From contig JAFYOX010000046.1 of NCBI GenBank assembly GCA_017547755.1, positions 1 to 63,094 on the forward strand: a stretch of DNA of 63,094 nt, in the 5' to 3' direction. A program made the position numbers and the translations under genes. Positions 1-63,094 of the stretch are shown here, piece after piece. Each line of letters opens with the position of its first letter. Positions within the stretch are counted from its first letter, which is position 1. This stretch comes from Clostridia bacterium (GTDB lineage Bacteria > Bacillota > Clostridia > Oscillospirales > CAG-272). Below the pieces are notes generated by a model. The model was not told where the DNA came from, ran no database searches, and saw only the letters and a list, made by a program, of their open reading frames with translations.

Positions 1-2
1 GT

Positions 3-61
3 GCAGATTTGAAGGAATGCGATTTTGTCAGCTATACAAAATCCTGTTACTTCAAATTTGC
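3..61. repeat. Nested imperfect hairpin at window edge
   Basis: Outer arms at 3-14 and 50-61 pair with one mismatch, and an inner pair GATTTTGT (21-28) and ACAAAATC (36-43) is perfect. No coding ORF is convincing here. It could be the end of a small mobile hairpin element continuing left of the window, or a terminator-like structure. I cannot tell which. Confidence 0.4.
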
Positions 62-85
62 AGTCACTATGTCTTTTCTTTTCGT

Positions 86-143
86 TCAAAAGTTTTTGAA
101 GGTGGGTGCGGGAGGAAACTTTTTTCAAAAAGTTTCCTCCCGC
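86..143. repeat. Palindromic intergenic element, copy A
   Basis: An A/G-rich left module (86-107) is followed by a perfect palindrome with 17-bp arms at 108-124 and 127-143 and the loop TC. It lies 8 bases past the stop codon of the minus-strand gene ending at 151. It belongs to the dispersed family seen again near 23465, 30005, 44113, 48474 and 62539. No T-run follows the stem, so it is not a textbook intrinsic terminator. Confidence 0.8.
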
Positions 144-150
144 GAAAACA

Positions 151-1050
151 TCATTCCTCAAAACAATCGTACGCTTCGAGGGTGTATCGGCCGATTTCGT
201 AGAGGAGTTTTTCCGAGGCGATGCGCAGTCCGAGAGGGGCACGTGCGAGACGGGTGTCCTTTTCGAAGGGACGGCGCTTGTTTGCGGCGGTGAAGGGACT
301 GCCCGCTTCGAAGGTGAAGTAACCCTTGTAGCCGATGTCCATCAGACCGTGCATGACGGCGTCCATGTTCAGCGAACCGCAGAAGGGAACGAGATGGGAG
401 TCGTGATCGCCGTGGTTGTCCTGGATGTGCAGGGCATAGACGTGCTCACCGAGGATGCGCAGGCTTTCGTCCTGGGACATTTCCTGCATATTGCCGTGAC
501 CGGCATCCCAGCATCCGTGGAACAGCGGATGATCCACGTAATCGATCATCGCGCGCTGGTCGGCGGCGTTGTCGATCCAGTACATGCCGTCCACGCACAT
601 TTTGTTGAAGTTTTCGACGAGGATGTTGACTCCGTATTTTTCCGCGGTCGGGAAGAGCTTTTCGTAGAAGATTTTGTTCCGCTCGAACGTTTCTTCCTTC
701 GAGATGCCGTGGAGGTAGCCGGAGTGGATGACGATGTTTTTGATGCCGAGCAGTCCGCAGGCTTCCACACAGCGCGCGGTATCTGCGGTGAACTCACCGC
801 TTTCGTCCGCGAGAGGTCTGCCCATCGGGGAATGCGCCTGAATGAACTGTGCGCCGAGTTCATCCGCTTTGCGCTTCACCTGTTCGAGGTGATCCTGCCA
901 GTCTGCGGCGAAAAATCCGTCTCTGCGGGAGTAATCGGAGCCGAAATTATAGTCCATGAAGCGGAATCCGGCTTCGCGGATGTACTGCATGGATTCCATC
1001 TGCGTGGAGGCGTAGCCGGAGAAATCCCCGGTGGTCGTTGCAAGTTTCAT
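151..1050 (-). CDS. Sugar phosphate isomerase/epimerase-like TIM-barrel protein
   Basis: The protein is 299 aa and matches the xylose isomerase-like/AP endonuclease 2 TIM-barrel superfamily, whose members isomerise or epimerise sugars and polyols with a divalent metal. Visible metal-site strands are VEN near residue 147, WDAGHGN near 183, HIQDNHGDHDSH near 211 and FEAG near 247. No signal peptide is present, so it is cytoplasmic. GGAGG lies just before the ATG. It is the last gene of a minus-strand operon, 19 bases after the ceramidase-like gene. The substrate cannot be read from the sequence; the neighbours suggest sugar catabolism. Confidence 0.8.
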   Translation of the reverse strand: MKLATTTGDFSGYASTQMESMQYIREAGFRFMDYNFGSDYSRRDGFFAADWQDHLEQVKRKADELGAQFIQAHSPMGRPLADESGEFTADTARCVEACGLLGIKNIVIHSGYLHGISKEETFERNKIFYEKLFPTAEKYGVNILVENFNKMCVDGMYWIDNAADQRAMIDYVDHPLFHGCWDAGHGNMQEMSQDESLRILGEHVYALHIQDNHGDHDSHLVPFCGSLNMDAVMHGLMDIGYKGYFTFEAGSPFTAANKRRPFEKDTRLARAPLGLRIASEKLLYEIGRYTLEAYDCFEE

Positions 1051-1069
1051 GGGAGGATCCTCCGTTTTC

Positions 1070-2377
1070 TCAGTAAATGGATTTCAGATTCTGTACGGAG
1101 CCTTCGATGATCCGTTCCGCGATGCCGGAGCAGAATTTCGAACTGTTGGCTTCGTAGCCGCCTTCGTCGTACGCGGACTGCATCGGATAATAGCCTTCAT
1201 AGCCGTTCGAACAGCAGGTGACGATCGTCATGCCGAACGGGGAGCCTTCCTTGATGCCGCGTCCGATGTCCGTGAACGGTTCGCCGGGGATACCGGAGAA
1301 GACCACGTCCCCGAAACGGACGGCGTTGAGATACAGCGTGAAGGAATCCGGGCCGTGTTCGAGCCGCTTGACGCGGTATGCACGCGCAACAACGGTGACA
1401 TATTCCATGCCGGTATACGGGATTTCGCTTTCCCGTCCGGCTTCGTGGAGCGCGATGTATTTTTCGGCGATCTCAAGGTCTTCCGCCGTACCGCGGTTTG
1501 CGGGAACTTCCAGATTATACTGCGCGAATCCGACGGTGTTTCCTTCGGATTTTTCCGCGTAGGTGTAGAGCTTCATCGCTTCGCCGGCGATGCAAAGACC
1601 CATGTGACGGGCGTGATCGTAGCCGCTGCGGCGCGGGATTCCGCTTAACGGATTGAAGTGGTTGGTGTCGCCCTGCGCACCGTTGAAGAAGAGGCACTTC
1701 GTTCCGGGAACGGCGCCTTCGAACGAGCGGCGTACCCATCCCGGCCAGTCGGAAGAGTAGTACGATCCGCTGACAACGTCCGGATGTACCTGGAAATTGA
1801 TGATGACGAGGTCGTCCTTGCCTTCGCGCACGATGCGGACGAGCTGAAGGGTTTCGTCGGGGGTGGAGATCGGATGGTCGATGTCGGGACTGCCGTGCGG
1901 AGGATTGGTCTGCGTCTTACCGTTCTTCATCCTGAAGCGGCGGATGAAGGAGATATCTTCCACTTTTCCGCGCGCGGTGAAGACATCCGCGTCGCTCATG
2001 TCAGCGATCGCCAGTACGGCTGCGTCGGCAAGCTGGCGGAACAGGATGCTGTTGAATGCGGGATCGATGGGGTAGAGGTCACTGCTGATGGCAGGCGCGG
2101 TATGCGTGTGCGTGCAGGCATAGTACACCGCCTCATACGGGAGACCGGTGCGCTGTGCGATCATCTTGCGCAGTTCATCCCCGAATTCCTGGTCGATGCC
2201 GATGACGTCGATGGTGAACACCACAGCGGTGCGTTCACCGTCCGTGAAAGCCAGAACGCTGCCCTTCAGATCATCGAGGCATCCCTGACCGAGACGTTCG
2301 GAATAATAGCCCGAGATAAACAGTCCGTTCGGCGGACGGATATCGGCTCTTGCAAACCCGATTTGCAAAGTATTCAT
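1070..2377 (-). CDS. Neutral/alkaline ceramidase N-terminal-like protein
   Basis: The 435-aa protein resembles the N-terminal catalytic domain of neutral (non-lysosomal) ceramidases. It opens with an IGFARADIRPP-type start and carries the zinc-ligand motif CTHTHTAPA, with H90 and H92. The C-terminal immunoglobulin-like domain of true ceramidases is absent and there is no signal peptide. Hydrolysis of ceramide is therefore unlikely, and this looks like the cytoplasmic bacterial branch of unknown substrate. AAGGAGG precedes the ATG. It sits between the M20 hydrolase (47 bases upstream) and the sugar isomerase in one operon. Confidence 0.75.
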   Translation of the reverse strand: MNTLQIGFARADIRPPNGLFISGYYSERLGQGCLDDLKGSVLAFTDGERTAVVFTIDVIGIDQEFGDELRKMIAQRTGLPYEAVYYACTHTHTAPAISSDLYPIDPAFNSILFRQLADAAVLAIADMSDADVFTARGKVEDISFIRRFRMKNGKTQTNPPHGSPDIDHPISTPDETLQLVRIVREGKDDLVIINFQVHPDVVSGSYYSSDWPGWVRRSFEGAVPGTKCLFFNGAQGDTNHFNPLSGIPRRSGYDHARHMGLCIAGEAMKLYTYAEKSEGNTVGFAQYNLEVPANRGTAEDLEIAEKYIALHEAGRESEIPYTGMEYVTVVARAYRVKRLEHGPDSFTLYLNAVRFGDVVFSGIPGEPFTDIGRGIKEGSPFGMTIVTCCSNGYEGYYPMQSAYDEGGYEANSSKFCSGIAERIIEGSVQNLKSIY

Positions 2378-2424
2378 GAGAGTCCTCCTTATGTGAATTT
2401 CAAAAATTTATCTTATCACTGTTT

Positions 2425-3762
2425 TCAGCATTTTACAACCGCCGTGCCGTCGTCGCGGTACTCGATGCGGTCGCCTTCGCAGTTCAGTCCGTCGATATAG
2501 TCGAGATATTCCCGGAAGGACGGATATGCCGGCTTGAATTCTTCAACGATGGTCTTTGCACGTTCCGCGCCGTCCTTCAGGAGAAGATACAGCATGCCGA
2601 CCTGCCACTTCGCGCAGTCGACGCACGCCGCCACGGGATCGGCGATCTCGTAGTCACTGCCGTGACCGGTACCTTTGCAGCCGCCGCAGTACGGATGGAC
2701 GATGGGCATGACGGCGGACAGGTCGCCCATGTCGGTGCTGCCGGAGCCGACGTGTTCGTTCACGTTCATCGGATAATCCGGGATCGCAAGTTTTGCCGCG
2801 TCTTCCGCGAGCTTCATCATGCCGGTGTCGTTCCGGTGCGGACCGTAGCCGGGTGCGTCGATGATCTCGATGTTCGTGCCGAGGGACAGCGCCGCACCGG
2901 TCAGAGCGCGGTTGACCTTCTGGTTCGCCTTTTTGATTGCTTCGAAACTGCTGCCGCGGACGTAGCTTTCCAGCGTGACCGTCGCGGGGATCGCGTTGAC
3001 CATATCGCCGCCGTGCGTGATGATCGGATGCACGCGGATGATGTCCGGCTCAGCGAAGGTCTCACGGATGGCATTGACGGCGTTGATGCCGCAGGTCGCC
3101 GCATACAGCGCGTTCCGTCCGGACCACGGACTGCCGCCCGCATGAGCTGCCTTGCCCTTGTAGATGATCTTCTTCGACATACAGCCGATGGAGCCTCTGC
3201 CGATGGAATAACTGCCGGAGGTATGCACCATGAACGCCAGATCGACGCCGTCGAAATAGCCGCGGTGCATGAATTCCGTCTTGCCGCCGAAATACCTGAT
3301 CTTTCCGTCCGCTTTCAGCTGGGTGCGGAATTCGATTTCGAGCAGTTCTTCCGCCGGAACGGCGCAGAGACGGATCCGACCGCTCATTCCGTCGAGAATG
3401 CCGGGTTCCTTCAGTGCCGCCGCCACGCCGAGAAGTGCCGCGCACTGTGCGTTGTGTCCGCAGGAATGGACGGCACCCGTCACGGGGTCTGCGTCCGGAT
3501 GGCCGGGACAGATGATGGAGTCAAGTTCGCCGAGAACGAGGACTTCCGGACCCGGACGTCCGGTATCGATCACGGTATAGAACCCGGTGATGCCGTCGGC
3601 AAGGACGAGGTTGTTATAGCCGAGTTCGCGGAATTTTTCTTCCATGTAGCCCGACGTCACGGTTTCACGGAACCCGGTTTCGGGATGCTTCCAGATGAAG
3701 CGCTCCGCTTCCAGAATAAGTTCGCGGTATTTTTCTACTGCATTGCCGATAATTTCTTTCAT
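2425..3762 (-). CDS. M20 family amidohydrolase, AbgB-like
   Basis: The protein has 445 aa. It is a zinc-dependent M20/AbgB-type amidohydrolase, expected to cut an amide bond in a small N-acyl or aminobenzoyl-glutamate-like substrate. Visible features are the CGHN metal motif (AbgB members have CGHN where other M20 enzymes have CGHD), the EE acid pair near residue 139, the GSGSTDMGD motif and a C-terminal GTGHGSD with a metal histidine. GGGAGG precedes the ATG. It is 51 bases after the GH32-like gene in the same operon. There is no signal peptide. Confidence 0.85.
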   Translation of the reverse strand: MKEIIGNAVEKYRELILEAERFIWKHPETGFRETVTSGYMEEKFRELGYNNLVLADGITGFYTVIDTGRPGPEVLVLGELDSIICPGHPDADPVTGAVHSCGHNAQCAALLGVAAALKEPGILDGMSGRIRLCAVPAEELLEIEFRTQLKADGKIRYFGGKTEFMHRGYFDGVDLAFMVHTSGSYSIGRGSIGCMSKKIIYKGKAAHAGGSPWSGRNALYAATCGINAVNAIRETFAEPDIIRVHPIITHGGDMVNAIPATVTLESYVRGSSFEAIKKANQKVNRALTGAALSLGTNIEIIDAPGYGPHRNDTGMMKLAEDAAKLAIPDYPMNVNEHVGSGSTDMGDLSAVMPIVHPYCGGCKGTGHGSDYEIADPVAACVDCAKWQVGMLYLLLKDGAERAKTIVEEFKPAYPSFREYLDYIDGLNCEGDRIEYRDDGTAVVKC

Positions 3763-3813
3763 GGAATTATCCTCCCTGTTTGTGTCTGTTTCTGTATATC
3801 CGCTGTTTTTCGC

Positions 3814-5340
3814 TCAGTACGGATTGGACGGCATCATTTCCCATGCGTCCGCTTTGATCAGATGCCTGCCGCCGATAACTTTTACGCCTGTCGCGTCTTC
3901 TGCGGTCGGATAGACCCGGCGGCAGATCGCCTGACGCTGGTTTGCAAAGACTTCCACCACGGATTTGTCTGCGAAAATGTCGAGGACGAGCGGTTCTCCC
4001 GACGCCAGAGCAAACGGTGCTTCTTCGCGGATGCGCCGTCCTTCCGTACCGCTGTCGGTGGTATCCATGACCAGTTTTCCGGATGCGGGATCGGCATAGA
4101 TACGGGTCTCCTGCGTACCGTCCGCACTGCAACGGACCGCAAAGCCGCAGGATTCTGCAGATCCGGCTTCAAATACGGCGGTCAGGCGGAAAGATTCCCC
4201 GTTTTTGACCGGCAGAACGTCGGTATTTCCGCACCAGTGCTGCGGATTGTACTGCAGGCGTTCGAGTTCACGGACAGGTGCGGTATGGAGCACGCCGTTT
4301 TCGAGCCAGAGCGTCCGGGGAAGGCTGTATACGCCGCTCCATCCGAAGCGGTCGAAATCGTTGTCGAGGTTGTCGGTGAGCCAGAACCATGCGATCTGGC
4401 GGTTCCGGTCGTCGATGAGAGCTTCCGGTGCGAAGCAGGTATTGTCCCGCCAGCTCATGCGTCCGTGCTGTTCGGGAAGGAAGGTCTCGCCGTCGCCGGA
4501 AAGAGAACCGACGTAGTACTGCGCGCCCTTGTTGTGCGCGATGAAGAGCTGAAGCCATTTGTCCGTGAATACGCCGTCCTGCTCGCGGTCCGGAAGGGGC
4601 AGGAAACTCGGACACATATCGTCTTCGGTCGCATCGGGCCAGTCTTCGCCGGCGTGCGGATTTTTGTAGAACCGGTGGAGATATTCCCAGGTTTTCAGAT
4701 CCTTCGAACGGAAGAGATCGGTCCAGTCGCCGCGCAGGCGTTCGTCGGAGTCTTCCGCACGGCCGTATTTGTTCAGCACGCAGAGATTGCCGGTCTGCAT
4801 ATAGTACCAGCCGTCCTTTTTCCAGATGTTGCTGGGGTCTGCGTTGCCGATATAGTCGGTCTTTCCGTCGATTTCGAGTTCGAGGATCCCCCATTCGGTG
4901 CCGTTGATGGCGATCGGCTCCATCCGGTACCAGTCATCATACGGCGGCTTCGCATACGCCATCGCGATCCCGCTGCGGTCTTTCGCCGGATCGACTGCGG
5001 CAAATTTCCAGAATGTGAGGTATGCCGTTCCGTCTTCGTCAACAAACGCACCGCCGCTGAAGCATCCGCCGTCCCCGTCCTGCGTGGTCAGCGCGTCTTT
5101 GTGATGCCGCCAATGGAGCAGATCCGCGCTGGACATATGTCCCCAGTGGAAGCCGCCGCTGCCGCTGTTCCGGTACAGGTACATCAGATGATACCGTCCG
5201 TCCGCGTAAAACGCCCCGTTCGGATCCCCCGGGATCCCCAGATCGTCCGGGATCGCAAAATGATACCCCGGCCGGTAAGGATCCGCGATCATCTTCTCCC
5301 GATACGCACGTGTTCCAAGAATCGTCTCCTTCATTTCCAT
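3814..5340 (-). CDS. Glycoside hydrolase family 32-like protein
   Basis: The five-bladed beta-propeller family GH32 hydrolyses beta-fructosides. The nucleophile motif DPNG (D39) is present. The usual WSGS reads CFSGG, and the RDP stabiliser motif reads ADP. The acid/base segment reads EDDMCPSF, so Glu is not directly before Cys as in the classical ECP, although an E lies three residues earlier. A C-terminal beta-sandwich module follows. The start at 5340 is preferred over the ATG at 5346, because AAGGAG is then 7 bases away. It is the first gene of a minus-strand operon. Activity on fructans is uncertain. Confidence 0.8.
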   Translation of the reverse strand: MEMKETILGTRAYREKMIADPYRPGYHFAIPDDLGIPGDPNGAFYADGRYHLMYLYRNSGSGGFHWGHMSSADLLHWRHHKDALTTQDGDGGCFSGGAFVDEDGTAYLTFWKFAAVDPAKDRSGIAMAYAKPPYDDWYRMEPIAINGTEWGILELEIDGKTDYIGNADPSNIWKKDGWYYMQTGNLCVLNKYGRAEDSDERLRGDWTDLFRSKDLKTWEYLHRFYKNPHAGEDWPDATEDDMCPSFLPLPDREQDGVFTDKWLQLFIAHNKGAQYYVGSLSGDGETFLPEQHGRMSWRDNTCFAPEALIDDRNRQIAWFWLTDNLDNDFDRFGWSGVYSLPRTLWLENGVLHTAPVRELERLQYNPQHWCGNTDVLPVKNGESFRLTAVFEAGSAESCGFAVRCSADGTQETRIYADPASGKLVMDTTDSGTEGRRIREEAPFALASGEPLVLDIFADKSVVEVFANQRQAICRRVYPTAEDATGVKVIGGRHLIKADAWEMMPSNPY

Positions 5341-5388
5341 ACGCATTCTCCTTTTCCTTTTCTCGTTCCCAAGGTTTTCTCTGGCTCT

Positions 5389-5417
5389 ATTTTACTGCAC
5401 ATTGTCGATTTTTTCAA
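5389..5417 (-). promoter_or_regulatory. Sigma-A-type promoter for the GH32-led operon
   Basis: On the minus strand, TTGAAA (5417-5412) and TAAAAT (5394-5389) are separated by 17 bases. It faces away from the asparaginase promoter at 5518, so the two saccharide operons are divergently transcribed. Confidence 0.65.
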
Positions 5418-5448
5418 TACATTTCCGCAGATTTTTTGTGCAGAGTTT

Positions 5449-5507
5449 ATTGGGGAGTGATTTTGGAGAAAAGTTTCTTCCAAGCGTTTCCTCAAACGTT
5501 CCCCAAT
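5449..5507. repeat. Degenerate palindromic element between divergent operons
   Basis: Outer arms ATTGGGGA (5449-5456) and TCCCCAAT (5500-5507) flank A/G- and T/C-rich sequence with motifs (GGAGAAAAGTTT, TTTCCTC) like those of the dispersed palindromic family. The inner pairing is poor. It may be a decayed copy, but the similarity is weak. Confidence 0.3.
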
Positions 5508-5517
5508 GAACTCCTAC

Positions 5518-5546
5518 TTGATTTTTCGGGAAGAGTTTGTTATACT
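5518..5546 (+). promoter_or_regulatory. Sigma-A-type promoter for asparaginase operon
   Basis: TTGATT (5518-5523) and TATACT (5541-5546) are separated by 17 bases. The predicted transcript start is near 5553, which excludes upstream in-frame starts and supports the ATG at 5580 with AAGGAG at 5565-5570. Confidence 0.7.
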
Positions 5547-5579
5547 ATTTCCAGAGAAAAAATGAAGGAGCAGGGAAGA

Positions 5580-6602
5580 ATGAAGAAGATACTGATGATC
5601 GGGACGGGTGGGACGATTGCGTCCCGGCAGACGGAGGACGGACTGGCGCCGGGGCTGACCCCGTCGGATATTCTGTCGTACATTCCGGCGGTGAAGGAGG
5701 TCTGCGAGGTGCAGACCCTGCAGGTATGCAATCTGGACAGCACGAATGTGACGCCGGAGCATTGGAAGCTCATGGTCCGCGCCGTGGAGGAGAATTATTA
5801 TAAATATGATGGATTTGTGATCTGCCACGGCACGGATACGCTGGCGTACACCGCCGCCGCGCTGTCGTATATGATCCAGAATTCCGCGAAACCGATCGTT
5901 GTCACGGGCGCGCAGAAGCCGATCAACATGGACGTCACCGACGCGAAGTCGAATCTGCTCGACAGCTTCATCTATGCCGCGGACGACGGTTCCCAGAACG
6001 TCAACATCGTGTTTGACGGCAAAGTTATCGTCGGCACCCGCGCCAGAAAGGAACGCGCCAAGAGCTTCAATGCGTTCTCCAGCCTCAATTATCCCTTTCC
6101 GGCGGTCATTCAGGACGGCATGATCGTCCGTTACCTGCCGGAAATCCCGATTCAGGGGGACGTGCATTTCTATTACGATATGCGCGAGAGTGTCTGCACG
6201 CTCAAGCTCATCCCCGGCATGAAGCCGGACATCCTGTCCTATCTCTTCGCGCATTACGACTGCATCGTCATCGAAAGCTTCGGCGTCGGCGGGATCCCGC
6301 AGAGCCTGCTCGATGTGTTCTATGCCGAAATGGAAAAATGGGCGGATCACGGCAAATTTGTCGTCATGACCACGCAGGTCGCCAACGAAGGAAGCAATAT
6401 GAGCGTTTACGAGGTCGGCAAAAAGGTCAAGCAGGATTTCAAGCTCATCGAAGCCTACGATATGACCTTCGAAGCCACCATCACCAAACTGATGTGGCTC
6501 CTCGGTCTGCAGCTCACCGATTACGACCGCATCCGCAGCAAATTCTACACCCGAATCAACCATGATACCCTCTTCGCCAAGCGTGTCGAAGCGGAATGGT
6601 GA
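5580..6602 (+). CDS. L-asparaginase, type I-like
   Basis: The enzyme converts asparagine to aspartate and ammonia. The 340-aa protein has the N-terminal TGGTIAS signature (first catalytic Thr), CHGTDTLAYT (second Thr and the Asp/Lys relay region) and a C-terminal domain typical of the bacterial asparaginase/glutaminase family. There is no signal peptide, so it is probably the cytoplasmic housekeeping type. It heads an operon with a GH38-like enzyme 26 bases downstream and GH127 after that. Pairing with glycosidases is unusual. Confidence 0.9.
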   Translation: MKKILMIGTGGTIASRQTEDGLAPGLTPSDILSYIPAVKEVCEVQTLQVCNLDSTNVTPEHWKLMVRAVEENYYKYDGFVICHGTDTLAYTAAALSYMIQNSAKPIVVTGAQKPINMDVTDAKSNLLDSFIYAADDGSQNVNIVFDGKVIVGTRARKERAKSFNAFSSLNYPFPAVIQDGMIVRYLPEIPIQGDVHFYYDMRESVCTLKLIPGMKPDILSYLFAHYDCIVIESFGVGGIPQSLLDVFYAEMEKWADHGKFVVMTTQVANEGSNMSVYEVGKKVKQDFKLIEAYDMTFEATITKLMWLLGLQLTDYDRIRSKFYTRINHDTLFAKRVEAEW

Positions 6603-6628
6603 GGGATCCCGATTTACAGGAGGACAGA

Positions 6629-9226
6629 ATGCCCCGACTTTATGTGCATTACAAGAACCATCTCGACCTCACGTGGCGCAGACCGCGCTACACCGCCGGA
6701 AACACCGACGGATGGAAGGTCACACCCTACGGCGAACTGCAGGAACGGCAGATCGACCGCGGATTTGATTTTATCCGAAGCGGCGGATCGTATTCGCTGG
6801 AACAGACCGTTTCTCTCCGCGAATACCTCGACCGCAACCCCGACTGCATGGACGAAGTCCGGGAATGGCTTGCCGACGGACGTCTGACCGTCCACGGCGG
6901 CGGTGAATCCGTCGTGGATTACAACCTTCCCGACGGCGAAAGCATCATCCGCAATCACCTGTACTCCCGTCTCTGGCTGAAAAATACGTTTGATTATCAG
7001 CCGCGGCTCGCCGACTGTCCCGACACCTTCGGACTTTCCGCGAACCTTCCCGAACTTTTCCGCCAGCTCGGTTATCCCGGACTCCTCACTTTCCACCGCG
7101 TTTTCCGCCGGCATAAGCCCTACTGGCGCGGTCTTTCCGGAAAAACGATCGCTCTGGATACCGCATATGCCGCGCTTCCGCTTCCGGAAGACGGCTATGA
7201 CGACTGTCTCAAGTGCCGCGTCTGCACGATCTGCAAGGGCGACGGCTGTCCCGCGTGTGAAGGAAGCGGGATCTATCTCAATCCTCAGCCGGACAACGTT
7301 CCGGGCGGTTTTGTGTCCCTGAAGGATCGTCTGCAGAAGGAAACCGGCGATTTTATGCTGTATTTCGCCGGTGAAGAGGCAATGGCTGCCGAAGGTGCCG
7401 TGGATGCTCTGCGCCGCATCGCCGATGGGACCGGCTATGAACTGGTCTTCACGGACGTTGAATCGCTGTCACTGATGTATAACCGCGAACTCATCGAAAA
7501 TGTGGATCATGCACCCGACGATCAGATCGACGAACGGGTCGAAGGAAATCCCGTGGCGGCAGGATGTTATACGACAAGAATCAAGATCAAGCAGGAAAGC
7601 CGCCGCTGTGAAGCCGCACTGCGTTCTGCGGAACGTCTTGCCGCAGCGGCAGTTCTGGAAGGTATACCGTATCCGGCGCGCACGCTTGAAAAGAACTGGA
7701 TCAGGCTGGCATTCCTGCATTTCCACGATGCCATTCCGGCGTCCCACAGCGATGACGCATATGCGGAACTGATGGAGACCGGACGGCAGATCCGCGCATC
7801 GGCGGCGCGCATCGTGCAGAAATCCGCGAAAAAACTGATAGAAAAAGCGGAGATTGCAGGCGGTGAAGGAATTCCGTTCATCGTGTTCAATCCGCTGGAA
7901 TTTGAAGTGAAGAACGTGCGGCTCACCGGAACGGTGTGCTGTGACCGTTATGTGACCGGCGGAAGCGTCCTTGCGCCCGACGGAAGCGTGTACCCCGTTC
8001 TGTCCGTGAAGCATTCGACGGCTCCGGGATATACGGAAGCTCTCGTCGAATTCATCGGATCGCTGCCCGCATTCGGGTATGCCGTCCTGCGGTTCCTTCC
8101 GGACTCCGACGAATGCGAAGCTCCCGTACCGAAGGAAATGCGCCGCGGATTCGTCATGGAAAACGATCATCTCCGCGTGACCTTCGGCGAACACTCCGTG
8201 ACGGAAGTGTACGACAAGGCAAAGGACCGCGTTCTTGCCGTGGAAGGCACGTTTGCGCCGTGGCTCTCCGACGATGCCGGACATCCGTGGGGACGCACAA
8301 ACACCATCCAGTACGAAGAACGCGCGGACATCGCGGATTATCCTGAAAATATGCTTCCGGCGGCGGAATTCTCCCGCCGGACAACGTACGAAAAGCGGGA
8401 TGGCGTGCAGATCGCGCGGATTTATGTGAAGTATGCCCGCGCGGAAAAGCAGATCCGTATGCTCGACTGGTGCGCGGAATTCACGCTGGCGGATACTTCC
8501 CGTGAACTGGACGTGAAGATCCGCACATCTCTGGATGCGCGCGACATCCGTCTCTCCACGCACGTGGTTCTTCCTCACGCTCCGGCGGACGAAATGCTCG
8601 ATTATGAAATCCCGCTCGGCACGGTCCGCCGCGGATACGTGAACGTACTGGATCAGCAGCTCGGCTACTCCGACGAATGGGCGGCGCTCCGATATGTTTC
8701 CGCCGACATGGGTGATTACCGCGTGACCCTGTGCAACAACGGGACCCCGGCGCACGCGCTTCACCGGTACGCAGGCAATCATCTGACCGCCGCGCTTCTG
8801 CGTACGCCGACCCAGCTCTGCTGCGGCTTCGGCATCACGGGTGCGATCGACACATCCGAACACGAATTCCGCTTCACGCTTGCCGCAGATGCCGATCCGA
8901 TGGACGCCTACCGCCGCGGTATGGCGCTGAACACGGAATACCCGGCGCTGTTTGCCGCAGAAAAGAAGGGAAGTCTTCCCGCACAGGCATCGTTCCTGCG
9001 TCTGCCGGACAATCTGCCCATGCTCGCGCTCAAAGGCGCGGAAGACGGAAACGGCTTCATCGTGCACTATCTCGGCACCGGACATCCGGAGACCCTTGTC
9101 TTTGCCGCACCCGCCGTCCCCTGCGATCCGCTGGAACAGCCGACCGGCGAAGCGGTCACGGAAGCAGAGGTTCCGCCGTACGGCATTGCGACCTTCCGCA
9201 TTTCCGCGGACGGCATGAGAGCCTGA
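6629..9226 (+). CDS. GH38-like glycosidase with zinc-knuckle insertion
   Basis: The 865-aa protein fits a GH38 alpha-mannosidase fold. It has the zinc pair H11-x-D13 in NHLDLTW, the nucleophile segment GGGESVVDYN, the DTFG motif and a FHDAIPASHSD segment that matches the family's HHDA motif. Between about residues 190 and 213 there is a cysteine cluster (CLKCRVC, then CTICKGDG and CPACEGSG). It resembles DnaJ CxxCxGxG zinc fingers and is not part of the usual family plan. AGGAGG (6618-6623) selects the start at 6629. No signal peptide is present. The substrate is probably a mannoside, but this is not certain. Confidence 0.78.
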   Translation: MPRLYVHYKNHLDLTWRRPRYTAGNTDGWKVTPYGELQERQIDRGFDFIRSGGSYSLEQTVSLREYLDRNPDCMDEVREWLADGRLTVHGGGESVVDYNLPDGESIIRNHLYSRLWLKNTFDYQPRLADCPDTFGLSANLPELFRQLGYPGLLTFHRVFRRHKPYWRGLSGKTIALDTAYAALPLPEDGYDDCLKCRVCTICKGDGCPACEGSGIYLNPQPDNVPGGFVSLKDRLQKETGDFMLYFAGEEAMAAEGAVDALRRIADGTGYELVFTDVESLSLMYNRELIENVDHAPDDQIDERVEGNPVAAGCYTTRIKIKQESRRCEAALRSAERLAAAAVLEGIPYPARTLEKNWIRLAFLHFHDAIPASHSDDAYAELMETGRQIRASAARIVQKSAKKLIEKAEIAGGEGIPFIVFNPLEFEVKNVRLTGTVCCDRYVTGGSVLAPDGSVYPVLSVKHSTAPGYTEALVEFIGSLPAFGYAVLRFLPDSDECEAPVPKEMRRGFVMENDHLRVTFGEHSVTEVYDKAKDRVLAVEGTFAPWLSDDAGHPWGRTNTIQYEERADIADYPENMLPAAEFSRRTTYEKRDGVQIARIYVKYARAEKQIRMLDWCAEFTLADTSRELDVKIRTSLDARDIRLSTHVVLPHAPADEMLDYEIPLGTVRRGYVNVLDQQLGYSDEWAALRYVSADMGDYRVTLCNNGTPAHALHRYAGNHLTAALLRTPTQLCCGFGITGAIDTSEHEFRFTLAADADPMDAYRRGMALNTEYPALFAAEKKGSLPAQASFLRLPDNLPMLALKGAEDGNGFIVHYLGTGHPETLVFAAPAVPCDPLEQPTGEAVTEAEVPPYGIATFRISADGMRA

Positions 9227-9284
9227 AACGGTCAGAATACGGAATACAGAATCAGAAAGAATCGGAAATCAGGAGGAAAACGGG

Positions 9285-11252
9285 ATGAACAACGCGGACC
9301 GACAGAAACTTCACCGTCTTCCGCTCGGCGATGTCCGGGCGGCTGGATGGCTTGCCGAACAGCTCCGCCGCAATGTCGAAGGCATGGGCGGACACCTGCA
9401 CGAACTGGAGCCGGGGATGATCGCAACGCCGTACACCACACGGGAAACCTACGAGGGCTGGGGAAAGGAACGCTGCGCCGGATGGGGTGCGGAGATCTCC
9501 GGAAATTACTGGTGGGGCTTCATTGAACTGGCGTTCACGTCCGGGGATTCCGGAATGATCCGGAAAGCGGACGAATGGGTCGCCGCTGTTCTTGACAACC
9601 GCAGGGAAGACGGCTATCTCGGCACCTACCGCGACGGCGACGATTTCTATGACGATTACAATGCGTGGGGATCGTCCTGCGGGATGAACGCCCTGCTTGC
9701 CTATTACGACGCGACCGCGCGTGCGGATGTGCTCGAAGCGGTACACGGATGCCTGCTCTGGTTCTGCGAAAACTGGGCAGGCGACCGGAAGACCCGGTAT
9801 GCCGGCATCACGATCACGGAGTGCATGGCGCGCGTGTATCAGCTGACCGGCGACCGCCGTCTGCTCGATTTCTGCTACGATTATTACGATTTCATGGAGA
9901 AAAACGACCTGTTCGACGCGTCGCTTTCCGCCATGCTGTCTCCGGAACTGCACTACAACTCCACCCACGGCGCGCTGTATGCCAACCAGATCGACCGTCC
10001 CGCACTGATTTACGCCTGTGACGGGGACGAACGGTATCTGGAAGCCAGCCTGAACGCCTGGAGAAAGGCAAAAGAAAAGGTGATCCTTCCGAACGGAGGC
10101 ATCACCTGCGAATCCGAATATCTTGCACCGGTTGGGGCAGTCGTCGAGACGGAATACTGTGCCGTCACGATGTACAGCAAGTCCCTTGCCAATCTTGCGA
10201 TGATCACGGGGATGCCGTGCTTCGCGGACGATATGGAGCAGACCGTGTACAACTGTGCCGAAGGTGCGCGGAAAAAGGACGAACGTGCCATCGCGTATCT
10301 GACCTCGCCGAATCAGGTCATGGCGACGGCGGCATCCTCGTATGCGAACGAAGGACATCAGGTGTACGCGCCGTGCGTGCCGGTTGCCTGCTGTCCGGTC
10401 AATTCCGTGCGCGTTCTGCCGGAATTTCTGCGCAATGCCGCGCTGACCGACGGAGAGGGACTGTATTTTTCCGTCTATGCGCCGTGCGTTGTCCGGTATC
10501 GTGGAATGAAGATCACGCTCGAGACTGATTATCCCTTCCGGGAAACGCTGACGTTCCGGTTTGAAGCCGATGCGGATGCTGGATCTCCCGAACCGCTGTC
10601 CTGCCGTTTCCGCATTCCGGATTGGTGTGACGATCCTGCCGCCGTTCTCAACGGACGTCCGGCGGAAACGGAAAACGAAGGCTATGCGTCCGTTGATCAC
10701 CGGTTCGTGCCGGGAGACGTGTTTGTTCTGACGTTCCCGATGCGTCCGCGGATCTGTCGGATGCGGGACGACGACCGTCTGCGGATGTATCCGCTGTCCG
10801 TTTTCCGCGGACCGCTTCTGTTCTCGCTGCCCGTACCGGAAGTATGGCAGGGTTATCCCGGACATCCGGCGACGCCGCTTCCGGAAGGATGGCAGTGGTA
10901 TCAGGTGCATCCCGTGATTCCGCCGTCCGGGCTGGATGTTTACGACGATATGGGCATGCGCCGCCGTCTGATCACGTGGAACGCCGCGCTGTCCGAAGCT
11001 TTGGATCCTGCGGACATCCGCGTCACGGACAACGGAAAAACCGGCTATCCGTGGGAAGATCCGCCGGTCACGCTGTCTCTGACCGGATACCGCGCGCCGT
11101 ATTCCTACGCGCCGTATCCGCAGAAAACGCTCGATCCGTACGTGGAAAACGGCTATGCGTACGTCGATGAGGAAATGCCGCTGACGCTGATCCCATACGG
11201 ATGCACGGCTCTGCGGATCTCCTGCTTCCCGCGCGCAAAAGCGGACAAATAA
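9285..11252 (+). CDS. GH127-like beta-L-arabinofuranosidase (DUF1680)
   Basis: The 655-aa protein has the (alpha/alpha)6 barrel of the GH127/DUF1680 family, a cysteine-nucleophile zinc glycosidase. The expected zinc/catalytic set is visible: E290-x-C292 (TEYC) and the double cysteine C369-C370 in VACCPVN, matching Glu338, Cys340, Cys417 and Cys418 of HypBA1. A beta-sandwich C-terminus follows. There is no signal peptide. AGGAGG precedes the ATG. It is 58 bases after the GH38-like gene, last in the asparaginase operon. The specificity could be another furanoside. Confidence 0.85.
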   Translation: MNNADRQKLHRLPLGDVRAAGWLAEQLRRNVEGMGGHLHELEPGMIATPYTTRETYEGWGKERCAGWGAEISGNYWWGFIELAFTSGDSGMIRKADEWVAAVLDNRREDGYLGTYRDGDDFYDDYNAWGSSCGMNALLAYYDATARADVLEAVHGCLLWFCENWAGDRKTRYAGITITECMARVYQLTGDRRLLDFCYDYYDFMEKNDLFDASLSAMLSPELHYNSTHGALYANQIDRPALIYACDGDERYLEASLNAWRKAKEKVILPNGGITCESEYLAPVGAVVETEYCAVTMYSKSLANLAMITGMPCFADDMEQTVYNCAEGARKKDERAIAYLTSPNQVMATAASSYANEGHQVYAPCVPVACCPVNSVRVLPEFLRNAALTDGEGLYFSVYAPCVVRYRGMKITLETDYPFRETLTFRFEADADAGSPEPLSCRFRIPDWCDDPAAVLNGRPAETENEGYASVDHRFVPGDVFVLTFPMRPRICRMRDDDRLRMYPLSVFRGPLLFSLPVPEVWQGYPGHPATPLPEGWQWYQVHPVIPPSGLDVYDDMGMRRRLITWNAALSEALDPADIRVTDNGKTGYPWEDPPVTLSLTGYRAPYSYAPYPQKTLDPYVENGYAYVDEEMPLTLIPYGCTALRISCFPRAKADK

Positions 11253-11275
11253 CGGAAAATCTACGGAAATAACAG

Positions 11276-11307
11276 AAACGCACAGGCTACGGATGCCTGT
11301 GCGTTTT
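11276..11307. terminator. Bidirectional terminator hairpin
   Basis: Perfect 12-bp arms at 11276-11287 and 11295-11306 with a 7-base loop lie between the convergent GH127 and ThuA-like genes. A-tracts and T-tracts flank both sides, though they are short. Confidence 0.7.
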
Positions 11308-11328
11308 GTGATTTAAGCTGTCAGCTTC

Positions 11329-12006
11329 TCAGTCTTTGCAGGGTGCTGCCCAGTAGACCGCATTGCGGATGACGGTCTGGATGTTCTTGTCGCGGTAGGT
11401 GGGATTGGTTTCGTGACCGGGCTGGAAGTAGAAGACCTTGCCTCTGCCGCGGAAATAAGCACAGCCGGAGCGGAAAACTCTGCCGGTTTCGTAGCCGGTG
11501 ACGTAGATGAGTTCGTCGGGCTGGGGAATGTCATAGAATTCGATGAAGCGTTCTTCCACGGGAAGAGAGAATTCTTCGGGAACGCCCCTGGTGATCGGAT
11601 GACCGGGACGGACGCAGTTGATGACGTGCTTGCCGAAGCCGTCTACGCTCAGACCGCAGGTCGTGCCCATCAGACGGATAAAGGGCTTGCAGAAATGCGC
11701 AGAGTGGAGCGGAATGAAGCCGCCGCCGTTCAGAACGAACTTCTGGACCTTTGCCGCGACCGCATCGGGAACGGCGTGATGCTTGACGTGACCCCACCAG
11801 AGGATAACGTCCGTGTCGGCAAGGACTTCATCCGTGATGCCGCAGGTTTCGGGATCGTCCTGAAGGGTAGCGGTCTTTACGGTAAGGTTCGGGTCTTCTC
11901 GCAGAAAATCTGCGATCGCATTGTGCATATATTCGGGATATGCCGCCTTGACATCGTCCTGAAGACGGTCCTGTTCGTGTTCGCACCATACAAGTACTCG
12001 GATCAT
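11329..12006 (-). CDS. ThuA-like protein (class I glutamine amidotransferase-like fold)
   Basis: The 225-aa protein resembles ThuA/trehalose-utilisation proteins, with an N-terminal beta strand MIRVLVWCEHEQD, DVILWWGHVKHHAV and a GGGFIPLHSAHF segment typical of the family. ThuA-type proteins are linked to sugar oxidation or utilisation, but their chemistry is not well settled. AAAGGAG just before 12006 supports this start over the longer frame from 12054. It is convergent with the GH127 gene and has its own promoter. Confidence 0.8.
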   Translation of the reverse strand: MIRVLVWCEHEQDRLQDDVKAAYPEYMHNAIADFLREDPNLTVKTATLQDDPETCGITDEVLADTDVILWWGHVKHHAVPDAVAAKVQKFVLNGGGFIPLHSAHFCKPFIRLMGTTCGLSVDGFGKHVINCVRPGHPITRGVPEEFSLPVEERFIEFYDIPQPDELIYVTGYETGRVFRSGCAYFRGRGKVFYFQPGHETNPTYRDKNIQTVIRNAVYWAAPCKD

Positions 12007-12075
12007 TGTAGTTCTCCTTTTTGTGAATGTATAAATAAAAACGATTATCGGCACACGATAATTCTGAATGTGGAC

Positions 12076-12104
12076 ATTATACCACAGATTCCGGGAAATT
12101 ACAA
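12076..12104 (-). promoter_or_regulatory. Sigma-A-type promoter for the ThuA-like gene
   Basis: On the minus strand, TTGTAA (12104-12099) and TATAAT (12081-12076) are separated by 17 bases. It is divergent from the consensus promoter at 12189. Confidence 0.65.
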
Positions 12105-12188
12105 GAGAGCGGCTGCAATTCCGGGAAAATCCTGTGTCTGAAAAATATTTTTGCGGCAGCTGCAGCCGTAAATTTCCCGGGAATGGAA

Positions 12189-12217
12189 TTGACAGATTCC
12201 GGTGATTCGTGTATAAT
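12189..12217 (+). promoter_or_regulatory. Perfect consensus sigma-A promoter
   Basis: TTGACA (12189-12194) and TATAAT (12212-12217) are separated by exactly 17 bases. It should be strong unless repressed, and it drives the hypothetical gene at 12284. Confidence 0.8.
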
Positions 12218-12283
12218 CAGATTGAATTGAGACGTATAACGCAGTGTCAACCATTCCGCATATGGAAATACGGGAGGAATTTC

Positions 12284-12844
12284 ATGAGAAAAGCAATCAA
12301 AAATCAGGGGAAGATCCTTACAGCATACCGCCTCGGAGACGGTTCTGAAACGGAAATGCGCCTTCTTGAGGAAGGAAAACTCCGCCGTATGCCGGACGGA
12401 AACTACGAAGTCTTCTCGCTGGAAGTCAAAAACGGCAGCGGCGAGATTGCGGCGGTCGGAGATTATATCAAGCTCAGCTCGGACGGCTGGCCGTATCCGA
12501 ACGATAAGGCATTTTTTGCAGCGAATCACCGGCGGATCGAAGGGGATACCTACGAACAGATCCCGAAGCCGCTCGACGCATGGACGGCGGAAGACGGAAT
12601 GGTTCCGGAGATCGCTTATCTGATTGCCGAACGCGGGCTTGTGATCGACGAAAAAGACGAGGAAAAGTATTTCAGCGCACCTCTCTGGGGAACGACGCTT
12701 TCCGCCGCGCGCGACGCAGTGATCGTATTCTATCAGGTGAAACGGGACGAACACGGAAAAATCACGAATGCCGATTTCAATTTCGTGGCGAAGAACGAAT
12801 TTGACCGGACGTATTCGTGGGAGAATACTTCTGAGGCAGAGTGA
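12284..12844 (+). CDS. Hypothetical protein, 186 aa
   Basis: I do not recognise this family. The protein is soluble and acidic, with no signal peptide or membrane segment. It starts MRKAIKNQGKI, has a central GDYIKLSSDGWPYPN segment and ends in a polar tail rich in Glu and Asn. GGGAGG before the ATG and the consensus promoter 95 bases upstream argue that it is real and well expressed. It stands alone between the ThuA-like gene and the broken marR gene. A phosphorelay or modification role cannot be read from it. Confidence 0.6.
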   Translation: MRKAIKNQGKILTAYRLGDGSETEMRLLEEGKLRRMPDGNYEVFSLEVKNGSGEIAAVGDYIKLSSDGWPYPNDKAFFAANHRRIEGDTYEQIPKPLDAWTAEDGMVPEIAYLIAERGLVIDEKDEEKYFSAPLWGTTLSAARDAVIVFYQVKRDEHGKITNADFNFVAKNEFDRTYSWENTSEAE

Positions 12845-12950
12845 ATGCAGGGGAGCTGTATTATGAACGGATCCGGTTCGATCAGCTTCCCGGGGAGAGC
12901 CATGGGATATCCTTCATTTTAAAAAATATATATTTTTGTATTCAATTTTT
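12845..12950. other. A+T-rich stretch before marR
   Basis: It contains only a 19-codon reading frame (12863-12922) after a GGGGAG box, too short to call a gene, and a run of A and T toward 12950. The base composition drops sharply compared with the neighbours, consistent with a boundary of acquired or rearranged DNA. Confidence 0.4.
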
Positions 12951-12980
12951 AGAAACTTGTTGGCATCCCAACAAGTTTCT
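12951..12980. promoter_or_regulatory. MarR operator 1 overlapping the -35 box
   Basis: Perfect 13-bp inverted arms (12951-12963 and 12968-12980) surround a 4-base centre, with the core CTTGTTGG/CCAACAAG. It overlaps the -35 hexamer TTGGCA, so a bound dimer would block RNA polymerase. Its centre is 42 bases, four helical turns, from that of operator 2. Confidence 0.75.
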
Positions 12981-12988
12981 GTTATACT
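12960..12988 (+). promoter_or_regulatory. marR promoter
   Basis: TTGGCA (12960-12965) and TATACT (12983-12988) are separated by 17 bases. The promoter is embedded between two operators, as expected for autoregulation. Confidence 0.7.
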
Positions 12989-12997
12989 ATCGCGGTG

Positions 12998-13017
12998 CTT
13001 GTTGAAATCTCAACAAG
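12998..13017. promoter_or_regulatory. MarR operator 2 downstream of the start site
   Basis: Arms CTTGTTGA (12998-13005) and TCAACAAG (13010-13017) flank a 4-base centre. It has the same half-site as operator 1 and lies at or just after the predicted transcription start. Confidence 0.7.
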
Positions 13018-13031
13018 TTGGAGGAGGTAAA

Positions 13032-13528
13032 ATGAAAGAACGTTTTCAGACATTTACGGTTCTGATCGCCAAGATCAGCAGAAACATCAAAAAATCAAGA
13101 ATCAGGAGATGGCGGAGTACGGGCTCCGCAGTGTGCACGTCACCTGCCTGTATTATCTGTATTCCGCGGAATCCCTGACCGCTACCGAGCTCTGCGAGCT
13201 TTGCGAAGAGGATAAGGCGACCATTTCCCGCGGTCTTGAGTTTCTGGAAGAGAACGGGTACATCGTCTGCGAAACCGGATCCGGCAAGAGATACAAAAGT
13301 GCGCTTCTTCTGACCGGAAAAGGCATGGAAGCGGGCAGAAAGATCTCTGAGAAGATTAATTGTGTTCTGGATGAGATTTGCGTGGATCTGACCGAAGAAG
13401 AACGGACGGAATTTTACCGGTGTCTCGCAATTATCAGCGACAATCTGGAACTCTGTACGGAAGGAATCCGGAAGGCGCAGAAATTAAAAACAAAATCAAC
13501 GGAAATGAGCAGTGAGGAAAACGAATGA
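13032..13528 (+). pseudogene. MarR-family regulator with one-base frameshift
   Basis: The intended protein is a 165-aa winged-helix repressor of the MarR family. Reading starts at the ATG 13032 (GAGGAGG upstream) with MKERFQTFTVLIAKISRNIKK, then shifts. The rest (from EMAEYGLRSVHVTCLYYLY, with a TATELCELCEEDKATISRGLEFLEENGYI recognition region) is in the +1-shifted frame. The break is at a run of six A (13089-13094); seven A would restore one frame. This could be a true mutation, a sequencing error or slippage on the A run. An ATG at 13525 overlaps the stop, but the partner gene it would start is lost. Confidence 0.75.
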
Positions 13529-13533
13529 AAAAT

Positions 13534-14208
13534 TTACAGAAAACCGTCGGCGTCGCCGTCACACCTCACTGCGAAAGATTCTCCCTCATCCCGCACCGTT
13601 TCCCCATCGTCGAACTTCCAGATGATTTCGATGCTCTCGGCGTCGTGAACAAGGATGCGTTCGACTGCATCATACAGATGCTCTCTGAGTTTGTCATCAG
13701 ACAGACCTGTCATCCGGCTTGCTGTCTGCTGCTGTTCTGCTGCAGCGAGGCTCTTCTGGTGATTTGCTTCATACTGAGCTTCGCATTCATCAAGCTGCTC
13801 TTTCAGGGCGGCTTGTTTTTTTGCAAGTTCATCTTTGCCGGTCAGGTATTCACCGGCAGTGATCTTGCCTTCACGGTACTGCTCATACATCGTGAACTTT
13901 TCTCTTCCGCAAGCATCATAGCAGTCGTTCAGAGAAAGACCTTTGCAGACCGCAACGATGCTCATCGGACGATTGATATTCAGACCGCATTTTGCCAACA
14001 AATCATGGACAAAAGCACGGTTTTTCGGGATCGTACGATGGCGGATCCAGCGGTCGATTTCTGCTTCCGTTATAGTATCCATATCTTTGGGGAGAAGTTC
14101 CCTTCCCGCTTCGTTGATCCACGTGATCTGGTACTCCGGTTCAGCGGAGTTTGCATTGGCCGTGAAGCGGAACAGCGAAGTATCGAAATGTTTGAGAATA
14201 TATTCCAT
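13534..14208 (-). pseudogene. Chimeric remnant: HipA-like N-terminus joined to serine-recombinase C-terminus
   Basis: The open frame codes for 224 aa. Residues 1 to about 100 look like the N-terminus of HipA-like proteins of gut Firmicutes (WINEAGRELLPKDM, HRTIPKNRAFV, NRPMSIVAVCKGLSLNDCY). Residues from about 108 onward (YEQYREGKITAGEYL, an Ala/Gln coiled coil, then DAESIEIIWKFDD) look like the tail of large serine recombinases. The catalytic parts of both parents are missing, so I infer a deletion fusion. The reading frame, promoter and ribosome site (AAAGGAGG) are intact, so a product may be made. It ends 6 bases past the marR stop. Confidence 0.6.
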
Positions 14209-14213
14209 TTTAT

Positions 14214-14226
14214 GGAGGAAACCTCC
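14214..14226 (-). promoter_or_regulatory. Ribosome site within a small hairpin
   Basis: GGAGG (14214-14218), AAA and CCTCC (14222-14226) form a 5-bp stem. On the minus-strand mRNA this pairs the Shine-Dalgarno box of the chimeric gene with sequence just after it, which may lower translation. Confidence 0.4.
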
Positions 14227-14250
14227 TTTGAATCATAAAGAAGATATTTT

Positions 14251-14279
14251 ATTATATCAGTTTTCCGAAAATAAATCAA
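14251..14279 (-). promoter_or_regulatory. Sigma-A-type promoter for the chimeric ORF
   Basis: On the minus strand, TTGATT (14279-14274) and TATAAT (14256-14251) are separated by 17 bases. It is well formed, so the remnant is probably transcribed. Confidence 0.65.
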
Positions 14280-14436
14280 TGACCATACTTCAGAATCAAT
14301 GTCGGATTTCCCGCGTGTTTTCCGGCGATATCCAGAAACCACCAACTTCCGAACGCCGCGGCGTCCGTATAATCTTCCGGAAATTGCAGACAATAAACGC
14401 GCAGGCAAAAATGTATGCAAAAGGAGAAAGAACCAT

Positions 14437-14979
14437 ATGAAAGCAACCGGCATTGTCCGCCGCATCGATGACCTCGGCCGCGTCGTGATCCCCAAGGAGA
14501 TCCGCCGCACCATGCGCATCCGCGAAGGCGACCCCCTCGAAATTTACACCGACCGTGAAGGCGAAGTCATCTTCAAAAAGTACTCTCCCATCGGCGAACT
14601 TGCGCAGTTTGCCGCGCAGTACGCTGAAACTCTCGCGAAAACCTGCGGCATTTCCGTCGTGATCTGCGACCGCGATGCCGTCATCGCGTGTGCCGGTATC
14701 CCCAAAAGAGAGTACACCGACCGCAAACTGACCGCAGAAGCCGAAAAAATCGTAGAAAACCGTCAGTTCTATACGGCGGGCGACGAGCCCGTCCTTCTGA
14801 CCGACGGCGGCAGTCTGACCATCCGCTGCCTCATGCCGATCATCACCGAGGGCGACCTCACCGGCTGTGTCGCCTCCGTTACCGATCCGGACAGTGACGC
14901 CAAGCCCATTGCGCCCGATCTCGAAGCCAAGCTCATCCAGACCGCCGCCGGATTTCTCGGCAGACAGCTGGAATCGTGA
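14437..14979 (+). CDS. spoVT: Stage V sporulation protein T
   Basis: This 180-aa regulator of forespore gene expression has an N-terminal AbrB-type swapped-hairpin DNA-binding domain (KATGIVRRIDDLGRVVIPKE, then IRREGDPLEIYTD-like text, residues 1-50) and a C-terminal GAF-like domain (about 60-178). Length and order match SpoVT of Bacillus and Clostridia. AAGGAG at 14421-14426 selects the ATG at 14437. In sporulating relatives it acts in the forespore under sigma-G. A TATAAT at 14368-14373 has no good -35 partner. It is convergent with the PHP gene through a strong terminator. Confidence 0.93.
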   Translation: MKATGIVRRIDDLGRVVIPKEIRRTMRIREGDPLEIYTDREGEVIFKKYSPIGELAQFAAQYAETLAKTCGISVVICDRDAVIACAGIPKREYTDRKLTAEAEKIVENRQFYTAGDEPVLLTDGGSLTIRCLMPIITEGDLTGCVASVTDPDSDAKPIAPDLEAKLIQTAAGFLGRQLES

Positions 14980-14990
14980 CAAAAAGAAAG

Positions 14991-15032
14991 CGCGGAAATC
15001 CTTTTTTTACGAAGGATTTCCGCGATTTTTTT
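14991..15032. terminator. Terminator between spoVT and the PHP gene
   Basis: Eleven-bp arms at 14991-15001 and 15014-15024 are followed by a run of seven T (15026-15032). An A-rich left flank makes it usable from the minus strand as well. Confidence 0.85.
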
Positions 15033-15038
15033 ATGGAT

Positions 15039-15701
15039 TCAGCTGCGGATCAGGGTGTAATTTCCCGATTTCAGAACGCCGATCAGCTGTTCTGCGGTAC
15101 AAATCGGTTCATCGGTGATCAGACCGCCGTCCGGAAGATGATCCGGATTGTGGTGGTCGGTGCCGGAAGTCTTGATGACACCTGCCTGCGATGCCCACAG
15201 TTCGGCAATGTCGTTGTGCGAATTGTGTCCCGGATGTCCGTTGAAGACTTCGATGCCGTCCACACGGCGCGGGTCGGTAACGGTCATGCCGGTGCGGAAC
15301 GGATGCGCCTGGATCGTCAGCAGACCGTCCTCACGTGCCATTTTGATGTAATTTCCGATGCCCATGCGGTGAATGTCGCGGTGCGTCATCAGATAGTCCC
15401 GGTCAAATCCGAACACCAGATAGTCGTTCGAATTCTGCGAGAAGCGCAGTTCCATGCCCATGAGGATCGTCAGATGTCCGTCCGCCGCTTCCGTCAGAAT
15501 GTCGTACGCGCGGTACAGCTTGTCCACTTTCGCTTCCCATGCCGTGTCGTCGTCATCCTTCGAATCCGGACAGAAATGGTTCGTCAGGCAGACCGTCGTG
15601 TAGCCGGCCTCCAGATACTTCCGCACGATCCCTTCCGCCGATTCGCTCGAGCATCCCGACGCGTCACGGCTGTGGCAGTGCAGTTCGGTTTTGTATTCCA
15701 T
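15039..15701 (-). CDS. PHP-domain phosphoesterase
   Basis: The 220-aa PHP protein starts MEYKTELHCHSRDASG, giving the HxH metal motif, followed by TNH, the MGMELRF strand, a QAHPF motif and the late TSGTDHHN metal motif. PHP enzymes of this type hydrolyse phosphomonoesters such as histidinol phosphate, or nucleotides. GAGAAGGA supports the start at 15701, not 15722. It follows the alpha-mannosidase by 22 bases and is probably co-transcribed, so it may act on a mannose-derived phosphate or be a general phosphatase. Confidence 0.85.
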   Translation of the reverse strand: MEYKTELHCHSRDASGCSSESAEGIVRKYLEAGYTTVCLTNHFCPDSKDDDDTAWEAKVDKLYRAYDILTEAADGHLTILMGMELRFSQNSNDYLVFGFDRDYLMTHRDIHRMGIGNYIKMAREDGLLTIQAHPFRTGMTVTDPRRVDGIEVFNGHPGHNSHNDIAELWASQAGVIKTSGTDHHNPDHLPDGGLITDEPICTAEQLIGVLKSGNYTLIRS

Positions 15702-15723
15702 ATTTTTTCCTTCTCCGATCAAT

Positions 15724-18700
15724 TTATCTTTCTACAAGAAGAGTTACGATTTCGAAGGGCTTGACGGTCAGCGATACTGCGCCGTTTTCGATGGTGAGTT
15801 CTTCCTGCTTTTCTTCGAGGAGGTTCGTGCGCCATACGTTCTTTGCGCCGTTCAGGGCGATCGTGCAGTTGGTGAGGTTGCGTTCGCATTCGTAGAGACG
15901 GATGACGTATGCGTTTGCGATGTCTTCCGCGTTCTTGACTGCTTCGCAGATCACGTTCGGTGCGGAAACGGAGAAGAGCTTCGGAGCGTTCATCACGCCG
16001 TCAGCCTTGACAACGGGCGTATTCAGAACATATGCCGGCTGAACGACATTGTCCGCGGAGAACGCGCCGACGTGCGGGAGCAGGGAGTAGGTCATGGTGT
16101 GAACGCCCTTGTCGCCGGAGGTATCCGGGCGGCAGCCGCCCTTGTGGAGCGTCAGGCGCATATCGGAGCCTTCCGCGGAAATACCGTACTTGCAGTCGTT
16201 GAGGATGGCAACGCCGTAGCGGTTTTCGGAAAGGTCGGACCACTTGTGGTTGCAGACTTCGAACTTCGCCGCTTCGAGGGAGGTGTTTCTCGTGGTCGGA
16301 CGTTCCACGTGACCGAACTGGATTTCGTTCTTCACGGTGGTCGCACGGATGTTCACGTCAAATCCCGCCTTGAGCAGGTGACGGCGTTCGTTCCAGTCGA
16401 GCTTCATCTGATAATCGATGCGCGGGTCGCCTGCGTAGAAGACGATGTCCACAACGGCAGTCGTTGCACGGCCGATCCTGTAGGTGTTGCGGATACGGTA
16501 TTCGACCGCTCCGTCGGAAACGACTTCGCTGGAAACGAGGTCGGTGACCGCCTTCATCTTGAGGAAGACGTCATCTTCGATTTCCCAGTTGTCGTACGCG
16601 GTCGGCATATCTTCGGCAAGCCAGAGGGTACCGAGGGAAGCGCCGCCGTCGCGCTTGATTTCGCGGTTCACGCGGATGTCAACGAGAGAGGAGATATAGC
16701 CGTTTTCGTCGAACCTGACCTTGTAGTAAGGCGTGGTGAGGACGCCGTCTTCGGTTTCAAAGGTCTTGAAGGCACGGTCGGCGGAAGCCGGTTCGGTAAC
16801 ATCGAAGGTGAGCGTGCCCATTGCGGGAACAATGGCCTGTACGGCGGTCTTCTTGTTGCCGTCGAAGTCGGTGTAGACCTGCGCGGGCTTGCCTGCGATG
16901 CCGATCTCGCCGTCAAATTCGATAACGCCCGCACGGTCGAAGGACAGCGGGTTGTAAACGGAGATCTTGCCGTCCGCCGCTTCGGTCATCTTTGCGGCAT
17001 AAGCGCCGGTGATCTTTGCGGTTTCCGCGAGAAGAGCGCCCATTTCGGCGTATGCGGTTTCGTTGACCTTCGGGATGGAAGTACCCGGCAGGATATCGTG
17101 GAACTGGTTCTTGAGAAGGATCTTGTACAGATCGTCGCGGCGCGCGTTGACTTCTTCGTTCGAGAGAACGTTCATGAGTTCCATCGTCTTCAGCGCGGTT
17201 TCCGCGAGACGGTTGTTCTTCTTGATGTTGTGCATCTGGGTCAGCGTACCGCGGTGGAATTCGAGGTAAAGTTCACCGTCGTAAACGGGAAGCTTTTCGC
17301 GGCGTTCTTCCAGCGTCTGCATATACGCGGATGCGGTGGTCGGACGTACTTCCGGGAGACCTTCCACATCGGTGGTTCTCTTGAGGAATTCGAGCATACC
17401 GTAGGTCGGACCGCCGCCGCCGTCACCGAAGCCGTATGCCGCGAGTCTCTGATTGTTGGACTTCTTGTCGCGGATCTCGCCGACCGCACCCATCAGCGTG
17501 GAAACGTCGGGGATCAGGTGCATCCGGTTGAGGTGGGTAATGACTTCGGAGCCGTCCACACCGCGCCAGCGGAAGGTGTCAGCAGGGAAGACGTTGAGGT
17601 CGTTCCAGCTCATTTTTGTGGTGTAGAAGTACTTGACGCCGGAGCCCTGCATGATCTGCGGGATCGCCGCGTTGTAGCCGAAGGTATCCGGGAGCCAGAA
17701 GGAGTCGGAGCGGTAGCCGAGGTACTTTTCCGTGAAGCGCTGACCGTACAGGAACTGACGGACCATAGCTTCGCCGCCGGTGATGTTGCAGTCGCATTCG
17801 ACCCAGACGCCGCCGTTGGGCTCGTATCTGCCTTCGGCAACGCGCTGCTTGATGCCTTCGAAAATGTCGGGATAATATTCACGCATCCAGTCGAGATGGA
17901 GCGCGGAGGACTGCATGAAGGTGTATTCGGGGTACATTTCCATCAGCGTAAGTGCCTGAGAGTAGGTTCTTGCGCACTTGCGGATGGTTTCGGATACGGG
18001 CCAGAGCCACGCGGTATCCATGTGGGAGTGACCGATCACGCCGATCTTACCGCGGGACGGGTCGCCGTGGGACTTTTCCAGAGCGGGAGCAAGCTTTTCG
18101 CTCATGATCGCGCAGGATTCGCGGATTTCTTCGTCGGAAGCCTGCTGGGGATCCTGAATGAGGTAGGGGAATGCCGCGATCAGGGCTTCGTGAGCCTTCA
18201 TTGCGAGGAAGTTTTCGCCGGGAAGACGTGCCATCTGGAGAACGGTCGCTACATCGAAGAGGTAATCACGGACGACCTTGTCGATCACGCAGAAGCGGAT
18301 GCCGCCGTACGTGCGCTTGTAGTCGGAGGTGTCTTCATCGCGTCCGTAGTTTTCGTACGGCTGAGTGCCCGCGCAGAAATGACCCGCGTAGCATTCGAAC
18401 GCGAGATCGATGGTTTCGCCGGCCTTTGCGGCAGCGTCCACAAACATGAAGGAATGGTCACCGCCGAGGAAACGGTTCTTGGAGTTGATGATGCCGGCAG
18501 GCTTGCCGTTCTTGAAGCAGAGGATTTCAACGGCGTTCACGTCGGGGATCGCACAGAGGATCTCGCCGTCCGCTTCCGCAGGAACGGTGAAGCTGGTCTT
18601 GAGCCAGATATTGGAATATTCGGCACCCCAGACGTAACCGGGCTGAATTTCGGTCATCGCCGCATCATCCGGCGGGAGACGGAGGTGTTCAGCGGTTTCG

Positions 18701-18813
18701 AGTGCGAGAACAGCATCGGTTTTCGCTGTTTTTTTCAGGAGATAACGGGCATAGAGGTTCATGACGGAGTCGAACTTCTGGTATGTCCGGTCGATATAAG
18801 GCTTGTTGTTCAT
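15724..18813 (-). CDS. Alpha-mannosidase, GH38
   Basis: This 1029-aa retaining alpha-mannosidase has the full GH38 plan: the zinc motif HSHMD (262-266) in HSHMDTAWLWP, the nucleophile segment WVECDCN with D341, the DTFGYN motif and a FHDILPGTSIP motif later, then beta-sandwich domains. There is no signal peptide, so it is likely to trim imported oligosaccharides in the cytoplasm. It leads a two-gene operon with the PHP protein, and its promoter is divergent from the ROK kinase. Unlike the 865-aa relative at 6629, it has no cysteine insertion. Confidence 0.95.
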   Translation of the reverse strand: MNNKPYIDRTYQKFDSVMNLYARYLLKKTAKTDAVLALETAEHLRLPPDDAAMTEIQPGYVWGAEYSNIWLKTSFTVPAEADGEILCAIPDVNAVEILCFKNGKPAGIINSKNRFLGGDHSFMFVDAAAKAGETIDLAFECYAGHFCAGTQPYENYGRDEDTSDYKRTYGGIRFCVIDKVVRDYLFDVATVLQMARLPGENFLAMKAHEALIAAFPYLIQDPQQASDEEIRESCAIMSEKLAPALEKSHGDPSRGKIGVIGHSHMDTAWLWPVSETIRKCARTYSQALTLMEMYPEYTFMQSSALHLDWMREYYPDIFEGIKQRVAEGRYEPNGGVWVECDCNITGGEAMVRQFLYGQRFTEKYLGYRSDSFWLPDTFGYNAAIPQIMQGSGVKYFYTTKMSWNDLNVFPADTFRWRGVDGSEVITHLNRMHLIPDVSTLMGAVGEIRDKKSNNQRLAAYGFGDGGGGPTYGMLEFLKRTTDVEGLPEVRPTTASAYMQTLEERREKLPVYDGELYLEFHRGTLTQMHNIKKNNRLAETALKTMELMNVLSNEEVNARRDDLYKILLKNQFHDILPGTSIPKVNETAYAEMGALLAETAKITGAYAAKMTEAADGKISVYNPLSFDRAGVIEFDGEIGIAGKPAQVYTDFDGNKKTAVQAIVPAMGTLTFDVTEPASADRAFKTFETEDGVLTTPYYKVRFDENGYISSLVDIRVNREIKRDGGASLGTLWLAEDMPTAYDNWEIEDDVFLKMKAVTDLVSSEVVSDGAVEYRIRNTYRIGRATTAVVDIVFYAGDPRIDYQMKLDWNERRHLLKAGFDVNIRATTVKNEIQFGHVERPTTRNTSLEAAKFEVCNHKWSDLSENRYGVAILNDCKYGISAEGSDMRLTLHKGGCRPDTSGDKGVHTMTYSLLPHVGAFSADNVVQPAYVLNTPVVKADGVMNAPKLFSVSAPNVICEAVKNAEDIANAYVIRLYECERNLTNCTIALNGAKNVWRTNLLEEKQEELTIENGAVSLTVKPFEIVTLLVER

Positions 18814-18844
18814 GAAAACATCCTTTCATAAATAAGTTGTCACA

Positions 18845-18873
18845 AGTATAGCATATCTGTATATCTTTTTCAA
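18845..18873 (-). promoter_or_regulatory. Alpha-mannosidase promoter
   Basis: On the minus strand, TTGAAA (18873-18868) and TATACT (18850-18845) are separated by 17 bases. It is divergent from the ROK promoter. Confidence 0.7.
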
Positions 18874-18913
18874 GGCATCGCGGCGGAAAAACGGAAAAAT
18901 TGCCGAATCAATC

Positions 18914-18941
18914 TTGACAAACCGCACCGTACGGCTATAAT
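18914..18941 (+). promoter_or_regulatory. ROK kinase operon promoter
   Basis: TTGACA (18914-18919) and TATAAT (18936-18941) are separated by 16 bases. The 80-base leader carries two small hairpins: TGCACC/GGTGCA at 18963-18977, and GGC-GAAA-GCC at 18995-19004. Confidence 0.75.
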
Positions 18942-19031
18942 ATTAATCAAAAGGAAGGGAAGTGCACCTGCGGTGCATGGAAAACTTCGATTTAGGCGAA
19001 AGCCGAAAATAATGCAGATCAGAGGACAGAC

Positions 19032-19976
19032 ATGATGTATTACATGGGATTTGACATCGGCGGAACGAAATGCGCGGTGGTCATCGGGGATGAAGCGGGA
19101 AAGATTCTCGCGAAAACGAAAATTGCCACTACGACGGTAAACGAAACGCTGGAACAGATTTTTGCAATTGCCGAAAGTTATGCGGCGGAATATCATCCGG
19201 TTTCGGTAGGGATCAGCTGCGGCGGTCCGCTCGATCCTGACGAAGGCGTGATCCTTTCGCCGCCGAATCTGCCGGGCTGGGATCACATTGAGATCGTACG
19301 GATGGTAAAAGAGCGTCTGGGACTTCCTGCAGTTCTGTGCAACGACGCGAATGCCTGCGCGCTTGCGGAATGGCGTTACGGTGCAGGGCAGGGCTCGAAG
19401 AACATGGTCTTCCTGACCTTTGGTACGGGCCTTGGCGCGGGGATCATCATCGACGGTAAGATCTACAACGGCGCAAACGGAAACGCCGGAGAAGTCGGCC
19501 ATATCCGTCTCGACCGGTTCGGACCGGTCGGCTACGGCAAGCGCGGATCGTTCGAAGGCTTCGCAAGCGGCGGCGGTATTGCCCAGCTTGGGAAAACGGC
19601 AGTTGTCGAAAAACTGCAGGCAGGCAAAACGACCGCCTACTGCCGTTCGTTTGACGAACTGGAATCCGTAACGGCAAAGAGCATCGCGGAAGCGGCGGAT
19701 GCCGGGGATGAAACTGCGCTCGAAGTATACGGCCTCTGCGCGGAAATGCTCGGATATGGTCTGTCGATCCTCGTCGACATCCTCAATCCCGAGGTGATCG
19801 TGATCGGCTCGATCTTCCAGCGGTCGGCGCATCTTCTCCGTGACCGTATGGACGAGATCATGCGTGCGGAATGCCTCCCGATCTCCTACGAAGCCGTCCG
19901 CGTCGTTCCTGCGGCGCTCGCCGAAGATCTCGGCGACAAGGCGGCTCTCGCTCTGGCGCAGTCGGTCGGGGAATAA
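19032..19976 (+). CDS. ROK-family sugar kinase lacking zinc cysteines
   Basis: The protein of 314 aa contains the ATP-binding FDIGGTKCAVVI near the N-terminus, the substrate loop NDANACALAEW, the GTGLGAGI phosphate motif and GEVGHIRL with the expected His. ROK proteins normally coordinate zinc through a CxCGxxGCxE motif. Here the segment reads VGYGKRGSFE, so all cysteines are gone. It probably phosphorylates a hexose such as glucose or mannose released by the divergent alpha-mannosidase. No DNA-binding domain is present, so it is a kinase, not a repressor. AGAGGA lies just before the ATG. It is 51 bases before the GmhA-like gene. Confidence 0.88.
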   Translation: MMYYMGFDIGGTKCAVVIGDEAGKILAKTKIATTTVNETLEQIFAIAESYAAEYHPVSVGISCGGPLDPDEGVILSPPNLPGWDHIEIVRMVKERLGLPAVLCNDANACALAEWRYGAGQGSKNMVFLTFGTGLGAGIIIDGKIYNGANGNAGEVGHIRLDRFGPVGYGKRGSFEGFASGGGIAQLGKTAVVEKLQAGKTTAYCRSFDELESVTAKSIAEAADAGDETALEVYGLCAEMLGYGLSILVDILNPEVIVIGSIFQRSAHLLRDRMDEIMRAECLPISYEAVRVVPAALAEDLGDKAALALAQSVGE

Positions 19977-20027
19977 ATACTGCTTCAAGCGAAAATAGGC
20001 AGATGTATAAAATAAGAAAGTGAAGGT

Positions 20028-20672
20028 ATGAAACGAAATATGGAAACGATCCATGAACTTACTTCCAGATATCCGGGACTTGCCGGATGCGCGGCAGCTG
20101 TCGAAAATGCGGCGGCAATGCTGATCGACGCTTATAAGAACGGTCACGCGCTGTACACCTGCGGCAACGGCGGCAGTGCGGCGGATGCGGATCACATCGT
20201 CGGCGAGCTGATGAAGGGATTCCTGAAGAAGCGTCCCGTGAATGCGGAATTCCGCGCGAAGCTTGCGGAAGCGTATCCGGAACAGGCGGAATTTCTCGCG
20301 GACAATCTCCAGTGCGGACTTCCGGCGGTATCGCTTCACTCGCAGTCGGCACTCCTGACCGCTTTTGCGAACGATGTTGATGCATCCATGATGTACGCTC
20401 AGACCCTCTTCGCGCTCGGCAGAACGGATGATATCCTGATTGCCATCAGCACCTCCGGCAACTCGAAGAACGTCGTGAACGCCGCGAAGATCGCAAAGAT
20501 GATCGGTGTGAAGGTGATCGCCCTCACCGGCGCAAAGCCCTGCGCGCTGGACGCGCTGGCGGACTGCATCATCCACGTCGGCGATACGGAGACCTACCGT
20601 GTGCAGGAACTGCACCTGCCGGTATATCACTGGCTGTGCGCTCGGGTAGAAGAGGAGTTTTATCAGGAATAA
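20028..20672 (+). CDS. GmhA-like SIS-domain phosphosugar isomerase
   Basis: The 214-aa SIS protein carries the CGNGGSAADADHIVGEL motif (residues 45-61) of the phosphoheptose isomerase GmhA family and the AISTSGNSKNVVNA substrate loop. GmhA converts sedoheptulose 7-phosphate to D-glycero-manno-heptose 7-phosphate. Some Gram-positive bacteria use heptose or related steps for surface glycans. It follows the ROK kinase, so the pair may act on the same phosphosugar. The exact substrate is unknown. Confidence 0.85.
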   Translation: MKRNMETIHELTSRYPGLAGCAAAVENAAAMLIDAYKNGHALYTCGNGGSAADADHIVGELMKGFLKKRPVNAEFRAKLAEAYPEQAEFLADNLQCGLPAVSLHSQSALLTAFANDVDASMMYAQTLFALGRTDDILIAISTSGNSKNVVNAAKIAKMIGVKVIALTGAKPCALDALADCIIHVGDTETYRVQELHLPVYHWLCARVEEEFYQE

Positions 20673-20706
20673 CCGTATTTCGGCAGATGACTAAAAAACG
20701 AAAAAG

Positions 20707-20731
20707 GCCGTGTATCGAAAAAATACACGGC
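20707..20731. terminator. Terminator downstream of the GmhA-like gene
   Basis: Nine-bp arms GCCGTGTAT (20707-20715) and ATACACGGC (20723-20731) have A/T-rich flanks on both sides. It also serves the convergent PAP2 gene. Confidence 0.75.
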
Positions 20732-20739
20732 TTCTTTCG

Positions 20740-21387
20740 TTAATCAAGCCCGCTGACGGCGGAATACAGCAGGACGAGTCCGGCGCTGAGCAGAATTCCA
20801 CCGACGATATCGGAAAACCAGTGTACGCCCGACAGGAGTCTGCCGATGACCATAAAGGCGGTAAAAAGCGCGATCGCCGTAACCGAACATTGACGGAAAA
20901 CGCGGTTGCGTATGCGGCAGCGAAACTGCATGGCGGCGGTCGGCATCACGCAAAGTGCAAGCATGGTGGTGGACGACGGATAGGAGACTTCCAGTATCCC
21001 TTCGATCAGAACCGGACGGAAGTTGACGGCGAAGATCTCGAAGAAACCGTAGAACGCCATCACAAGCAGGTAAAATCCGCCGAGGAGAAGGATGTCGTGA
21101 TCGACCGACCGCAGGCTTTTCCGGCGGATCCACTGTGTGAGCCCGAGCACGGCAAAGCAAAAAACAACGCCGAGCGGGATCAGACCGAGCCAGTCCGTGA
21201 CGGTATAAAGGGACATCCGGACACCGGTGAGACGGTGTACAAATCCGTTCAGCGCGGCGAATCCGACGGCGGATCCCTCCGGTCCGATCGCCTGAACATC
21301 CATGAACCGGACGGCGGCTGTCCAGACTGCAAACGCCGCGAGAAGACCGGCGGCGAGACAGAATTTTGTTTGTTTTTTCGTTTTCAA
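20740..21387 (-). CDS. PAP2-family membrane phosphatase-like protein
   Basis: The protein, about 215 aa, has five or six membrane segments and PAP2 motifs 2 and 3: SYPSSTTM and GRLLSGVHWFSDIVGG. Motif 1 is eroded: RP is present in VNFRP, but the Lys seven residues earlier is replaced by Glu. Family members remove phosphate from lipids such as undecaprenyl pyrophosphate or phosphatidic acid. No ATG fits the start. A TTG at 21387 with AGAGGGGGGA upstream is the best choice; the frame extends to another TTG at 21414. Confidence 0.75.
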   Translation of the reverse strand: MKTKKQTKFCLAAGLLAAFAVWTAAVRFMDVQAIGPEGSAVGFAALNGFVHRLTGVRMSLYTVTDWLGLIPLGVVFCFAVLGLTQWIRRKSLRSVDHDILLLGGFYLLVMAFYGFFEIFAVNFRPVLIEGILEVSYPSSTTMLALCVMPTAAMQFRCRIRNRVFRQCSVTAIALFTAFMVIGRLLSGVHWFSDIVGGILLSAGLVLLYSAVSGLD

Positions 21388-21503
21388 TTTCAGAGTTCCC
21401 CCCTCTTGTATCAATGGAAATTCGGCTTGCGCCCGGAACCATTGTACGGGGAGTCGGCGGAAAACGCAAGAAACGCGCCGTCACAGCCGTGATACGAAGC
21501 GTG

Positions 21504-22088
21504 TCACGGCTTTTTTATGAGGAAAAACGCCTTGACCGCCAGCAGAAGGAACAGAAACGCGGCGGCATAAGGCTGGGGACTGAGGATGAAAACAAGCATC
21601 CCGGCGGCATTCAGCGAAAGCGAGAGCCGGACGGGAACATGGTCGGACGGAGAGAGAAACATCAGTACCCCTGCGGCAGTCATTCCGGCGAGGACGCCGA
21701 AATAGACTCCGTGGATCAGCGGCGAGATTCCGGTCAGCGTGAGCAGGGAGACGCCGCGGATCCCTTCGCCGGAAACCTGCCCGAAGAACGGCAGAAAAAG
21801 AAGCAGCACGGCGCTCAGATCCAGCAGAGCAAAGGTCCGCCGGCGGAACGGAGGGGATTCCGGTTCTGTTTTTTCTTCTTCGGCGGGGGTATCGCTGTCC
21901 GACAGAAGGTCGTCGATCGTCACGGAAAAAAATTCCGCGACCCGCTTCAGCGAATCGATGTTCGGGTATCCTCTGCCGGACTCCCATTTGGAGACGGCTG
22001 TCCGCGACACATAGAGCGACTCCGCGAGCTGTTCCTGCGTGAGACCTTTCCGTTTTCTTAATTCCTGTAATTTTTCATTGAATTCCAT
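21504..22088 (-). CDS. XRE-family regulator with membrane C-terminus
   Basis: The 194-aa protein begins with a Cro/CI helix-turn-helix (residues 6-60: LRKRKGLTQEQLAESLYVSRTAVSKWESGRGYP). A charged linker leads to four or five predicted membrane helices from about residue 84 to the C-terminus. Such proteins are membrane-anchored regulators that may sense envelope state. The stop codon lies within a hairpin at about 21488-21512. It is 89 bases upstream of the PAP2 gene on the same strand, so a shared transcript is possible. Confidence 0.85.
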   Translation of the reverse strand: MEFNEKLQELRKRKGLTQEQLAESLYVSRTAVSKWESGRGYPNIDSLKRVAEFFSVTIDDLLSDSDTPAEEEKTEPESPPFRRRTFALLDLSAVLLLFLPFFGQVSGEGIRGVSLLTLTGISPLIHGVYFGVLAGMTAAGVLMFLSPSDHVPVRLSLSLNAAGMLVFILSPQPYAAAFLFLLLAVKAFFLIKKP

Positions 22089-22114
22089 ATATATTTCCGG
22101 AAAAACAGCAAAAA

Positions 22115-22140
22115 ACGCCCGAAAAAGCCTTCGGACGTTT
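22115..22140 (-). terminator. Terminator of the 2-oxoacid oxidoreductase operon
   Basis: Ten-bp arms (22115-22124 and 22131-22140) contain one G-U pair when read on the minus strand, with a run of T after it. It separates the operon from the XRE gene. Confidence 0.8.
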
Positions 22141-22149
22141 TTATTTTCA

Positions 22150-22686
22150 TTAGCCTTCGTAAGTATAGCCGAGTTCGAGAGCCTTCTTGTTCTTTTCGAT
22201 CAGCGCCGCCTTGGTCGCGGGGATGCTGGATACGAGGAAGTTCGTGAATGCTTCGTAATCGAAGATACCGGTTTCCTTGAGGATCTTGCCGAGGATGATG
22301 ACGTTTGCGAAGCCGCCGAGACCGTTTTCGTTTGCGAGACCGGTTGCGGGGATGTAGACCGCCTTGATGTCGGTGCGTTCGGTCTTCTTGTCAACGAGGG
22401 TGGAGTCGCAGAAAATGATGCCGCCTGCCTTTACCTTCGGTTCGAACTTGTCGTAGGACGGGAGGTTCATGGCGATGAGAAGGTCGGGATTCGATACGCT
22501 CGGGGAACCGATTTCTTCATCGGAAACGATGACGGTGCAGTTGGAAGTACCGCCGCGCATTTCGGGACCGTAAGAGGGAAGGAAGGTTACATTCTTGTCC
22601 ATGTACATACCGGTCTTTGCCATCTGCTTGCCGGAGAACTGGATACCCTGACCGCCGGAACCGGCGAAAATCATAGTCGTAGTCAT
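22150..22686 (-). CDS. 2-oxoacid:ferredoxin oxidoreductase, gamma subunit
   Basis: The 178-aa gamma subunit starts [19 protein letters not shown], the conserved glycine loop, and has the [13 protein letters not shown] motif. With alpha, beta and ferredoxin subunits it forms the enzyme that oxidises a 2-oxoacid (2-oxoisovalerate or 2-oxoglutarate) to acyl-CoA and reduced ferredoxin. The ATG at 22686 comes one base after the beta-subunit stop, so the two are translationally coupled. The longer frame from 22698 would overlap the beta gene. Confidence 0.92.
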
Positions 22687-22687
22687 C

Positions 22688-23443
22688 TTATTCACCATCC
22701 TTTACAGCTTCGGTATCCTTGTAGGTGCCGAGCGGGTAGTAAGGCATCATGTTGTCGCGGAGCCACTGAAGAGCGTCCGTCGGAGAGAGACCCCAGTTGG
22801 TCGGGCAGGTGGAGAGAACTTCAACGATGGAGAAGCCCTTGCCGTCGATCTGGTTCTGGAACGCCTTCTTGATCGCCTTCTTAGCGGCGATGACGTTCTT
22901 CGGGCAGTCAACGGAAACGCGGGCTGCGAGCGCTACGCCGTCAAGGGTTGCGAGCATTTCGCAGACACGGATGGGGCTGCCTTGGATCTTGCGGCTTCTG
23001 CCGTACGGAGAGGTGGTGGTTACCTGACCCGGAAGGGTGGTGGGAGCCATCTGACCGCCGGTCATACCGTAGATACAGTTGTTGATGAAGATAACGGTGA
23101 TGTTTTCACCGCGGGTCGCCGCGTGAACGGTTTCTGCGGTACCGATCGCCGCAAGGTCACCGTCGCCCTGGTAGGTGAATACGTTCAGTTCGGGATGGGT
23201 TCTCTTGACGCCGGTCGCAACGGCCGGAGCACGGCCGTGTGCCGCCTGGATCATGTCGCAGTCGAAGTAGTTGTATGCGAATACGGAACATCCGACGGGA
23301 GCAACGCCGACAGTGGATTCCTGCAGACCCAGCTCATCGATTACTTCCGCAACGAGACGATGAACGATCCCGTGTGTGCAGCCGGGGCAGTAGTGCAGCG
23401 GCACATCTGCCAGCGCCTGCGGTCTATCAAATACAGTTTTCAT
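22688..23443 (-). CDS. 2-oxoacid:ferredoxin oxidoreductase, beta subunit
   Basis: This 251-aa thiamine diphosphate-binding subunit has the CPGCTHG motif (residues 19-25), a GDGDLAAIG metal/TPP motif (94-102) and FINNCIYGMTGGQ. These are typical of KorB/VorB-type enzymes. The length matches beta subunits without the ferredoxin domain. A 150-base gap separates it from the alpha gene, and that gap contains a palindromic repeat element; every other spacing in this operon is short. Confidence 0.93.
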   Translation of the reverse strand: MKTVFDRPQALADVPLHYCPGCTHGIVHRLVAEVIDELGLQESTVGVAPVGCSVFAYNYFDCDMIQAAHGRAPAVATGVKRTHPELNVFTYQGDGDLAAIGTAETVHAATRGENITVIFINNCIYGMTGGQMAPTTLPGQVTTTSPYGRSRKIQGSPIRVCEMLATLDGVALAARVSVDCPKNVIAAKKAIKKAFQNQIDGKGFSIVEVLSTCPTNWGLSPTDALQWLRDNMMPYYPLGTYKDTEAVKDGE

Positions 23444-23464
23444 GTTATATCCTTTCTTTTTCTT

Positions 23465-23548
23465 GGGGAAACCTTTTTAAGGAAAAGGTTTTCCCGACTT
23501 GCTTTAGCAAGTCGGAACCATACCCCTTTCCAAACCTTATTCAAACAG
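23465..23548 (-). repeat. Palindromic intergenic element, copy B (in the kor operon)
   Basis: On the minus strand the order matches copy F: a GGAAAGGGGT-type left module (23548-23515), a hairpin with 8-bp arms CGACTTGC (23507-23514 with 23495-23502), then a near-perfect A/G and T/C palindrome (about 23465-23494). It lies between the alpha and beta genes and must be transcribed with them. Confidence 0.75.
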
Positions 23549-23593
23549 GGGATTGGATGAGGTTGGGTGCAAATCTATAATTCGGAAAATAAT

Positions 23594-24655
23594 TTACAGA
23601 GTTTCGGCGAGCTTTTTGGTTTCCGCGATAACTTCTTCAACGGACGGGATAACGCCGCCGGTGCGTCCGAAGAAGTGAACGGGCTTCTTGCCGTTGACAG
23701 CGAGTCGTACGTCGTCGACCATCTGACCCATGGACATTTCGACGGAGAGGAATGCCTTCGTCTTGTCTGCGAGTTCGCCGAGGATCTTCTTCGGGAACGG
23801 CCAGAGGGTGATGGGACGGAGAAGACCGACCTTGAGACCGGCTTCACGGAGTTCACCTATCGCGCTCTTGCAGATACGCGCGGTGATACCGAAGGCAACG
23901 AGGACGATGTCCGCGTCGTCGGTCATGTATTCTTCGTACTTGACTTCGTTTTCTTCGAGGAGCGCATAGCGTTCGTAACGTTCGAGTACGGTATTTTCAA
24001 GGACATTCGGGTCGATGTAGAGGGAGTTGACGATGTTTCTTGCGCGCTTGCCTCCCATACCGTTGGTTGCCCAGGTCTTTTCGGGAGTTTCGCGCTTCGG
24101 GAACGCTTCAAAGTCTACGGGTTCCATCATCTGACCGAGAGCGCCGTCCGCGAGAAGCATAGCGGGCATACGGTAGATATCCGCAAGGTCAAACGCTTCT
24201 GCGGTGAGGGATGCCATTTCCTGAACGGAAGAGGGAGCGAGAACGATCAGACGGAGGTCGCCGTGACCGACGCCGCGGGTCGCCTGATAGTAGTCGGACT
24301 GGGACGGCTGGATACCGCCGAGACCCGGGCCGCCGCGCTGTACGTTGACGATGAGGCAGGGCAGGTCGCATCCGGCGATGTAGGAGATGCCTTCGCTCTT
24401 GAGCGCGATCCCGGGGGAAGAGGAAGACGTCATTGCACGGGAACCGGTCGCAGCGGCGCCCATGAGCATATTGATGGCGGCAACTTCACTTTCCGCCTGC
24501 AGGCAGAGACCGCCGACCTTGGGCATGCGCTTTGCCATATATTCCGAAATTTCGGTCTGAGGGGTGATCGGATAACCGAAGAAATGGAGACAACCGGCAG
24601 AGATCGCCGCTTCGGCGATGGCTTCGTTGCCCTTCATTAAAACTTTCTTAGCCAT
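23594..24655 (-). CDS. 2-oxoacid:ferredoxin oxidoreductase, alpha subunit (VorB/KorA-like)
   Basis: The 353-aa alpha subunit contains FFGYPITPQTEISEYMA near the N-terminus, an EVAAINMLMGAAATGSRAMTSSSSPG segment and the VNVQRGGPGLGG motif. The N-terminal gamma domain found in fused enzymes is absent, so it needs the separate gamma gene downstream. It follows the ferredoxin by 15 bases. The organism would use it in branched-chain or 2-oxoglutarate oxidation or, in reverse, for acid synthesis. Substrate choice is not certain. Confidence 0.93.
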   Translation of the reverse strand: MAKKVLMKGNEAIAEAAISAGCLHFFGYPITPQTEISEYMAKRMPKVGGLCLQAESEVAAINMLMGAAATGSRAMTSSSSPGIALKSEGISYIAGCDLPCLIVNVQRGGPGLGGIQPSQSDYYQATRGVGHGDLRLIVLAPSSVQEMASLTAEAFDLADIYRMPAMLLADGALGQMMEPVDFEAFPKRETPEKTWATNGMGGKRARNIVNSLYIDPNVLENTVLERYERYALLEENEVKYEEYMTDDADIVLVAFGITARICKSAIGELREAGLKVGLLRPITLWPFPKKILGELADKTKAFLSVEMSMGQMVDDVRLAVNGKKPVHFFGRTGGVIPSVEEVIAETKKLAETL

Positions 24656-24670
24656 TAGAAACCTCCAAAA

Positions 24671-24880
24671 TTATTCCTTTTCAACCTTGATAACGCAGTC
24701 GGGGCACATCATGGCGCACATAGCGCAGGCAATGCACTTTTCCTGCTCGGTCATCTTTGCGGGATGATAACCCTTGCTGTTGAGCACGGTTTCGTCGAGC
24801 ACGAGAATCTTCTTCGGGCATGCTTCGACGCAGAGGCCGCAGCCCTTGCACCGTTCGATATTGAATGTAACTTTATTCAT
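24671..24880 (-). CDS. Ferredoxin, 2[4Fe-4S], oxidoreductase delta subunit
   Basis: The 69-aa protein carries two 4Fe-4S motifs, CKGCGLCVEACP and CIACAMCAMMCP, and is the electron-acceptor subunit of the 2-oxoacid oxidoreductase. A TGGAGG box supports the start at 24880 over the longer frame from 24931. It lies 71 bases after the P-loop ATPase gene and begins the kor-type operon. Confidence 0.93.
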   Translation of the reverse strand: MNKVTFNIERCKGCGLCVEACPKKILVLDETVLNSKGYHPAKMTEQEKCIACAMCAMMCPDCVIKVEKE

Positions 24881-24951
24881 GGTATCCTCCATATTGGTGA
24901 TATAACGGGGAAAACTCCTGCAAAAAAGCACTCCCCGGATGTTTTTTGCTG

Positions 24952-25653
24952 TCAGAACAGACGCTTCGTCACGTTTTCGATGGCGAAGAGCGGTTCTTCA
25001 CCGAATCCGCGTTCCCGGAAGACATCCGGCGTATCGGGAGCGTATTCGGGGCAGTACGTGTGGCAGACGAGCGGGAGTCCGCAGCGCCTGGAGCATTCGC
25101 GGGCATATTCGACGCTGTCGGCGATATCCGCGGCAGTCGTTTCGGCACCCAGCGAGGAGTTGTTGATGATCTTCGTGCACGTCAGACCGGATACGGCCTC
25201 GATATCGCGCATACAGAGATAAACATCCTCCGGGTCCGCTGTCAGCGGACGGTACATATTGATGATGTAGTACATATCGTACCCGGTCTTCCGGATGGAA
25301 GCGCCGTACATCCCGAGCACCACCGCGCCGTCATCTCCGCCGACGTCCAGGATCGAGACGGCATCGGCATAGTCGCCGCGCATCAGCCCCATCATTTTCG
25401 GCGGCAGCGAGGGAATATCCACATTGGTGTTCGCAAATTCCGGGATCAGCGGCTCAACGTCCGCTTTCCGCAGGATCTCCGCGGCGTCCGCCGTCCGGAA
25501 ATACGGATTCACAATGTCCAAGTCCGCCGCCAGTATGTGCAGATCCTTCGCACGTTTCCGCAGGTCCAGCGCAAGATTCACCGCAACATTCGTCTTTCCG
25601 CTTCCGTAGTGTCCGCAGATAATATTCAGTTTCGGATTTCCGGTCAGAATCAT
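24952..25653 (-). CDS. P-loop ATPase, MinD/ParA-like
   Basis: The 233-aa protein has a Walker A motif GHYGSGKT (residues 14-21) and an AADLDIVNPYFRT segment like the ParA/MinD/CobQ class, then a VGGDDG Walker B-like strand. Its role is unknown; members near 2-oxoacid oxidoreductase genes in Clostridia may help metal-cluster or cofactor assembly, but that is inference from context. AGGAGG supports the ATG at 25653. It is the likely first gene of the kor-type operon. Confidence 0.8.
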   Translation of the reverse strand: MILTGNPKLNIICGHYGSGKTNVAVNLALDLRKRAKDLHILAADLDIVNPYFRTADAAEILRKADVEPLIPEFANTNVDIPSLPPKMMGLMRGDYADAVSILDVGGDDGAVVLGMYGASIRKTGYDMYYIINMYRPLTADPEDVYLCMRDIEAVSGLTCTKIINNSSLGAETTAADIADSVEYARECSRRCGLPLVCHTYCPEYAPDTPDVFRERGFGEEPLFAIENVTKRLF

Positions 25654-25972
25654 CCGTATATTCCTCCTGTCGATAAATACTGACACATTATTATATCATC
25701 AATTTCGAAGAAAATAAAGAGTGAATTGCATTATTTTTGTACAATATATACCGGATGTTCTTGTGGATTTTGTATGAGGGAAAGGTTCGTGTACCTCCGG
25801 TGCAGAGAAAACGGCCGCTTTTTGAGGGGAATATGCGTTTTGCCCGGCGGAAAACGTACAACTGCCTTTTCTCCATATATTTTTCGCAAAAATATCAAAA
25901 AGGGGTTGGAAAAATACTGCGGGATATGTTATAATATAATAATAAAGAAGAACGGAAAGGGAAACAACCATT
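25654..25972. other. Divergent intergenic region, kor operon and cdaA
   Basis: This 319-base gap holds a minus-strand promoter (TTTATT at 25718-25713, TATAAT at 25695-25690, spacer 17) and a plus-strand promoter (TTGGAA at 25906-25911, TATAAT at 25930-25935, spacer 18; a second TATAAT is at 25935-25940). The middle carries a short GTACCTCCGGTGCA hairpin like the one at 18963. I see no gene in it. Confidence 0.55.
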
Positions 25973-26884
25973 GTGAACGTATTGCTTTTAACCTTGTCGG
26001 AGCAGATTGCCGACGTTGTGCGGATTGTGCGGATGATCTCCCTGGCGGACATCATCGACATTGCCTGCGTGTCGGTCCTGCTGTATTATCTGTTTAAGTT
26101 TGTCCGTGAACGCCGCGCAGGGAAACTTGCGCTCGGGATCGTACTGCTGTTCATCATCCAGTTTATCAGCCAGCTTGCCGATATGTATGTTATGCAGTAT
26201 ATCATGCAGAACATCTTTGAAGTCGGGCTGATCACGCTGGTCATCCTTTTCCAGCCGGAGATCCGTTCCATGCTCGAAAAGGTCGGCGCGCAGCCGCTCA
26301 AGGGTCTCAAAGGCATTTCTGGGGAGTCGAAGGATACCGCCTCGGTGCAGACCATGATCGACGAGGTTGTTTCCGCCGTGGGGGATTTCTCCGAGGATAA
26401 GACCGGTGCGCTCATCGTTTTCGAACGCACGACCAAGCTCGGCGATATGGTGCCGTCCGGGACCGTCATCGACGCAGCTCCCACCGCGTTCCTCATCAAG
26501 AACATTTTCTTCAACAAGGCGCCGCTCCATGACGGCGCGCTCATCATCCGAAATGCACGTCTCCATGCCGGCGGATGCGTTCTTCCCGTTTCCAATAATC
26601 CCGATATTATCAAGGACCTCGGTACCCGTCACCGGGCAGGTATCGGCGTCAGTGAAAACAGTGATGCCGTTGTCGTGATCGTTTCCGAAGAGACCGGGAC
26701 CATTTCCACGGCAGTCGAAGGAAATCTCCAGCGCGGCTACACCAGAGAAACACTCACCGAGTTCCTCCGTGCGTATCTGATGACCGACGCCGACCGGCCG
26801 AACCGCAAATTCGGCTTCATCGGTCACGCAAAGGGCAGCCGGGACACCGAAGCGGAAAAGGAAAAAGACGAATTCCGCAGATAA
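25973..26884 (+). CDS. cdaA: Diadenylate cyclase CdaA
   Basis: CdaA makes the second messenger c-di-AMP from two ATP, controlling potassium and osmolyte transport and cell-wall homeostasis. The 303-aa protein has three membrane helices (about 24-41, 52-70, 76-95) and a DAC domain with DGA (187-189) and GTRHRAG (217-223). The start is GTG at 25973 after a GGAAAGG box. It is followed by its usual regulator CdaR. GlmM, the usual third partner, is not in the window. Confidence 0.96.
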   Translation: MNVLLLTLSEQIADVVRIVRMISLADIIDIACVSVLLYYLFKFVRERRAGKLALGIVLLFIIQFISQLADMYVMQYIMQNIFEVGLITLVILFQPEIRSMLEKVGAQPLKGLKGISGESKDTASVQTMIDEVVSAVGDFSEDKTGALIVFERTTKLGDMVPSGTVIDAAPTAFLIKNIFFNKAPLHDGALIIRNARLHAGGCVLPVSNNPDIIKDLGTRHRAGIGVSENSDAVVVIVSEETGTISTAVEGNLQRGYTRETLTEFLRAYLMTDADRPNRKFGFIGHAKGSRDTEAEKEKDEFRR

Positions 26885-26938
26885 CGAAATCCAGAGAAAA
26901 ACGTTCCATGATTTTCATTCATCCGGAAGGAACCTTCT

Positions 26939-28255
26939 ATGTCTGATAAAAGAAATCCGAACATGAATATAAAGAATAACAGAAAAGCCGCGGCTTCCGC
27001 TGACGGGGAAGAAGTTCTCCGCCGCGAACCGCATACCGAGCTGATCGTCAAGATCCTCTGTGTTGTTGCGGCGTTCTGCCTGTGGATCTATGTCATGCAG
27101 GTCGAAAGCCCCGAGTATGAGCAGACGTTCTCTCATATCATCGTCAACCTTACCAACACCGACCGGCTTGTCTCCGAAAAGGGGCTTGCTATCTACAACG
27201 GCTACGGCACTATGATCGACGTTACGTTCTCCGGCAAGAAGAGTGTCGTCTCCAAACTGTCGGAAAAGGACATCGTCGCCACCGCCGATGTCAGCGTCAT
27301 TGACGAGGGCGGCAGCCGCTACGATGTCCGCATCAATGTGGATGTTCCCGCGGGATGCAAGCTCGTCGGAATGTCGCAGGATACCATTTCCGTTTACTTC
27401 GACAAAGCCGGACAGACGGCGGTCGATCTTACCGAAGTCCGTGAAAACACCAATCTCCCGCCGAACTGCTATACCGGCGTGGTCGAGTTCCCCGTGGATA
27501 AGGTAACGGTCAAAGGACCCTCCAAGGTGCTTGAGACCATCGACCGGGCAGTGATCAGCCTTGACCTGACCGGTGTCGGCGGTACCGTTTCCATGACTGA
27601 GGAAGTCCTTCTTCTGGACAAGAAGGGTGAACAGATCATCAGCCCGTACATCGAATATTATCCGCGCGAAGTGGCGGTCACGGTTCCTGTCTACAAACGT
27701 GCAACCGTTCCCGTGGAAGTATTCTTCCGCTACGGATTCCTGAACGCGGACAATACGACCGTGATCGTGAATCCGTCCACGATCGATGTCACCGGGGATC
27801 CCGCCGTCATCGACGCCGGAAACCTCCTCGAACCCATTATCATCGACGAAAAGACCGAGTTCTCCGGGGATATCTACGATCAGACCGTGCGTCTTGATCT
27901 GGCAAGCGGCGTTTCGTGCGGCGTCAGTACGGTGGAAGTTACCGCCGTCATGAACGAATCCCTCAAGACCCGCGAACTTACCGTTCCCGGAAAGAATATC
28001 GAGGATACGGGCGGCAAGGACGGCGTGTCCTATACCTGGGATCACTCTCCCGTAACGGTGACTCTCTGCGGCCCTCTCGAACAGATCACGCAGATCGCGC
28101 CGGAAGATATCATTCTCCGTCTGAACATGAGCCCGTATTCCGAAACCAATACCGGTACCATCAAAGTCCGCGCCGAAGTGGTGATCGACTCCGCGTACGC
28201 CGAAGGGGTCTTTGAAACCGGAATCTACGAAATTGACGTAACATTCGAAAACTGA
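26939..28255 (+). CDS. cdaR: CdaR, YbbR-domain regulator of CdaA
   Basis: The 438-aa protein has a basic N-terminus, one membrane helix (about 35-53) and extracytoplasmic YbbR repeats. It binds CdaA across the membrane and tunes c-di-AMP output. GGAAGG precedes the ATG, and the gap after cdaA is 54 bases. The YbbR beta repeats are seen as recurring phrases such as VDLTEVRENTNLP and LDLTGVGGTV. Confidence 0.93.
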   Translation: MSDKRNPNMNIKNNRKAAASADGEEVLRREPHTELIVKILCVVAAFCLWIYVMQVESPEYEQTFSHIIVNLTNTDRLVSEKGLAIYNGYGTMIDVTFSGKKSVVSKLSEKDIVATADVSVIDEGGSRYDVRINVDVPAGCKLVGMSQDTISVYFDKAGQTAVDLTEVRENTNLPPNCYTGVVEFPVDKVTVKGPSKVLETIDRAVISLDLTGVGGTVSMTEEVLLLDKKGEQIISPYIEYYPREVAVTVPVYKRATVPVEVFFRYGFLNADNTTVIVNPSTIDVTGDPAVIDAGNLLEPIIIDEKTEFSGDIYDQTVRLDLASGVSCGVSTVEVTAVMNESLKTRELTVPGKNIEDTGGKDGVSYTWDHSPVTVTLCGPLEQITQIAPEDIILRLNMSPYSETNTGTIKVRAEVVIDSAYAEGVFETGIYEIDVTFEN

Positions 28256-28265
28256 CAGCCGAATT

Positions 28266-29864
28266 ATGAAAGAATATCAGAAAATTACCATTGGAAATAT
28301 CCGCGTACCCTACCGTCCGAAGGACAATCCCGACGAGGCAGCCATCCATAAGGCGGCATCCTTCCTGAACCGGAAAACCGGCGCGGCTCCGCAGAATCTT
28401 CAGATTGCCAAGAAATCCATCGATGCACGCAAGCGTGCGGAACTTGCATTTGTCTATACCGTATATGCTGAACTGGACGTGAAGCCGTCGGTTCTCGCAA
28501 AACTGGAAAGTGATCCCGATATCAAACGCTTTACGGAACCCGAACTGAACCTTACGCACGGTACAACACCGATGGAGCACCGTCCGGTGATCGTCGGATT
28601 CGGTCCTGCGGGGATGTTTGCCGGACTGGTTCTGGCGGAAAACGGTTTCCGGCCGATCATTTTTGAACGCGGTGCGGACGTGGATGAACGTGTCGCGGCG
28701 GTCGAACGCTTCACGAGAGAGGGGATCCTCGATCCCGGCACGAACATCCAGTTCGGTGCCGGAGGTGCAGGCACCTTCTCCGACGGCAAGCTCACCACAC
28801 GCATCGGCGACCCTGCCATTGCATGGGTTCTGCGGAAGCTCCGGGAGCTCGGTGCGCCCGACGACATCGAATACAAGGCAAAGCCCCACATCGGAACGGA
28901 TATTCTCCGGGACGTCGTGAAGGAAGCCGACCGTGTGATCACGTCCCTCGGCGGCGAGATCCACTATAAGACCAAAGTCAGCGATATTACCGCAAAGACC
29001 GTTACGGCGGGAGGAACGGTCGTTCCGTACAGCGTTCTCATTCTCGCAACCGGTCACAGCGCGCGCGATACGTACGCGGAACTTCTCTCGAAAGGGTATC
29101 TCATCGAGCCCAAGCCGTTTTCCGTCGGTGTCCGTGCCGAACATCTGCAGGAAGACATTGACTATGCGCTGTTCGGCAGCCATGCCGGAGACAAAACGCT
29201 CGGTCACGGCGAATATCAGCTTTCCTACCGGGAAGGCGACCGTGGCTGTTATACCTTCTGTATGTGTCCCGGCGGAACGGTCGTTCCGTCGGCAAGCGAA
29301 GAGTTCGGTGTCGTTACCAACGGCATGAGCACCCGTGCCCGTGACGGCCGCAACGCGAATGCCGCCGTCTGCGTTTCCGTCAAGCCGGAAGACTGCGGCG
29401 GAACCCCGGCCGGTGCCATCGAATTCCAGCGGAATCTCGAACGGTGTGCCTACCGTACCGCCGGATCGGACTATACCGCGCCCATGCAGACCGTCGGTGA
29501 CCTTCTGAATGGCACAAAAGGCACGAATTATTCCCGGATCGTCCCGACCTACCGTGACGCAAAGGTGACCCCGTGCGACTTCCATGATATTTTCCCGCCG
29601 TTCGTTACCGATCTTCTCAAAAAGGGTCTCACGGACTTCGGACGTAAGATCAGGGGCTACGACAGCCCCGACGTCCCCCTGACCGGCGTGGAAACAAGAA
29701 CATCCGCTCCTGTCCGTATCCTGCGCGGCGAAAGCCTGACCGCACCCGGTCATCCCGGCGTCTATCCGTGCGGCGAAGGCGCAGGATACGCCGGAGGTAT
29801 CGTCTCTGCCGCTGTTGACGGCATCCGCATCGCGGCAAAGATCATTTCGGAATACAGGGTTTAA
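28266..29864 (+). CDS. FAD-dependent dehydrogenase (COG2509-like)
   Basis: The 532-aa flavoprotein has a dinucleotide-binding VIVGFGPAGMFAGLVLAE loop near residue 110, ERGADVDERV, a FGAGGAGTFSDGKL segment and a C-terminal GEGAGYAGGIVSAAVDG loop typical of COG2509. The function is unknown; a role in membrane or redox metabolism is usually assumed. In many Clostridia it lies next to ybbR, as here, 10 bases downstream. Confidence 0.88.
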   Translation: MKEYQKITIGNIRVPYRPKDNPDEAAIHKAASFLNRKTGAAPQNLQIAKKSIDARKRAELAFVYTVYAELDVKPSVLAKLESDPDIKRFTEPELNLTHGTTPMEHRPVIVGFGPAGMFAGLVLAENGFRPIIFERGADVDERVAAVERFTREGILDPGTNIQFGAGGAGTFSDGKLTTRIGDPAIAWVLRKLRELGAPDDIEYKAKPHIGTDILRDVVKEADRVITSLGGEIHYKTKVSDITAKTVTAGGTVVPYSVLILATGHSARDTYAELLSKGYLIEPKPFSVGVRAEHLQEDIDYALFGSHAGDKTLGHGEYQLSYREGDRGCYTFCMCPGGTVVPSASEEFGVVTNGMSTRARDGRNANAAVCVSVKPEDCGGTPAGAIEFQRNLERCAYRTAGSDYTAPMQTVGDLLNGTKGTNYSRIVPTYRDAKVTPCDFHDIFPPFVTDLLKKGLTDFGRKIRGYDSPDVPLTGVETRTSAPVRILRGESLTAPGHPGVYPCGEGAGYAGGIVSAAVDGIRIAAKIISEYRV

Positions 29865-29962
29865 TGGATTCCCAAAAAACTTTCGGACTATTGTACTGAC
29901 GAAGTAAGTGCAGATCGTTTGTACTATAAAGTTCAGTTATCCAAAATCCCTTTTCATAGTAT

Positions 29963-30040
29963 AAAGCTTTTTGAAAGGGGTCCGGTTCCGACCAACGGAG
30001 CTGGTCGGGGAAAACTTTTTCTCGAAAAAGTTTTCCCCGA
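29963..30040 (+). repeat. Palindromic intergenic element, copy F (full length)
   Basis: This is the most complete copy. It has a left module AAAGCTTTTTGAAAGGGGT (29963-29981), a hairpin CCGACCA/TGGTCGG (29988-29994 with 30002-30008), then a perfect 17-bp palindrome at 30005-30021 and 30024-30040 with a TC loop. It lies before the rseC-like gene. The 98 bases between 29865 and 29962 contain nothing else I can name. Confidence 0.8.
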
Positions 30041-30066
30041 GAAACTATTTTTTCTAAGGAGTACCT

Positions 30067-30522
30067 ATGCGGCAGCGTGCGGTTGTGATTCGAACGGAAG
30101 GGAAGATTGCGGAAATTGAGGTCAGCCGGTCGTCGATGTGTGACGGATGTCAGAAGAACGGCGGCTGTGAGCATCATTGTGAGCTGTCCGGGCTGATTGC
30201 GGGCAGCGGGAAGAAGATGAAAACAACTGCGCAGAACAGGATCGGCGCAAAGGCAGGCGACATCGTGGAGGTGGAGACCGGGAGTACGACTGTGCTCGGG
30301 TATGCCGCGCTTGTGTTCCTGATGCCGATTGTCGTGAGTGCGGTCTTTTATTTTCTCGCGGAAGCGGTTTTTGCCTCCGGAACTGCCGGAGTGATCGCCG
30401 CGGCTGTGGGATTTGTCCTTTCGTTTGCCGGAATCTCCGCGGTCGAACGCTCCAAAAAGAAATCCCTGCCCGATATCGTGATCGCCGACATCGTGGAACG
30501 CCCGGAAAATAACGGGCTCTGA
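30067..30522 (+). CDS. rseC: RseC/MucC-family membrane protein
   Basis: The 151-aa protein has an N-terminal cysteine cluster (C25-x2-C28-x5-C34-x3-C38), a beta-rich domain and two hydrophobic helices (about 79-96 and 101-120). RseC homologues act in electron transfer, next to Rnf and SoxR-reducing systems, or in sigma-E control. Rnf genes are not in the window, so its partner is unknown. The cysteines match the family pattern and may hold a metal cluster. Confidence 0.85.
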   Translation: MRQRAVVIRTEGKIAEIEVSRSSMCDGCQKNGGCEHHCELSGLIAGSGKKMKTTAQNRIGAKAGDIVEVETGSTTVLGYAALVFLMPIVVSAVFYFLAEAVFASGTAGVIAAAVGFVLSFAGISAVERSKKKSLPDIVIADIVERPENNGL

Positions 30523-30531
30523 GGAGGAACC

Positions 30532-31077
30532 ATGAAATACATTACGCCCGAACTGACAACCGACCGCCTGGTCCTGAAGCGCGGTTCCTTCGACGATTAT
30601 GTGAAGGTCTACGAATACGATTTCCGGAAACTCCGCGATATCTGCGGCGAATTTGCCTTTGTGAAGCAGGATCCCGCGGCGCTCGAGGGCTATGATACCT
30701 ACGCCGACGAGGAAGAGGATGTTTTCGACTGGATCCTTTTCCTGAAAGACGGGACTCCCGTCGGGAATCTTGTTGCCGACCGCGTCGACCGGGAACAGAA
30801 TTCCATTGAACTTGCCTACAATCTCCACCCGACATACTGGGGGAACGAATATATGAAGGAAGCCGTGATCTGCGTCTGCCGTTATCTTTACGGCATCGGA
30901 TTTGACAATATTCTCTGCGGATATTCCGAGGGAAACAGCAAATCAAAGCGCGTCTGCGAGAAAGTCGGCTTCCGTCCGTACAAAATTTTCGAAAACGCAT
31001 GGGTCAAGAACGGTACCCCCATCACCGACTACCAGTATATCCTTCCGAGAGAAGACTTTTTCAAACTGTATGACTGA
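30532..31077 (+). CDS. GNAT acetyltransferase, RimJ/RimL-like
   Basis: The 181-aa GNAT protein starts with the RimJ-type TDRLVLKRGSFDDY and carries the ELAYNLHPTYWGNEYMKEA acetyl-CoA pocket and the NSKSKRVCEKVGF motif. It probably acetylates a protein amino-terminus or a small amine. AGGAGG lies just before the ATG, and the gene is 9 bases after rseC. The target cannot be read from sequence. Confidence 0.85.
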   Translation: MKYITPELTTDRLVLKRGSFDDYVKVYEYDFRKLRDICGEFAFVKQDPAALEGYDTYADEEEDVFDWILFLKDGTPVGNLVADRVDREQNSIELAYNLHPTYWGNEYMKEAVICVCRYLYGIGFDNILCGYSEGNSKSKRVCEKVGFRPYKIFENAWVKNGTPITDYQYILPREDFFKLYD

Positions 31078-31119
31078 GGATGATAATAAAAAATTTAAAT
31101 ATAAAGAAAGAGAATACTA

Positions 31120-33312
31120 ATGCGCTATAAGAACAAATGGGTCGTCGCGGCATCCCGTGAACAGATGAGCGGCAGCCCGATCGTACAGCAGATCTCCCAT
31201 GAACTCGGCATCCGTCTTCCCACCGCACAGCTTCTCGTGAACCGCGGCTGTCAGACACCCTCGGACGCACGGAGCTTTCTTCTCAAAGAAACCGAACAGC
31301 TTCACGATCCGTTTGAAATGGCGGATATGGACAGCGCAGTCTACCGGATCCTCGAAGCCGTGGAGGAAGGGGAAAAAATCGTCATTTTCGGCGACTACGA
31401 CGTTGACGGCGTGACCTCCGTCAGTATCCTGTACCTCTACCTTCAGAACATCGGCGCGGACGTTTCCTATTATATCCCCTGCCGCTCCGGCGAGGGTTAC
31501 GGGATGTCCGAATGCGCCGTCCGCCGGCTTGCCGACGAAGGCTGCCGGCTGATCATCACCGTGGATACCGGCATCACCGCCGTCGCGGAAGCGGGACTCA
31601 TCCGTGACCTCGGCATGGAACTGGTCGTCACCGACCATCACGAATGCCATACCGAGATCCCCGATGCGGTCGCGGTCGTCAATCCGAGACGTCCCGACTG
31701 TCCGTACCCGTTCAAGGAACTCGCGGGCGTCGGCGTGGTTTTCAAGGTGCTCTGTGCACTGGAAGCCGTACGCAGTCCCGAGGATACCATGACCGACTGT
31801 GTCAAGAGGGTCTCCGCGGCATACTGTGACCTCGTTGCCATCGGTACCGTTGCGGACGTCATGCCCATCCGGGACGAAAACCGCCTGATCGTCAGCTACG
31901 GTCTGCAGCTCATTGACTCCACGGACCGCCCCGGTCTGATCGAACTGATCGAGGCGACCCGCACCGAATCGAAGTACAATACCAAAAAGAAGATCACCGC
32001 CTCGTTTATCGGCTATACCATCGCGCCGCGCATCAACGCCGCCGGACGGATCCGCGACGCGTCGATCGCCGTGGAACTCTTCCTTGCGAAGGACTGTCCG
32101 ACCGCCGCTCCCATCGCACGCCGTCTGTGCGATATCAACCATGAACGGCAGGCGGAGGAAAACAAGATCATCGAAGAAGCCTACGCGCAGATTGCAGCCG
32201 ACCACGATTTCGAACACGATCCCGTCATTGTTCTGGAAAACGAAACGTGGCACCACGGGATCATCGGGATCGTCGCATCCCGTATCACGGAAAAATACGG
32301 ATGCCCGTCCATCCTCATTTCCTTCGAAGGAAGCGGAGAGGGCGGAGAAGACGGAAATCTCGGCAAAGGTTCGGGACGCAGCGTCAAGGGACTGAATCTT
32401 GTCGAAGCACTCGGCTCCTGTGCAGATCTCCTCGTCAAGTACGGCGGTCACGAACTGGCGGCCGGACTGACTATCCGCCGGGAAGACCTTCCCGAATTCC
32501 GCCGCCGTCTGTGCGATTATGCCAGAGAACACCTTGCGGAAACGGATATGCAGCCGTCCCTCGAAGCGGACTGCGAACTTTATCCGAACGATATCACCAT
32601 GGAGCAGGCACACGAGCTGTATTATCTCGAGCCTTACGGTGTCTCCAATCCGCCGCCGGTATTCGTTCTCCGGAATGTCCAGATCTGCGATACCGTCCTT
32701 GTCGGCGGAGGCAAACATACCCGTCTGAACCTCCGGATCGGCAATACGGTCGTCAGCGCCATGTGCTTCCGGCAGACACTCACGGACATTGACCTCTATT
32801 CCGGGGACTTTGCGGATGTCCTGTTCACGCTCGATATCAACGAATTCCAGAATCAGCGATCGATCCAGCTGGTCGTCCGGGATATCCGGCTGACGGAAAC
32901 GCAGTTTACCGCAGAAAACGAGGATATCGCGCTGTTCCGTGGACTGTGGAGCGGCAGAGCTCCCGCCGAACTCCCGTTCGGACGCCGTACAGCATTCGAT
33001 ATCGTCCCGACCCGTGAGGAATTCGGCACGGTATACAATCTTCTCAAGCGGGAACTCCGTCTCGAACATGAGATTTTCAGCATGCGTGCGCTTCTCCATC
33101 TCCTGCGCACCGGCGGAACTCCCATGAACTACATCAAACTGAAATTCATTCTTCTCACGCTCCGCGAACTGCAGCTTCTCGGTGTGGAAGCCGCAGAAGA
33201 AAACGAGGAGCATGAAATATACGCTTTCCGATACATCCCGACCCAGACCAAGACTAATCTCGACCGTTCCGGCATCTACCGGAAACTGAAAAACGACTTC
33301 GGCGTCGTATGA
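31120..33312 (+). CDS. recJ: Single-stranded-DNA exonuclease RecJ
   Basis: RecJ is a 5'-to-3' single-strand exonuclease in recombination, mismatch and base-excision repair. The 730-aa protein has the DHH motifs GDYDVDG (91-97), DTG at 149-151, DHH (172-174) and the DHHA1 GGHE at 442-445, plus a C-terminal OB-like domain. The length fits a Gram-positive RecJ with a C-terminal extension. The ribosome site is weak. It is 28 bases before relA and probably in the same transcript. Confidence 0.96.
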   Translation: MRYKNKWVVAASREQMSGSPIVQQISHELGIRLPTAQLLVNRGCQTPSDARSFLLKETEQLHDPFEMADMDSAVYRILEAVEEGEKIVIFGDYDVDGVTSVSILYLYLQNIGADVSYYIPCRSGEGYGMSECAVRRLADEGCRLIITVDTGITAVAEAGLIRDLGMELVVTDHHECHTEIPDAVAVVNPRRPDCPYPFKELAGVGVVFKVLCALEAVRSPEDTMTDCVKRVSAAYCDLVAIGTVADVMPIRDENRLIVSYGLQLIDSTDRPGLIELIEATRTESKYNTKKKITASFIGYTIAPRINAAGRIRDASIAVELFLAKDCPTAAPIARRLCDINHERQAEENKIIEEAYAQIAADHDFEHDPVIVLENETWHHGIIGIVASRITEKYGCPSILISFEGSGEGGEDGNLGKGSGRSVKGLNLVEALGSCADLLVKYGGHELAAGLTIRREDLPEFRRRLCDYAREHLAETDMQPSLEADCELYPNDITMEQAHELYYLEPYGVSNPPPVFVLRNVQICDTVLVGGGKHTRLNLRIGNTVVSAMCFRQTLTDIDLYSGDFADVLFTLDINEFQNQRSIQLVVRDIRLTETQFTAENEDIALFRGLWSGRAPAELPFGRRTAFDIVPTREEFGTVYNLLKRELRLEHEIFSMRALLHLLRTGGTPMNYIKLKFILLTLRELQLLGVEAAEENEEHEIYAFRYIPTQTKTNLDRSGIYRKLKNDFGVV

Positions 33313-33340
33313 AACCGCCGGAAGAAAGACGCAGACTGTT

Positions 33341-35581
33341 ATGAATAACGAAGACAAAACCGAACGCGGCGAATACGCCGGTATTGAAAAAATTCTGACC
33401 GTTCTCGAAAAAAGCGAGAAACATTACGACGTTGAAAAGATCGAGCGCGCCTACCTGTACGCCAAGGCACTGCACGAAGGACAGTTCCGCGTGAGCGGGG
33501 AACCGTACATCTCCCATCCGATCGCCGTTGCGGAGATCGTGACCACGCTCGGACTGGACACCGACTCCATCTGTGCGGCGTTCCTTCACGATACCGTGGA
33601 AGACTGCCCCGACAAAACCAACCTTGATATCATTTCCACCCGCTTCGGCGAAGAAGTGGCGATGCTCGTTGACGGTCTGACCAAGATGAAGGTCATCAAC
33701 GTCGAGGACAAGGAAGAAGCGAACATGGAAAACATCCGCAAAATGCTTCTTGCCATGTCCAAGGACATCCGTGTCATTTTCATCAAGCTGTGTGACCGTC
33801 TGCACAATATGCGCACGCTCGGCGTCAAGAAGGATGCCAAGCGCCGCACCACCGCGCTCGAAACCATGCACGTGTACGCGCCGCTCGCGCACCGTCTCGG
33901 TATGCAGCGCATCAAGCAGGAACTGGAAAACCTCGCGCTGTCCTATCTCGACCCGATCGGATATGCGGAAGTTTCCGGCGATATCGAACGGAAGTACGGG
34001 CTGAACCAGAACTTCATCGAAAATACCCGTGCGATCGTTTCCGAAAAACTGGACGAATATCATATCAATTTCACCCTCGAAGGACGCGTAAAGACGGTTT
34101 ATTCCATCTACCGCAAGATGTTCAAGCAGAACAAGAGCTTTGATGAGATCTACGACTTCTACGCGATCCGCATCATCGTGGATACCGAACTGGAATGCTA
34201 TACCGCGCTCGGCATCATCCACGAAATGTTCAAGTCGATCCCCGGCCGCTTCAAGGACTACATCTCCACGCCGAAGACGAATATGTACCAGTCCCTCCAT
34301 ACCACGGTCATCGGACGCGACGGTATCCCGTTCGAAGTACAGATCCGTACCAGAGAAATGCACCACATCGCCGAATACGGGATCGCGGCGCACTGGAAGT
34401 ACAAATCCGGCGCAAGCAGCAAGGAAGAGATCGACCAGAAGCTCTCGTGGATCTCCCGCCTGATCGACACCGAAGACGGTGCGATCGACAACGAAGACTT
34501 CATGCGTGCGCTGAAGATCGACATTTTCAGCGACGAAACCTTCGTCTTTACCCCGAAGGGCGACGTCATCGCGCTTCCGCAGAACTCCACGCTGATCGAC
34601 TTTGCCTATGCGATCCACTCCGAAGTCGGCAACAAGATGGTCGGCGCGAAGATCAACGGTATGATCTCGCCGATCGACCGTGTGCCGCAGACCGGGGAAA
34701 TCATTGAGATCCTGACGTCCTCCTCGTCCAAGGGTCCGAGCCGCGACTGGCTGAAGATCGTCAAGACGAGCGAAGCACGCGCGAAGATCCGTCAGTGGTT
34801 CAAGAAGGAAAAGCGTCCCGAAAACATCAAAATCGGTCTCGCCGAACTGGAAAAGGAACTCGGAAAGTTCCGCGTCAAGCCGACCGAAGAACAGAAGACC
34901 GAAATCATCAACGCGACCGCGCGCCGTCTCGGCATGGCGATCCCCGAGGACCTTCTCAACGCCATCGGCTTCAACGGTATTGCGATGACGAAGGTGCTGG
35001 CAAAGCTCAAGGACGAATACGAACGCATCGTCAAGCCCGACGAGGAAAATCCGATCACTGAAACCGAGCAGATCCAGACCCAGAAAACCAAGAAGATCCG
35101 CTCCAACAGCGGCATCATCATCGACGGCGAATACGGATGTGAAGTCAAGTTTGCGAAGTGCTGCAATCCGCTGCCCGGCGACCGCGTCATCGGCTTCGTC
35201 ACCAAGGGCTACGGCGTTTCCATCCATAAGCACGACTGTCCGAACGTTATCGAAAGCCGGAAGAATCCCGACAACGCCGACCGCTGGCTCAGTGCCGAAT
35301 GGGACAGCGAAACGCTTTCCGCATCCGGACAGAACAAGGCTCTGTTTGAAGCAATGCTCCAGATCCACGCCGAAAAGGACATCATGCTTCTCGCCAACAT
35401 TACGACCTGCCTTGCCGACATGAAGGTCTCTCTCCTGTCCATCAACACGCAGAAGAGCGACGACACCGACATCATCATCAATCTGACTGTCGGCTGTAAA
35501 AATGTAGAACATTTCAACTCGATCATGTCCCGCCTGAAGGCGATCAGCCATGTACACACCATCTCGAGAGGATTTTCATAA
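33341..35581 (+). CDS. relA: Bifunctional (p)ppGpp synthetase/hydrolase
   Basis: The stringent-response enzyme makes and breaks (p)ppGpp. The 746-aa protein has an HD domain (H59, HD 83-84, ED 87-88, intact for hydrolysis), a synthetase domain (YDFYAIRIIVDTE and KTNMYQSLHTTV), TGS (FTPKGDVIALP...), a zinc-finger/helical region and a C-terminal ACT-like domain. The motif set is that of the Rel/SpoT family. The stop TAA overlaps the next gene's ATG by one base at 35581, so the two are translationally coupled. Confidence 0.97.
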   Translation: MNNEDKTERGEYAGIEKILTVLEKSEKHYDVEKIERAYLYAKALHEGQFRVSGEPYISHPIAVAEIVTTLGLDTDSICAAFLHDTVEDCPDKTNLDIISTRFGEEVAMLVDGLTKMKVINVEDKEEANMENIRKMLLAMSKDIRVIFIKLCDRLHNMRTLGVKKDAKRRTTALETMHVYAPLAHRLGMQRIKQELENLALSYLDPIGYAEVSGDIERKYGLNQNFIENTRAIVSEKLDEYHINFTLEGRVKTVYSIYRKMFKQNKSFDEIYDFYAIRIIVDTELECYTALGIIHEMFKSIPGRFKDYISTPKTNMYQSLHTTVIGRDGIPFEVQIRTREMHHIAEYGIAAHWKYKSGASSKEEIDQKLSWISRLIDTEDGAIDNEDFMRALKIDIFSDETFVFTPKGDVIALPQNSTLIDFAYAIHSEVGNKMVGAKINGMISPIDRVPQTGEIIEILTSSSSKGPSRDWLKIVKTSEARAKIRQWFKKEKRPENIKIGLAELEKELGKFRVKPTEEQKTEIINATARRLGMAIPEDLLNAIGFNGIAMTKVLAKLKDEYERIVKPDEENPITETEQIQTQKTKKIRSNSGIIIDGEYGCEVKFAKCCNPLPGDRVIGFVTKGYGVSIHKHDCPNVIESRKNPDNADRWLSAEWDSETLSASGQNKALFEAMLQIHAEKDIMLLANITTCLADMKVSLLSINTQKSDDTDIIINLTVGCKNVEHFNSIMSRLKAISHVHTISRGFS

Positions 35582-36438
35582 TGGTTATTGAACGTATTGC
35601 TTTTCTTTCCGATGTACACGACTGCCACATCGACTGGTACGGCACCAAAACCGCCGACCGTATGGAAAAGATGCTCCGCGACATCAGGGAACGTCAGAAG
35701 ACCCATCCCGCCGACCTGTTCATCATTCTCGGGGACGTCTCCCTTGACTTCTGGATGTGGAACGAAGGCGGTTCGTACCTCCGCACGCCGCCCGTATCCA
35801 ACACCGACCACTTTGTAAAGAATTATATGAAGCGTCTGCCCGCACCGGCATACATCATCCCGGGCAATCACGAGCAGTACGGAAACGAAAAATGGATGGA
35901 GATCACCGGCTGTCCCCGCGCGTTCCTCATCGAAGGCGGCAACGCGGTGTTCGTCCTTCTCGATAATTTCGCAGGAAACCTCGATCCGTCCGAACACAGT
36001 GACGGTACGCCTACGCAGTCGAACTGTGAAATGGTGAAGTATGTTCTTGAACAGTATCCGGAATATCTCGTGTTCCTCTGCGCGCATCACTTTGATCCCG
36101 CGTCGGAAAGCGAAGAATTCCGCGATCTTTTAGCGGAAAACGAACAGATCGTTGCGCTGGTGCACGGTCATACCCATCTGTCGAATGTCATTCCGGGCGA
36201 CGAACGCACCGGCGGCAAGCCGATCCTCCAGACCGGCAACTACAGCTATACCGGCGTGAAGAATCCTGCCGATTCCTTCTGGGGATGGCGCGAACTGGAA
36301 TTCGAAGACGACGGTACGATCCGTTCGTTCTATCACGTTCCGGAAAGCCACGCCTTCCACGGAGAGGGTACCGTTGACGTCGAAGAACACGACCAGGACG
36401 AATGGGAAACCTATATCCCGTTTGAAGAGGAGGAATAA
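35581..36438 (+). CDS. Calcineurin-like metallophosphoesterase
   Basis: The 285-aa enzyme has a complete metallophosphoesterase metal set: SDVHDCH, LGDVSLDF, PGNHEQY, AHHF and GHTHL. The substrate is unknown. The family includes nucleases and nucleotide phosphodiesterases. Its ATG overlaps the relA stop by one base, so it is probably co-translated, and a role in nucleotide turnover is an attractive inference only. Confidence 0.88.
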   Translation: MVIERIAFLSDVHDCHIDWYGTKTADRMEKMLRDIRERQKTHPADLFIILGDVSLDFWMWNEGGSYLRTPPVSNTDHFVKNYMKRLPAPAYIIPGNHEQYGNEKWMEITGCPRAFLIEGGNAVFVLLDNFAGNLDPSEHSDGTPTQSNCEMVKYVLEQYPEYLVFLCAHHFDPASESEEFRDLLAENEQIVALVHGHTHLSNVIPGDERTGGKPILQTGNYSYTGVKNPADSFWGWRELEFEDDGTIRSFYHVPESHAFHGEGTVDVEEHDQDEWETYIPFEEEE

Positions 36439-36441
36439 TTC

Positions 36442-37308
36442 ATGAAAATTACTTACATCGGCACCGCCGCATCCGAAGGACTTCCCGCGCTGTTCTGCCA
36501 ATGCGCGATCTGTGACGCCGCACGCAAAAATATGGGGAAGGAATTCCGCGGACGTGCGGGAATCTGCGTCAATGATAAACTTCTCGTCGATTTTCCGCCG
36601 GACATCTACCACGGTGCGGCGAAAGCGGGCGTTGATCTTTCGCAGGTCGAAGACATCGTTGTCACCCACTCCCACGAGGACCATTTCACTCCCTATGAAC
36701 TTTCCACCCGCAGAGAACCCGTATACTGCAAGCGTACCCAGCCCGGCAAGCTGCACGTTTACGGCAACCTCAGCACCGGCGCCAAGCTGAACGGCTACGT
36801 TCCGGGTGCCGCCGACGGTCACGGCGAATCGCACGGTCTTGCATTCGACTATGCGAAGTCGTTCGAACCCATCGAAACGGCGGCGGGTGTGACTGTCACC
36901 ATGCTTCCGGCGGATCACGACAAGAATCAGGAATGCCGGATGATGTTCATCGTCGAAAACGCGACGGGCAAGACCTTCCTCTACGCGCACGATACCGGTC
37001 TGTTCCCGGAAGAAACGGTCGAATTCCTGAAGGGGAAGCGCTGTGACCTCATCAGCCTCGACTGTACGAACGTCCTGCTCGGCGACGAAAACGACCGCAA
37101 CCATATGGGCATCAAGGCGGACATCCGGATGCGTCAGATCCTCATCGACAACGGAACCGCGGACGAAAACACGCAGTTCATCGTCCATCACTTCTCCCAC
37201 AACGGTTTCATCCCGAACGGAAACGTATGTCCGCAGGCGGATTTCGAAAAAATGGCCGCTGACCACGGCTTCCTCATGTCCTACGACGGCATGAAAGTTG
37301 AGATTTAA
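36442..37308 (+). CDS. MBL-fold metal-dependent hydrolase, PhnP-like
   Basis: The 288-aa metallo-beta-lactamase-fold protein has the metal motif H76-x-H78-x-D80-H81 in THSHEDH, a D near FLYAHDTG and a late HHFSHNG. A C-x2-C pair at 21-24 resembles PhnP-type cyclic phosphodiesterases. It starts 3 bases after the metallophosphoesterase stop. GAGGAGG lies inside the preceding gene's end. Its substrate is not known. Confidence 0.87.
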   Translation: MKITYIGTAASEGLPALFCQCAICDAARKNMGKEFRGRAGICVNDKLLVDFPPDIYHGAAKAGVDLSQVEDIVVTHSHEDHFTPYELSTRREPVYCKRTQPGKLHVYGNLSTGAKLNGYVPGAADGHGESHGLAFDYAKSFEPIETAAGVTVTMLPADHDKNQECRMMFIVENATGKTFLYAHDTGLFPEETVEFLKGKRCDLISLDCTNVLLGDENDRNHMGIKADIRMRQILIDNGTADENTQFIVHHFSHNGFIPNGNVCPQADFEKMAADHGFLMSYDGMKVEI

Positions 37309-37330
37309 AAGATACAGAAAGAACAGGAAA

Positions 37331-37795
37331 ATGAAAGCGATTTTACAGAGAATTTCCGAAGGGAAAGTTGTTATTGACGGAGAAACCGTTGCACAGTGCG
37401 GGAAGGGTCTGATGATCCTGCTCGGCGTTGCGCAGGGCGACACCGAAGAAGATGCGGATCTTCTGGCGGCTAAAATTGTGAAAATGCGCATTTTTGCCGA
37501 CGAAAACGATAAAATGAATTTATCCGTAGCCGATATCGGCGGCGGCGTGATGGTCGTCCCGAACTTCACGCTTCTCGCTTCCTACCGCAAGGGCAACCGT
37601 CCCGATTACATGCAGTCCGCCGCACCCGCCGAAGCCAAGCGTCTGTTCGAATATTTTACCGCGCTGATCGCAAAGGAAATCCCGGACACCACGCACGGTG
37701 AGTTCGGTGCGGACATGAAGGTATCCATCACCAACGACGGCCCCTGCACCATTCCGATGGACTCCGAAGTTCTGAAACAGCCCAAGAGACAGTAA
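37331..37795 (+). CDS. dtd: D-aminoacyl-tRNA deacylase (DTD)
   Basis: DTD removes D-amino acids and glycine from mischarged tRNA. The 154-aa protein matches DTD along its length: MKAILQRISEGKVVIDG at the N-terminus, RIFADENDKMNLSV, and TNDGPCT with the Gly-Pro motif. The catalytic SQFT segment reads P77-N78-F79-T80, so Ser and Gln are replaced while the Thr is kept. Start 37331 is a better fit to the family than 37298. It is in the standard relA-dtd-hemZ gene order. Confidence 0.9.
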   Translation: MKAILQRISEGKVVIDGETVAQCGKGLMILLGVAQGDTEEDADLLAAKIVKMRIFADENDKMNLSVADIGGGVMVVPNFTLLASYRKGNRPDYMQSAAPAEAKRLFEYFTALIAKEIPDTTHGEFGADMKVSITNDGPCTIPMDSEVLKQPKRQ

Positions 37796-37798
37796 ACT

Positions 37799-39283
37799 AT
37801 GATCGTAAAAGTAAACGGAAACGTAAAGCCATATTACGTCCAGACCATTGCCATGATCTTCTTTCCGGGGGCAAAATTCCCGGAAAACGAAGAAATTACC
37901 CCCGACACCGTCGTTCTGACCCTCGATATGGACGAAAACGCCGACGGTGTCCGCTCTTCTGTCACCATCGCGCAGGGAGAAACGTCCGTTTCCGACGGCG
38001 CGGAAGTGCTCTGGAACAGATCCGATGACCGCGACCATGTCCGCAAGCTCTCTTCCGGCGAAGCCCTGCTGAAAGCCGGAGCGAAATTCACCGGATATAC
38101 ACCGCCGTGGGGCATTCTCACCGGTGTCCGTCCGGCGAAAGTTGCGTCGGAACTGTTCGAGCGCGGATATACCCCCGAAGAAGCCGCCGCTGTGATCGCG
38201 GAGGAATACTTCGTCACGAAGAAAAAGTCGAAGCTTGCCGCCGCCGTTGCCGCATCCGAAGCGAAACTTGCGACCGATGACGCACGGCGTGAATGCAGCG
38301 TGTACGTCGGGATCCCGTTCTGCCCGACGCGGTGTGCATACTGCTCGTTCGTATCGTACACCTCGCCGAATCTGCTGAAGCTGATCCCCGACTATCTCAC
38401 CGCGCTTGCCAGAGATATCGACAATATCTTCTCGACGATCCGCGAACTGGACATGAACGTCGCAACGATCTACATCGGCGGGGGAACACCGACGATCCTC
38501 ACGCCCGATCAGCTCGCATTCCTGCTCTCGAAGATCCGGGAACACGTGACCGATGTACGTGAATTCACCGTGGAAGCGGGACGTCCGGACACCATCACCG
38601 CCGACAAGCTGACGACGCTTGCGCGATACGGCGTTGACCGGATCAGCGTCAATCCGCAGTCCCTCAACGATGAGGTTCTGAGAAGCATCGGTCGTGCGCA
38701 CGACACGGAAATGTTCTTCCGCGCGTATGAAACGGCGAAGGCAAGCGGCATCAAAAACATCAACGTCGACCTCATCGCCGGACTTCCGAACGATACTGTG
38801 GACTCCTTCCGCAGTACGATCGACCGGATCGTTGATCTCGCTCCCGAGAATATCACCGTCCACACGTTCAGCGTGAAGCGTTCGGCGGAACTGCGTTCCG
38901 AAGGCGTCTTCGACCGCAGCGGTGACATTGCCGCCGCGAGCGTGGATTATTCCCAGACCGTCCTGCCGGAATCCGGCTATCTGCCGTACTATATGTACCG
39001 CCAGAAGAACACGGTCGGCAATCTTGAAAACGTCGGATATGCCAAAGAAGGGCACGAGGGGCTTTATAACGTCTACATGATGGAGGAAGTCCACAGCATT
39101 TTTGCCGCCGGAGCCTCCGCGATGACGAAATTTGTCTCTCTCCCGACGGAAAACGGCGTCCGCATCGAACGGGTCGCCGAACCGAAATATCCTTACGAAT
39201 ATCTCCGCGATCACGACGGCGAGACCGGACAGCACCGCCGCGACCTTCTGAAACAGTCCGCACTTGAGTTTTTCGGTAAGTAA
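37799..39283 (+). CDS. hemZ: Coproporphyrinogen dehydrogenase-like radical SAM protein HemZ
   Basis: The 494-aa radical SAM enzyme has an N-terminal extension of about 165 residues and the cluster motif C175-x3-C179-x2-C182 (CPTRCAYC), followed by GGGTPT and AGRPDT. The family oxidises coproporphyrinogen III, but in heme-lacking Clostridia it may do another job. It begins 3 bases after dtd. It is the only radical SAM gene in the window. Confidence 0.9.
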   Translation: MIVKVNGNVKPYYVQTIAMIFFPGAKFPENEEITPDTVVLTLDMDENADGVRSSVTIAQGETSVSDGAEVLWNRSDDRDHVRKLSSGEALLKAGAKFTGYTPPWGILTGVRPAKVASELFERGYTPEEAAAVIAEEYFVTKKKSKLAAAVAASEAKLATDDARRECSVYVGIPFCPTRCAYCSFVSYTSPNLLKLIPDYLTALARDIDNIFSTIRELDMNVATIYIGGGTPTILTPDQLAFLLSKIREHVTDVREFTVEAGRPDTITADKLTTLARYGVDRISVNPQSLNDEVLRSIGRAHDTEMFFRAYETAKASGIKNINVDLIAGLPNDTVDSFRSTIDRIVDLAPENITVHTFSVKRSAELRSEGVFDRSGDIAAASVDYSQTVLPESGYLPYYMYRQKNTVGNLENVGYAKEGHEGLYNVYMMEEVHSIFAAGASAMTKFVSLPTENGVRIERVAEPKYPYEYLRDHDGETGQHRRDLLKQSALEFFGK

Positions 39284-39294
39284 AAGTGGAAACC

Positions 39295-39315
39295 TCAGGG
39301 AAACGTTTTCCCTGA
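39295..39315. repeat. Short palindrome after hemZ, copy C (degenerate)
   Basis: Arms TCAGGGAAA (39295-39303) and TTTCCCTGA (39307-39315) leave a 3-base centre. It lies 12 bases past the hemZ stop. The A/G-T/C character links it loosely to the dispersed family. Confidence 0.45.
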
Positions 39316-39355
39316 ATCTCTTTTCATAAACTTTGAATCTGGAAAAGGGAAACTC

Positions 39356-40261
39356 ATGAAACAATATAATCTGCAAATTCATACATCCGCCGAAGCCGAA
39401 CGGTTCATGACAGAGTGCGAAACGGATTTCCGTACCCGTCTGGACAGCGTGGTGAGCGCCGTTCTGGCAGACGACGGTCTCCGGACCATCGCACTTTCCG
39501 GACCGACCTGTTCCGGCAAAACGACGACCGCCGACCGCCTGATCGAACAGATCGGCGCGTCCGGACATCATGCGGTGGTGATTTCGGTGGATGATTTCTT
39601 CCTCGACCGGCGGAAAGGCGACCGCAACCGCGTGGATCTTGCGCCGCCGGATTACGATTCCGTAGAGGCGATCGATCTTGATTATCTGGACGTTTTTCTG
39701 CGACGTCTCCGTGACCGCGAGAGCGTCCTTGTCCCGAAATACGATTTTACCGCCACCCGCCGCGTCGGATATCACGAATATCTTCCCGATCCGCTGGATA
39801 TATATGTTATTGAAGGAATCCAGGCGGTCTATCCGGAAGTTACTGCGCGTCTTGGTGAGTACCGGAGCATTTTCATCTCCGTGACCGACGATGCGGAAGT
39901 CAACGGGGTATCATTTGACCGGCATGAAGTGCGCCTTCTCCGACGGATCGTCCGCGACTACAATTTCCGCGGCGCGACGCCGGAGTTCAGCTTCCATTTA
40001 TGGGACGGCGTCCGCCGGAACGAAGAGAAAAACATTTTCCCGAACGCGGGGAACTGTGATTTTTATCTGAATTCGTTCCTGCCGTACGAATTGTTTGTCC
40101 TCAGGGAGTACGCTCTGCCTCTTCTGGCACAGGTTCCCGCGGAAAGCGTGCATCGTCCGTCTGCCGACCGGCTGACGGAAAAACTCACCGCTCTGCCGGA
40201 GCTTCCGTTTGACGGCCGCAGGATTCCGCAGAATTCGGTTTTCCGGGAATTCATCGGATAA
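39356..40261 (+). CDS. Uridine kinase-like nucleoside kinase
   Basis: The 301-aa P-loop kinase has a Walker A motif GPTCSGKT (49-56), VDDFFLDR and YDFTATRR segments, and the RIVRDYNFRGATPE text of the uridine kinase/phosphoribulokinase class. The usual threonyl-tRNA-synthetase-like N-terminal domain is largely missing, unlike some relatives of 500 aa. GGAAAAGGGA precedes the ATG. It probably phosphorylates uridine, cytidine or a related compound. Confidence 0.8.
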   Translation: MKQYNLQIHTSAEAERFMTECETDFRTRLDSVVSAVLADDGLRTIALSGPTCSGKTTTADRLIEQIGASGHHAVVISVDDFFLDRRKGDRNRVDLAPPDYDSVEAIDLDYLDVFLRRLRDRESVLVPKYDFTATRRVGYHEYLPDPLDIYVIEGIQAVYPEVTARLGEYRSIFISVTDDAEVNGVSFDRHEVRLLRRIVRDYNFRGATPEFSFHLWDGVRRNEEKNIFPNAGNCDFYLNSFLPYELFVLREYALPLLAQVPAESVHRPSADRLTEKLTALPELPFDGRRIPQNSVFREFIG

Positions 40262-40279
40262 CCATGCCCGGAGGTCGGC

Positions 40280-41926
40280 GTGACGGAAACCAGCCGGAGA
40301 CGGAACGGACGTTGGGAAAAGAACGGAATCACAAAACATCGGAACGGCAAACGCTCGTTATTTTCGGGTGTGATGATCCTCACCGTGTCGAATCTGCTCG
40401 TGAAGGTCACGGGGCTTCTCTTCAAGATCCCGATGAACTACATCGTCGGTGACACGGGTATGGGGTATTTCAACTCCGCCTACTCGATCTACACGTTCTT
40501 TTATATGCTTTCGACGTCCGGTCTGCCCGTCGCACTGGCGGTCATGGTGTCGGAAAAACGCGCGGCAGGGAACATCACCGCCGCAAAAACGATCTACCGG
40601 ACCGCGCTGGCGCTGTTTGCCGCCGGCGGACTCGGCGTGTTCCTCCTGATGTTTTTTGCATCCGGCGAACTTGCGGAACTGATCCGTTCCGAGAAGTCCG
40701 CGCTGTCCGTTGCCGCCGCCGCGCCGACCATGCTGTTCATCTGTGTGTCCAGTGCCATGCGCGGCTACTTTCAGGGATGCGGAAATCTTCTGCCGACCGC
40801 AGTATCCCAGCTGATCGAAGCAGTCGGGAAGCTGGTAATCGGCATTTCCGCCGCCGGATACGCCATCCGGATGGGATACACCGTTCCCGTCATTGCGGCG
40901 TATGCCGTGTCCGGCTTGACGCTCGGCTCACTTGCCGGGATGGTGTATCTGCTGATCGCAAAGTTCCTGCGCGGCGACCGTGATCTTCTGCCGGATCCTC
41001 TTGAGATCCGCAATGAACGGGTCCCGCGGAAAGAGATCCTGCGGCGTTTTCTGAAAATTTCACTGCCGATCACAGTCAGCGCTTCGGTAATGAGCCTTAC
41101 AAACATGATCGATACCGCGCTCATCCAGCGTGTCCTGCAGAATGCCGGAATGGCGGAGGAAGAAGCGGCGGCACTGTTCGGCAACTATACTTCGCTTGCC
41201 GTGCCGATGTTCAATCTGCCGCCGGTGTTTGTGTATCCGATCGCGTATTCTCTGGTTCCCGTCGCCGCCGCCGCACTGTCGTCCGGTGACCGGCGAAAAG
41301 CCGCGGACGCGGCGGAAGCTGCTCTGCGCGCCGCCGTTCTGATCGGAATGCCGTGCGCGCTCGGACTGACCGTGCTTGCCGATCCCGTGCTCTGCATTTT
41401 TTACAGACCCGAATCCGCACATCTCGCCTCACCGCTTCTGATGCTGCTCGCACCGTCGTCTCTTTTCGTCTGCATTCTTGCGGTCACGAATTCGATCCTG
41501 CAGAGCTGCGGCGAAGAACGGAAGCCGGTGATCTCCATGCTGTGCGGCGCGGCGGTGAAATGCGTATCGAACGTGATCCTGCTGCGGCACATCGGGATCG
41601 CGGGTGCGCCCATATCCACATTTCTGTGTTACCTTACCGTGACGGTCATCAATTTTGCGTTTGTCGTAAAATGTACGGGGATCTGTCCGGATTTTTCGAA
41701 AATTTTTCTTCTTCCCGCCGCCGCAGGATTTGCGTGCGCCGTGACAGCATCTGCCGTCAACGGTCTTCTTGCGGTATTTTCGGCAAAATCCGCGTGTTTT
41801 TCCGCGATTTTCGCCGGAGCCGCCGTATATGCCGCAATTCTTCTTCTGTCGGGAAACATAACCATAGACGAAATCAAAACCATTGTAACAGGAGCAAAAA
41901 AACAAGACCATGAGCCGAACGGATGA
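40280..41926 (+). CDS. spoVB: SpoVB/MurJ-like polysaccharide flippase
   Basis: The 548-aa MATE/MOP-superfamily membrane protein has about 14 helices. It begins with KRSLFSGVMILTVSNLLVKVTGLLFKIPMNY, a near-standard SpoVB opening, and carries the ALAVMVSEKRAAGN loop. SpoVB and its homologues flip lipid-linked precursors for spore cortex or cell wall. The start is GTG at 40280, with GGAGG six bases before it. It overlaps the mazG start by 17 bases. Confidence 0.88.
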   Translation: MTETSRRRNGRWEKNGITKHRNGKRSLFSGVMILTVSNLLVKVTGLLFKIPMNYIVGDTGMGYFNSAYSIYTFFYMLSTSGLPVALAVMVSEKRAAGNITAAKTIYRTALALFAAGGLGVFLLMFFASGELAELIRSEKSALSVAAAAPTMLFICVSSAMRGYFQGCGNLLPTAVSQLIEAVGKLVIGISAAGYAIRMGYTVPVIAAYAVSGLTLGSLAGMVYLLIAKFLRGDRDLLPDPLEIRNERVPRKEILRRFLKISLPITVSASVMSLTNMIDTALIQRVLQNAGMAEEEAAALFGNYTSLAVPMFNLPPVFVYPIAYSLVPVAAAALSSGDRRKAADAAEAALRAAVLIGMPCALGLTVLADPVLCIFYRPESAHLASPLLMLLAPSSLFVCILAVTNSILQSCGEERKPVISMLCGAAVKCVSNVILLRHIGIAGAPISTFLCYLTVTVINFAFVVKCTGICPDFSKIFLLPAAAGFACAVTASAVNGLLAVFSAKSACFSAIFAGAAVYAAILLLSGNITIDEIKTIVTGAKKQDHEPNG

Positions 41927-42629
41927 ATTAAAAAACAAACTGAAAAACGAAGCAAAGCATGATTTCAACTCTCTCCGCGAACTGGTGGAAGTTCTCCGCA
42001 GTGAAGGCGGCTGTCCGTGGGACCGCGAACAGACCCATGCGTCCATCCGCGCGGACATCATCGAAGAGACCTACGAAGTCATCGAAGCCATTGACAACAG
42101 CGATCCGGAACTTCTCAGAGAAGAACTGGGGGATGTCATGTTTCAGGTGATGTTCCACAGCCGCATCGAGGAAGAGGAAGGACGCTTTACCGTCGAGGAA
42201 GTCGTACATGACATCTGCGAAAAGATGATCGTCCGCCATCCGCACGTTTTCGGAACCGTGGAAGTTTCGGGCACGGGCGAAGTCCTCGACAACTGGGACA
42301 AAATCAAAAAGGAAGAAAAGAGCCGCAAGACGGCACGTCAGTCGATGGAAGCGGTTCCGAAACAGCTTCCGACGCTCATGCGCGTGCAGAAAATCGCGAA
42401 AAAAGCGCGCAAGTACAATTATGATTTCGGCACCGATGCGGAGCTGACCGCAAAACTGCAGGAGCTCACGGCAAAACTTGCCGCAGCGGAAACCGACGAA
42501 GAAAAACAGACGATCCTGAACGACATTATTTTCGTATCCGCCGTCATGAGCAAGACGGATACCGAAAAGGACGTGGGGATCCTGACCGACGAATTTATAA
42601 AGAACTACCCCGAAACCACGGAGGCATAA
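41910..42629 (+). CDS. mazG: Nucleoside triphosphate pyrophosphohydrolase MazG
   Basis: MazG removes pyrophosphate from (d)NTPs and non-standard nucleotides. The 239-aa protein has a full first MazG domain (GGCPWDREQTHASI, then EETYEVIEAID...EELGD). In place of the second domain there is a helical segment LTAKLQELTAKLAAA without the EExxE motif, so only one active site is expected. It overlaps the spoVB-like gene and is 4 bases before rqcP. Confidence 0.93.
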   Translation: MSRTDELKNKLKNEAKHDFNSLRELVEVLRSEGGCPWDREQTHASIRADIIEETYEVIEAIDNSDPELLREELGDVMFQVMFHSRIEEEEGRFTVEEVVHDICEKMIVRHPHVFGTVEVSGTGEVLDNWDKIKKEEKSRKTARQSMEAVPKQLPTLMRVQKIAKKARKYNYDFGTDAELTAKLQELTAKLAAAETDEEKQTILNDIIFVSAVMSKTDTEKDVGILTDEFIKNYPETTEA

Positions 42630-42633
42630 AAAT

Positions 42634-42876
42634 ATGAGACTTGACAAATTTCTGAAAGTAGCACGTATCATCAAGCGCCGCACGGTCGCAAACGAAGCCT
42701 GCGATACCGAACACGTTGAAGTAAACGGCAAGCGCGCGAAAGCATCGTACGACGTCAAGGAAGGCGACATCATTGCCGTCACCTACGGCGAACGCACGCT
42801 GAAGATCCGCGTGGTCGATGTCCGCGAGCATGCCGCAAAGGCGGACGCCGCATCCATGTACGAAGTGATCAGCTGA
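42634..42876 (+). CDS. rqcP: S4-domain RNA-binding protein RqcP (YabO)
   Basis: This 80-aa S4 protein (MRLDKFLKVARIIKRRTVANE) is the Gram-positive HslR homologue RqcP, which works with RqcH on stalled 50S subunits to add alanine tails. The order mazG-rqcP-yabP-yabQ-divIC is conserved from Bacillus, which supports the call. Confidence 0.94.
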   Translation: MRLDKFLKVARIIKRRTVANEACDTEHVEVNGKRAKASYDVKEGDIIAVTYGERTLKIRVVDVREHAAKADAASMYEVIS

Positions 42877-42894
42877 GAAAACGGACGCAAAGAG

Positions 42895-42923
42895 GCATAT
42901 CTTTTCGCCGTTCTGCATATAAT
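42895..42923 (+). promoter_or_regulatory. Possible sigma-E promoter for yabP
   Basis: GCATAT (42895-42900) followed by CATATAAT (42916-42923) gives a spacing close to sigma-E promoters (consensus roughly ATATT, 14 bases, CATACAnT). Sigma-E is known to drive yabP in Bacillus. The match is good but not perfect, and a sigma-A reading is also possible. Confidence 0.45.
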
Positions 42924-42953
42924 CCAACAAAAACGAATTTCGGAGGTTGGATG

Positions 42954-43223
42954 ATGGAGCAGAACGGGCAGAATGTATGCCTTTTTTCACGCAGACGGAT
43001 GGAACTGACGGGGATCCGGGAAGTGGAAAGTTTCACGGACGAACAGATCACGGCCGTGTCCGAACTGGGAATGATCGCGGTGGAAGGGAAGAATCTGAAA
43101 ATCGAGAGCTTCCATAACGAACAGGGGACGCTGAAAATCAACGGAGAATTCGACAGCTTTTACTACTATACCAGACCGGACGCGGACGGAAAAAAGGGCA
43201 TCCTTGCGAAGCTGTTCCGGTAA
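42954..43223 (+). CDS. yabP: Sporulation protein YabP
   Basis: The 89-aa protein has the YabP core RRRMELTGIREVESFTDEQI, then LGMIAVEGKNLKIESFHNEQGTL. YabP is a spore cortex protein made in the mother cell under sigma-E. The frame also offers ATG 42951; GGAGG before it serves either. It lies 74 bases after rqcP, with its own candidate promoter, and before yabQ. Confidence 0.92.
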   Translation: MEQNGQNVCLFSRRRMELTGIREVESFTDEQITAVSELGMIAVEGKNLKIESFHNEQGTLKINGEFDSFYYYTRPDADGKKGILAKLFR

Positions 43224-43244
43224 TGCGGCGGAAGGCGGACGTTT

Positions 43245-43802
43245 ATGGAACTCTTTATCGGAAAACAGCTTCAGACTGCGGCATATTCTTTCGTTTTAGG
43301 GTTGATTTTCGGCGGATTATACGATATAATAAGAATAACCCATATTCTGTGCGGGATCGCGTCGTATGCGCTGTCGGATGAGGAAAAATGCCCGGAAAAA
43401 CGCGGTTTGGCGTCGTTTCTTCTGTTTTTTCTCGGAGATGCGGCGTATATGCTTACGGTGACGGCGGTATTTTCGGTTTTCCAGTACTGGCAGATGAGCG
43501 GAAAATTCCGGCTGTTTGTACTTCTGTCCGTTCTTGCGGGGTATGCCGTATGGCATCGGACCGCCGGACGGCTGGTGATGGCGTTTTCGGAAGCGATCGT
43601 ACGCTTTCTGCGGCGGATCGTGCTTTGGACGATCGTTAAGCCGGTGCGGCTACTTCTGAGGATTCTGCGGAAATCCGCCGGATTTCTGTACCGTCATACG
43701 GCGGGACGTGCCGCAGAACTGCTGTGCCGCGGAATGCGGAGGCTGTGTATGCGGAATATCTGCCGGAAATTCAGAAAAGATATTGTATTGCAGGGAAAAT
43801 AA
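43245..43802 (+). CDS. yabQ: Sporulation protein YabQ
   Basis: The 185-aa membrane protein has about four helices (from 10-30, 58-80, 85-103) and the YabQ opening MELFIGKQLQTAAYSFVLG followed by GGLYDIIRI. YabQ localises to the spore outer membrane and is needed for cortex formation. The C-terminal half is Arg-rich. It begins 21 bases after yabP. Confidence 0.9.
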   Translation: MELFIGKQLQTAAYSFVLGLIFGGLYDIIRITHILCGIASYALSDEEKCPEKRGLASFLLFFLGDAAYMLTVTAVFSVFQYWQMSGKFRLFVLLSVLAGYAVWHRTAGRLVMAFSEAIVRFLRRIVLWTIVKPVRLLLRILRKSAGFLYRHTAGRAAELLCRGMRRLCMRNICRKFRKDIVLQGK

Positions 43803-43814
43803 AAGGTAGATCGT

Positions 43815-44096
43815 ATGAAATTTTTGACTCAAAATATGTTTGTTCGCTTTCTCCTGCTGATTTTCACGATCGGTTGTGTGATCAGTCTGGTTGTTCTGCG
43901 GCTTGACAATAACGAAAAGAAATCGCAGGCCGCCGTTCTGCGCGGTGAAGTGGAAGAAATGCAGAACTACATCAGCGAACTGGAAGCCGATATTGCGAAG
44001 CCGTTCGACGACGAATATGTCGCCGAAATTGCGCACGGAGAACTCGGACTTCGCTACCCGCAGGAAGTCATTTTCTACAGTGACGGCGAGGGTTGA
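43815..44096 (+). CDS. divIC: DivIC/FtsB septum initiator
   Basis: The 93-aa division protein has a short cytoplasmic tail, one membrane helix (about 12-30) and a coiled coil with KKSQAAVLRGEVEEMQNYISELE, then a GELGLRYPQEVIFY segment conserved in FtsB/DivIC. It acts in the divisome with DivIB and FtsL. It closes the conserved mazG-to-divIC cluster. Confidence 0.92.
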   Translation: MKFLTQNMFVRFLLLIFTIGCVISLVVLRLDNNEKKSQAAVLRGEVEEMQNYISELEADIAKPFDDEYVAEIAHGELGLRYPQEVIFYSDGEG

Positions 44097-44112
44097 TAAA
44101 AGAATCATTTTT

Positions 44113-44162
44113 GTCGGGGAAACCTTTTTGAAACAAAGGGTTTCCCCGACTTGCTCCGCAAG
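44113..44162 (+). repeat. Palindromic intergenic element, copy D
   Basis: Arms of 12 bp (44113-44124 and 44139-44150) flank a T/A-rich centre. A second hairpin CTTGC/GCAAG (44150-44154 and 44158-44162) follows, with a TCC loop. It lies 17 bases past the divIC stop. It shares the CTTGC hairpin with copy B. Confidence 0.75.
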
Positions 44163-44200
44163 CGGAAACTGATAAAACATCCGGAAAGAGAAACAAAATC

Positions 44201-45829
44201 ATGGAAAAGCAGAAAAAATTCAGATTTGTAACCACTGCCGTCTGGCTGGCATTGATCGCTGTTCTGGCGATCCTTCTTGTGACGGCACATTTTTACCGTG
44301 AAAAATCCGCGGAACACGCCGAAGCCTCGGACCAGGTGGAGGCGCTTTCGTCCGACGTCGTGGATCTGGAAGCGGAGATCGCCGAACTTACCCGGCAGAT
44401 CGAAGCGCTGGAAGGCGAGGTATCCGATGTACAGAGCGACTATACCGAATTGTATGACGAGCACAGCGATCTGCAGGAGAAGCACAGCGACCTTCAGTCG
44501 GATTACACCGAACTGCATACGGATTATAAGGAACTTATCGCCGATATGGACGGCATCGCTGGTGAACTGGCGGCAAAGGAAGCGGAACTGACCGCCGCCG
44601 TGAAGGATCTGGAAACCAAAAGCCGCCGGATTACATCGCTGGAAAAGCGTCTGGACCGGCAGATCAGCCGGTATGACGACGCTGTAGAAGAAAAAGATGA
44701 GCTGAGCGTGGAGATCGCGGAACTGGAAGAATCGATCGCCCAGCTGGAAGCCGATATTTACCGTCTGCGGACCGCCGCCGCAGTACAGGCTGTGAACGCA
44801 AAGACGGAACCGAAGCAGGAAACTCCCGTACAGTCCCCGGAACCGGAACCCCTTCCGGAACCGGAAATTCTTCCGCAACCGGAAATTCTTCCGGAACCGG
44901 AGCCGACACCCGAACCGGTGACCGTACCTATTCCGGCACCGGCACCGGAGGTTCCCGCTTACATACCGTCCGGTGAAGCCAATGAAGAGGAGCTGATGCG
45001 CCTTCTCCAGTATGGCGTACCGCTGAAATGGTACCGCAATTCCGCCGGTTCGCTGTATCAGGCACCGGCACAGTTCACCGCATTCGGGTATTACGATCTG
45101 ACGACCGGGGAAACTATCACGTATAACGCCGATACCGTCTACTATTCCGCGAGCCTCATCAAGGCGCCGTACATCTATTCCGTTCTTCTGGAAGTTGCCG
45201 AATTCGAAAAAACGGCGGAACGCGACGCGGAAGGGAATATTCTTTACCGCGAAGGGGAAGAAAAATACAATCTCGACGAAATGTGGACGTTCGATCCGGA
45301 AACGATGATGCAGGAAGGGTCCGGGGAAATCAAGGCGCTGCCTGCCGGAACGCAGATGACATGGAGGGAACTGTTTGCCTACGTTCTTCTGTGGAGCGAC
45401 AATGTTGCGCTGAACCAGATCATGGATCGGTTCGGTTTCTCGACGTTCTACAGTCTTGTCGGACAGCTCGGAATTCAGGGGACTTCCTCGGATTTCATGG
45501 ATCTTTCCGTAAACGACTGCCTGAAATTCATGAAGGAGATCTACAATTTCTTCGGAACAGACAGCCGCTGGGCAGCATTCATGAAGGAAAATATGATGAA
45601 ATCCAAGCACAAAGTCATGATCTGCGCCGCTTTCCCGGACGGGACCGTACCGCATAAATACGGATGGGACATCGATTCCTACCACGACATGGCGATCATC
45701 TACGACGAACATCCCTATCTCCTTGTGATCATGACCGACCTTCACGACGGTACAGATGAGGACAACGCGTTTGTCCGTTCCGTGGTGGAAATGACCAAGC
45801 AGATCCACGCCGACCGCCACGCCGGATAA
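44201..45829 (+). CDS. Membrane-anchored coiled-coil protein with beta-lactamase-fold domain
   Basis: The 542-aa protein has one membrane helix (about 11-32), a long extracytoplasmic coiled coil (about 36-190), a Pro/Glu-rich linker (about 205-250) and a C-terminal serine-hydrolase domain of class A beta-lactamase type. The active-site set is S318-x-x-K321 (SLIK), S399-D400-N401 and K486-Y487-G488 in place of KTG. The GH-like Glu166 loop is not obvious. It may bind or process peptidoglycan next to the divisome genes. Resistance activity is not implied. It follows divIC by 104 bases. Confidence 0.8.
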   Translation: MEKQKKFRFVTTAVWLALIAVLAILLVTAHFYREKSAEHAEASDQVEALSSDVVDLEAEIAELTRQIEALEGEVSDVQSDYTELYDEHSDLQEKHSDLQSDYTELHTDYKELIADMDGIAGELAAKEAELTAAVKDLETKSRRITSLEKRLDRQISRYDDAVEEKDELSVEIAELEESIAQLEADIYRLRTAAAVQAVNAKTEPKQETPVQSPEPEPLPEPEILPQPEILPEPEPTPEPVTVPIPAPAPEVPAYIPSGEANEEELMRLLQYGVPLKWYRNSAGSLYQAPAQFTAFGYYDLTTGETITYNADTVYYSASLIKAPYIYSVLLEVAEFEKTAERDAEGNILYREGEEKYNLDEMWTFDPETMMQEGSGEIKALPAGTQMTWRELFAYVLLWSDNVALNQIMDRFGFSTFYSLVGQLGIQGTSSDFMDLSVNDCLKFMKEIYNFFGTDSRWAAFMKENMMKSKHKVMICAAFPDGTVPHKYGWDIDSYHDMAIIYDEHPYLLVIMTDLHDGTDEDNAFVRSVVEMTKQIHADRHAG

Positions 45830-45959
45830 ATTCTCACTTTCCGGGAAAAATTCTCACAAAATGCGTTATGGAATTTCCGCAGATCCTGCGGTATACTGAA
45901 GTCACCGGGAAAGACCGCTGGCCGGCGGCAATTTTTCAGAAAAACGAGGATTTATCCGA

Positions 45960-47243
45960 ATGAAATTAAGCCTTGGTGACAATATCCGTACCTTCCGCCG
46001 TGCGATGGACATGACGCAGGAACAGCTTGCCGAACAGCTCGGCGTTTCGTTCCAGTCGGTCAGCCGCTGGGAAAACGGGACAACCTACCCCGACATGGAA
46101 CTTCTGCCCGCGCTGGCGCGGATCTTTTCCGTGACCGTGGATGCTTTGCTCGGGATGAGCGATGAGGAAAAACAGAAGAATTTCGAAGAAATCAAGAAAA
46201 GACTGAGAAATGCCGTATATGCGGAAGAGAAAGACGAAGCCGCGATCACCGCAGTTCTCCGCGAGATGCGCCGCGATTACAGCGAATTTTTCCGTAACGA
46301 TTCCTATTATTTCGATGATCTCCGGAACAGCGGCGCGTACAGACTGCCCGCCGTGATGGAGGAAATGCGGATAATTTTTGACGATGTGCAGATGCACAGC
46401 AGCAATAATTTTGCAAAATGCGTGTTTATTCAGCAGATGGCGGAACTGGAGGATGAGGAACATATCACCGAATTCCTGAAACGGAATGCAACGGCGATCG
46501 ACCTGTCCGGAGATGCACTTCTGCGCCGCCGTTACGGATTCCGGAAGGAAACGGACAAACTTGAAAAACTGCGGCAGGTACAGCTGTATGAACTGATCGA
46601 AAAGCTCTGTCTCGAACGCGATACATGGGCGAACCGCGGAGAAAAAGGAAGTTATTCCGCGGAATACTGCAAGTACATCAGCGAAGTGCGTCTGAATCTC
46701 CTTCATTCGCTGTGCAATATCACGCCCGATCCGAAGCATCCCGTGACCGGCGACGGCTCTCTCGACCTGTTTGTCGATTTCCGTCTTCTCATCGGAGCAA
46801 TGTATACCGCATATTGTGCCGGATGCGGCGAGACGGAGCGCGCACTGACGGTCATGGAAGACTGGATCTCTCTCTTTGAAAAGGTCATGTCCGCTCCCGA
46901 AGGCCAGAAACTTACCTGTACCTCTCCGGCCATGGATGTCTTTTCCCCGAAAACGGACAGCTTCTGGATGCCGGTGCGCGGTCACGAAGAGCGCTTCGGT
47001 CTGCTCACGGATGACGGGGAGTACAGCTATTATGCTCTTTGCAGTGAAGCGGGTTATTTTTACGGCGAACACTACGGGCTGTTCGATCCGTCCGGATACT
47101 GCGGTTATTTTGATCCGGACAATGCCGGATTTGAACTGTTTGATCCCCGTTGGCTCGATCCCATCCGCGAAGAGCCCCGTTTCAAAGCCGCACTTGCACG
47201 TCTTCATGCCCTGATCGAGACCCGCGAACTTACCGAAAACTAA
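45960..47243 (+). CDS. XRE regulator with unrecognised C-terminal domain, paralogue 1
   Basis: The 427-aa protein begins with a Cro/CI helix-turn-helix (6-60: [31 protein letters not shown]). A large helical/cysteine-containing C-terminal region follows, with the phrase [14 protein letters not shown] and a later [14 protein letters not shown] end. The same design occurs in the protein at 52201. It could sense a ligand or partner with that domain. TATACT at 45892-45897 is a candidate -10 box. It precedes the metallophosphoesterase lipoprotein by 28 bases. Confidence 0.85.
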
Positions 47244-47271
47244 AAAATTCCCCCACCAAGGAGGAACTTCC

Positions 47272-48402
47272 ATGAAATTCAAACGATTTTCAGCCGCACT
47301 TCTCGCCGTACTCTGCCTGACTTCCTGTCATTCCGACCGTACCGCGGGGAATCCTGCTGTCGAGACCACAGCCGAAACTGCCGCAAAAACTCCGATCGAG
47401 GTGATCACCGAACTGTTTCAGCCGGAACCGAAAGTTTCCGAAGATGCGCTTGTCTTCCTTGCGTGCAGTGACCTTCAGCACTCGTCCGGTCACGAAACCG
47501 CCGTGAAGTCGGTCAAAGCCATTCTCGGCGAGATCCGCGATGCCGGATACGATCACGCCGACGGTGCCTTTTTCTGCGGCGATTACAACTGGGATTTCGA
47601 CGGCTCCGTTCCCGGACTGTATACCCTCCGGAAAGCGGTGCAGCGCGAATTCCGCGGTCTGGAGATCGAGGATTTTATCGTCGTACAAGGGAATCATGAC
47701 CCCTCCGATACGCCCGGTCTGGCGCCGAGCGGAGCGAACGATACCGATGATTTCGGCGTTTTTGTGATCCGCAACGACGATTATATGTGGTACAACAACA
47801 AAAAACAGCCGGTCATCGATGTTTCCGAACGTCTGAAAACCTACCTTGACGAAAAAATCGAACAGCAATATACCAAACCAATCTTCATTCTGGCGCATCT
47901 GCCGCTGCATTACAGCATGCGCACCTACCTCCAGAACGACGCCCGCTACGCCAATTTTATCTTCGACGTCATCAATCCCGCCGCCGAAGCCGGACTGAAT
48001 ATTTTTTACCTCTTCGGTCATAACCATTCGAACGGCTGGGACGACTACCTCGGCGGCACCGCGGTCTACCTCGCCGCAGGGGATACCATCTGCATCGCAC
48101 AGTCGAGCCATAAGGATTACCGCGAAGAAACACTCGCGTTCACCTACCTCAACGCCGGATACACCGGCTATTACCACGACGTCAACAAAGGCGCGGAGAC
48201 CGACCTGTCCATGACCGTCTTTCAGATCACGGAAGACGCCGTCACCATCGAACGCTATACCGCGGACGGTCTCCACGATCTCAAATCCCCCGGTGTCAGC
48301 AACGCTTCCCTCGATGAAGCGGAGCTCACCGGCCTTACACCCGACAAACGCACCTACGAAAGCCCCCAGATCATCCCGCTGAACAAAGAAATCACCCCAT
48401 AA
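47272..48402 (+). CDS. Metallophosphoesterase lipoprotein
   Basis: The 376-aa exported lipoprotein has a signal peptide with lipobox LTSC, then a calcineurin-like fold: LACSDLQHS, FCGDYNWDF, QGNHDPSD, AHLPLHYS and GHNHSNGW. It should hydrolyse a phosphate ester outside the cell. GGAGG precedes the ATG. It is in an operon with the XRE regulator upstream, which may control it. Confidence 0.9.
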   Translation: MKFKRFSAALLAVLCLTSCHSDRTAGNPAVETTAETAAKTPIEVITELFQPEPKVSEDALVFLACSDLQHSSGHETAVKSVKAILGEIRDAGYDHADGAFFCGDYNWDFDGSVPGLYTLRKAVQREFRGLEIEDFIVVQGNHDPSDTPGLAPSGANDTDDFGVFVIRNDDYMWYNNKKQPVIDVSERLKTYLDEKIEQQYTKPIFILAHLPLHYSMRTYLQNDARYANFIFDVINPAAEAGLNIFYLFGHNHSNGWDDYLGGTAVYLAAGDTICIAQSSHKDYREETLAFTYLNAGYTGYYHDVNKGAETDLSMTVFQITEDAVTIERYTADGLHDLKSPGVSNASLDEAELTGLTPDKRTYESPQIIPLNKEITP

Positions 48403-48405
48403 AAC

Positions 48406-48446
48406 ACAGGAGATACTCCAGATCCGGAGCATCTCCTGTATTTTTT
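48406..48446 (+). terminator. Terminator downstream of the lipoprotein gene
   Basis: Nine-bp outer arms (48406-48414 and 48431-48439) with an inner stem are followed by six T (48441-48446). Confidence 0.88.
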
Positions 48447-48452
48447 CAGTAT

Positions 48453-48510
48453 AAAAAGGTTTTTAGAAGGGGGTTGGGGAAACCTTTTTCCTTAAAAAAG
48501 GTTTCCCCAA
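48453..48510 (+). repeat. Palindromic intergenic element, copy E
   Basis: A left module (48453-48473) resembling AAAGGTTTTTAGAAGGGGG is followed by a palindrome with 16-bp arms at 48474-48489 and 48495-48510. It lies between convergent genes, 13 bases from the M28 stop codon. Confidence 0.8.
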
Positions 48511-48522
48511 GAAAACTTGATT

Positions 48523-49743
48523 TTATCTCTTTCTGAGCAGATAACGGTCGAGCTTGTCCTTCATGTTGTCGGGCATTTCGCGCTTGACGGGGCAGCGGAC
48601 AGCGTTTGCCATGCGGTCAGCGAATGCGCAGATGAAGTCGATGTCCTTTACCATGTGTTCGCCCTTCATGAGCTTGATGGTGTCGTAGGAATTGTGGATC
48701 GTCGCAACGGGACCACCTGCGGCACGTGCAAAGGAGATCGCCGGGATACCCTTGTCCGCGAACGGGGTGGAGTCGCTGGAGTAAACGTCCTGATACGGAG
48801 CAACCTGGAAGCCCTTTTCGAGACCGAGGTAGTTGACGTAGCCGACGAGTTCGTTTTCGGAGGTGCAGCATGCGATGAATCTGCCCATGATGGAGCCGAT
48901 CATGTCGATGTTGATGTTGAAGACGATGTTCTTCAGTTCTTCTTCATGTGCCGCAACATACGCCTTGGAGCCGAGAAGACCGCGTTCTTCGCTTCCGCAG
49001 AAGATGAAGCGGAAACCGTAGCGGTGCGGATGGCTGAGGAAGTATTCCGCGAGACCGAGAAGACCGATACAGCCGGACATATTGTCGTACGCGCCGTTGG
49101 AGAGAGAAGTGGTGTCGTAGTGCGCGGTGCAGACGATGATTTCGTCGATTTCGCCGGGCATATCCATGACAACGTTGCGGGATTCGCCGACGTATTCGTC
49201 CTGATCAAGAACGATCTTGACGGTCTTCACGTCGTTTTCCACGAGCTTGACTGCGTTCTTCGCGTTGATGTTCACGCCGGGAATCTGCGGATTGTCCGCG
49301 CGTACAAAGGAACGGAGTTCCTTCTGGTCGATGTCCCAGTCGACGTAATTCGTGTTGCCGTCGTAGGTGATGAAGCCGACTGCGCCGTTTTCGCAGAGAT
49401 CCTTGTAGGTCCATGCGCCCATGCCGGAGTCGAGCAGAACGATCTTGCCCTTGACCTGGGAGATGGAAACCTTGTCGTTGGAAGGCATGTAGTACAGGGG
49501 AGCTTCCACTTCGTGGGAACCGGAGTTGAGATAACCCTTGCATTCCACTTCCACGCCGTCGGCGTAGAGCTTTGCGGTCTTCATGGTAGCCATCTGTACT
49601 TCGAAGGTTTCGAGATGCGCTTCGAGACCGAGAGCGGCACAGCAGTCCTTGAGATAGTTTGCCGCCTGGAGTTCTTCGGCGGAACCACCGGTGTGTACGT
49701 ACGCGGTGTCGCGGAAGATTTTCATAATCTGTTCAGCAGTCAT
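48523..49743 (-). CDS. M28-family zinc aminopeptidase
   Basis: The 406-aa peptidase has the M28 metal motifs TAHYDT, GAYDNMSG, CGSEERGLLGS (catalytic Glu pair), NINIDMIGS and IHNSYDT, with a PA-like insertion (GKIVLLDSGMGAW...). There is no signal peptide, so it acts in the cytoplasm, removing N-terminal residues from peptides. It stands alone with its own promoter. The start ATG is at 49743; no better ribosome site is visible. Confidence 0.9.
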   Translation of the reverse strand: MTAEQIMKIFRDTAYVHTGGSAEELQAANYLKDCCAALGLEAHLETFEVQMATMKTAKLYADGVEVECKGYLNSGSHEVEAPLYYMPSNDKVSISQVKGKIVLLDSGMGAWTYKDLCENGAVGFITYDGNTNYVDWDIDQKELRSFVRADNPQIPGVNINAKNAVKLVENDVKTVKIVLDQDEYVGESRNVVMDMPGEIDEIIVCTAHYDTTSLSNGAYDNMSGCIGLLGLAEYFLSHPHRYGFRFIFCGSEERGLLGSKAYVAAHEEELKNIVFNINIDMIGSIMGRFIACCTSENELVGYVNYLGLEKGFQVAPYQDVYSSDSTPFADKGIPAISFARAAGGPVATIHNSYDTIKLMKGEHMVKDIDFICAFADRMANAVRCPVKREMPDNMKDKLDRYLLRKR

Positions 49744-49786
49744 GATAAAATAGTCCTTTCGGGAAAATAAAATTCACATTATGCCT

Positions 49787-49815
49787 ATTATACAAGATTT
49801 CTCCCGAATTATCAA
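49787..49815 (-). promoter_or_regulatory. M28 peptidase promoter
   Basis: On the minus strand, TTGATA (49815-49810) and TATAAT (49792-49787) are separated by 17 bases. Confidence 0.7.
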
Positions 49816-49924
49816 CCTTTTTCTGCATTTTCACGGGTGAAAATTGTCAATATTTTTCGGAGACCGCGAAAGATACTGACCGAAAACTCACGGATTCCGT
49901 GAGTTTTTCTCCACGACTGCGTTA

Positions 49925-49953
49925 TTGCAAATCCGCAGATGATATGATATACT
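49925..49953 (+). promoter_or_regulatory. Promoter for the CCSGH hypothetical gene
   Basis: TTGCAA (49925-49930) and TATACT (49948-49953) are separated by 17 bases. A full AGGAGGTGA (49971-49979) follows, a near-ideal ribosome site. Confidence 0.75.
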
Positions 49954-49988
49954 GTAATCAACCCAATATAAGGAGGTGACATAACGCC

Positions 49989-50456
49989 ATGGCAGTTATG
50001 CACAAAGAAACGCTCCGGCTATACCACAACGACCAGTGTATCAAACCGGAAGGCTTTATAGAACTTGATGAATGGATCGCACCGGCGATACAGGTACTGA
50101 ATCAGAAAGGCTACACCACACGATTCTGCTGTTCCGGACACCCGCTGGCTGACTGGCTGTTTATCGATACAAACAGCGAAAAGGGATATTATGAAAGCGG
50201 CAATTTTGTGAGAAGCTATATCATGTTTGAGGAAGGGATCACTCTGCCGTCCCTGCCGCCCGATTTTGAGGCAATGCAGAATACACACGCCCCGAACCCG
50301 CGGCTTGTGATCGAGAAGATTCATCCGGTCACGAGTGCTTTTGAAAATCAGTTTTTCGAGAAAGCGCGGCGGATTCTCGAAACCATGAAGGAACTGTACG
50401 AATGGGCGCTGGAACTGCCGGAATTTGCATCGGAAACAGCAAAGCAGGGAAGCTGA
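49989..50456 (+). CDS. Hypothetical protein with a CCSGH motif
   Basis: The family is not recognised with certainty. The 155-aa soluble protein has a conserved-looking LNQKGYTTRFCCSGHPLADW segment (the CCSGH motif), which I have seen in small uncharacterised Firmicutes proteins, and a helical C-terminus KARRILETMKELYEW. The two cysteines and His could bind metal. The strong promoter and ribosome site argue for high expression. It is monocistronic, between the M28 gene and the solute-binding lipoprotein. Confidence 0.7.
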   Translation: MAVMHKETLRLYHNDQCIKPEGFIELDEWIAPAIQVLNQKGYTTRFCCSGHPLADWLFIDTNSEKGYYESGNFVRSYIMFEEGITLPSLPPDFEAMQNTHAPNPRLVIEKIHPVTSAFENQFFEKARRILETMKELYEWALELPEFASETAKQGS

Positions 50457-50481
50457 AGTGGGAAAAAACGGTTTCTGAGGC

Positions 50482-50510
50482 TTGACAGATCGCCCGGTCT
50501 CCTGTATAAT
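50482..50510 (+). promoter_or_regulatory. Perfect consensus promoter of the lipoprotein
   Basis: TTGACA (50482-50487) and TATAAT (50505-50510) are separated by exactly 17 bases. It drives the orphan solute-binding lipoprotein. Confidence 0.8.
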
Positions 50511-50571
50511 AATAATTAACAGGATAAATTATCCAATCAAAATGACCGAAAAATGAATGGAGACCACAGCC

Positions 50572-52080
50572 ATGAAGAAAAAACTGTCCCTTCTCCTCGC
50601 TCTGCTGATGCTTGCTTCCGCGCTGACCGCCTGCTCGGACGCTCCCGCAGAAAATGCTGATTCTTCTTCCGCCGCTCCTGCAGAAGTCGCAGCGGATGAG
50701 AATGCACCCGCCGAAGAGATCATCGAAGAAACCGAACCGGAAATTCTTCCCGACATTCCCGAAGGATATTCCTTTGACGGACATACCTTCACCATCATCA
50801 ACAACGACTACAGCCTTTCCGTATGGTCGCAGATCGACATCGGTGCGGACGAAATGACCGGCGAAGCCATCAACGACGCCGTTTATACCCGCAATACCGC
50901 CATTTCCGAAAATTACGACTGCTCCATCGTTTCGCTGAAGACGCTGAATCTGTCCGGCGAACTGCCGACCTATATCAACGCCAACGACCAGAGCATCGAC
51001 CTTGCGACCGTTCACCTCCGTACCTTCGCGTCCCACGCGCAGTCCGGTTATTACGTTGAACTCGGCGGCGTTTCTTCGATGGATCTCACGAAGCCGTGGT
51101 ACGACCAGAACTCCGTCAAGGAGCTTTCCATCAACCATAAGCTCTACGGTGCGGCGACCGACCTGACCCTGATGGACGAACAGGCGACCACCGCAATGGT
51201 TTTCAATAAGGAACTCTATACCGACTATCAGCTTGCCGACACCTACGGCGATTTCTATCAGCTCGTCAAGGACAACAAGTGGGATTTTGATACCATGACC
51301 GCCATGGTAACTTCCGTTTCTTCCGACCTCGACGGCGACGGCACCCGTACCGAAAACGACCTGTACGGTCTTCTGTATCAGCGCGATACGCTGACCAGCT
51401 TTCTCAACGGCTTCGGCGTTCTCTGCGCCACGAAGAATGCGGACGATATCCCCGAAATGACGCTGATGACCGACAAGGGCGTCGATGTTCTCGACCGTAT
51501 TTTCGATCTGGTATATCAGGACGACTACTGCATGCATGTTATGGCACGCTGGGAAAGCTCCGGTCTGGACTGGACGCTTGAAATGGTCAAGATGTACGAA
51601 CAGAATCATGCGCTTCTGATGTGGATCCGTCTGGCGGACGTCGAAAACCTCCGTTCCATGGACATCGATTTCGGTATCCTCCCGATCCCGATGTACGATC
51701 AGGCGCAGGGCGGCTACAAGATCTCCGTCAACCCCTACGTCGGCACCGTCACCTGCATCCCGCAGTCCAATTATGACCCCGAAGCGACCGGTTACTTCAT
51801 CGAACTGATGTCCGCCGAATCCCGTAAGGTGCTTCTCCCCGAATATTACGAAATCAACCTCAAGGGCAAGGTTGCGCGTGACCAGGAAAGTGCGGAAATG
51901 CTCGACCTCATTTTTGCAAACCGTATCTACGACCTCGGTCAGATCTATGACCCGGGCAATTTCTCCAACACGCTCATCTACATGACCATGACCAAGGACC
52001 GCGACGTCGCGTCCAAATGGGCAAGCAACCAGAAGATGATCGGCAAGACCCTCGACCGTATGCTCGAAAAATTCCAGTAA
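50572..52080 (+). CDS. Extracellular solute-binding lipoprotein, orphan
   Basis: The 502-aa lipoprotein has a signal peptide with lipobox LTAC, an acidic low-complexity linker (about 22-60) and a type 1 solute-binding-protein fold. It resembles carbohydrate ABC transporter binding proteins, with phrases such as DFYQLVKDNKWDFDTM and FGILPIPMYD. No ABC permease or ATPase is nearby, so it must use distant partners. ATG 50572 (MKKKLS) is preferred over 50557 because it gives a clean signal peptide. A terminator follows. Confidence 0.85.
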   Translation: MKKKLSLLLALLMLASALTACSDAPAENADSSSAAPAEVAADENAPAEEIIEETEPEILPDIPEGYSFDGHTFTIINNDYSLSVWSQIDIGADEMTGEAINDAVYTRNTAISENYDCSIVSLKTLNLSGELPTYINANDQSIDLATVHLRTFASHAQSGYYVELGGVSSMDLTKPWYDQNSVKELSINHKLYGAATDLTLMDEQATTAMVFNKELYTDYQLADTYGDFYQLVKDNKWDFDTMTAMVTSVSSDLDGDGTRTENDLYGLLYQRDTLTSFLNGFGVLCATKNADDIPEMTLMTDKGVDVLDRIFDLVYQDDYCMHVMARWESSGLDWTLEMVKMYEQNHALLMWIRLADVENLRSMDIDFGILPIPMYDQAQGGYKISVNPYVGTVTCIPQSNYDPEATGYFIELMSAESRKVLLPEYYEINLKGKVARDQESAEMLDLIFANRIYDLGQIYDPGNFSNTLIYMTMTKDRDVASKWASNQKMIGKTLDRMLEKFQ

Positions 52081-52090
52081 ATCCTTTGAA

Positions 52091-52124
52091 ACTCCCGGGA
52101 AACTCTCGTTTTCCGGGAGTTTTT
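52091..52124 (+). terminator. Terminator after the solute-binding gene
   Basis: ACTCCCGG (52091-52098) pairs with CCGGGAGT (52113-52120), followed by T residues. Confidence 0.82.
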
Positions 52125-52141
52125 ATGCAGAAACGGCGCGC

Positions 52142-52170
52142 TTGTTTTTTGCCTGTTCCTGTGCTATACT
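52142..52170 (+). promoter_or_regulatory. Promoter for XRE paralogue 2
   Basis: TTGTTT (52142-52147) and TATACT (52165-52170) are separated by 17 bases; GGGAGG precedes the ATG at 52201. Confidence 0.6.
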
Positions 52171-52200
52171 GAATCCATCAAAAACAGGGAGGAATCCGAC

Positions 52201-53598
52201 ATGAAACTCAATCTCGGTGAAAATATACGCAAATTCCGCAAGCGCATCGACTGGACGCAGGAGCAGCTTGCCGACCGTCTCGGCGTATCGTATCAGTCCG
52301 TCAGCCGGTGGGAAAGCGGAAACGGCTATCCCGACATGGAGCATCTGCCGACGATGGCGCGGCTGTTTTCCGTCACGATGGACGAACTGATCGGCTATGG
52401 AGATGAAAATCAGAAACTGCCGCGTCAGGAAATGCAGGAAAAGTTCCGTAAGACGCTGGAAAGCGGTGACATCGACGAGATCGTATCGCTCATGCGACTG
52501 CTCCGCTACGAATATCTCGACGAATTCGACCAGATCTTTTTCCCGCTCCATTATGCCGCTTCTCATCATAAACTGAACGAATCCCCGAAATTTATGGAGG
52601 AACTCCGTCTTCTGGTGGGGGAATATCTGAAGCACGGAACGCAGCAATGGGCAAAGATGACGCTGATCGAAATCATGATCGAGCTGGAAGACGACGAGCA
52701 TTTTGAACGTCTGGTCGAGGAACACAGCATTCCCGAAAATCACGATCTGACCATCAACGGGATGTTCATGAAGCGGGCTATAGCAAAAGAAGACGATGAA
52801 GCATACAAATTCACCCGTGCAGTCCATAAAATGCAGACAATGTATGAGTATTTCCATCGGGATCGTCTGGTATGGTACAAAAAATGGGATCCTGCGTGGC
52901 ATGGTGTTGTCCCGAAGGAAGTGGAAGATGATCTTCCAGACGTTCCGGAACTCGATCCGTTTGTCTGCGCGGAACGGAGCCGCCGAAAACTGCGGATGCT
53001 CCACGATTTCAACGGTGTCGATCCGGACGAAAAGCATCCCGTTTCCGGGGACGGCGAACTTGATTTGTGGTACACCGTGCGGATGGAACTCGGCTTTTTC
53101 TACGCGGCACAGTTGTCCGCCTGCGGGGAACATGACCTTGCGCTGACCGTTCTCGAAGACTGCACTTCGCTGATCGAGAAGGCGCACGATTTTCCGGACA
53201 GTCCGATAAAATGTCAGAAGTGCGGCAGCCGGGACTGGCCGACACTCACCTGCAAATCGCCGGAACTTGCGGAAATCACGGCGAAACGGTCCCGGTGTAC
53301 CATGACCGACAGTGATATTCCGCCGGAAGTCAGTATTTCCTATCGTCCGAACCGGGAGTTCAAACATATCAAAGCGCCGTTTGAACATTTTTCGCTGGGA
53401 ATTCTTCAGCACTGGGAGTACAGCTGCCTGACCGGACAGAATATTCCGCGGGAAGGATTCCGTTCGAGCTGGTTCGACCCGATCCGGAATCATCCGCGTT
53501 ATCTCGCCGTGGTCGAACGGATCCTCAAAGCAGAAGGCGACGGAACCTGCAGGGCAAGGAAGACTGAAACGACGGAAGATTCTTCTTCGGATGCCTGA
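52201..53598 (+). CDS. XRE regulator with unrecognised C-terminal domain, paralogue 2
   Basis: The 465-aa protein is a paralogue of the 427-aa protein at 45960. Both have a helix-turn-helix (6-60) and the shared C-terminal phrases: DEKHPVSGDGELDL here, a later SCLTGQNIP segment and the WFDPIRNHPRY end. It also has a C-x2-C pair (CQKCG) and an Asp/Glu tail. Its C-terminal region is unlike any family I can name. It stands alone, before the SLH gene. Its DNA target is unknown. Confidence 0.85.
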   Translation: MKLNLGENIRKFRKRIDWTQEQLADRLGVSYQSVSRWESGNGYPDMEHLPTMARLFSVTMDELIGYGDENQKLPRQEMQEKFRKTLESGDIDEIVSLMRLLRYEYLDEFDQIFFPLHYAASHHKLNESPKFMEELRLLVGEYLKHGTQQWAKMTLIEIMIELEDDEHFERLVEEHSIPENHDLTINGMFMKRAIAKEDDEAYKFTRAVHKMQTMYEYFHRDRLVWYKKWDPAWHGVVPKEVEDDLPDVPELDPFVCAERSRRKLRMLHDFNGVDPDEKHPVSGDGELDLWYTVRMELGFFYAAQLSACGEHDLALTVLEDCTSLIEKAHDFPDSPIKCQKCGSRDWPTLTCKSPELAEITAKRSRCTMTDSDIPPEVSISYRPNREFKHIKAPFEHFSLGILQHWEYSCLTGQNIPREGFRSSWFDPIRNHPRYLAVVERILKAEGDGTCRARKTETTEDSSSDA

Positions 53599-53664
53599 AA
53601 TATCAAAATATATGAAATAAAAATGAATTTATATTACAGTTTTATTGCATTTGCATAAAAACCA

Positions 53665-53693
53665 TTGCAATCCGCACCTCCGTGTGATATCAT
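53665..53693 (+). promoter_or_regulatory. SLH gene promoter
   Basis: TTGCAA (53665-53670) and TATCAT (53688-53693) are separated by 17 bases, placing the transcript start near 53700. Confidence 0.6.
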
Positions 53694-53700
53694 ATCCTCG

Positions 53701-53725
53701 CGGCGGACGAAAGAACGCTCCGCCG
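53701..53725 (+). promoter_or_regulatory. Possible mRNA 5'-end hairpin
   Basis: CGGCGGA (53701-53707) pairs with TCCGCCG (53719-53725), loop 11 bases. It sits at the predicted transcript start, where a stem of this kind can protect mRNA from decay. A flanking ATATC/GATAT pair may extend it. Confidence 0.5.
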
Positions 53726-53755
53726 GCTGATATACCTACTAAAACGGAGGATACC

Positions 53756-56695
53756 ATGAATCATCGTACGAACAAGATTCTGAGTACCTCTCTGGCGGCA
53801 CTGATGGTCGCCGGAAGCGGTACGATGACCTTTGCGAAAACTTATGACGACGTTGACTCCGACCACAAGGCAAAGACTGAAATCTCCATTTTATCCGACA
53901 TCGGCGTGATCAAAGGAACCGCCGACGGAGAATTTTCTCCGGACGAACTCGTCACCCGCGAACAGATGGCGGCGTTCCTGTTCCGCCTGATGCTCGGCCG
54001 TGACGACGCCGGACGCGTCAACACCACCGGATTCACCGACCTTTACGAACCGTACTATCACGGCGCGATCTCCTGGGCGAACGCGGCAGGCTACCTCCGC
54101 GGCACGTCGAAGACAACCTTCGAACCCACGAAGGGGATCACCAAGCAGGACGCCATGACCATGCTCGTCCGTGCGCTCGGTCAGGACAGCGACAAGATGA
54201 ACGACAATTATCCGTGGTCGTACATCAACGCGGCGATCAAGCTCGGACTTGACCGCGGTCTCGAAGACATCGGCTATGAAGAGACCCTCACCCGTGCCGA
54301 AACGGCGGTGATCCTGTACAATGCGCTTACCGCGGAATACCTCATCGGCAAAACGACCGCGAACGGCAATGTCTACTACGAATCCACCTCCATCATCGAA
54401 GAAGTCTTCGATTACAGCATGACCGACGCGATCCTCGTTTCCACCAACGACTATTCCATCGACGGGGACACCACCGTCAAGAACGACCATGTCACCCTGC
54501 GCGGGACCGGCGACGACGACAAAACCTTCTATATGACCGTTCCGTTTGAGCAGATGGATCTCTCCGGCGCGGAAAACGATCATCTCGGCCGCGCTTACCG
54601 CGTGATCTACAGCAGTACGAACGGCAAGCATTCCGTCCTTTCCGCGGTTCCGATGAGCGACGCGAAATCCTTCGATACCGCGAAAGTCGACACCGACCGT
54701 GATACCGTGGAGATCGGCGGCGTGAAGTACACTCTCGTCGAAGAGTATTCCGACGAACTTTCCACCAACAACAACGAACTCATCCTGCACGCCTACGACG
54801 ACAACGGCAGACTGGAAGTCATCGAAGACCTTGACGAACTTTCCGATCTTCTCGGATTCTACCGCATCACGCTCTTCTCCGACAACGGGGAAGAAACCGC
54901 AAAGCGCGGTCTGATCCGCGTCTTCGAAATGGACATCCTTGAAACCGACAAGGACGGCGGCATCAATCTCGCGGACGGCGAAAAGGCGGACGACCTCAAC
55001 ATTGTCAACGAAGCCGACGCGGAAGATGACGACCACGTTCTCTACTACTACAACGAAAAGACTGCGGAACTTCACATCGCGGAAGTTCTTGATACCGTAA
55101 GCGGCACCGTCAAGCGTATTACCGCGTCCAGCGTCCGCATCGGCGACGATTCCTACAGCCTCGGCAACAAGACCGCCGGCATTACCGCGGACTCCATCCG
55201 GAACAAGCTCGAACTCGGCTCGAACGTCACCGCAGTCATCCACAACGGTGCGGTCGTTGCGGTTGCGGAAGGCGTGACCCTGTCCGACTCCAGCGAATAT
55301 CTCGTCGCACTGGACGACGCACACCGCATCTACGAAGACGGCAGCTTCCGCTACGTCCTCACCGCGTTCGTTGACGGTAAGGAACAGAACATCTACGTGA
55401 AGAACGCCGACGCGGAAGCGGGCAGAATCTACCGTTACACCAAATCCGGCGGCGAATATAAGCTGATCGCACCCGAAACCGAAGACGGCATTGTCCTCTC
55501 CGGCAAGAATGAATTCGTCCAGAACCAGAACGGCCTTGATGAGATCGCTTACCTGATCGAATCTGCCGCCAATACCGCCATCGAACTCGGCGGAAGCAAT
55601 TACTACACGATCTCCCGCGGTGACGCAGAAAGCATCGCATCCGTCAAGGGACTTGACAGCATCCGCTTTGTCACCGACAAGGATACCGTTATCCTTGTGA
55701 ATGACGGCGGCACCATCCTGCAGAGAACCGGCAAATACGAATCCAGCATCCATGTGAACGACGGCGCATACGTCGCGGCGGTCTTCAATAACGAAGTCGG
55801 CTCCGTGGAAACTCTCCGTTATCTCTACATCAGCGACGGTGAACTCGGCAATTATGACCTCAACGCGGAATTCGTACGCATCCTCGCGGAAAACGGTCTC
55901 GTATATGAAGACGGCAGAGCGTATGTCGAATATATCGTCTACAACTTTGCCACAAACAAGATCGAAACCAGACTTTCGAAGTCCGATGACCTCACCGTCG
56001 GCGAAGATTACCGCTGCGGCAGCGACGAAACGATCACCGAAGACAAGTCCGAACACGTTGTGACCGGCTTTGTGACCGGCTACACCTCCGGTACCGTATC
56101 CATCGACGGCTCCACCTTCACCCATGCGGCAGGCATGAAGGTCATCCGTATTGTGAACGACAACGGTACTTTCAAGGCGGAAGAAGTCAAACTTGCGGAT
56201 CTCTATATGAAGAACGTCGAATTCATCGCCGACAAGGGCCAGATCACCTTCATTCTGGAAGCCGATGCACCGGAATTCACCGCTTCCGCAAACGGTCAGA
56301 AGATCACCGTGACCCCGGATTTTGACCTTGCAAACTTCGCGGACAGCCGTCTGACTATCAGCGAACTGACCGACCGCGACGGCAAAAAAGCGGACCTTAC
56401 CGGCAGCGTGATCGCTTTCGGTACGGACAATACCATCGAAGTGACCCTCGCGGAAACCACCGTCCTCGAAAACGGCGAATACAAGCTCACCTTCAGGATC
56501 GGCAGCAAGTCCTTTGCGGTGAACTTCACCTATGAAGTGACCGAAACTCCGGATCAGCCGGATCAGCCGGAACAGCCGGATCAGCCGGAAGAACCGGAAA
56601 CTCCCGAGCAGCCGGAACAGCCGGAGAACCCGGAAACTCCGGAAGAACCCGAACAGCCGGAAAATCCCGACAACAACGACGGCGTGAATCCGTAA
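53756..56695 (+). CDS. SLH-domain surface protein
   Basis: The 979-aa exported protein has a signal peptide (cleavage near residue 28, TFA), then three S-layer homology repeats (about 29-190: YDDVDSDHKAKTEISILSDIG, FTDLYEPYYHGAISWANAAGYL, TFEPTKGITKQDAMTMLVRALG). A long beta-rich region and a C-terminal Pro/Glu/Gln-rich tail follow, with no LPxTG sorting signal. SLH repeats bind secondary cell-wall polymers. GGAGG precedes the ATG at 53756. It is probably an abundant surface protein. The middle part is not recognised. Confidence 0.9.
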   Translation: MNHRTNKILSTSLAALMVAGSGTMTFAKTYDDVDSDHKAKTEISILSDIGVIKGTADGEFSPDELVTREQMAAFLFRLMLGRDDAGRVNTTGFTDLYEPYYHGAISWANAAGYLRGTSKTTFEPTKGITKQDAMTMLVRALGQDSDKMNDNYPWSYINAAIKLGLDRGLEDIGYEETLTRAETAVILYNALTAEYLIGKTTANGNVYYESTSIIEEVFDYSMTDAILVSTNDYSIDGDTTVKNDHVTLRGTGDDDKTFYMTVPFEQMDLSGAENDHLGRAYRVIYSSTNGKHSVLSAVPMSDAKSFDTAKVDTDRDTVEIGGVKYTLVEEYSDELSTNNNELILHAYDDNGRLEVIEDLDELSDLLGFYRITLFSDNGEETAKRGLIRVFEMDILETDKDGGINLADGEKADDLNIVNEADAEDDDHVLYYYNEKTAELHIAEVLDTVSGTVKRITASSVRIGDDSYSLGNKTAGITADSIRNKLELGSNVTAVIHNGAVVAVAEGVTLSDSSEYLVALDDAHRIYEDGSFRYVLTAFVDGKEQNIYVKNADAEAGRIYRYTKSGGEYKLIAPETEDGIVLSGKNEFVQNQNGLDEIAYLIESAANTAIELGGSNYYTISRGDAESIASVKGLDSIRFVTDKDTVILVNDGGTILQRTGKYESSIHVNDGAYVAAVFNNEVGSVETLRYLYISDGELGNYDLNAEFVRILAENGLVYEDGRAYVEYIVYNFATNKIETRLSKSDDLTVGEDYRCGSDETITEDKSEHVVTGFVTGYTSGTVSIDGSTFTHAAGMKVIRIVNDNGTFKAEEVKLADLYMKNVEFIADKGQITFILEADAPEFTASANGQKITVTPDFDLANFADSRLTISELTDRDGKKADLTGSVIAFGTDNTIEVTLAETTVLENGEYKLTFRIGSKSFAVNFTYEVTETPDQPDQPEQPDQPEEPETPEQPEQPENPETPEEPEQPENPDNNDGVNP

Positions 56696-56726
56696 ATAAA
56701 TTTCCTGTGCCATAGGGAAAACGAAA

Positions 56727-56754
56727 AAGCTCATTCTGCGGAATGGGCTTTTTT
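56727..56754 (+). terminator. Terminator after the SLH gene
   Basis: Ten-bp arms (56727-56736 and 56741-56750, one G-U pair) with a 4-base loop are followed by a T-run. Confidence 0.82.
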
Positions 56755-56756
56755 CA

Positions 56757-56784
56757 TTGATTTTTCGGAAAACTGTGTTATAAT
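56757..56784 (+). promoter_or_regulatory. Promoter for the PHP/rhamnosidase operon
   Basis: TTGATT (56757-56762) and TATAAT (56779-56784) are separated by 16 bases, and GGAAAGGA precedes the ATG at 56819. Confidence 0.65.
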
Positions 56785-56818
56785 AATAAGGAAAGAAAAT
56801 GCCCGGAAAGGAATCTCC

Positions 56819-57592
56819 ATGACCGACGCTCACGTTCACCTCGAGCGAGGCCCGTACACCGCCGCATGGGCGGAAGAATTCGTGACTGCCGCAAAAAATG
56901 CCGGCATCACGGAGCTGTGCCTGCTCGACCACTCCTATCTGTTCCGCGAATTTGCGCCGCTGTACGATGATCTCCGGCATTCGTCGGACTTTATCGACCG
57001 CTGGCTGTCCCGCAAAGCGGGGAAGCATACTCTCGACGAATATTTCCGGCTGATCGAAGACTTGCGGCCGCGGGATTACGGGATCACGCTCCGTTTCGGG
57101 CTTGAGATCTGCTTCCTTCCGGAACAGACTGACGCTATTGCACGTCTGATCGAACGGATGCCGCTCGATTTTACGGTCGGAAGCGTCCATTTTATCGATA
57201 ATTTCGCGTTCGATCACACGCCGGATCTCTGGCAGGGTGTGGATACCGACCGTGCGTACCGCCGTTTTTTCGAACATTCCATCGCTCTTGCGGAATGCGG
57301 ACTGTTTGACGGCATCGCACACCCCGATTCCGTGAAATTGTTCGGACACAGGCCGTCCTTCCCATTGGAGGAATCGTATGACACTCTCGCCGCCGCGCTG
57401 GCGTCCGCCGGAATGTACGCGGAGCAGAACAGCGGCATCTCCCGCCGGACCTCCGCGGAAGCCGGGATGGATCCCGCGCTGTATGCCGCCATGAAGAGGC
57501 ACGGCGTTCCCATCCGCACCGCATCCGACGCGCATACGCCTGCCGATGTCGGTGCAGGCATCCGTTATTTTTACGAAAATCATCTCATCTGA
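56819..57592 (+). CDS. PHP-domain histidinol-phosphatase-like protein
   Basis: The 257-aa PHP enzyme has MTDAHVHLERGPYT (HxH metal motif), LLDHSYLF, GLEICFLP, SVHFI and a late SDAHTPADVG. These match the HisK-type histidinol-phosphate phosphatase family, but many relatives act on other phosphates. It is 23 bases before the GH78 gene and shares its promoter. A role with rhamnose or its phosphate is possible; no his genes are present here. Confidence 0.85.
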   Translation: MTDAHVHLERGPYTAAWAEEFVTAAKNAGITELCLLDHSYLFREFAPLYDDLRHSSDFIDRWLSRKAGKHTLDEYFRLIEDLRPRDYGITLRFGLEICFLPEQTDAIARLIERMPLDFTVGSVHFIDNFAFDHTPDLWQGVDTDRAYRRFFEHSIALAECGLFDGIAHPDSVKLFGHRPSFPLEESYDTLAAALASAGMYAEQNSGISRRTSAEAGMDPALYAAMKRHGVPIRTASDAHTPADVGAGIRYFYENHLI

Positions 57593-57614
57593 ACCGCATA
57601 GAAAGGGAAGTACC

Positions 57615-60167
57615 ATGATCCAGGTTACCGCAGTATATCTCGACGGTGCGAAAATCGGCGAAGGAAGCCGGAAGTGCATCACCGATACCGACACCCCCAC
57701 ATTCTCGTGGGCTGTCCGCTCCGATAAGAAAAATGACCTCCAGAAAGCCGTCCGCGTGACCGTTTTTGATGACAAAACCGTTTACTGGGACAGCGGCATT
57801 GTAAAAAAGCCCGCGCAGTCCCTGAAATATGCGGGAACAAAGCTCCCGCATGGTACCCGCATCGATGTCAGCATCACCGTCACGGGAAGTGCCGGCGAAG
57901 AATCCCGTCCGTTCGTCACTTCGTTCGTGAACGGTGTCCTTACGGAAGACGAATTCGCGGGAAACTGGATCACCTCCGCCGAGCCGAACGACGGACGTGC
58001 GATCTATTTCCGCCGCGATTTCGATCTCGCCGGGGAAGTCGAATCCGCGTGCCTGTATGCCGCCGGCTACGGATATCACGCCGTGACGATCAACGGCATC
58101 GAAGCGGACGACGCGCTTCTCGATCCCGCACATTCGAATTACGCGAAAACCGCGTATTATGTGGTGTATCCCGACATTGCCCGCCTGTTTACGGGGATCC
58201 ATAACACCATCGGCATTACGGTCGCGGACGGCTGGCGGAACAATACCACACCGCTTGTCGAAAACGCCGTCGGCGGACGGAAGATTGAATTTGCCGGAGA
58301 ACCCGTCCTCTGGGCAATGCTGAAGCTCAATTATACCGACGGAACCAGTGAGATCATCGCAACGGACGGTGCATGGCAGTGCAAATTCGGTGCGATTGCC
58401 GCTTCCTCCATCTTTAACGGGGAGACCTACGACGCGGCGAAATCCGACCCGAACTGGAATACCGGCGACGCACGCGGCTTTGTTTCCTCGAAAATCACCG
58501 ATGCTCCCGGCGGAGCTCTCCGTCCGATGGTTCTCGAACCGATCCGCGTACAGAAAGAATATCCCGCGATCGAGATCACACAGCCGTCCGAAGATCGTTT
58601 CGTCGTTGATTTCGGGCAGAATATCTCCGGCGTTGTCCGGATGGTTCTTCCGGAAGATCTCACCATGGGACAGACCATCCGAATCTGCCATGCCGAAGAG
58701 CTCGACGAAGACGGCAGTCTCTATACTGCGCCGCTCCGAGATGCCCTCTGCACCGATACCTATATCGCATCCGGGGATTCCCGCGATCTGTTCCTCTGGC
58801 AGCCGCAGTTCACCTATCACGGATTCCGCTATGCCGAAGTCACCGGCGTGAAGTCCCTCGACAAGCGCGATATCACCGCCGTTATGTTCTGCACGGACAT
58901 CAAAAACGGAAGTTTCTTCCGCTGCGGAAGCGCGCTGGCGAACAAAATCCAGGAAAACATCGTCATGACCGAGATGGACAATATGCACTCCATCCTCACC
59001 GATTGTCCGCAGCGCGACGAACGCATGGGCTGGATGAACGACGCGACCGTCCGTTTCGAAGAAACTCCGTACAATTTCGATATCGGCCGCATGTTCCCGA
59101 AGATCGTCCGCGACATCATGGCGGAACAGCGCGAACACGGCGAATTCACCTGCTGCTGTCCGTTCGTTTTCGGCGGACTTCCGGCGGATCCCGTCTGTTC
59201 GTCCTTCCTCATTGCCGGAATGCAGGCGTATATGCACACCGGAAATCTCGAAATTCTCCGTGAAGCATACGACCGCTTTGCCGCATGGGAGGATTTCCTC
59301 CTTTCCCAAAGTGAAAATTACATCGTCAAGTACAGCTACTACGGCGACTGGGCGGCTCCGGAATATGCCTGCGCGGCGGAAGAAAACGCGGCAAACAAGG
59401 AGACCGACGGCATCCTGATGTCCACCGGCTACTCCTACTTCAACTGCAAGGCTCTTGCCAAGATGGCGCGTTACCTCCATCGTACCGATGACGCGTTCAA
59501 GTACATCGACCTTGCGATCAAGGTCGGCAAGGCGTTCCTTACGAAGTGGTGGCATCCCGAAACGGCAACGGTCGGCAGCGGATCGCAGGGCGCACAGGCG
59601 TTTGCGCTCTGGCTCGGTCTCATTCCCGGCGATTACGAACAAAAAGCCGCCGCTGTCATGTGCCGCGATCTGCGCGAACGGAATTTCCGCTTCACGACGG
59701 GCAACCTCTGCACGCGGTATCTCCTCGATATGCTTGCGAGATACGGCTATGTCGACGACGCATGGAAGCTGATGACAAATGAAACCTATCCGTCCTTCGG
59801 CTACATGATCCAGCATGAAGCGACGACGATCTGGGAACGCTTCGAACTCAAGAAGAATCCCGGCATGAATTCCCACAATCATCCGATGTACGGTGCGGCA
59901 GGATACTTCTTCTACGCATACATCGCCGGCATCGTTCCGACGGCACCGGGGTACGACAAGGTCCGCATCAAGCCGTACATTCCGACGCAGCTGGAATCCG
60001 CACACGCCGTGGTCGATACCGTGAAGGGCGACATTTCCGTCCGTTGGTCGAAACGCTACGGCAAGACGAGACTGTTCGTCGATATTCCGTTCGGTGTGAC
60101 TGCCGAAGTGGATTTCGGCGGCAAGGTGACGACGGTCGGTTCGGGCTATCATACGTTTGAAGCATAA
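57615..60167 (+). CDS. Alpha-L-rhamnosidase, GH78
   Basis: The 850-aa inverting enzyme removes terminal L-rhamnose from glycosides and pectin side chains. It has N-terminal beta domains, the GH78 catalytic signature DCPQRDERMGW with C464-P465-Q466-R467-D468-E469-R470 (E469 is the likely acid), and an (alpha/alpha)6 barrel, then a C-terminal beta domain. There is no signal peptide. ATG 57615 is preferred over 57546, because GGGAAG lies before it and the earlier frame overlaps the PHP gene. It is convergent with the glycyl radical gene. Confidence 0.92.
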   Translation: MIQVTAVYLDGAKIGEGSRKCITDTDTPTFSWAVRSDKKNDLQKAVRVTVFDDKTVYWDSGIVKKPAQSLKYAGTKLPHGTRIDVSITVTGSAGEESRPFVTSFVNGVLTEDEFAGNWITSAEPNDGRAIYFRRDFDLAGEVESACLYAAGYGYHAVTINGIEADDALLDPAHSNYAKTAYYVVYPDIARLFTGIHNTIGITVADGWRNNTTPLVENAVGGRKIEFAGEPVLWAMLKLNYTDGTSEIIATDGAWQCKFGAIAASSIFNGETYDAAKSDPNWNTGDARGFVSSKITDAPGGALRPMVLEPIRVQKEYPAIEITQPSEDRFVVDFGQNISGVVRMVLPEDLTMGQTIRICHAEELDEDGSLYTAPLRDALCTDTYIASGDSRDLFLWQPQFTYHGFRYAEVTGVKSLDKRDITAVMFCTDIKNGSFFRCGSALANKIQENIVMTEMDNMHSILTDCPQRDERMGWMNDATVRFEETPYNFDIGRMFPKIVRDIMAEQREHGEFTCCCPFVFGGLPADPVCSSFLIAGMQAYMHTGNLEILREAYDRFAAWEDFLLSQSENYIVKYSYYGDWAAPEYACAAEENAANKETDGILMSTGYSYFNCKALAKMARYLHRTDDAFKYIDLAIKVGKAFLTKWWHPETATVGSGSQGAQAFALWLGLIPGDYEQKAAAVMCRDLRERNFRFTTGNLCTRYLLDMLARYGYVDDAWKLMTNETYPSFGYMIQHEATTIWERFELKKNPGMNSHNHPMYGAAGYFFYAYIAGIVPTAPGYDKVRIKPYIPTQLESAHAVVDTVKGDISVRWSKRYGKTRLFVDIPFGVTAEVDFGGKVTTVGSGYHTFEA

Positions 60168-60180
60168 AGCGAAAGAAAGC

Positions 60181-60214
60181 AAATGGGATGGACTCTTTTC
60201 AGTCCATCCCATTT
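60181..60214. terminator. Bidirectional terminator, GH78 and glycyl radical enzyme
   Basis: Perfect 14-bp arms at 60181-60194 and 60201-60214 with a 6-base loop lie between the convergent genes and are flanked by A/T-rich sequence. Confidence 0.85.
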
Positions 60215-60224
60215 AATTTTATTC

Positions 60225-62393
60225 TCAATAATTCGTTCTTGCGATGACGTTGTCCTGCAGATCCTTCGACAGTCTTACGAAATAATCGCTGTAGCCGCCG
60301 ACGCGTACGATCAGGTCACCGTACTGTTCCGGATGCTTCTGCGCTTCAAGCAGATCGTCTGCCGACAGAACGTTGACCGAAAGCTGCTGACCGCCGCCTG
60401 CGAAGTATGCCTTTGCGAGATGGATGAAGGAATCCATGCCTTTTTCCGTCGCAAACAGCTTCTTGTCGAAGCGGAGCTGGAAGACAAATCCGCTCGTGAC
60501 TTCCGTCTGGTCGTAAACGAGCGCGGATTTTACCGCCGCCGTCGGACCGTTTCTGTCCTGACCGGGAACTGCACCGATGCAGTCGGAGAACATCGGGTCT
60601 CCGGAGAGATGTCCGTTCGGCAGAGCGCCGCAAGCACGGCCGTTGTTCGCCGCACGGCTGAACGTACTGCATCCGCCGGCAAACTTGCCGCCGCGGAACG
60701 TCCGCTTGGTCTTGAGGTATGCGAACCAGTGGTCGGACAGTTCCTTCATGATGCTGTCGACGTACGGATCGTCGTTGCCGAACTTCGGTGCGGACATCAG
60801 TACCATCCGCATATCTTCGTAACCTTCGAAATTCTTCTTCAGCGCGTCGATGAGCTGTGCCATCGTCCAGTGCTTTTCGTCGAAAATAAACTTTTTGATC
60901 GCCGCAAGGGAGTCCACGCAGTCCGGCATCCCTTCGGAGAGGATCTGACCGTCGCCGTACAGCGGTCCGCCGTTCTTGTAGTCGCGTCCTTTTTCAAGGC
61001 ATCCTTCCAGCAGGCACGAACGGAGCGGGGAAGGAGAATAGCGCGCGTAGGTCATCTGCGAGGAGTTCGACAGCGAGACCGAAACGTCCGTGACATGATC
61101 GACCTGCCAGAACAGCGCTTCCATCAGTTCTTCGAACGAGGTGAACTTGTCCGCTTCACCGGTGTGAACGCTCACCTGACGGCCGGACATGACGTCAAAA
61201 CCGTCGTACAGCGCGAATTCCAGACACTTCCCGAAGTTGACTTCGCCGTCTTCGAGACCCATGTGCGACTTGCCCATGATGTCGACCTGATTGCATCCGT
61301 TCATGCAGTACAGATGGCTGTGGACTGCCGGGATGCCCATCTTTTCGAGCGCCGGACACATGACTTCGTCGTTGTACAGCGCGGGCATGCCGATCCCCGT
61401 TGCGAGAACTTCCGCGATCCGCTGCCAGATCTTTTCGGGCGTGTTGCGGTGTACGCGCAGGGTAATGTTCGGCGTCTGATACTTGTATTTTTCCGCGAGA
61501 TCAAGCACTGCGTAGGAAACGGCGTTGGTCTTGTCGTTCCAGTGTTCGTCGGAACCGCAGATGCAGAGATTCCACGTCCGCGTGTCGTGGAACGCCTGCC
61601 AGAGACGTTCGAGCTGGAGGAACGCATTGTCCGCATCGTCCATGTTCCAGAAATCTTCGAAGAACTGGTCGAGTCTGCCGGGCGAGTCGATGCCGTCAAA
61701 CGTGAAGACCAGCCAGAACATCAAAATCGCCGACTGCATATTGTATGCCGGATTCTGCGGGATCACGGAATAAACGTCCGCCATTTTCAAAAGTTCCGCC
61801 TTAGCTGCCGGGGCGTCGGTCTGTTCCGCGAGATCAAGCGCACATGCCTTCAGACGTTCGCCGAGCGTGTCGAGCGCATCCATGAAAATGTCGCATCCGT
61901 CGTAGAAATCATCCTTGCCGGCGTTTTTCGCACGGTATTCCGCGATCATCGCACGGAGACCCTTCGTACCGAGATGCAGAAGACGGTCGTAGTCCGGATT
62001 GGAGTGACCTGCCCAGCCGCCGCCCCAGCACGCCGCCGTGGACGCAAGCTCACGCTGATAGCGGTCCTGATGCGCGCCGATCAGCGAACCGGTGTTGAAA
62101 TCCTTCACGTATTCACGGATCTCGTTCAGTTCCGCCGCAAATTCCGGGAACTTTTCCGCATTTTCGTGGAATTTTCCTTCGTTTACCGCCACGCCGCTGC
62201 CGAAATTGTACGTCATCCCCGACGTGGAACAGCCGGAAGCCGTGTAGCCGATGTAGTTTTTCGTGTCGATCCAGACGGAGCAGTGCTTTGCCGCCTCACG
62301 CGACGCCATCGCCATCCGCACATTCAGCGGGCGTTCGCGGTTTTCATAGAATGTCGCGCCGTAAGGCTCGATCGCCAGAATTCGTTCGTTCAT
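60225..62393 (-). CDS. Glycyl radical enzyme with GCNQ cysteine loop
   Basis: The 722-aa glycyl radical enzyme of the pyruvate formate-lyase superfamily has a GHSNPDYDRLLHLG-type N-terminal motif, a Cys loop MNGCNQVD with C367, and the radical site VRVGGYSDYF with G700. Family dehydratases, lyases and decarboxylases usually read GCxE; here Q369 replaces the Glu base, so the reaction cannot be named. No activating enzyme (radical SAM) is next to it in the window. AGGAGG selects the start at 62393. It needs an anaerobic cell. Confidence 0.88.
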   Translation of the reverse strand: MNERILAIEPYGATFYENRERPLNVRMAMASREAAKHCSVWIDTKNYIGYTASGCSTSGMTYNFGSGVAVNEGKFHENAEKFPEFAAELNEIREYVKDFNTGSLIGAHQDRYQRELASTAACWGGGWAGHSNPDYDRLLHLGTKGLRAMIAEYRAKNAGKDDFYDGCDIFMDALDTLGERLKACALDLAEQTDAPAAKAELLKMADVYSVIPQNPAYNMQSAILMFWLVFTFDGIDSPGRLDQFFEDFWNMDDADNAFLQLERLWQAFHDTRTWNLCICGSDEHWNDKTNAVSYAVLDLAEKYKYQTPNITLRVHRNTPEKIWQRIAEVLATGIGMPALYNDEVMCPALEKMGIPAVHSHLYCMNGCNQVDIMGKSHMGLEDGEVNFGKCLEFALYDGFDVMSGRQVSVHTGEADKFTSFEELMEALFWQVDHVTDVSVSLSNSSQMTYARYSPSPLRSCLLEGCLEKGRDYKNGGPLYGDGQILSEGMPDCVDSLAAIKKFIFDEKHWTMAQLIDALKKNFEGYEDMRMVLMSAPKFGNDDPYVDSIMKELSDHWFAYLKTKRTFRGGKFAGGCSTFSRAANNGRACGALPNGHLSGDPMFSDCIGAVPGQDRNGPTAAVKSALVYDQTEVTSGFVFQLRFDKKLFATEKGMDSFIHLAKAYFAGGGQQLSVNVLSADDLLEAQKHPEQYGDLIVRVGGYSDYFVRLSKDLQDNVIARTNY

Positions 62394-62427
62394 AAATACC
62401 TCCTGGGAGCGTATATTTGTTACCCCC

Positions 62428-62456
62428 ATTATACCGAAAACCGCCGTGTCCGTCAA
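62428..62456 (-). promoter_or_regulatory. Glycyl radical enzyme promoter
   Basis: On the minus strand, TTGACG (62456-62451) and TATAAT (62433-62428) are separated by 17 bases. Confidence 0.75.
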
Positions 62457-62460
62457 TAGC

Positions 62461-62508
62461 AAAAAAGGATTTGCCGCCGACAAAATGTCCGCGTACAAAT
62501 CCTTTTTT
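62461..62508. terminator. Terminator-like hairpin upstream of the glycyl radical gene
   Basis: AAAAAAGGATTTG (62461-62473) pairs with CAAATCCTTTTTT (62496-62508). It would end minus-strand transcripts from the E1-beta-like gene before the glycyl radical promoter. Confidence 0.75.
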
Positions 62509-62513
62509 TATCC

Positions 62514-62574
62514 TTTTCAAAAGCTTTTGAAAAGGGGTCCGGGGAAAAACTTTTCTCGAAAAGTTTTTCCCCGG
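62514..62574. repeat. Palindromic intergenic element, copy G
   Basis: A 20-base perfect palindrome (62514-62533) and the AAGGGGTCC module are followed by a perfect 17-bp palindrome at 62539-62555 and 62558-62574 with a TC loop. It lies 20 bases past the stop of the partial E1-beta-like gene. Confidence 0.82.
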
Positions 62575-62593
62575 AAACTATATCTCTATAGAA

Positions 62594-63094
62594 TTACAGA
62601 CCCTTCTTGGAGCGTTCGATGTGTTCGAGTTCGGTTTCGTTGTAGGTGGTTACATGACCCGGGATGGGCATGAGCTTTTCACAGATAACGTCGATGATAC
62701 CGTCAGCCTGCGGGAAGTAGTACTTTTCCAGTTCGAATGCGGGAGTGATCCAGTTTCTGGAGCCGTATACTGCGGGCGGAGCGTCGAGGTAGTCGAATGC
62801 CATTTCGGTGATGTTGGAAGCCATGTCACGCATCATGGAGCCGCGGTCAACTGCGTCGCCTACGATAACGATCTTACCGGTCTTCTTGACGGATTCGATA
62901 ACCTTTTCGTAGTTGAACGGAACGAGGGAACGAGCGTCGATAACTTCTGCGGAGATGCCGTAGTCAGCTTCGAGCTTCTTCGCTGCTTCAAGAGCACGGT
63001 ACAGGGTTGCACCGATGGTCAGGATGGTAACATCCTTACCTTCGCGCTTGATGTCGGGATCGCCGAATGCAACTTCGTAGTATTCGGTCGGAAC
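62594..63094 (-). CDS. 2-oxoacid dehydrogenase E1-beta/transketolase C-terminal-like (partial)
   Basis: The reading frame runs off the right edge; 166 C-terminal residues are present. They match the beta subunit of thiamine-dependent 2-oxoacid dehydrogenases (pyruvate, acetoin or branched-chain type) or the C-terminal half of a transketolase: DVTILTIGATLYRALEAA, VIDARSLVPFNYEKVIES, GDAVDRGS. The smaller ATG frame at 62836 is internal, not the true start. The partner subunits lie outside the window. Confidence 0.85.
   Translation of the reverse strand, partial: VPTEYYEVAFGDPDIKREGKDVTILTIGATLYRALEAAKKLEADYGISAEVIDARSLVPFNYEKVIESVKKTGKIVIVGDAVDRGSMMRDMASNITEMAFDYLDAPPAVYGSRNWITPAFELEKYYFPQADGIIDVICEKLMPIPGHVTTYNETELEHIERSKKGL

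What the first reader, a model, noticed from the sequence alone, without database searches (positions are those of the whole stretch)
86..62574. Dispersed family of palindromic intergenic elements with compensated arms
At least six clear copies (108-143, 23465-23548, 29963-30040, 44113-44162, 48453-48510, 62514-62574) and two degenerate ones (5449-5507, 39295-39315) share an A/G-rich then T/C-rich palindrome, a conserved AAAGGGGT-type left module and, in some, a second hairpin. Base changes in one arm are matched in the other (for example ACTTTTT/AAAAAGT against CCTTTTT/AAAAAGG), so pairing itself is conserved. Five lie 8-20 bases past a stop codon, yet none ends in a classical T-run. This looks like a REP/BIME-type or MITE-type family with a possible 3'-end role in mRNA.
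Basis: partly seen in the sequence, partly recalled or inferred. Interest (0 to 1): 0.72.

Follow-up and report, generated by a model that had tools for sequence, protein, structure and literature searches.

The report
Repeats with a mirror-matched third strand
This gut bacterium carries well over a hundred copies of a short DNA hairpin beside its genes, each preceded by a stretch that mirrors the hairpin as the third strand of a triple helix would, and similar modules turn up in at least three bacterial phyla.

Summary
The basic module (~60 nt) is a hairpin plus a 5' left module. The left module is a near mirror image of the hairpin's 5' arm and co-varies with it: 0.743 against 0.608±0.010 shuffled. 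In 23 paired units the own arm fits better than the partner's in 21, worse in 1. At 24 orthologous sites with changed arms: 15 for, 4 against, 5 ties. Mirror matching is the code of an intrastrand DNA triplex, here one that would change strands half-way. Of 159 oriented copies 114 face a gene stop, 113 of them within 31 nt; 37 face a start. Copy number runs from 0 to at least 131 within one genus. The module also occurs in other Clostridia, Verrucomicrobiota and Desulfobacterota. REP/RAYT membership fails on two tested features. Closest known: BoxC/PIT/TMECO triplex repeats; their published search rules, re-coded, catch 16 of 159 copies. No biochemistry exists and function is open.

The parts
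81..146 (+). Module copy: third strand 93-106 (TTTTTGAAGGTGGG), hairpin 108-143; the hairpin faces the stop of the minus-strand gene ending at 151
   Evidence: R1 74 bits; left GGTGGG with arm GGGAGG
23464..23549 (-). Module copy with a nested hairpin (about 23496-23515) between main hairpin 23465-23495 and left module (about 23523-23536)
   Evidence: R1 26 bits for the hairpin; sequence; fold
29956..30043 (+). Module copy: third strand 29967-29980, nested hairpin about 29982-30004, main hairpin 30005-30040; about 26 nt before the ATG at 30067
   Evidence: R1 47 bits; fold
44096..44162 (.). Hairpin 44113-44150 plus nested hairpin 44151-44162 without a recognisable left module; degenerate copy
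   Evidence: R1 32 bits on plus, 28 on minus; sequence
48448..48513 (+). Module copy: third strand about 48460-48473, hairpin 48474-48510; the hairpin faces the stop of the minus-strand gene ending at 48523
   Evidence: R1 70 bits; gene calls
62513..62577 (+). Module copy: third strand 62524-62537 (CTTTTGAAAAGGGG), hairpin 62538-62575; faces the stop of the minus-strand gene at 62594
   Evidence: R1 76 bits; fold z -5.7
39292..39341 (-). Marginal match, possibly a decayed copy
   Evidence: R1 25 bits, E 1.1e-3

Best explanation
It is a dispersed repeat family whose working unit is a ~60-nt module: a hairpin plus a 5' segment that lies back along the hairpin as a third strand. From the base upward the third strand would read the purines of the 5' arm antiparallel (G on G-C, A or T on A-T), cross over at the purine/pyrimidine switch (arm C, third G; the third strand is one nucleotide shorter than the arm), and then read the purines of the 3' arm in parallel (T on A-T, C on G-C). 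In copies with a CCT-type loop its 5' end (AAGG) could also pair with that loop. Two modules often face each other around a lineage-specific inverted core, giving units of about 180-280 bp, mostly 215-230. Units are added into gene gaps with a hairpin next to a gene boundary, mostly just behind a stop codon. I think the fold forms on single-stranded DNA, for instance at the replication fork, and is what lets the element be copied or kept, as in REP-like systems but with an unknown enzyme. Shown: the family, the co-variation, the placement, patchy copy number, filled and empty sites. Inferred: that mirror coupling means a physical triplex, that DNA rather than RNA is the folded molecule, and the spreading mechanism.
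For: Third strand fits its own arm better than shuffled partners: 108 unique copies, 0.743 against 0.608, sd 0.010, best of 500 shuffles 0.639. Loci not classed as near relatives: 40 unique copies, 0.687 against 0.551, sd 0.018, best shuffle 0.611. Purine-zone lengths: r 0.777, 0 of 5000 permutations reach it; third exactly one nucleotide shorter in 99 of 125. Paired top C of the arm goes with third C in 9 of 9, against 0 of 148 others. First base after equal G-runs: arm A with third A 44, T 13, G or C 0, of 57; second base the same in 51 of 57. CCT loop with outer GG 27 of 29, against 6 of 128. In 23 paired units own arm beats partner arm in 21, loses in 1, ties in 1 (p 9e-5), while left1-left2 complementarity is 0.548 against 0.582±0.029 shuffled. 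Orthologous sites with changed arms: 15 for, 4 against, 5 ties. G179, another family with a different core, keeps the coupling, e.g. arm CCTTTCT with third GGTTTCT. One unit is missing between the same genes in relatives. Copy number 0 to at least 131 in 25 genomes of one genus.
Against: No biochemistry. Left module and arm are inherited together and shuffles ignore relatedness; lessen this but do not remove it. The scoring rules were partly set after looking at the copies (arm C with third G; one search came first); one search used them unchanged. Mismatches occur (e.g. arm GGGGAAGGGAC with third GGGGTAGAAG). Four of 24 orthologous contrasts and one paired unit go the wrong way; three of the 24 are misparsed hairpins (two for, one against) and three have flank identity of only 66-75%. 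For E. coli TMECO in vivo footprinting did not show a stable triplex (PMC4666352, part of the discussion read). Negative supercoiling would favour extrusion between divergent genes, yet 5 of 142 classed copies lie there. No mobilising enzyme and no target-site duplication were shown.
Confidence: 0.6

Rival explanations
1. A gene-end element acting in mRNA: the hairpin about 12 nt behind the stop codon ends transcripts or blocks 3'-to-5' exonucleases, perhaps with the C/U-rich stretch behind it as an RNA third strand.
For: 113 of 114 stop-type copies within 31 nt of the stop; in other genera and phyla 36 of 62 copies have an opposing stop within 40 nt on the hairpin side, against 464 of 3100 random non-ORF positions; only 5 of 142 copies lie between divergent genes.
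Against: No T-run on either side; 37 of 159 copies abut a start codon; no significant exclusion of ordinary terminators; T in place of A in the left module would put A in the mRNA-sense third strand, which pyrimidine-motif rules do not take; E. coli PIT motifs showed no terminator activity (cited in PMC4666352).
Confidence: 0.25
2. A mobile or gene-converted palindrome of REP/BIME kind in which the left module is only a protein-binding foot; the mirror likeness is a by-product of a few founding subfamilies.
For: Inverted pairs, patchy copy number, filled and empty sites; left module and hairpin are inherited together.
Against: Many subfamilies, in several genera and phyla, each obey the mirror rule; ends of units mix freely yet each keeps its own match; arms and left modules change together at orthologous sites; no RAYT association.
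Confidence: 0.3
3. Compensated arms arise from template-switch correction of imperfect palindromes (a recalled mutational process), without selection for structure.
For: Arms are near perfect in most copies while subtypes change quickly between relatives: 24 of 30 orthologous pairs differ in the arm.
Against: Such correction makes inverted copies and cannot make the mirror-order match between left module and arm.
Confidence: 0.1

Closest known systems
BoxC / PIT element / TMECO intrastrand triplex repeats (Holder et al. 2015, PMC4666352, read in part)
   Same: Short intergenic repeats in many copies with a third strand matched by triplex rules; a 3-nt loop next to the third strand; strong copy-number differences between related genomes; inverted pairs of two subtypes occur.
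   Different: TMECO is a single purine-motif 9-nt triplex of proteobacteria with no distance trend to genes. Here the third strand would change strands, the duplex runs on into an A/T hairpin (143 of 159 copies fail the re-coded ITxF rules), placement at gene boundaries is tight, and several phyla carry it.
REP / BIME elements with RAYT
   Same: Intergenic palindromes, often in inverted pairs, lineage-specific amplification, enriched at gene 3' ends.
   Different: No GTAG foot; the Y1/RAYT loci examined hold no element; a separate GTAG-type repeat flanks the RAYT of this genome.
Designed alternate-strand triplexes (passages of PMC3660596 seen; older chemistry recalled)
   Same: A third strand that reads purines first on one strand and then on the other.
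   Different: Synthetic oligonucleotides, with another strand polarity in PMC3660596 than proposed here; not a natural repeat.

Membership tests
REP/BIME with RAYT | GTAG-type foot next to the hairpin (definition recalled) | tested here: not met
   Left modules read AAAG or AAGG, T-run, G, A/G, G-run
REP/BIME with RAYT | Copies flank or track a RAYT | tested here: not met
   0 R1 matches in 16 Y1/RAYT loci, 49.6 kb; RAYT presence does not follow copy number: G013 at the cap has no RAYT match, G007 with 7 copies has 5; own RAYT flanked by another, GTAG-type repeat
REP/BIME with RAYT | Inverted pairs with a linker | tested here: met
   21 of 24 neighbours closer than 800 nt are head-to-head, 20 of them 111-207 nt apart; 7 units in G179
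MITE | Matching terminal inverted repeats | tested here: not met
   Arm similarity of the two ends 0.667 against 0.665±0.030 shuffled, 23 units
MITE | Target-site duplication | tested here: inconclusive
   Flanks of 19 units looked at by eye only; one (C4) shows CGTTC on both sides, no general pattern seen
MITE | Filled and empty sites in relatives | tested here: met
   Unit at L285 6223-6448: two element hairpins in G013, one in G004, none in seven others; gaps of 9, 27 and 44 nt in G017, G018, G008
Intrastrand triplex motif, ITxF classes I-IV | Three consecutive blocks, stem 6-15, loops 1-6, at most one mismatch | tested here: not met
   16 of 159 copies pass my re-coding of the rules
Intrastrand triplex motif, ITxF classes I-IV | Third strand matched to the duplex by triplex rules | tested here: met
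   with the exceptions told in the Against line
Intrastrand triplex motif, ITxF classes I-IV | Triplex shown by CD or NMR | not testable with these tools
   No wet-lab tool
Intrinsic terminator | T-run directly behind the hairpin | tested here: not met
   Outer side GAGAAA then A/T-rich and G-poor; inner side C-run then CTTTC-like
Rfam family | Match above the gathering score | tested here: not met
   0 in the window; permissive matches of one copy lie far below cut-off, best 28 bits against 90

The most novel reading that the evidence does not exclude
A natural, strand-switching intrastrand triplex is the conserved core of a repeat family spread over at least three phyla (Bacillota, Verrucomicrobiota, Desulfobacterota). 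Selection keeps Hoogsteen matching between a third strand and a hairpin while sequence, core and host change, and some copies close the third strand by pairing its end with the hairpin loop.
Probability: 0.5. Interest if true: 0.82.

Novelty: new variant of a known kind. Interest (0 to 1): 0.64.

Why it matters
Whether cells use triple-helical DNA has long been argued with little evidence of selection. Co-variation in mirror order across subfamilies, gene sites and phyla is the kind of evidence that established RNA secondary structures. It would make triplex function testable with simple paired mutants, and it suggests that surveys built on short-loop, single-strand rules miss strand-switching motifs.

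Tried and rejected
Tried, and rejected or inconclusive: (1) RAYT as mobilising enzyme: no copies in 16 Y1/RAYT loci, no link with copy number. (2) Left module as half of a stem with the partner's left module: complementarity not above shuffled. (3) Left module as its own small hairpin: a stem of 5 bp or more in 16 of 155, about 4% in mononucleotide shuffles. (4) Exclusion of ordinary terminators: 49 gene ends, not significant. (5) Phage or plasmid carriage: one 65-nt copy as query, no match at E 1e-3 in either collection. (6) Rfam: nothing. (7) A longer autonomous version in G179: around its two solitary copies R1 gives only weak partners nearby; I looked no further. (8) Literature: the searches listed no paper that I recognised as describing this element; they cover an open-access library only. 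Papers: PMC4666352 read in part (introduction part 1, results parts 1-2, ITxF method, TMECO characterisation, discussion part 1); PMC3660596 passages; PMC1590033 outline and abstract; all others as listings.

Limits and dropped rows: of 178 hairpins 159 could be oriented and 158 parsed. Stretches of the own genome were chosen because they hold matches. The gene caller is a simple script. Near relatives among L145-L224 were picked by eye and record names, so the 'other' set may hold some kin, and those loci were fetched with a fixed pattern that restrains variation in at least one copy each. L225-L253 were fetched but not analysed. In one search seven of the eight correlations (four features, two sets) have at most 3 of 5000 permutations at or above the observed value; T-run length in the other set has 47. 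In one search, 31 of 62 copies overlap some open frame of 100 codons or more (frames, not genes), and the random positions were taken outside such frames, so that comparison is rough. Recalled, from no call: the GTAG definition of REPs, older alternate-strand triplex chemistry, quasi-palindrome correction, phylum placement of named genera.

Full report
Observation. A pattern derived from the window copies matches the host genome G000 (3.05 Mb, 117 contigs, 74.8% complete) 29 times, and 0 times when read backwards. A covariance model R1 (29 copies, 65 positions, 16 pairs) finds 150 matches at E up to 0.1, the number of scored candidates being capped at 150 of 2,532. In the window R1 finds four strong copies, two weaker ones and one marginal; the degenerate copy at 5449-5507 is not found. 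Named near relatives, by DNA identity of shared stretches, are RGIG1778 ('Clostridia bacterium', goat cecum) and SIG618 ('Oscillospiraceae bacterium').

Anatomy. In its own direction the module reads roughly AAAG-TTTTT-G-AAA-GGGG-TNN-[GGGGAAAAC-TTTTT-loop-AAAAAG-TTTTCCCC]-GAGAAA. Some copies carry a nested hairpin between left module and main hairpin, or a longer apical part. Of 24 neighbouring modules closer than 800 nt, 21 are head-to-head, 20 of them with 111-207 nt between hairpins. The stretch between them is itself an inverted repeat around AAAGTGCAGATTTGAAGT in most of the 19 units printed (by eye).

Mirror coupling. The left module is a near mirror image of the 5' arm. Scored by triplex rules (arm G with third G; arm A with third A or T; arm T with third T; arm C with third G; the last rule set after seeing the data), 108 unique copies average 0.743 against 0.608±0.010 when left modules are dealt out anew (500 shuffles, maximum 0.639). 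Forty unique copies from loci not classed as near relatives give 0.687 against 0.551±0.018; 47 from near relatives give 0.664 against 0.543±0.015. Purine-zone lengths correlate (r 0.777, 0 of 5000 permutations) and the third strand is exactly one nucleotide shorter in 99 of 125; in the other set r is 0.523 (3 of 5000) and 38 of 47 are one shorter. Interiors follow each other: AAGAAA with TAGAA, AGAAA with TGAA, AGGAAA with TGGAA, AGAAAA with AGAAA. A paired C at the top of the arm goes with C in the third strand in 9 of 9, and in 0 of 148 other copies. CCT-type loops go with an outer GG in 27 of 29 against 6 of 128, which could be Watson-Crick closure of the third strand onto the loop.

Controls against simple descent. 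In 23 head-to-head units the third strand fits its own arm better than the partner's arm in 21, worse in 1, tie in 1 (Wilcoxon p 9e-5); the two left modules are no more complementary (0.548 against 0.582±0.029) and the two arms no more alike (0.667 against 0.665±0.030) than shuffled ones. So ends mix freely and each carries its own matched pair. At sites matched by their outer flanks in relatives, 24 of 30 pairs have different arms; cognate combinations beat swapped ones in 15, lose in 4 and tie in 5 (sign test p 0.019; per own element, 21, 14 for and 4 against, Wilcoxon p 0.0016). Of those 24, three rows are misparsed hairpins (two for, one against) and three have flank identity of 66-75%; they were left in. 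In G179, from another family of the same order, seven units share long conserved halves with a different inner stem (TTTTTGGCGAGGGGTAATT) and a variable centre of about 52 nt. One of its hairpins keeps the coupling closely (arm CCTTTCT, third GGTTTCT), the other more loosely (arm GGGGGAGACCCTTTT, third GGGGGAGTGATTTT).

Interpretation as triplex. Mirror order is what a third strand needs; Watson-Crick pairing and copying errors make inverted or direct order. From the base, the third strand would lie antiparallel to the purines of the 5' arm (purine motif; at the first base after equal G-runs third A 44, T 13, G or C 0, of 57), then cross and lie parallel to the purines of the 3' arm (pyrimidine motif, T and C). 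Strand-changing triplexes are known from designed DNA (passages of PMC3660596; older chemistry recalled). The introduction of PMC4666352 says that purine-motif triplexes cannot form in RNA, which favours DNA. That paper's search rules, re-coded, find 16 of 159 copies.

Placement. With a simple gene caller, 114 of 159 oriented copies have the hairpin edge next to an opposing stop codon, 113 of them within 31 nt; 37 lie next to a start codon, 28 of them within 34 nt; 4 are inside called genes; 4 have no outer gene in the fetched stretch; 5 of the 142 with both neighbours called are divergent. In other genera and phyla 36 of 62 copies have an opposing stop within 40 nt on the hairpin side (8 of 14 in the Verrucomicrobiota, Desulfobacterota and Defluviitaleaceae loci), against 464 of 3100 random non-ORF positions; a rough comparison. 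Ordinary terminators stand at similar distances; exclusion between the two is not significant (49 gene ends).

Mobility. A class-wide sample of 196 genomes has matches in 6, own genome included (stricter filters). One unit is present in G013, altered in G004, and without a recognised element in seven other relatives, three of which have gaps of 9-44 nt between the same genes. RAYT is not the obvious partner: the one in G000 is flanked by GTAGGGGCGATTC-type repeats, 16 Y1/RAYT loci of the genus hold no element, and G013, at the cap, has no RAYT match (the genome is 73% complete). No phage or plasmid match was found with one copy as query.

Distribution.

Conclusion. The finding is real and is best described as a new variant of intrastrand-triplex repeats, in REP/BIME-like arrangement but not a member of the REP/RAYT system on the features tested. 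That the coupling reflects a physical triplex is likely but unproven. Function is open between a single-stranded-DNA structure that maintains or spreads the repeat and a gene-end role.

Noticed in passing
L254 1459-1959 (G000:C89:46479-46976), flanks about 1300-1450: A RAYT-like transposase frame of 166 aa followed by inverted GTAGGGGCGATTCACGAATCGCCC-type repeats: a separate, ordinary-looking REP/RAYT pair in the same genome.
   Followed up: partly
L306, L311, L313, L315, L317, L319, L321 (genome G179): Units whose hairpins and inner stem are nearly invariant while the centre and outer flanks vary; outer flanks look like inverted arms matched within a copy and different between copies (by eye).
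   Followed up: partly
L167, L178, L187, L202, L211, L220 (Verrucomicrobiota): A second small palindrome like GGATGCGCAGCATCC stands just upstream of the module in these loci.
   Followed up: no
L300 and L305 (genome G023): Repeated stretches between genes that in G000 flank an element, with TTTAAACTGCAGTGTATACCCAT or GGAGTTTTTTCCGTCAGGGAAAAACTCGG motifs.
   Followed up: no
L007, L008, L026; window 29956-30043: Copies that sit 14-26 nt before start codons; L007, L008 and L026 show no Shine-Dalgarno sequence in the gap, so a transcript from upstream would carry the hairpin just before the start codon.
   Followed up: no
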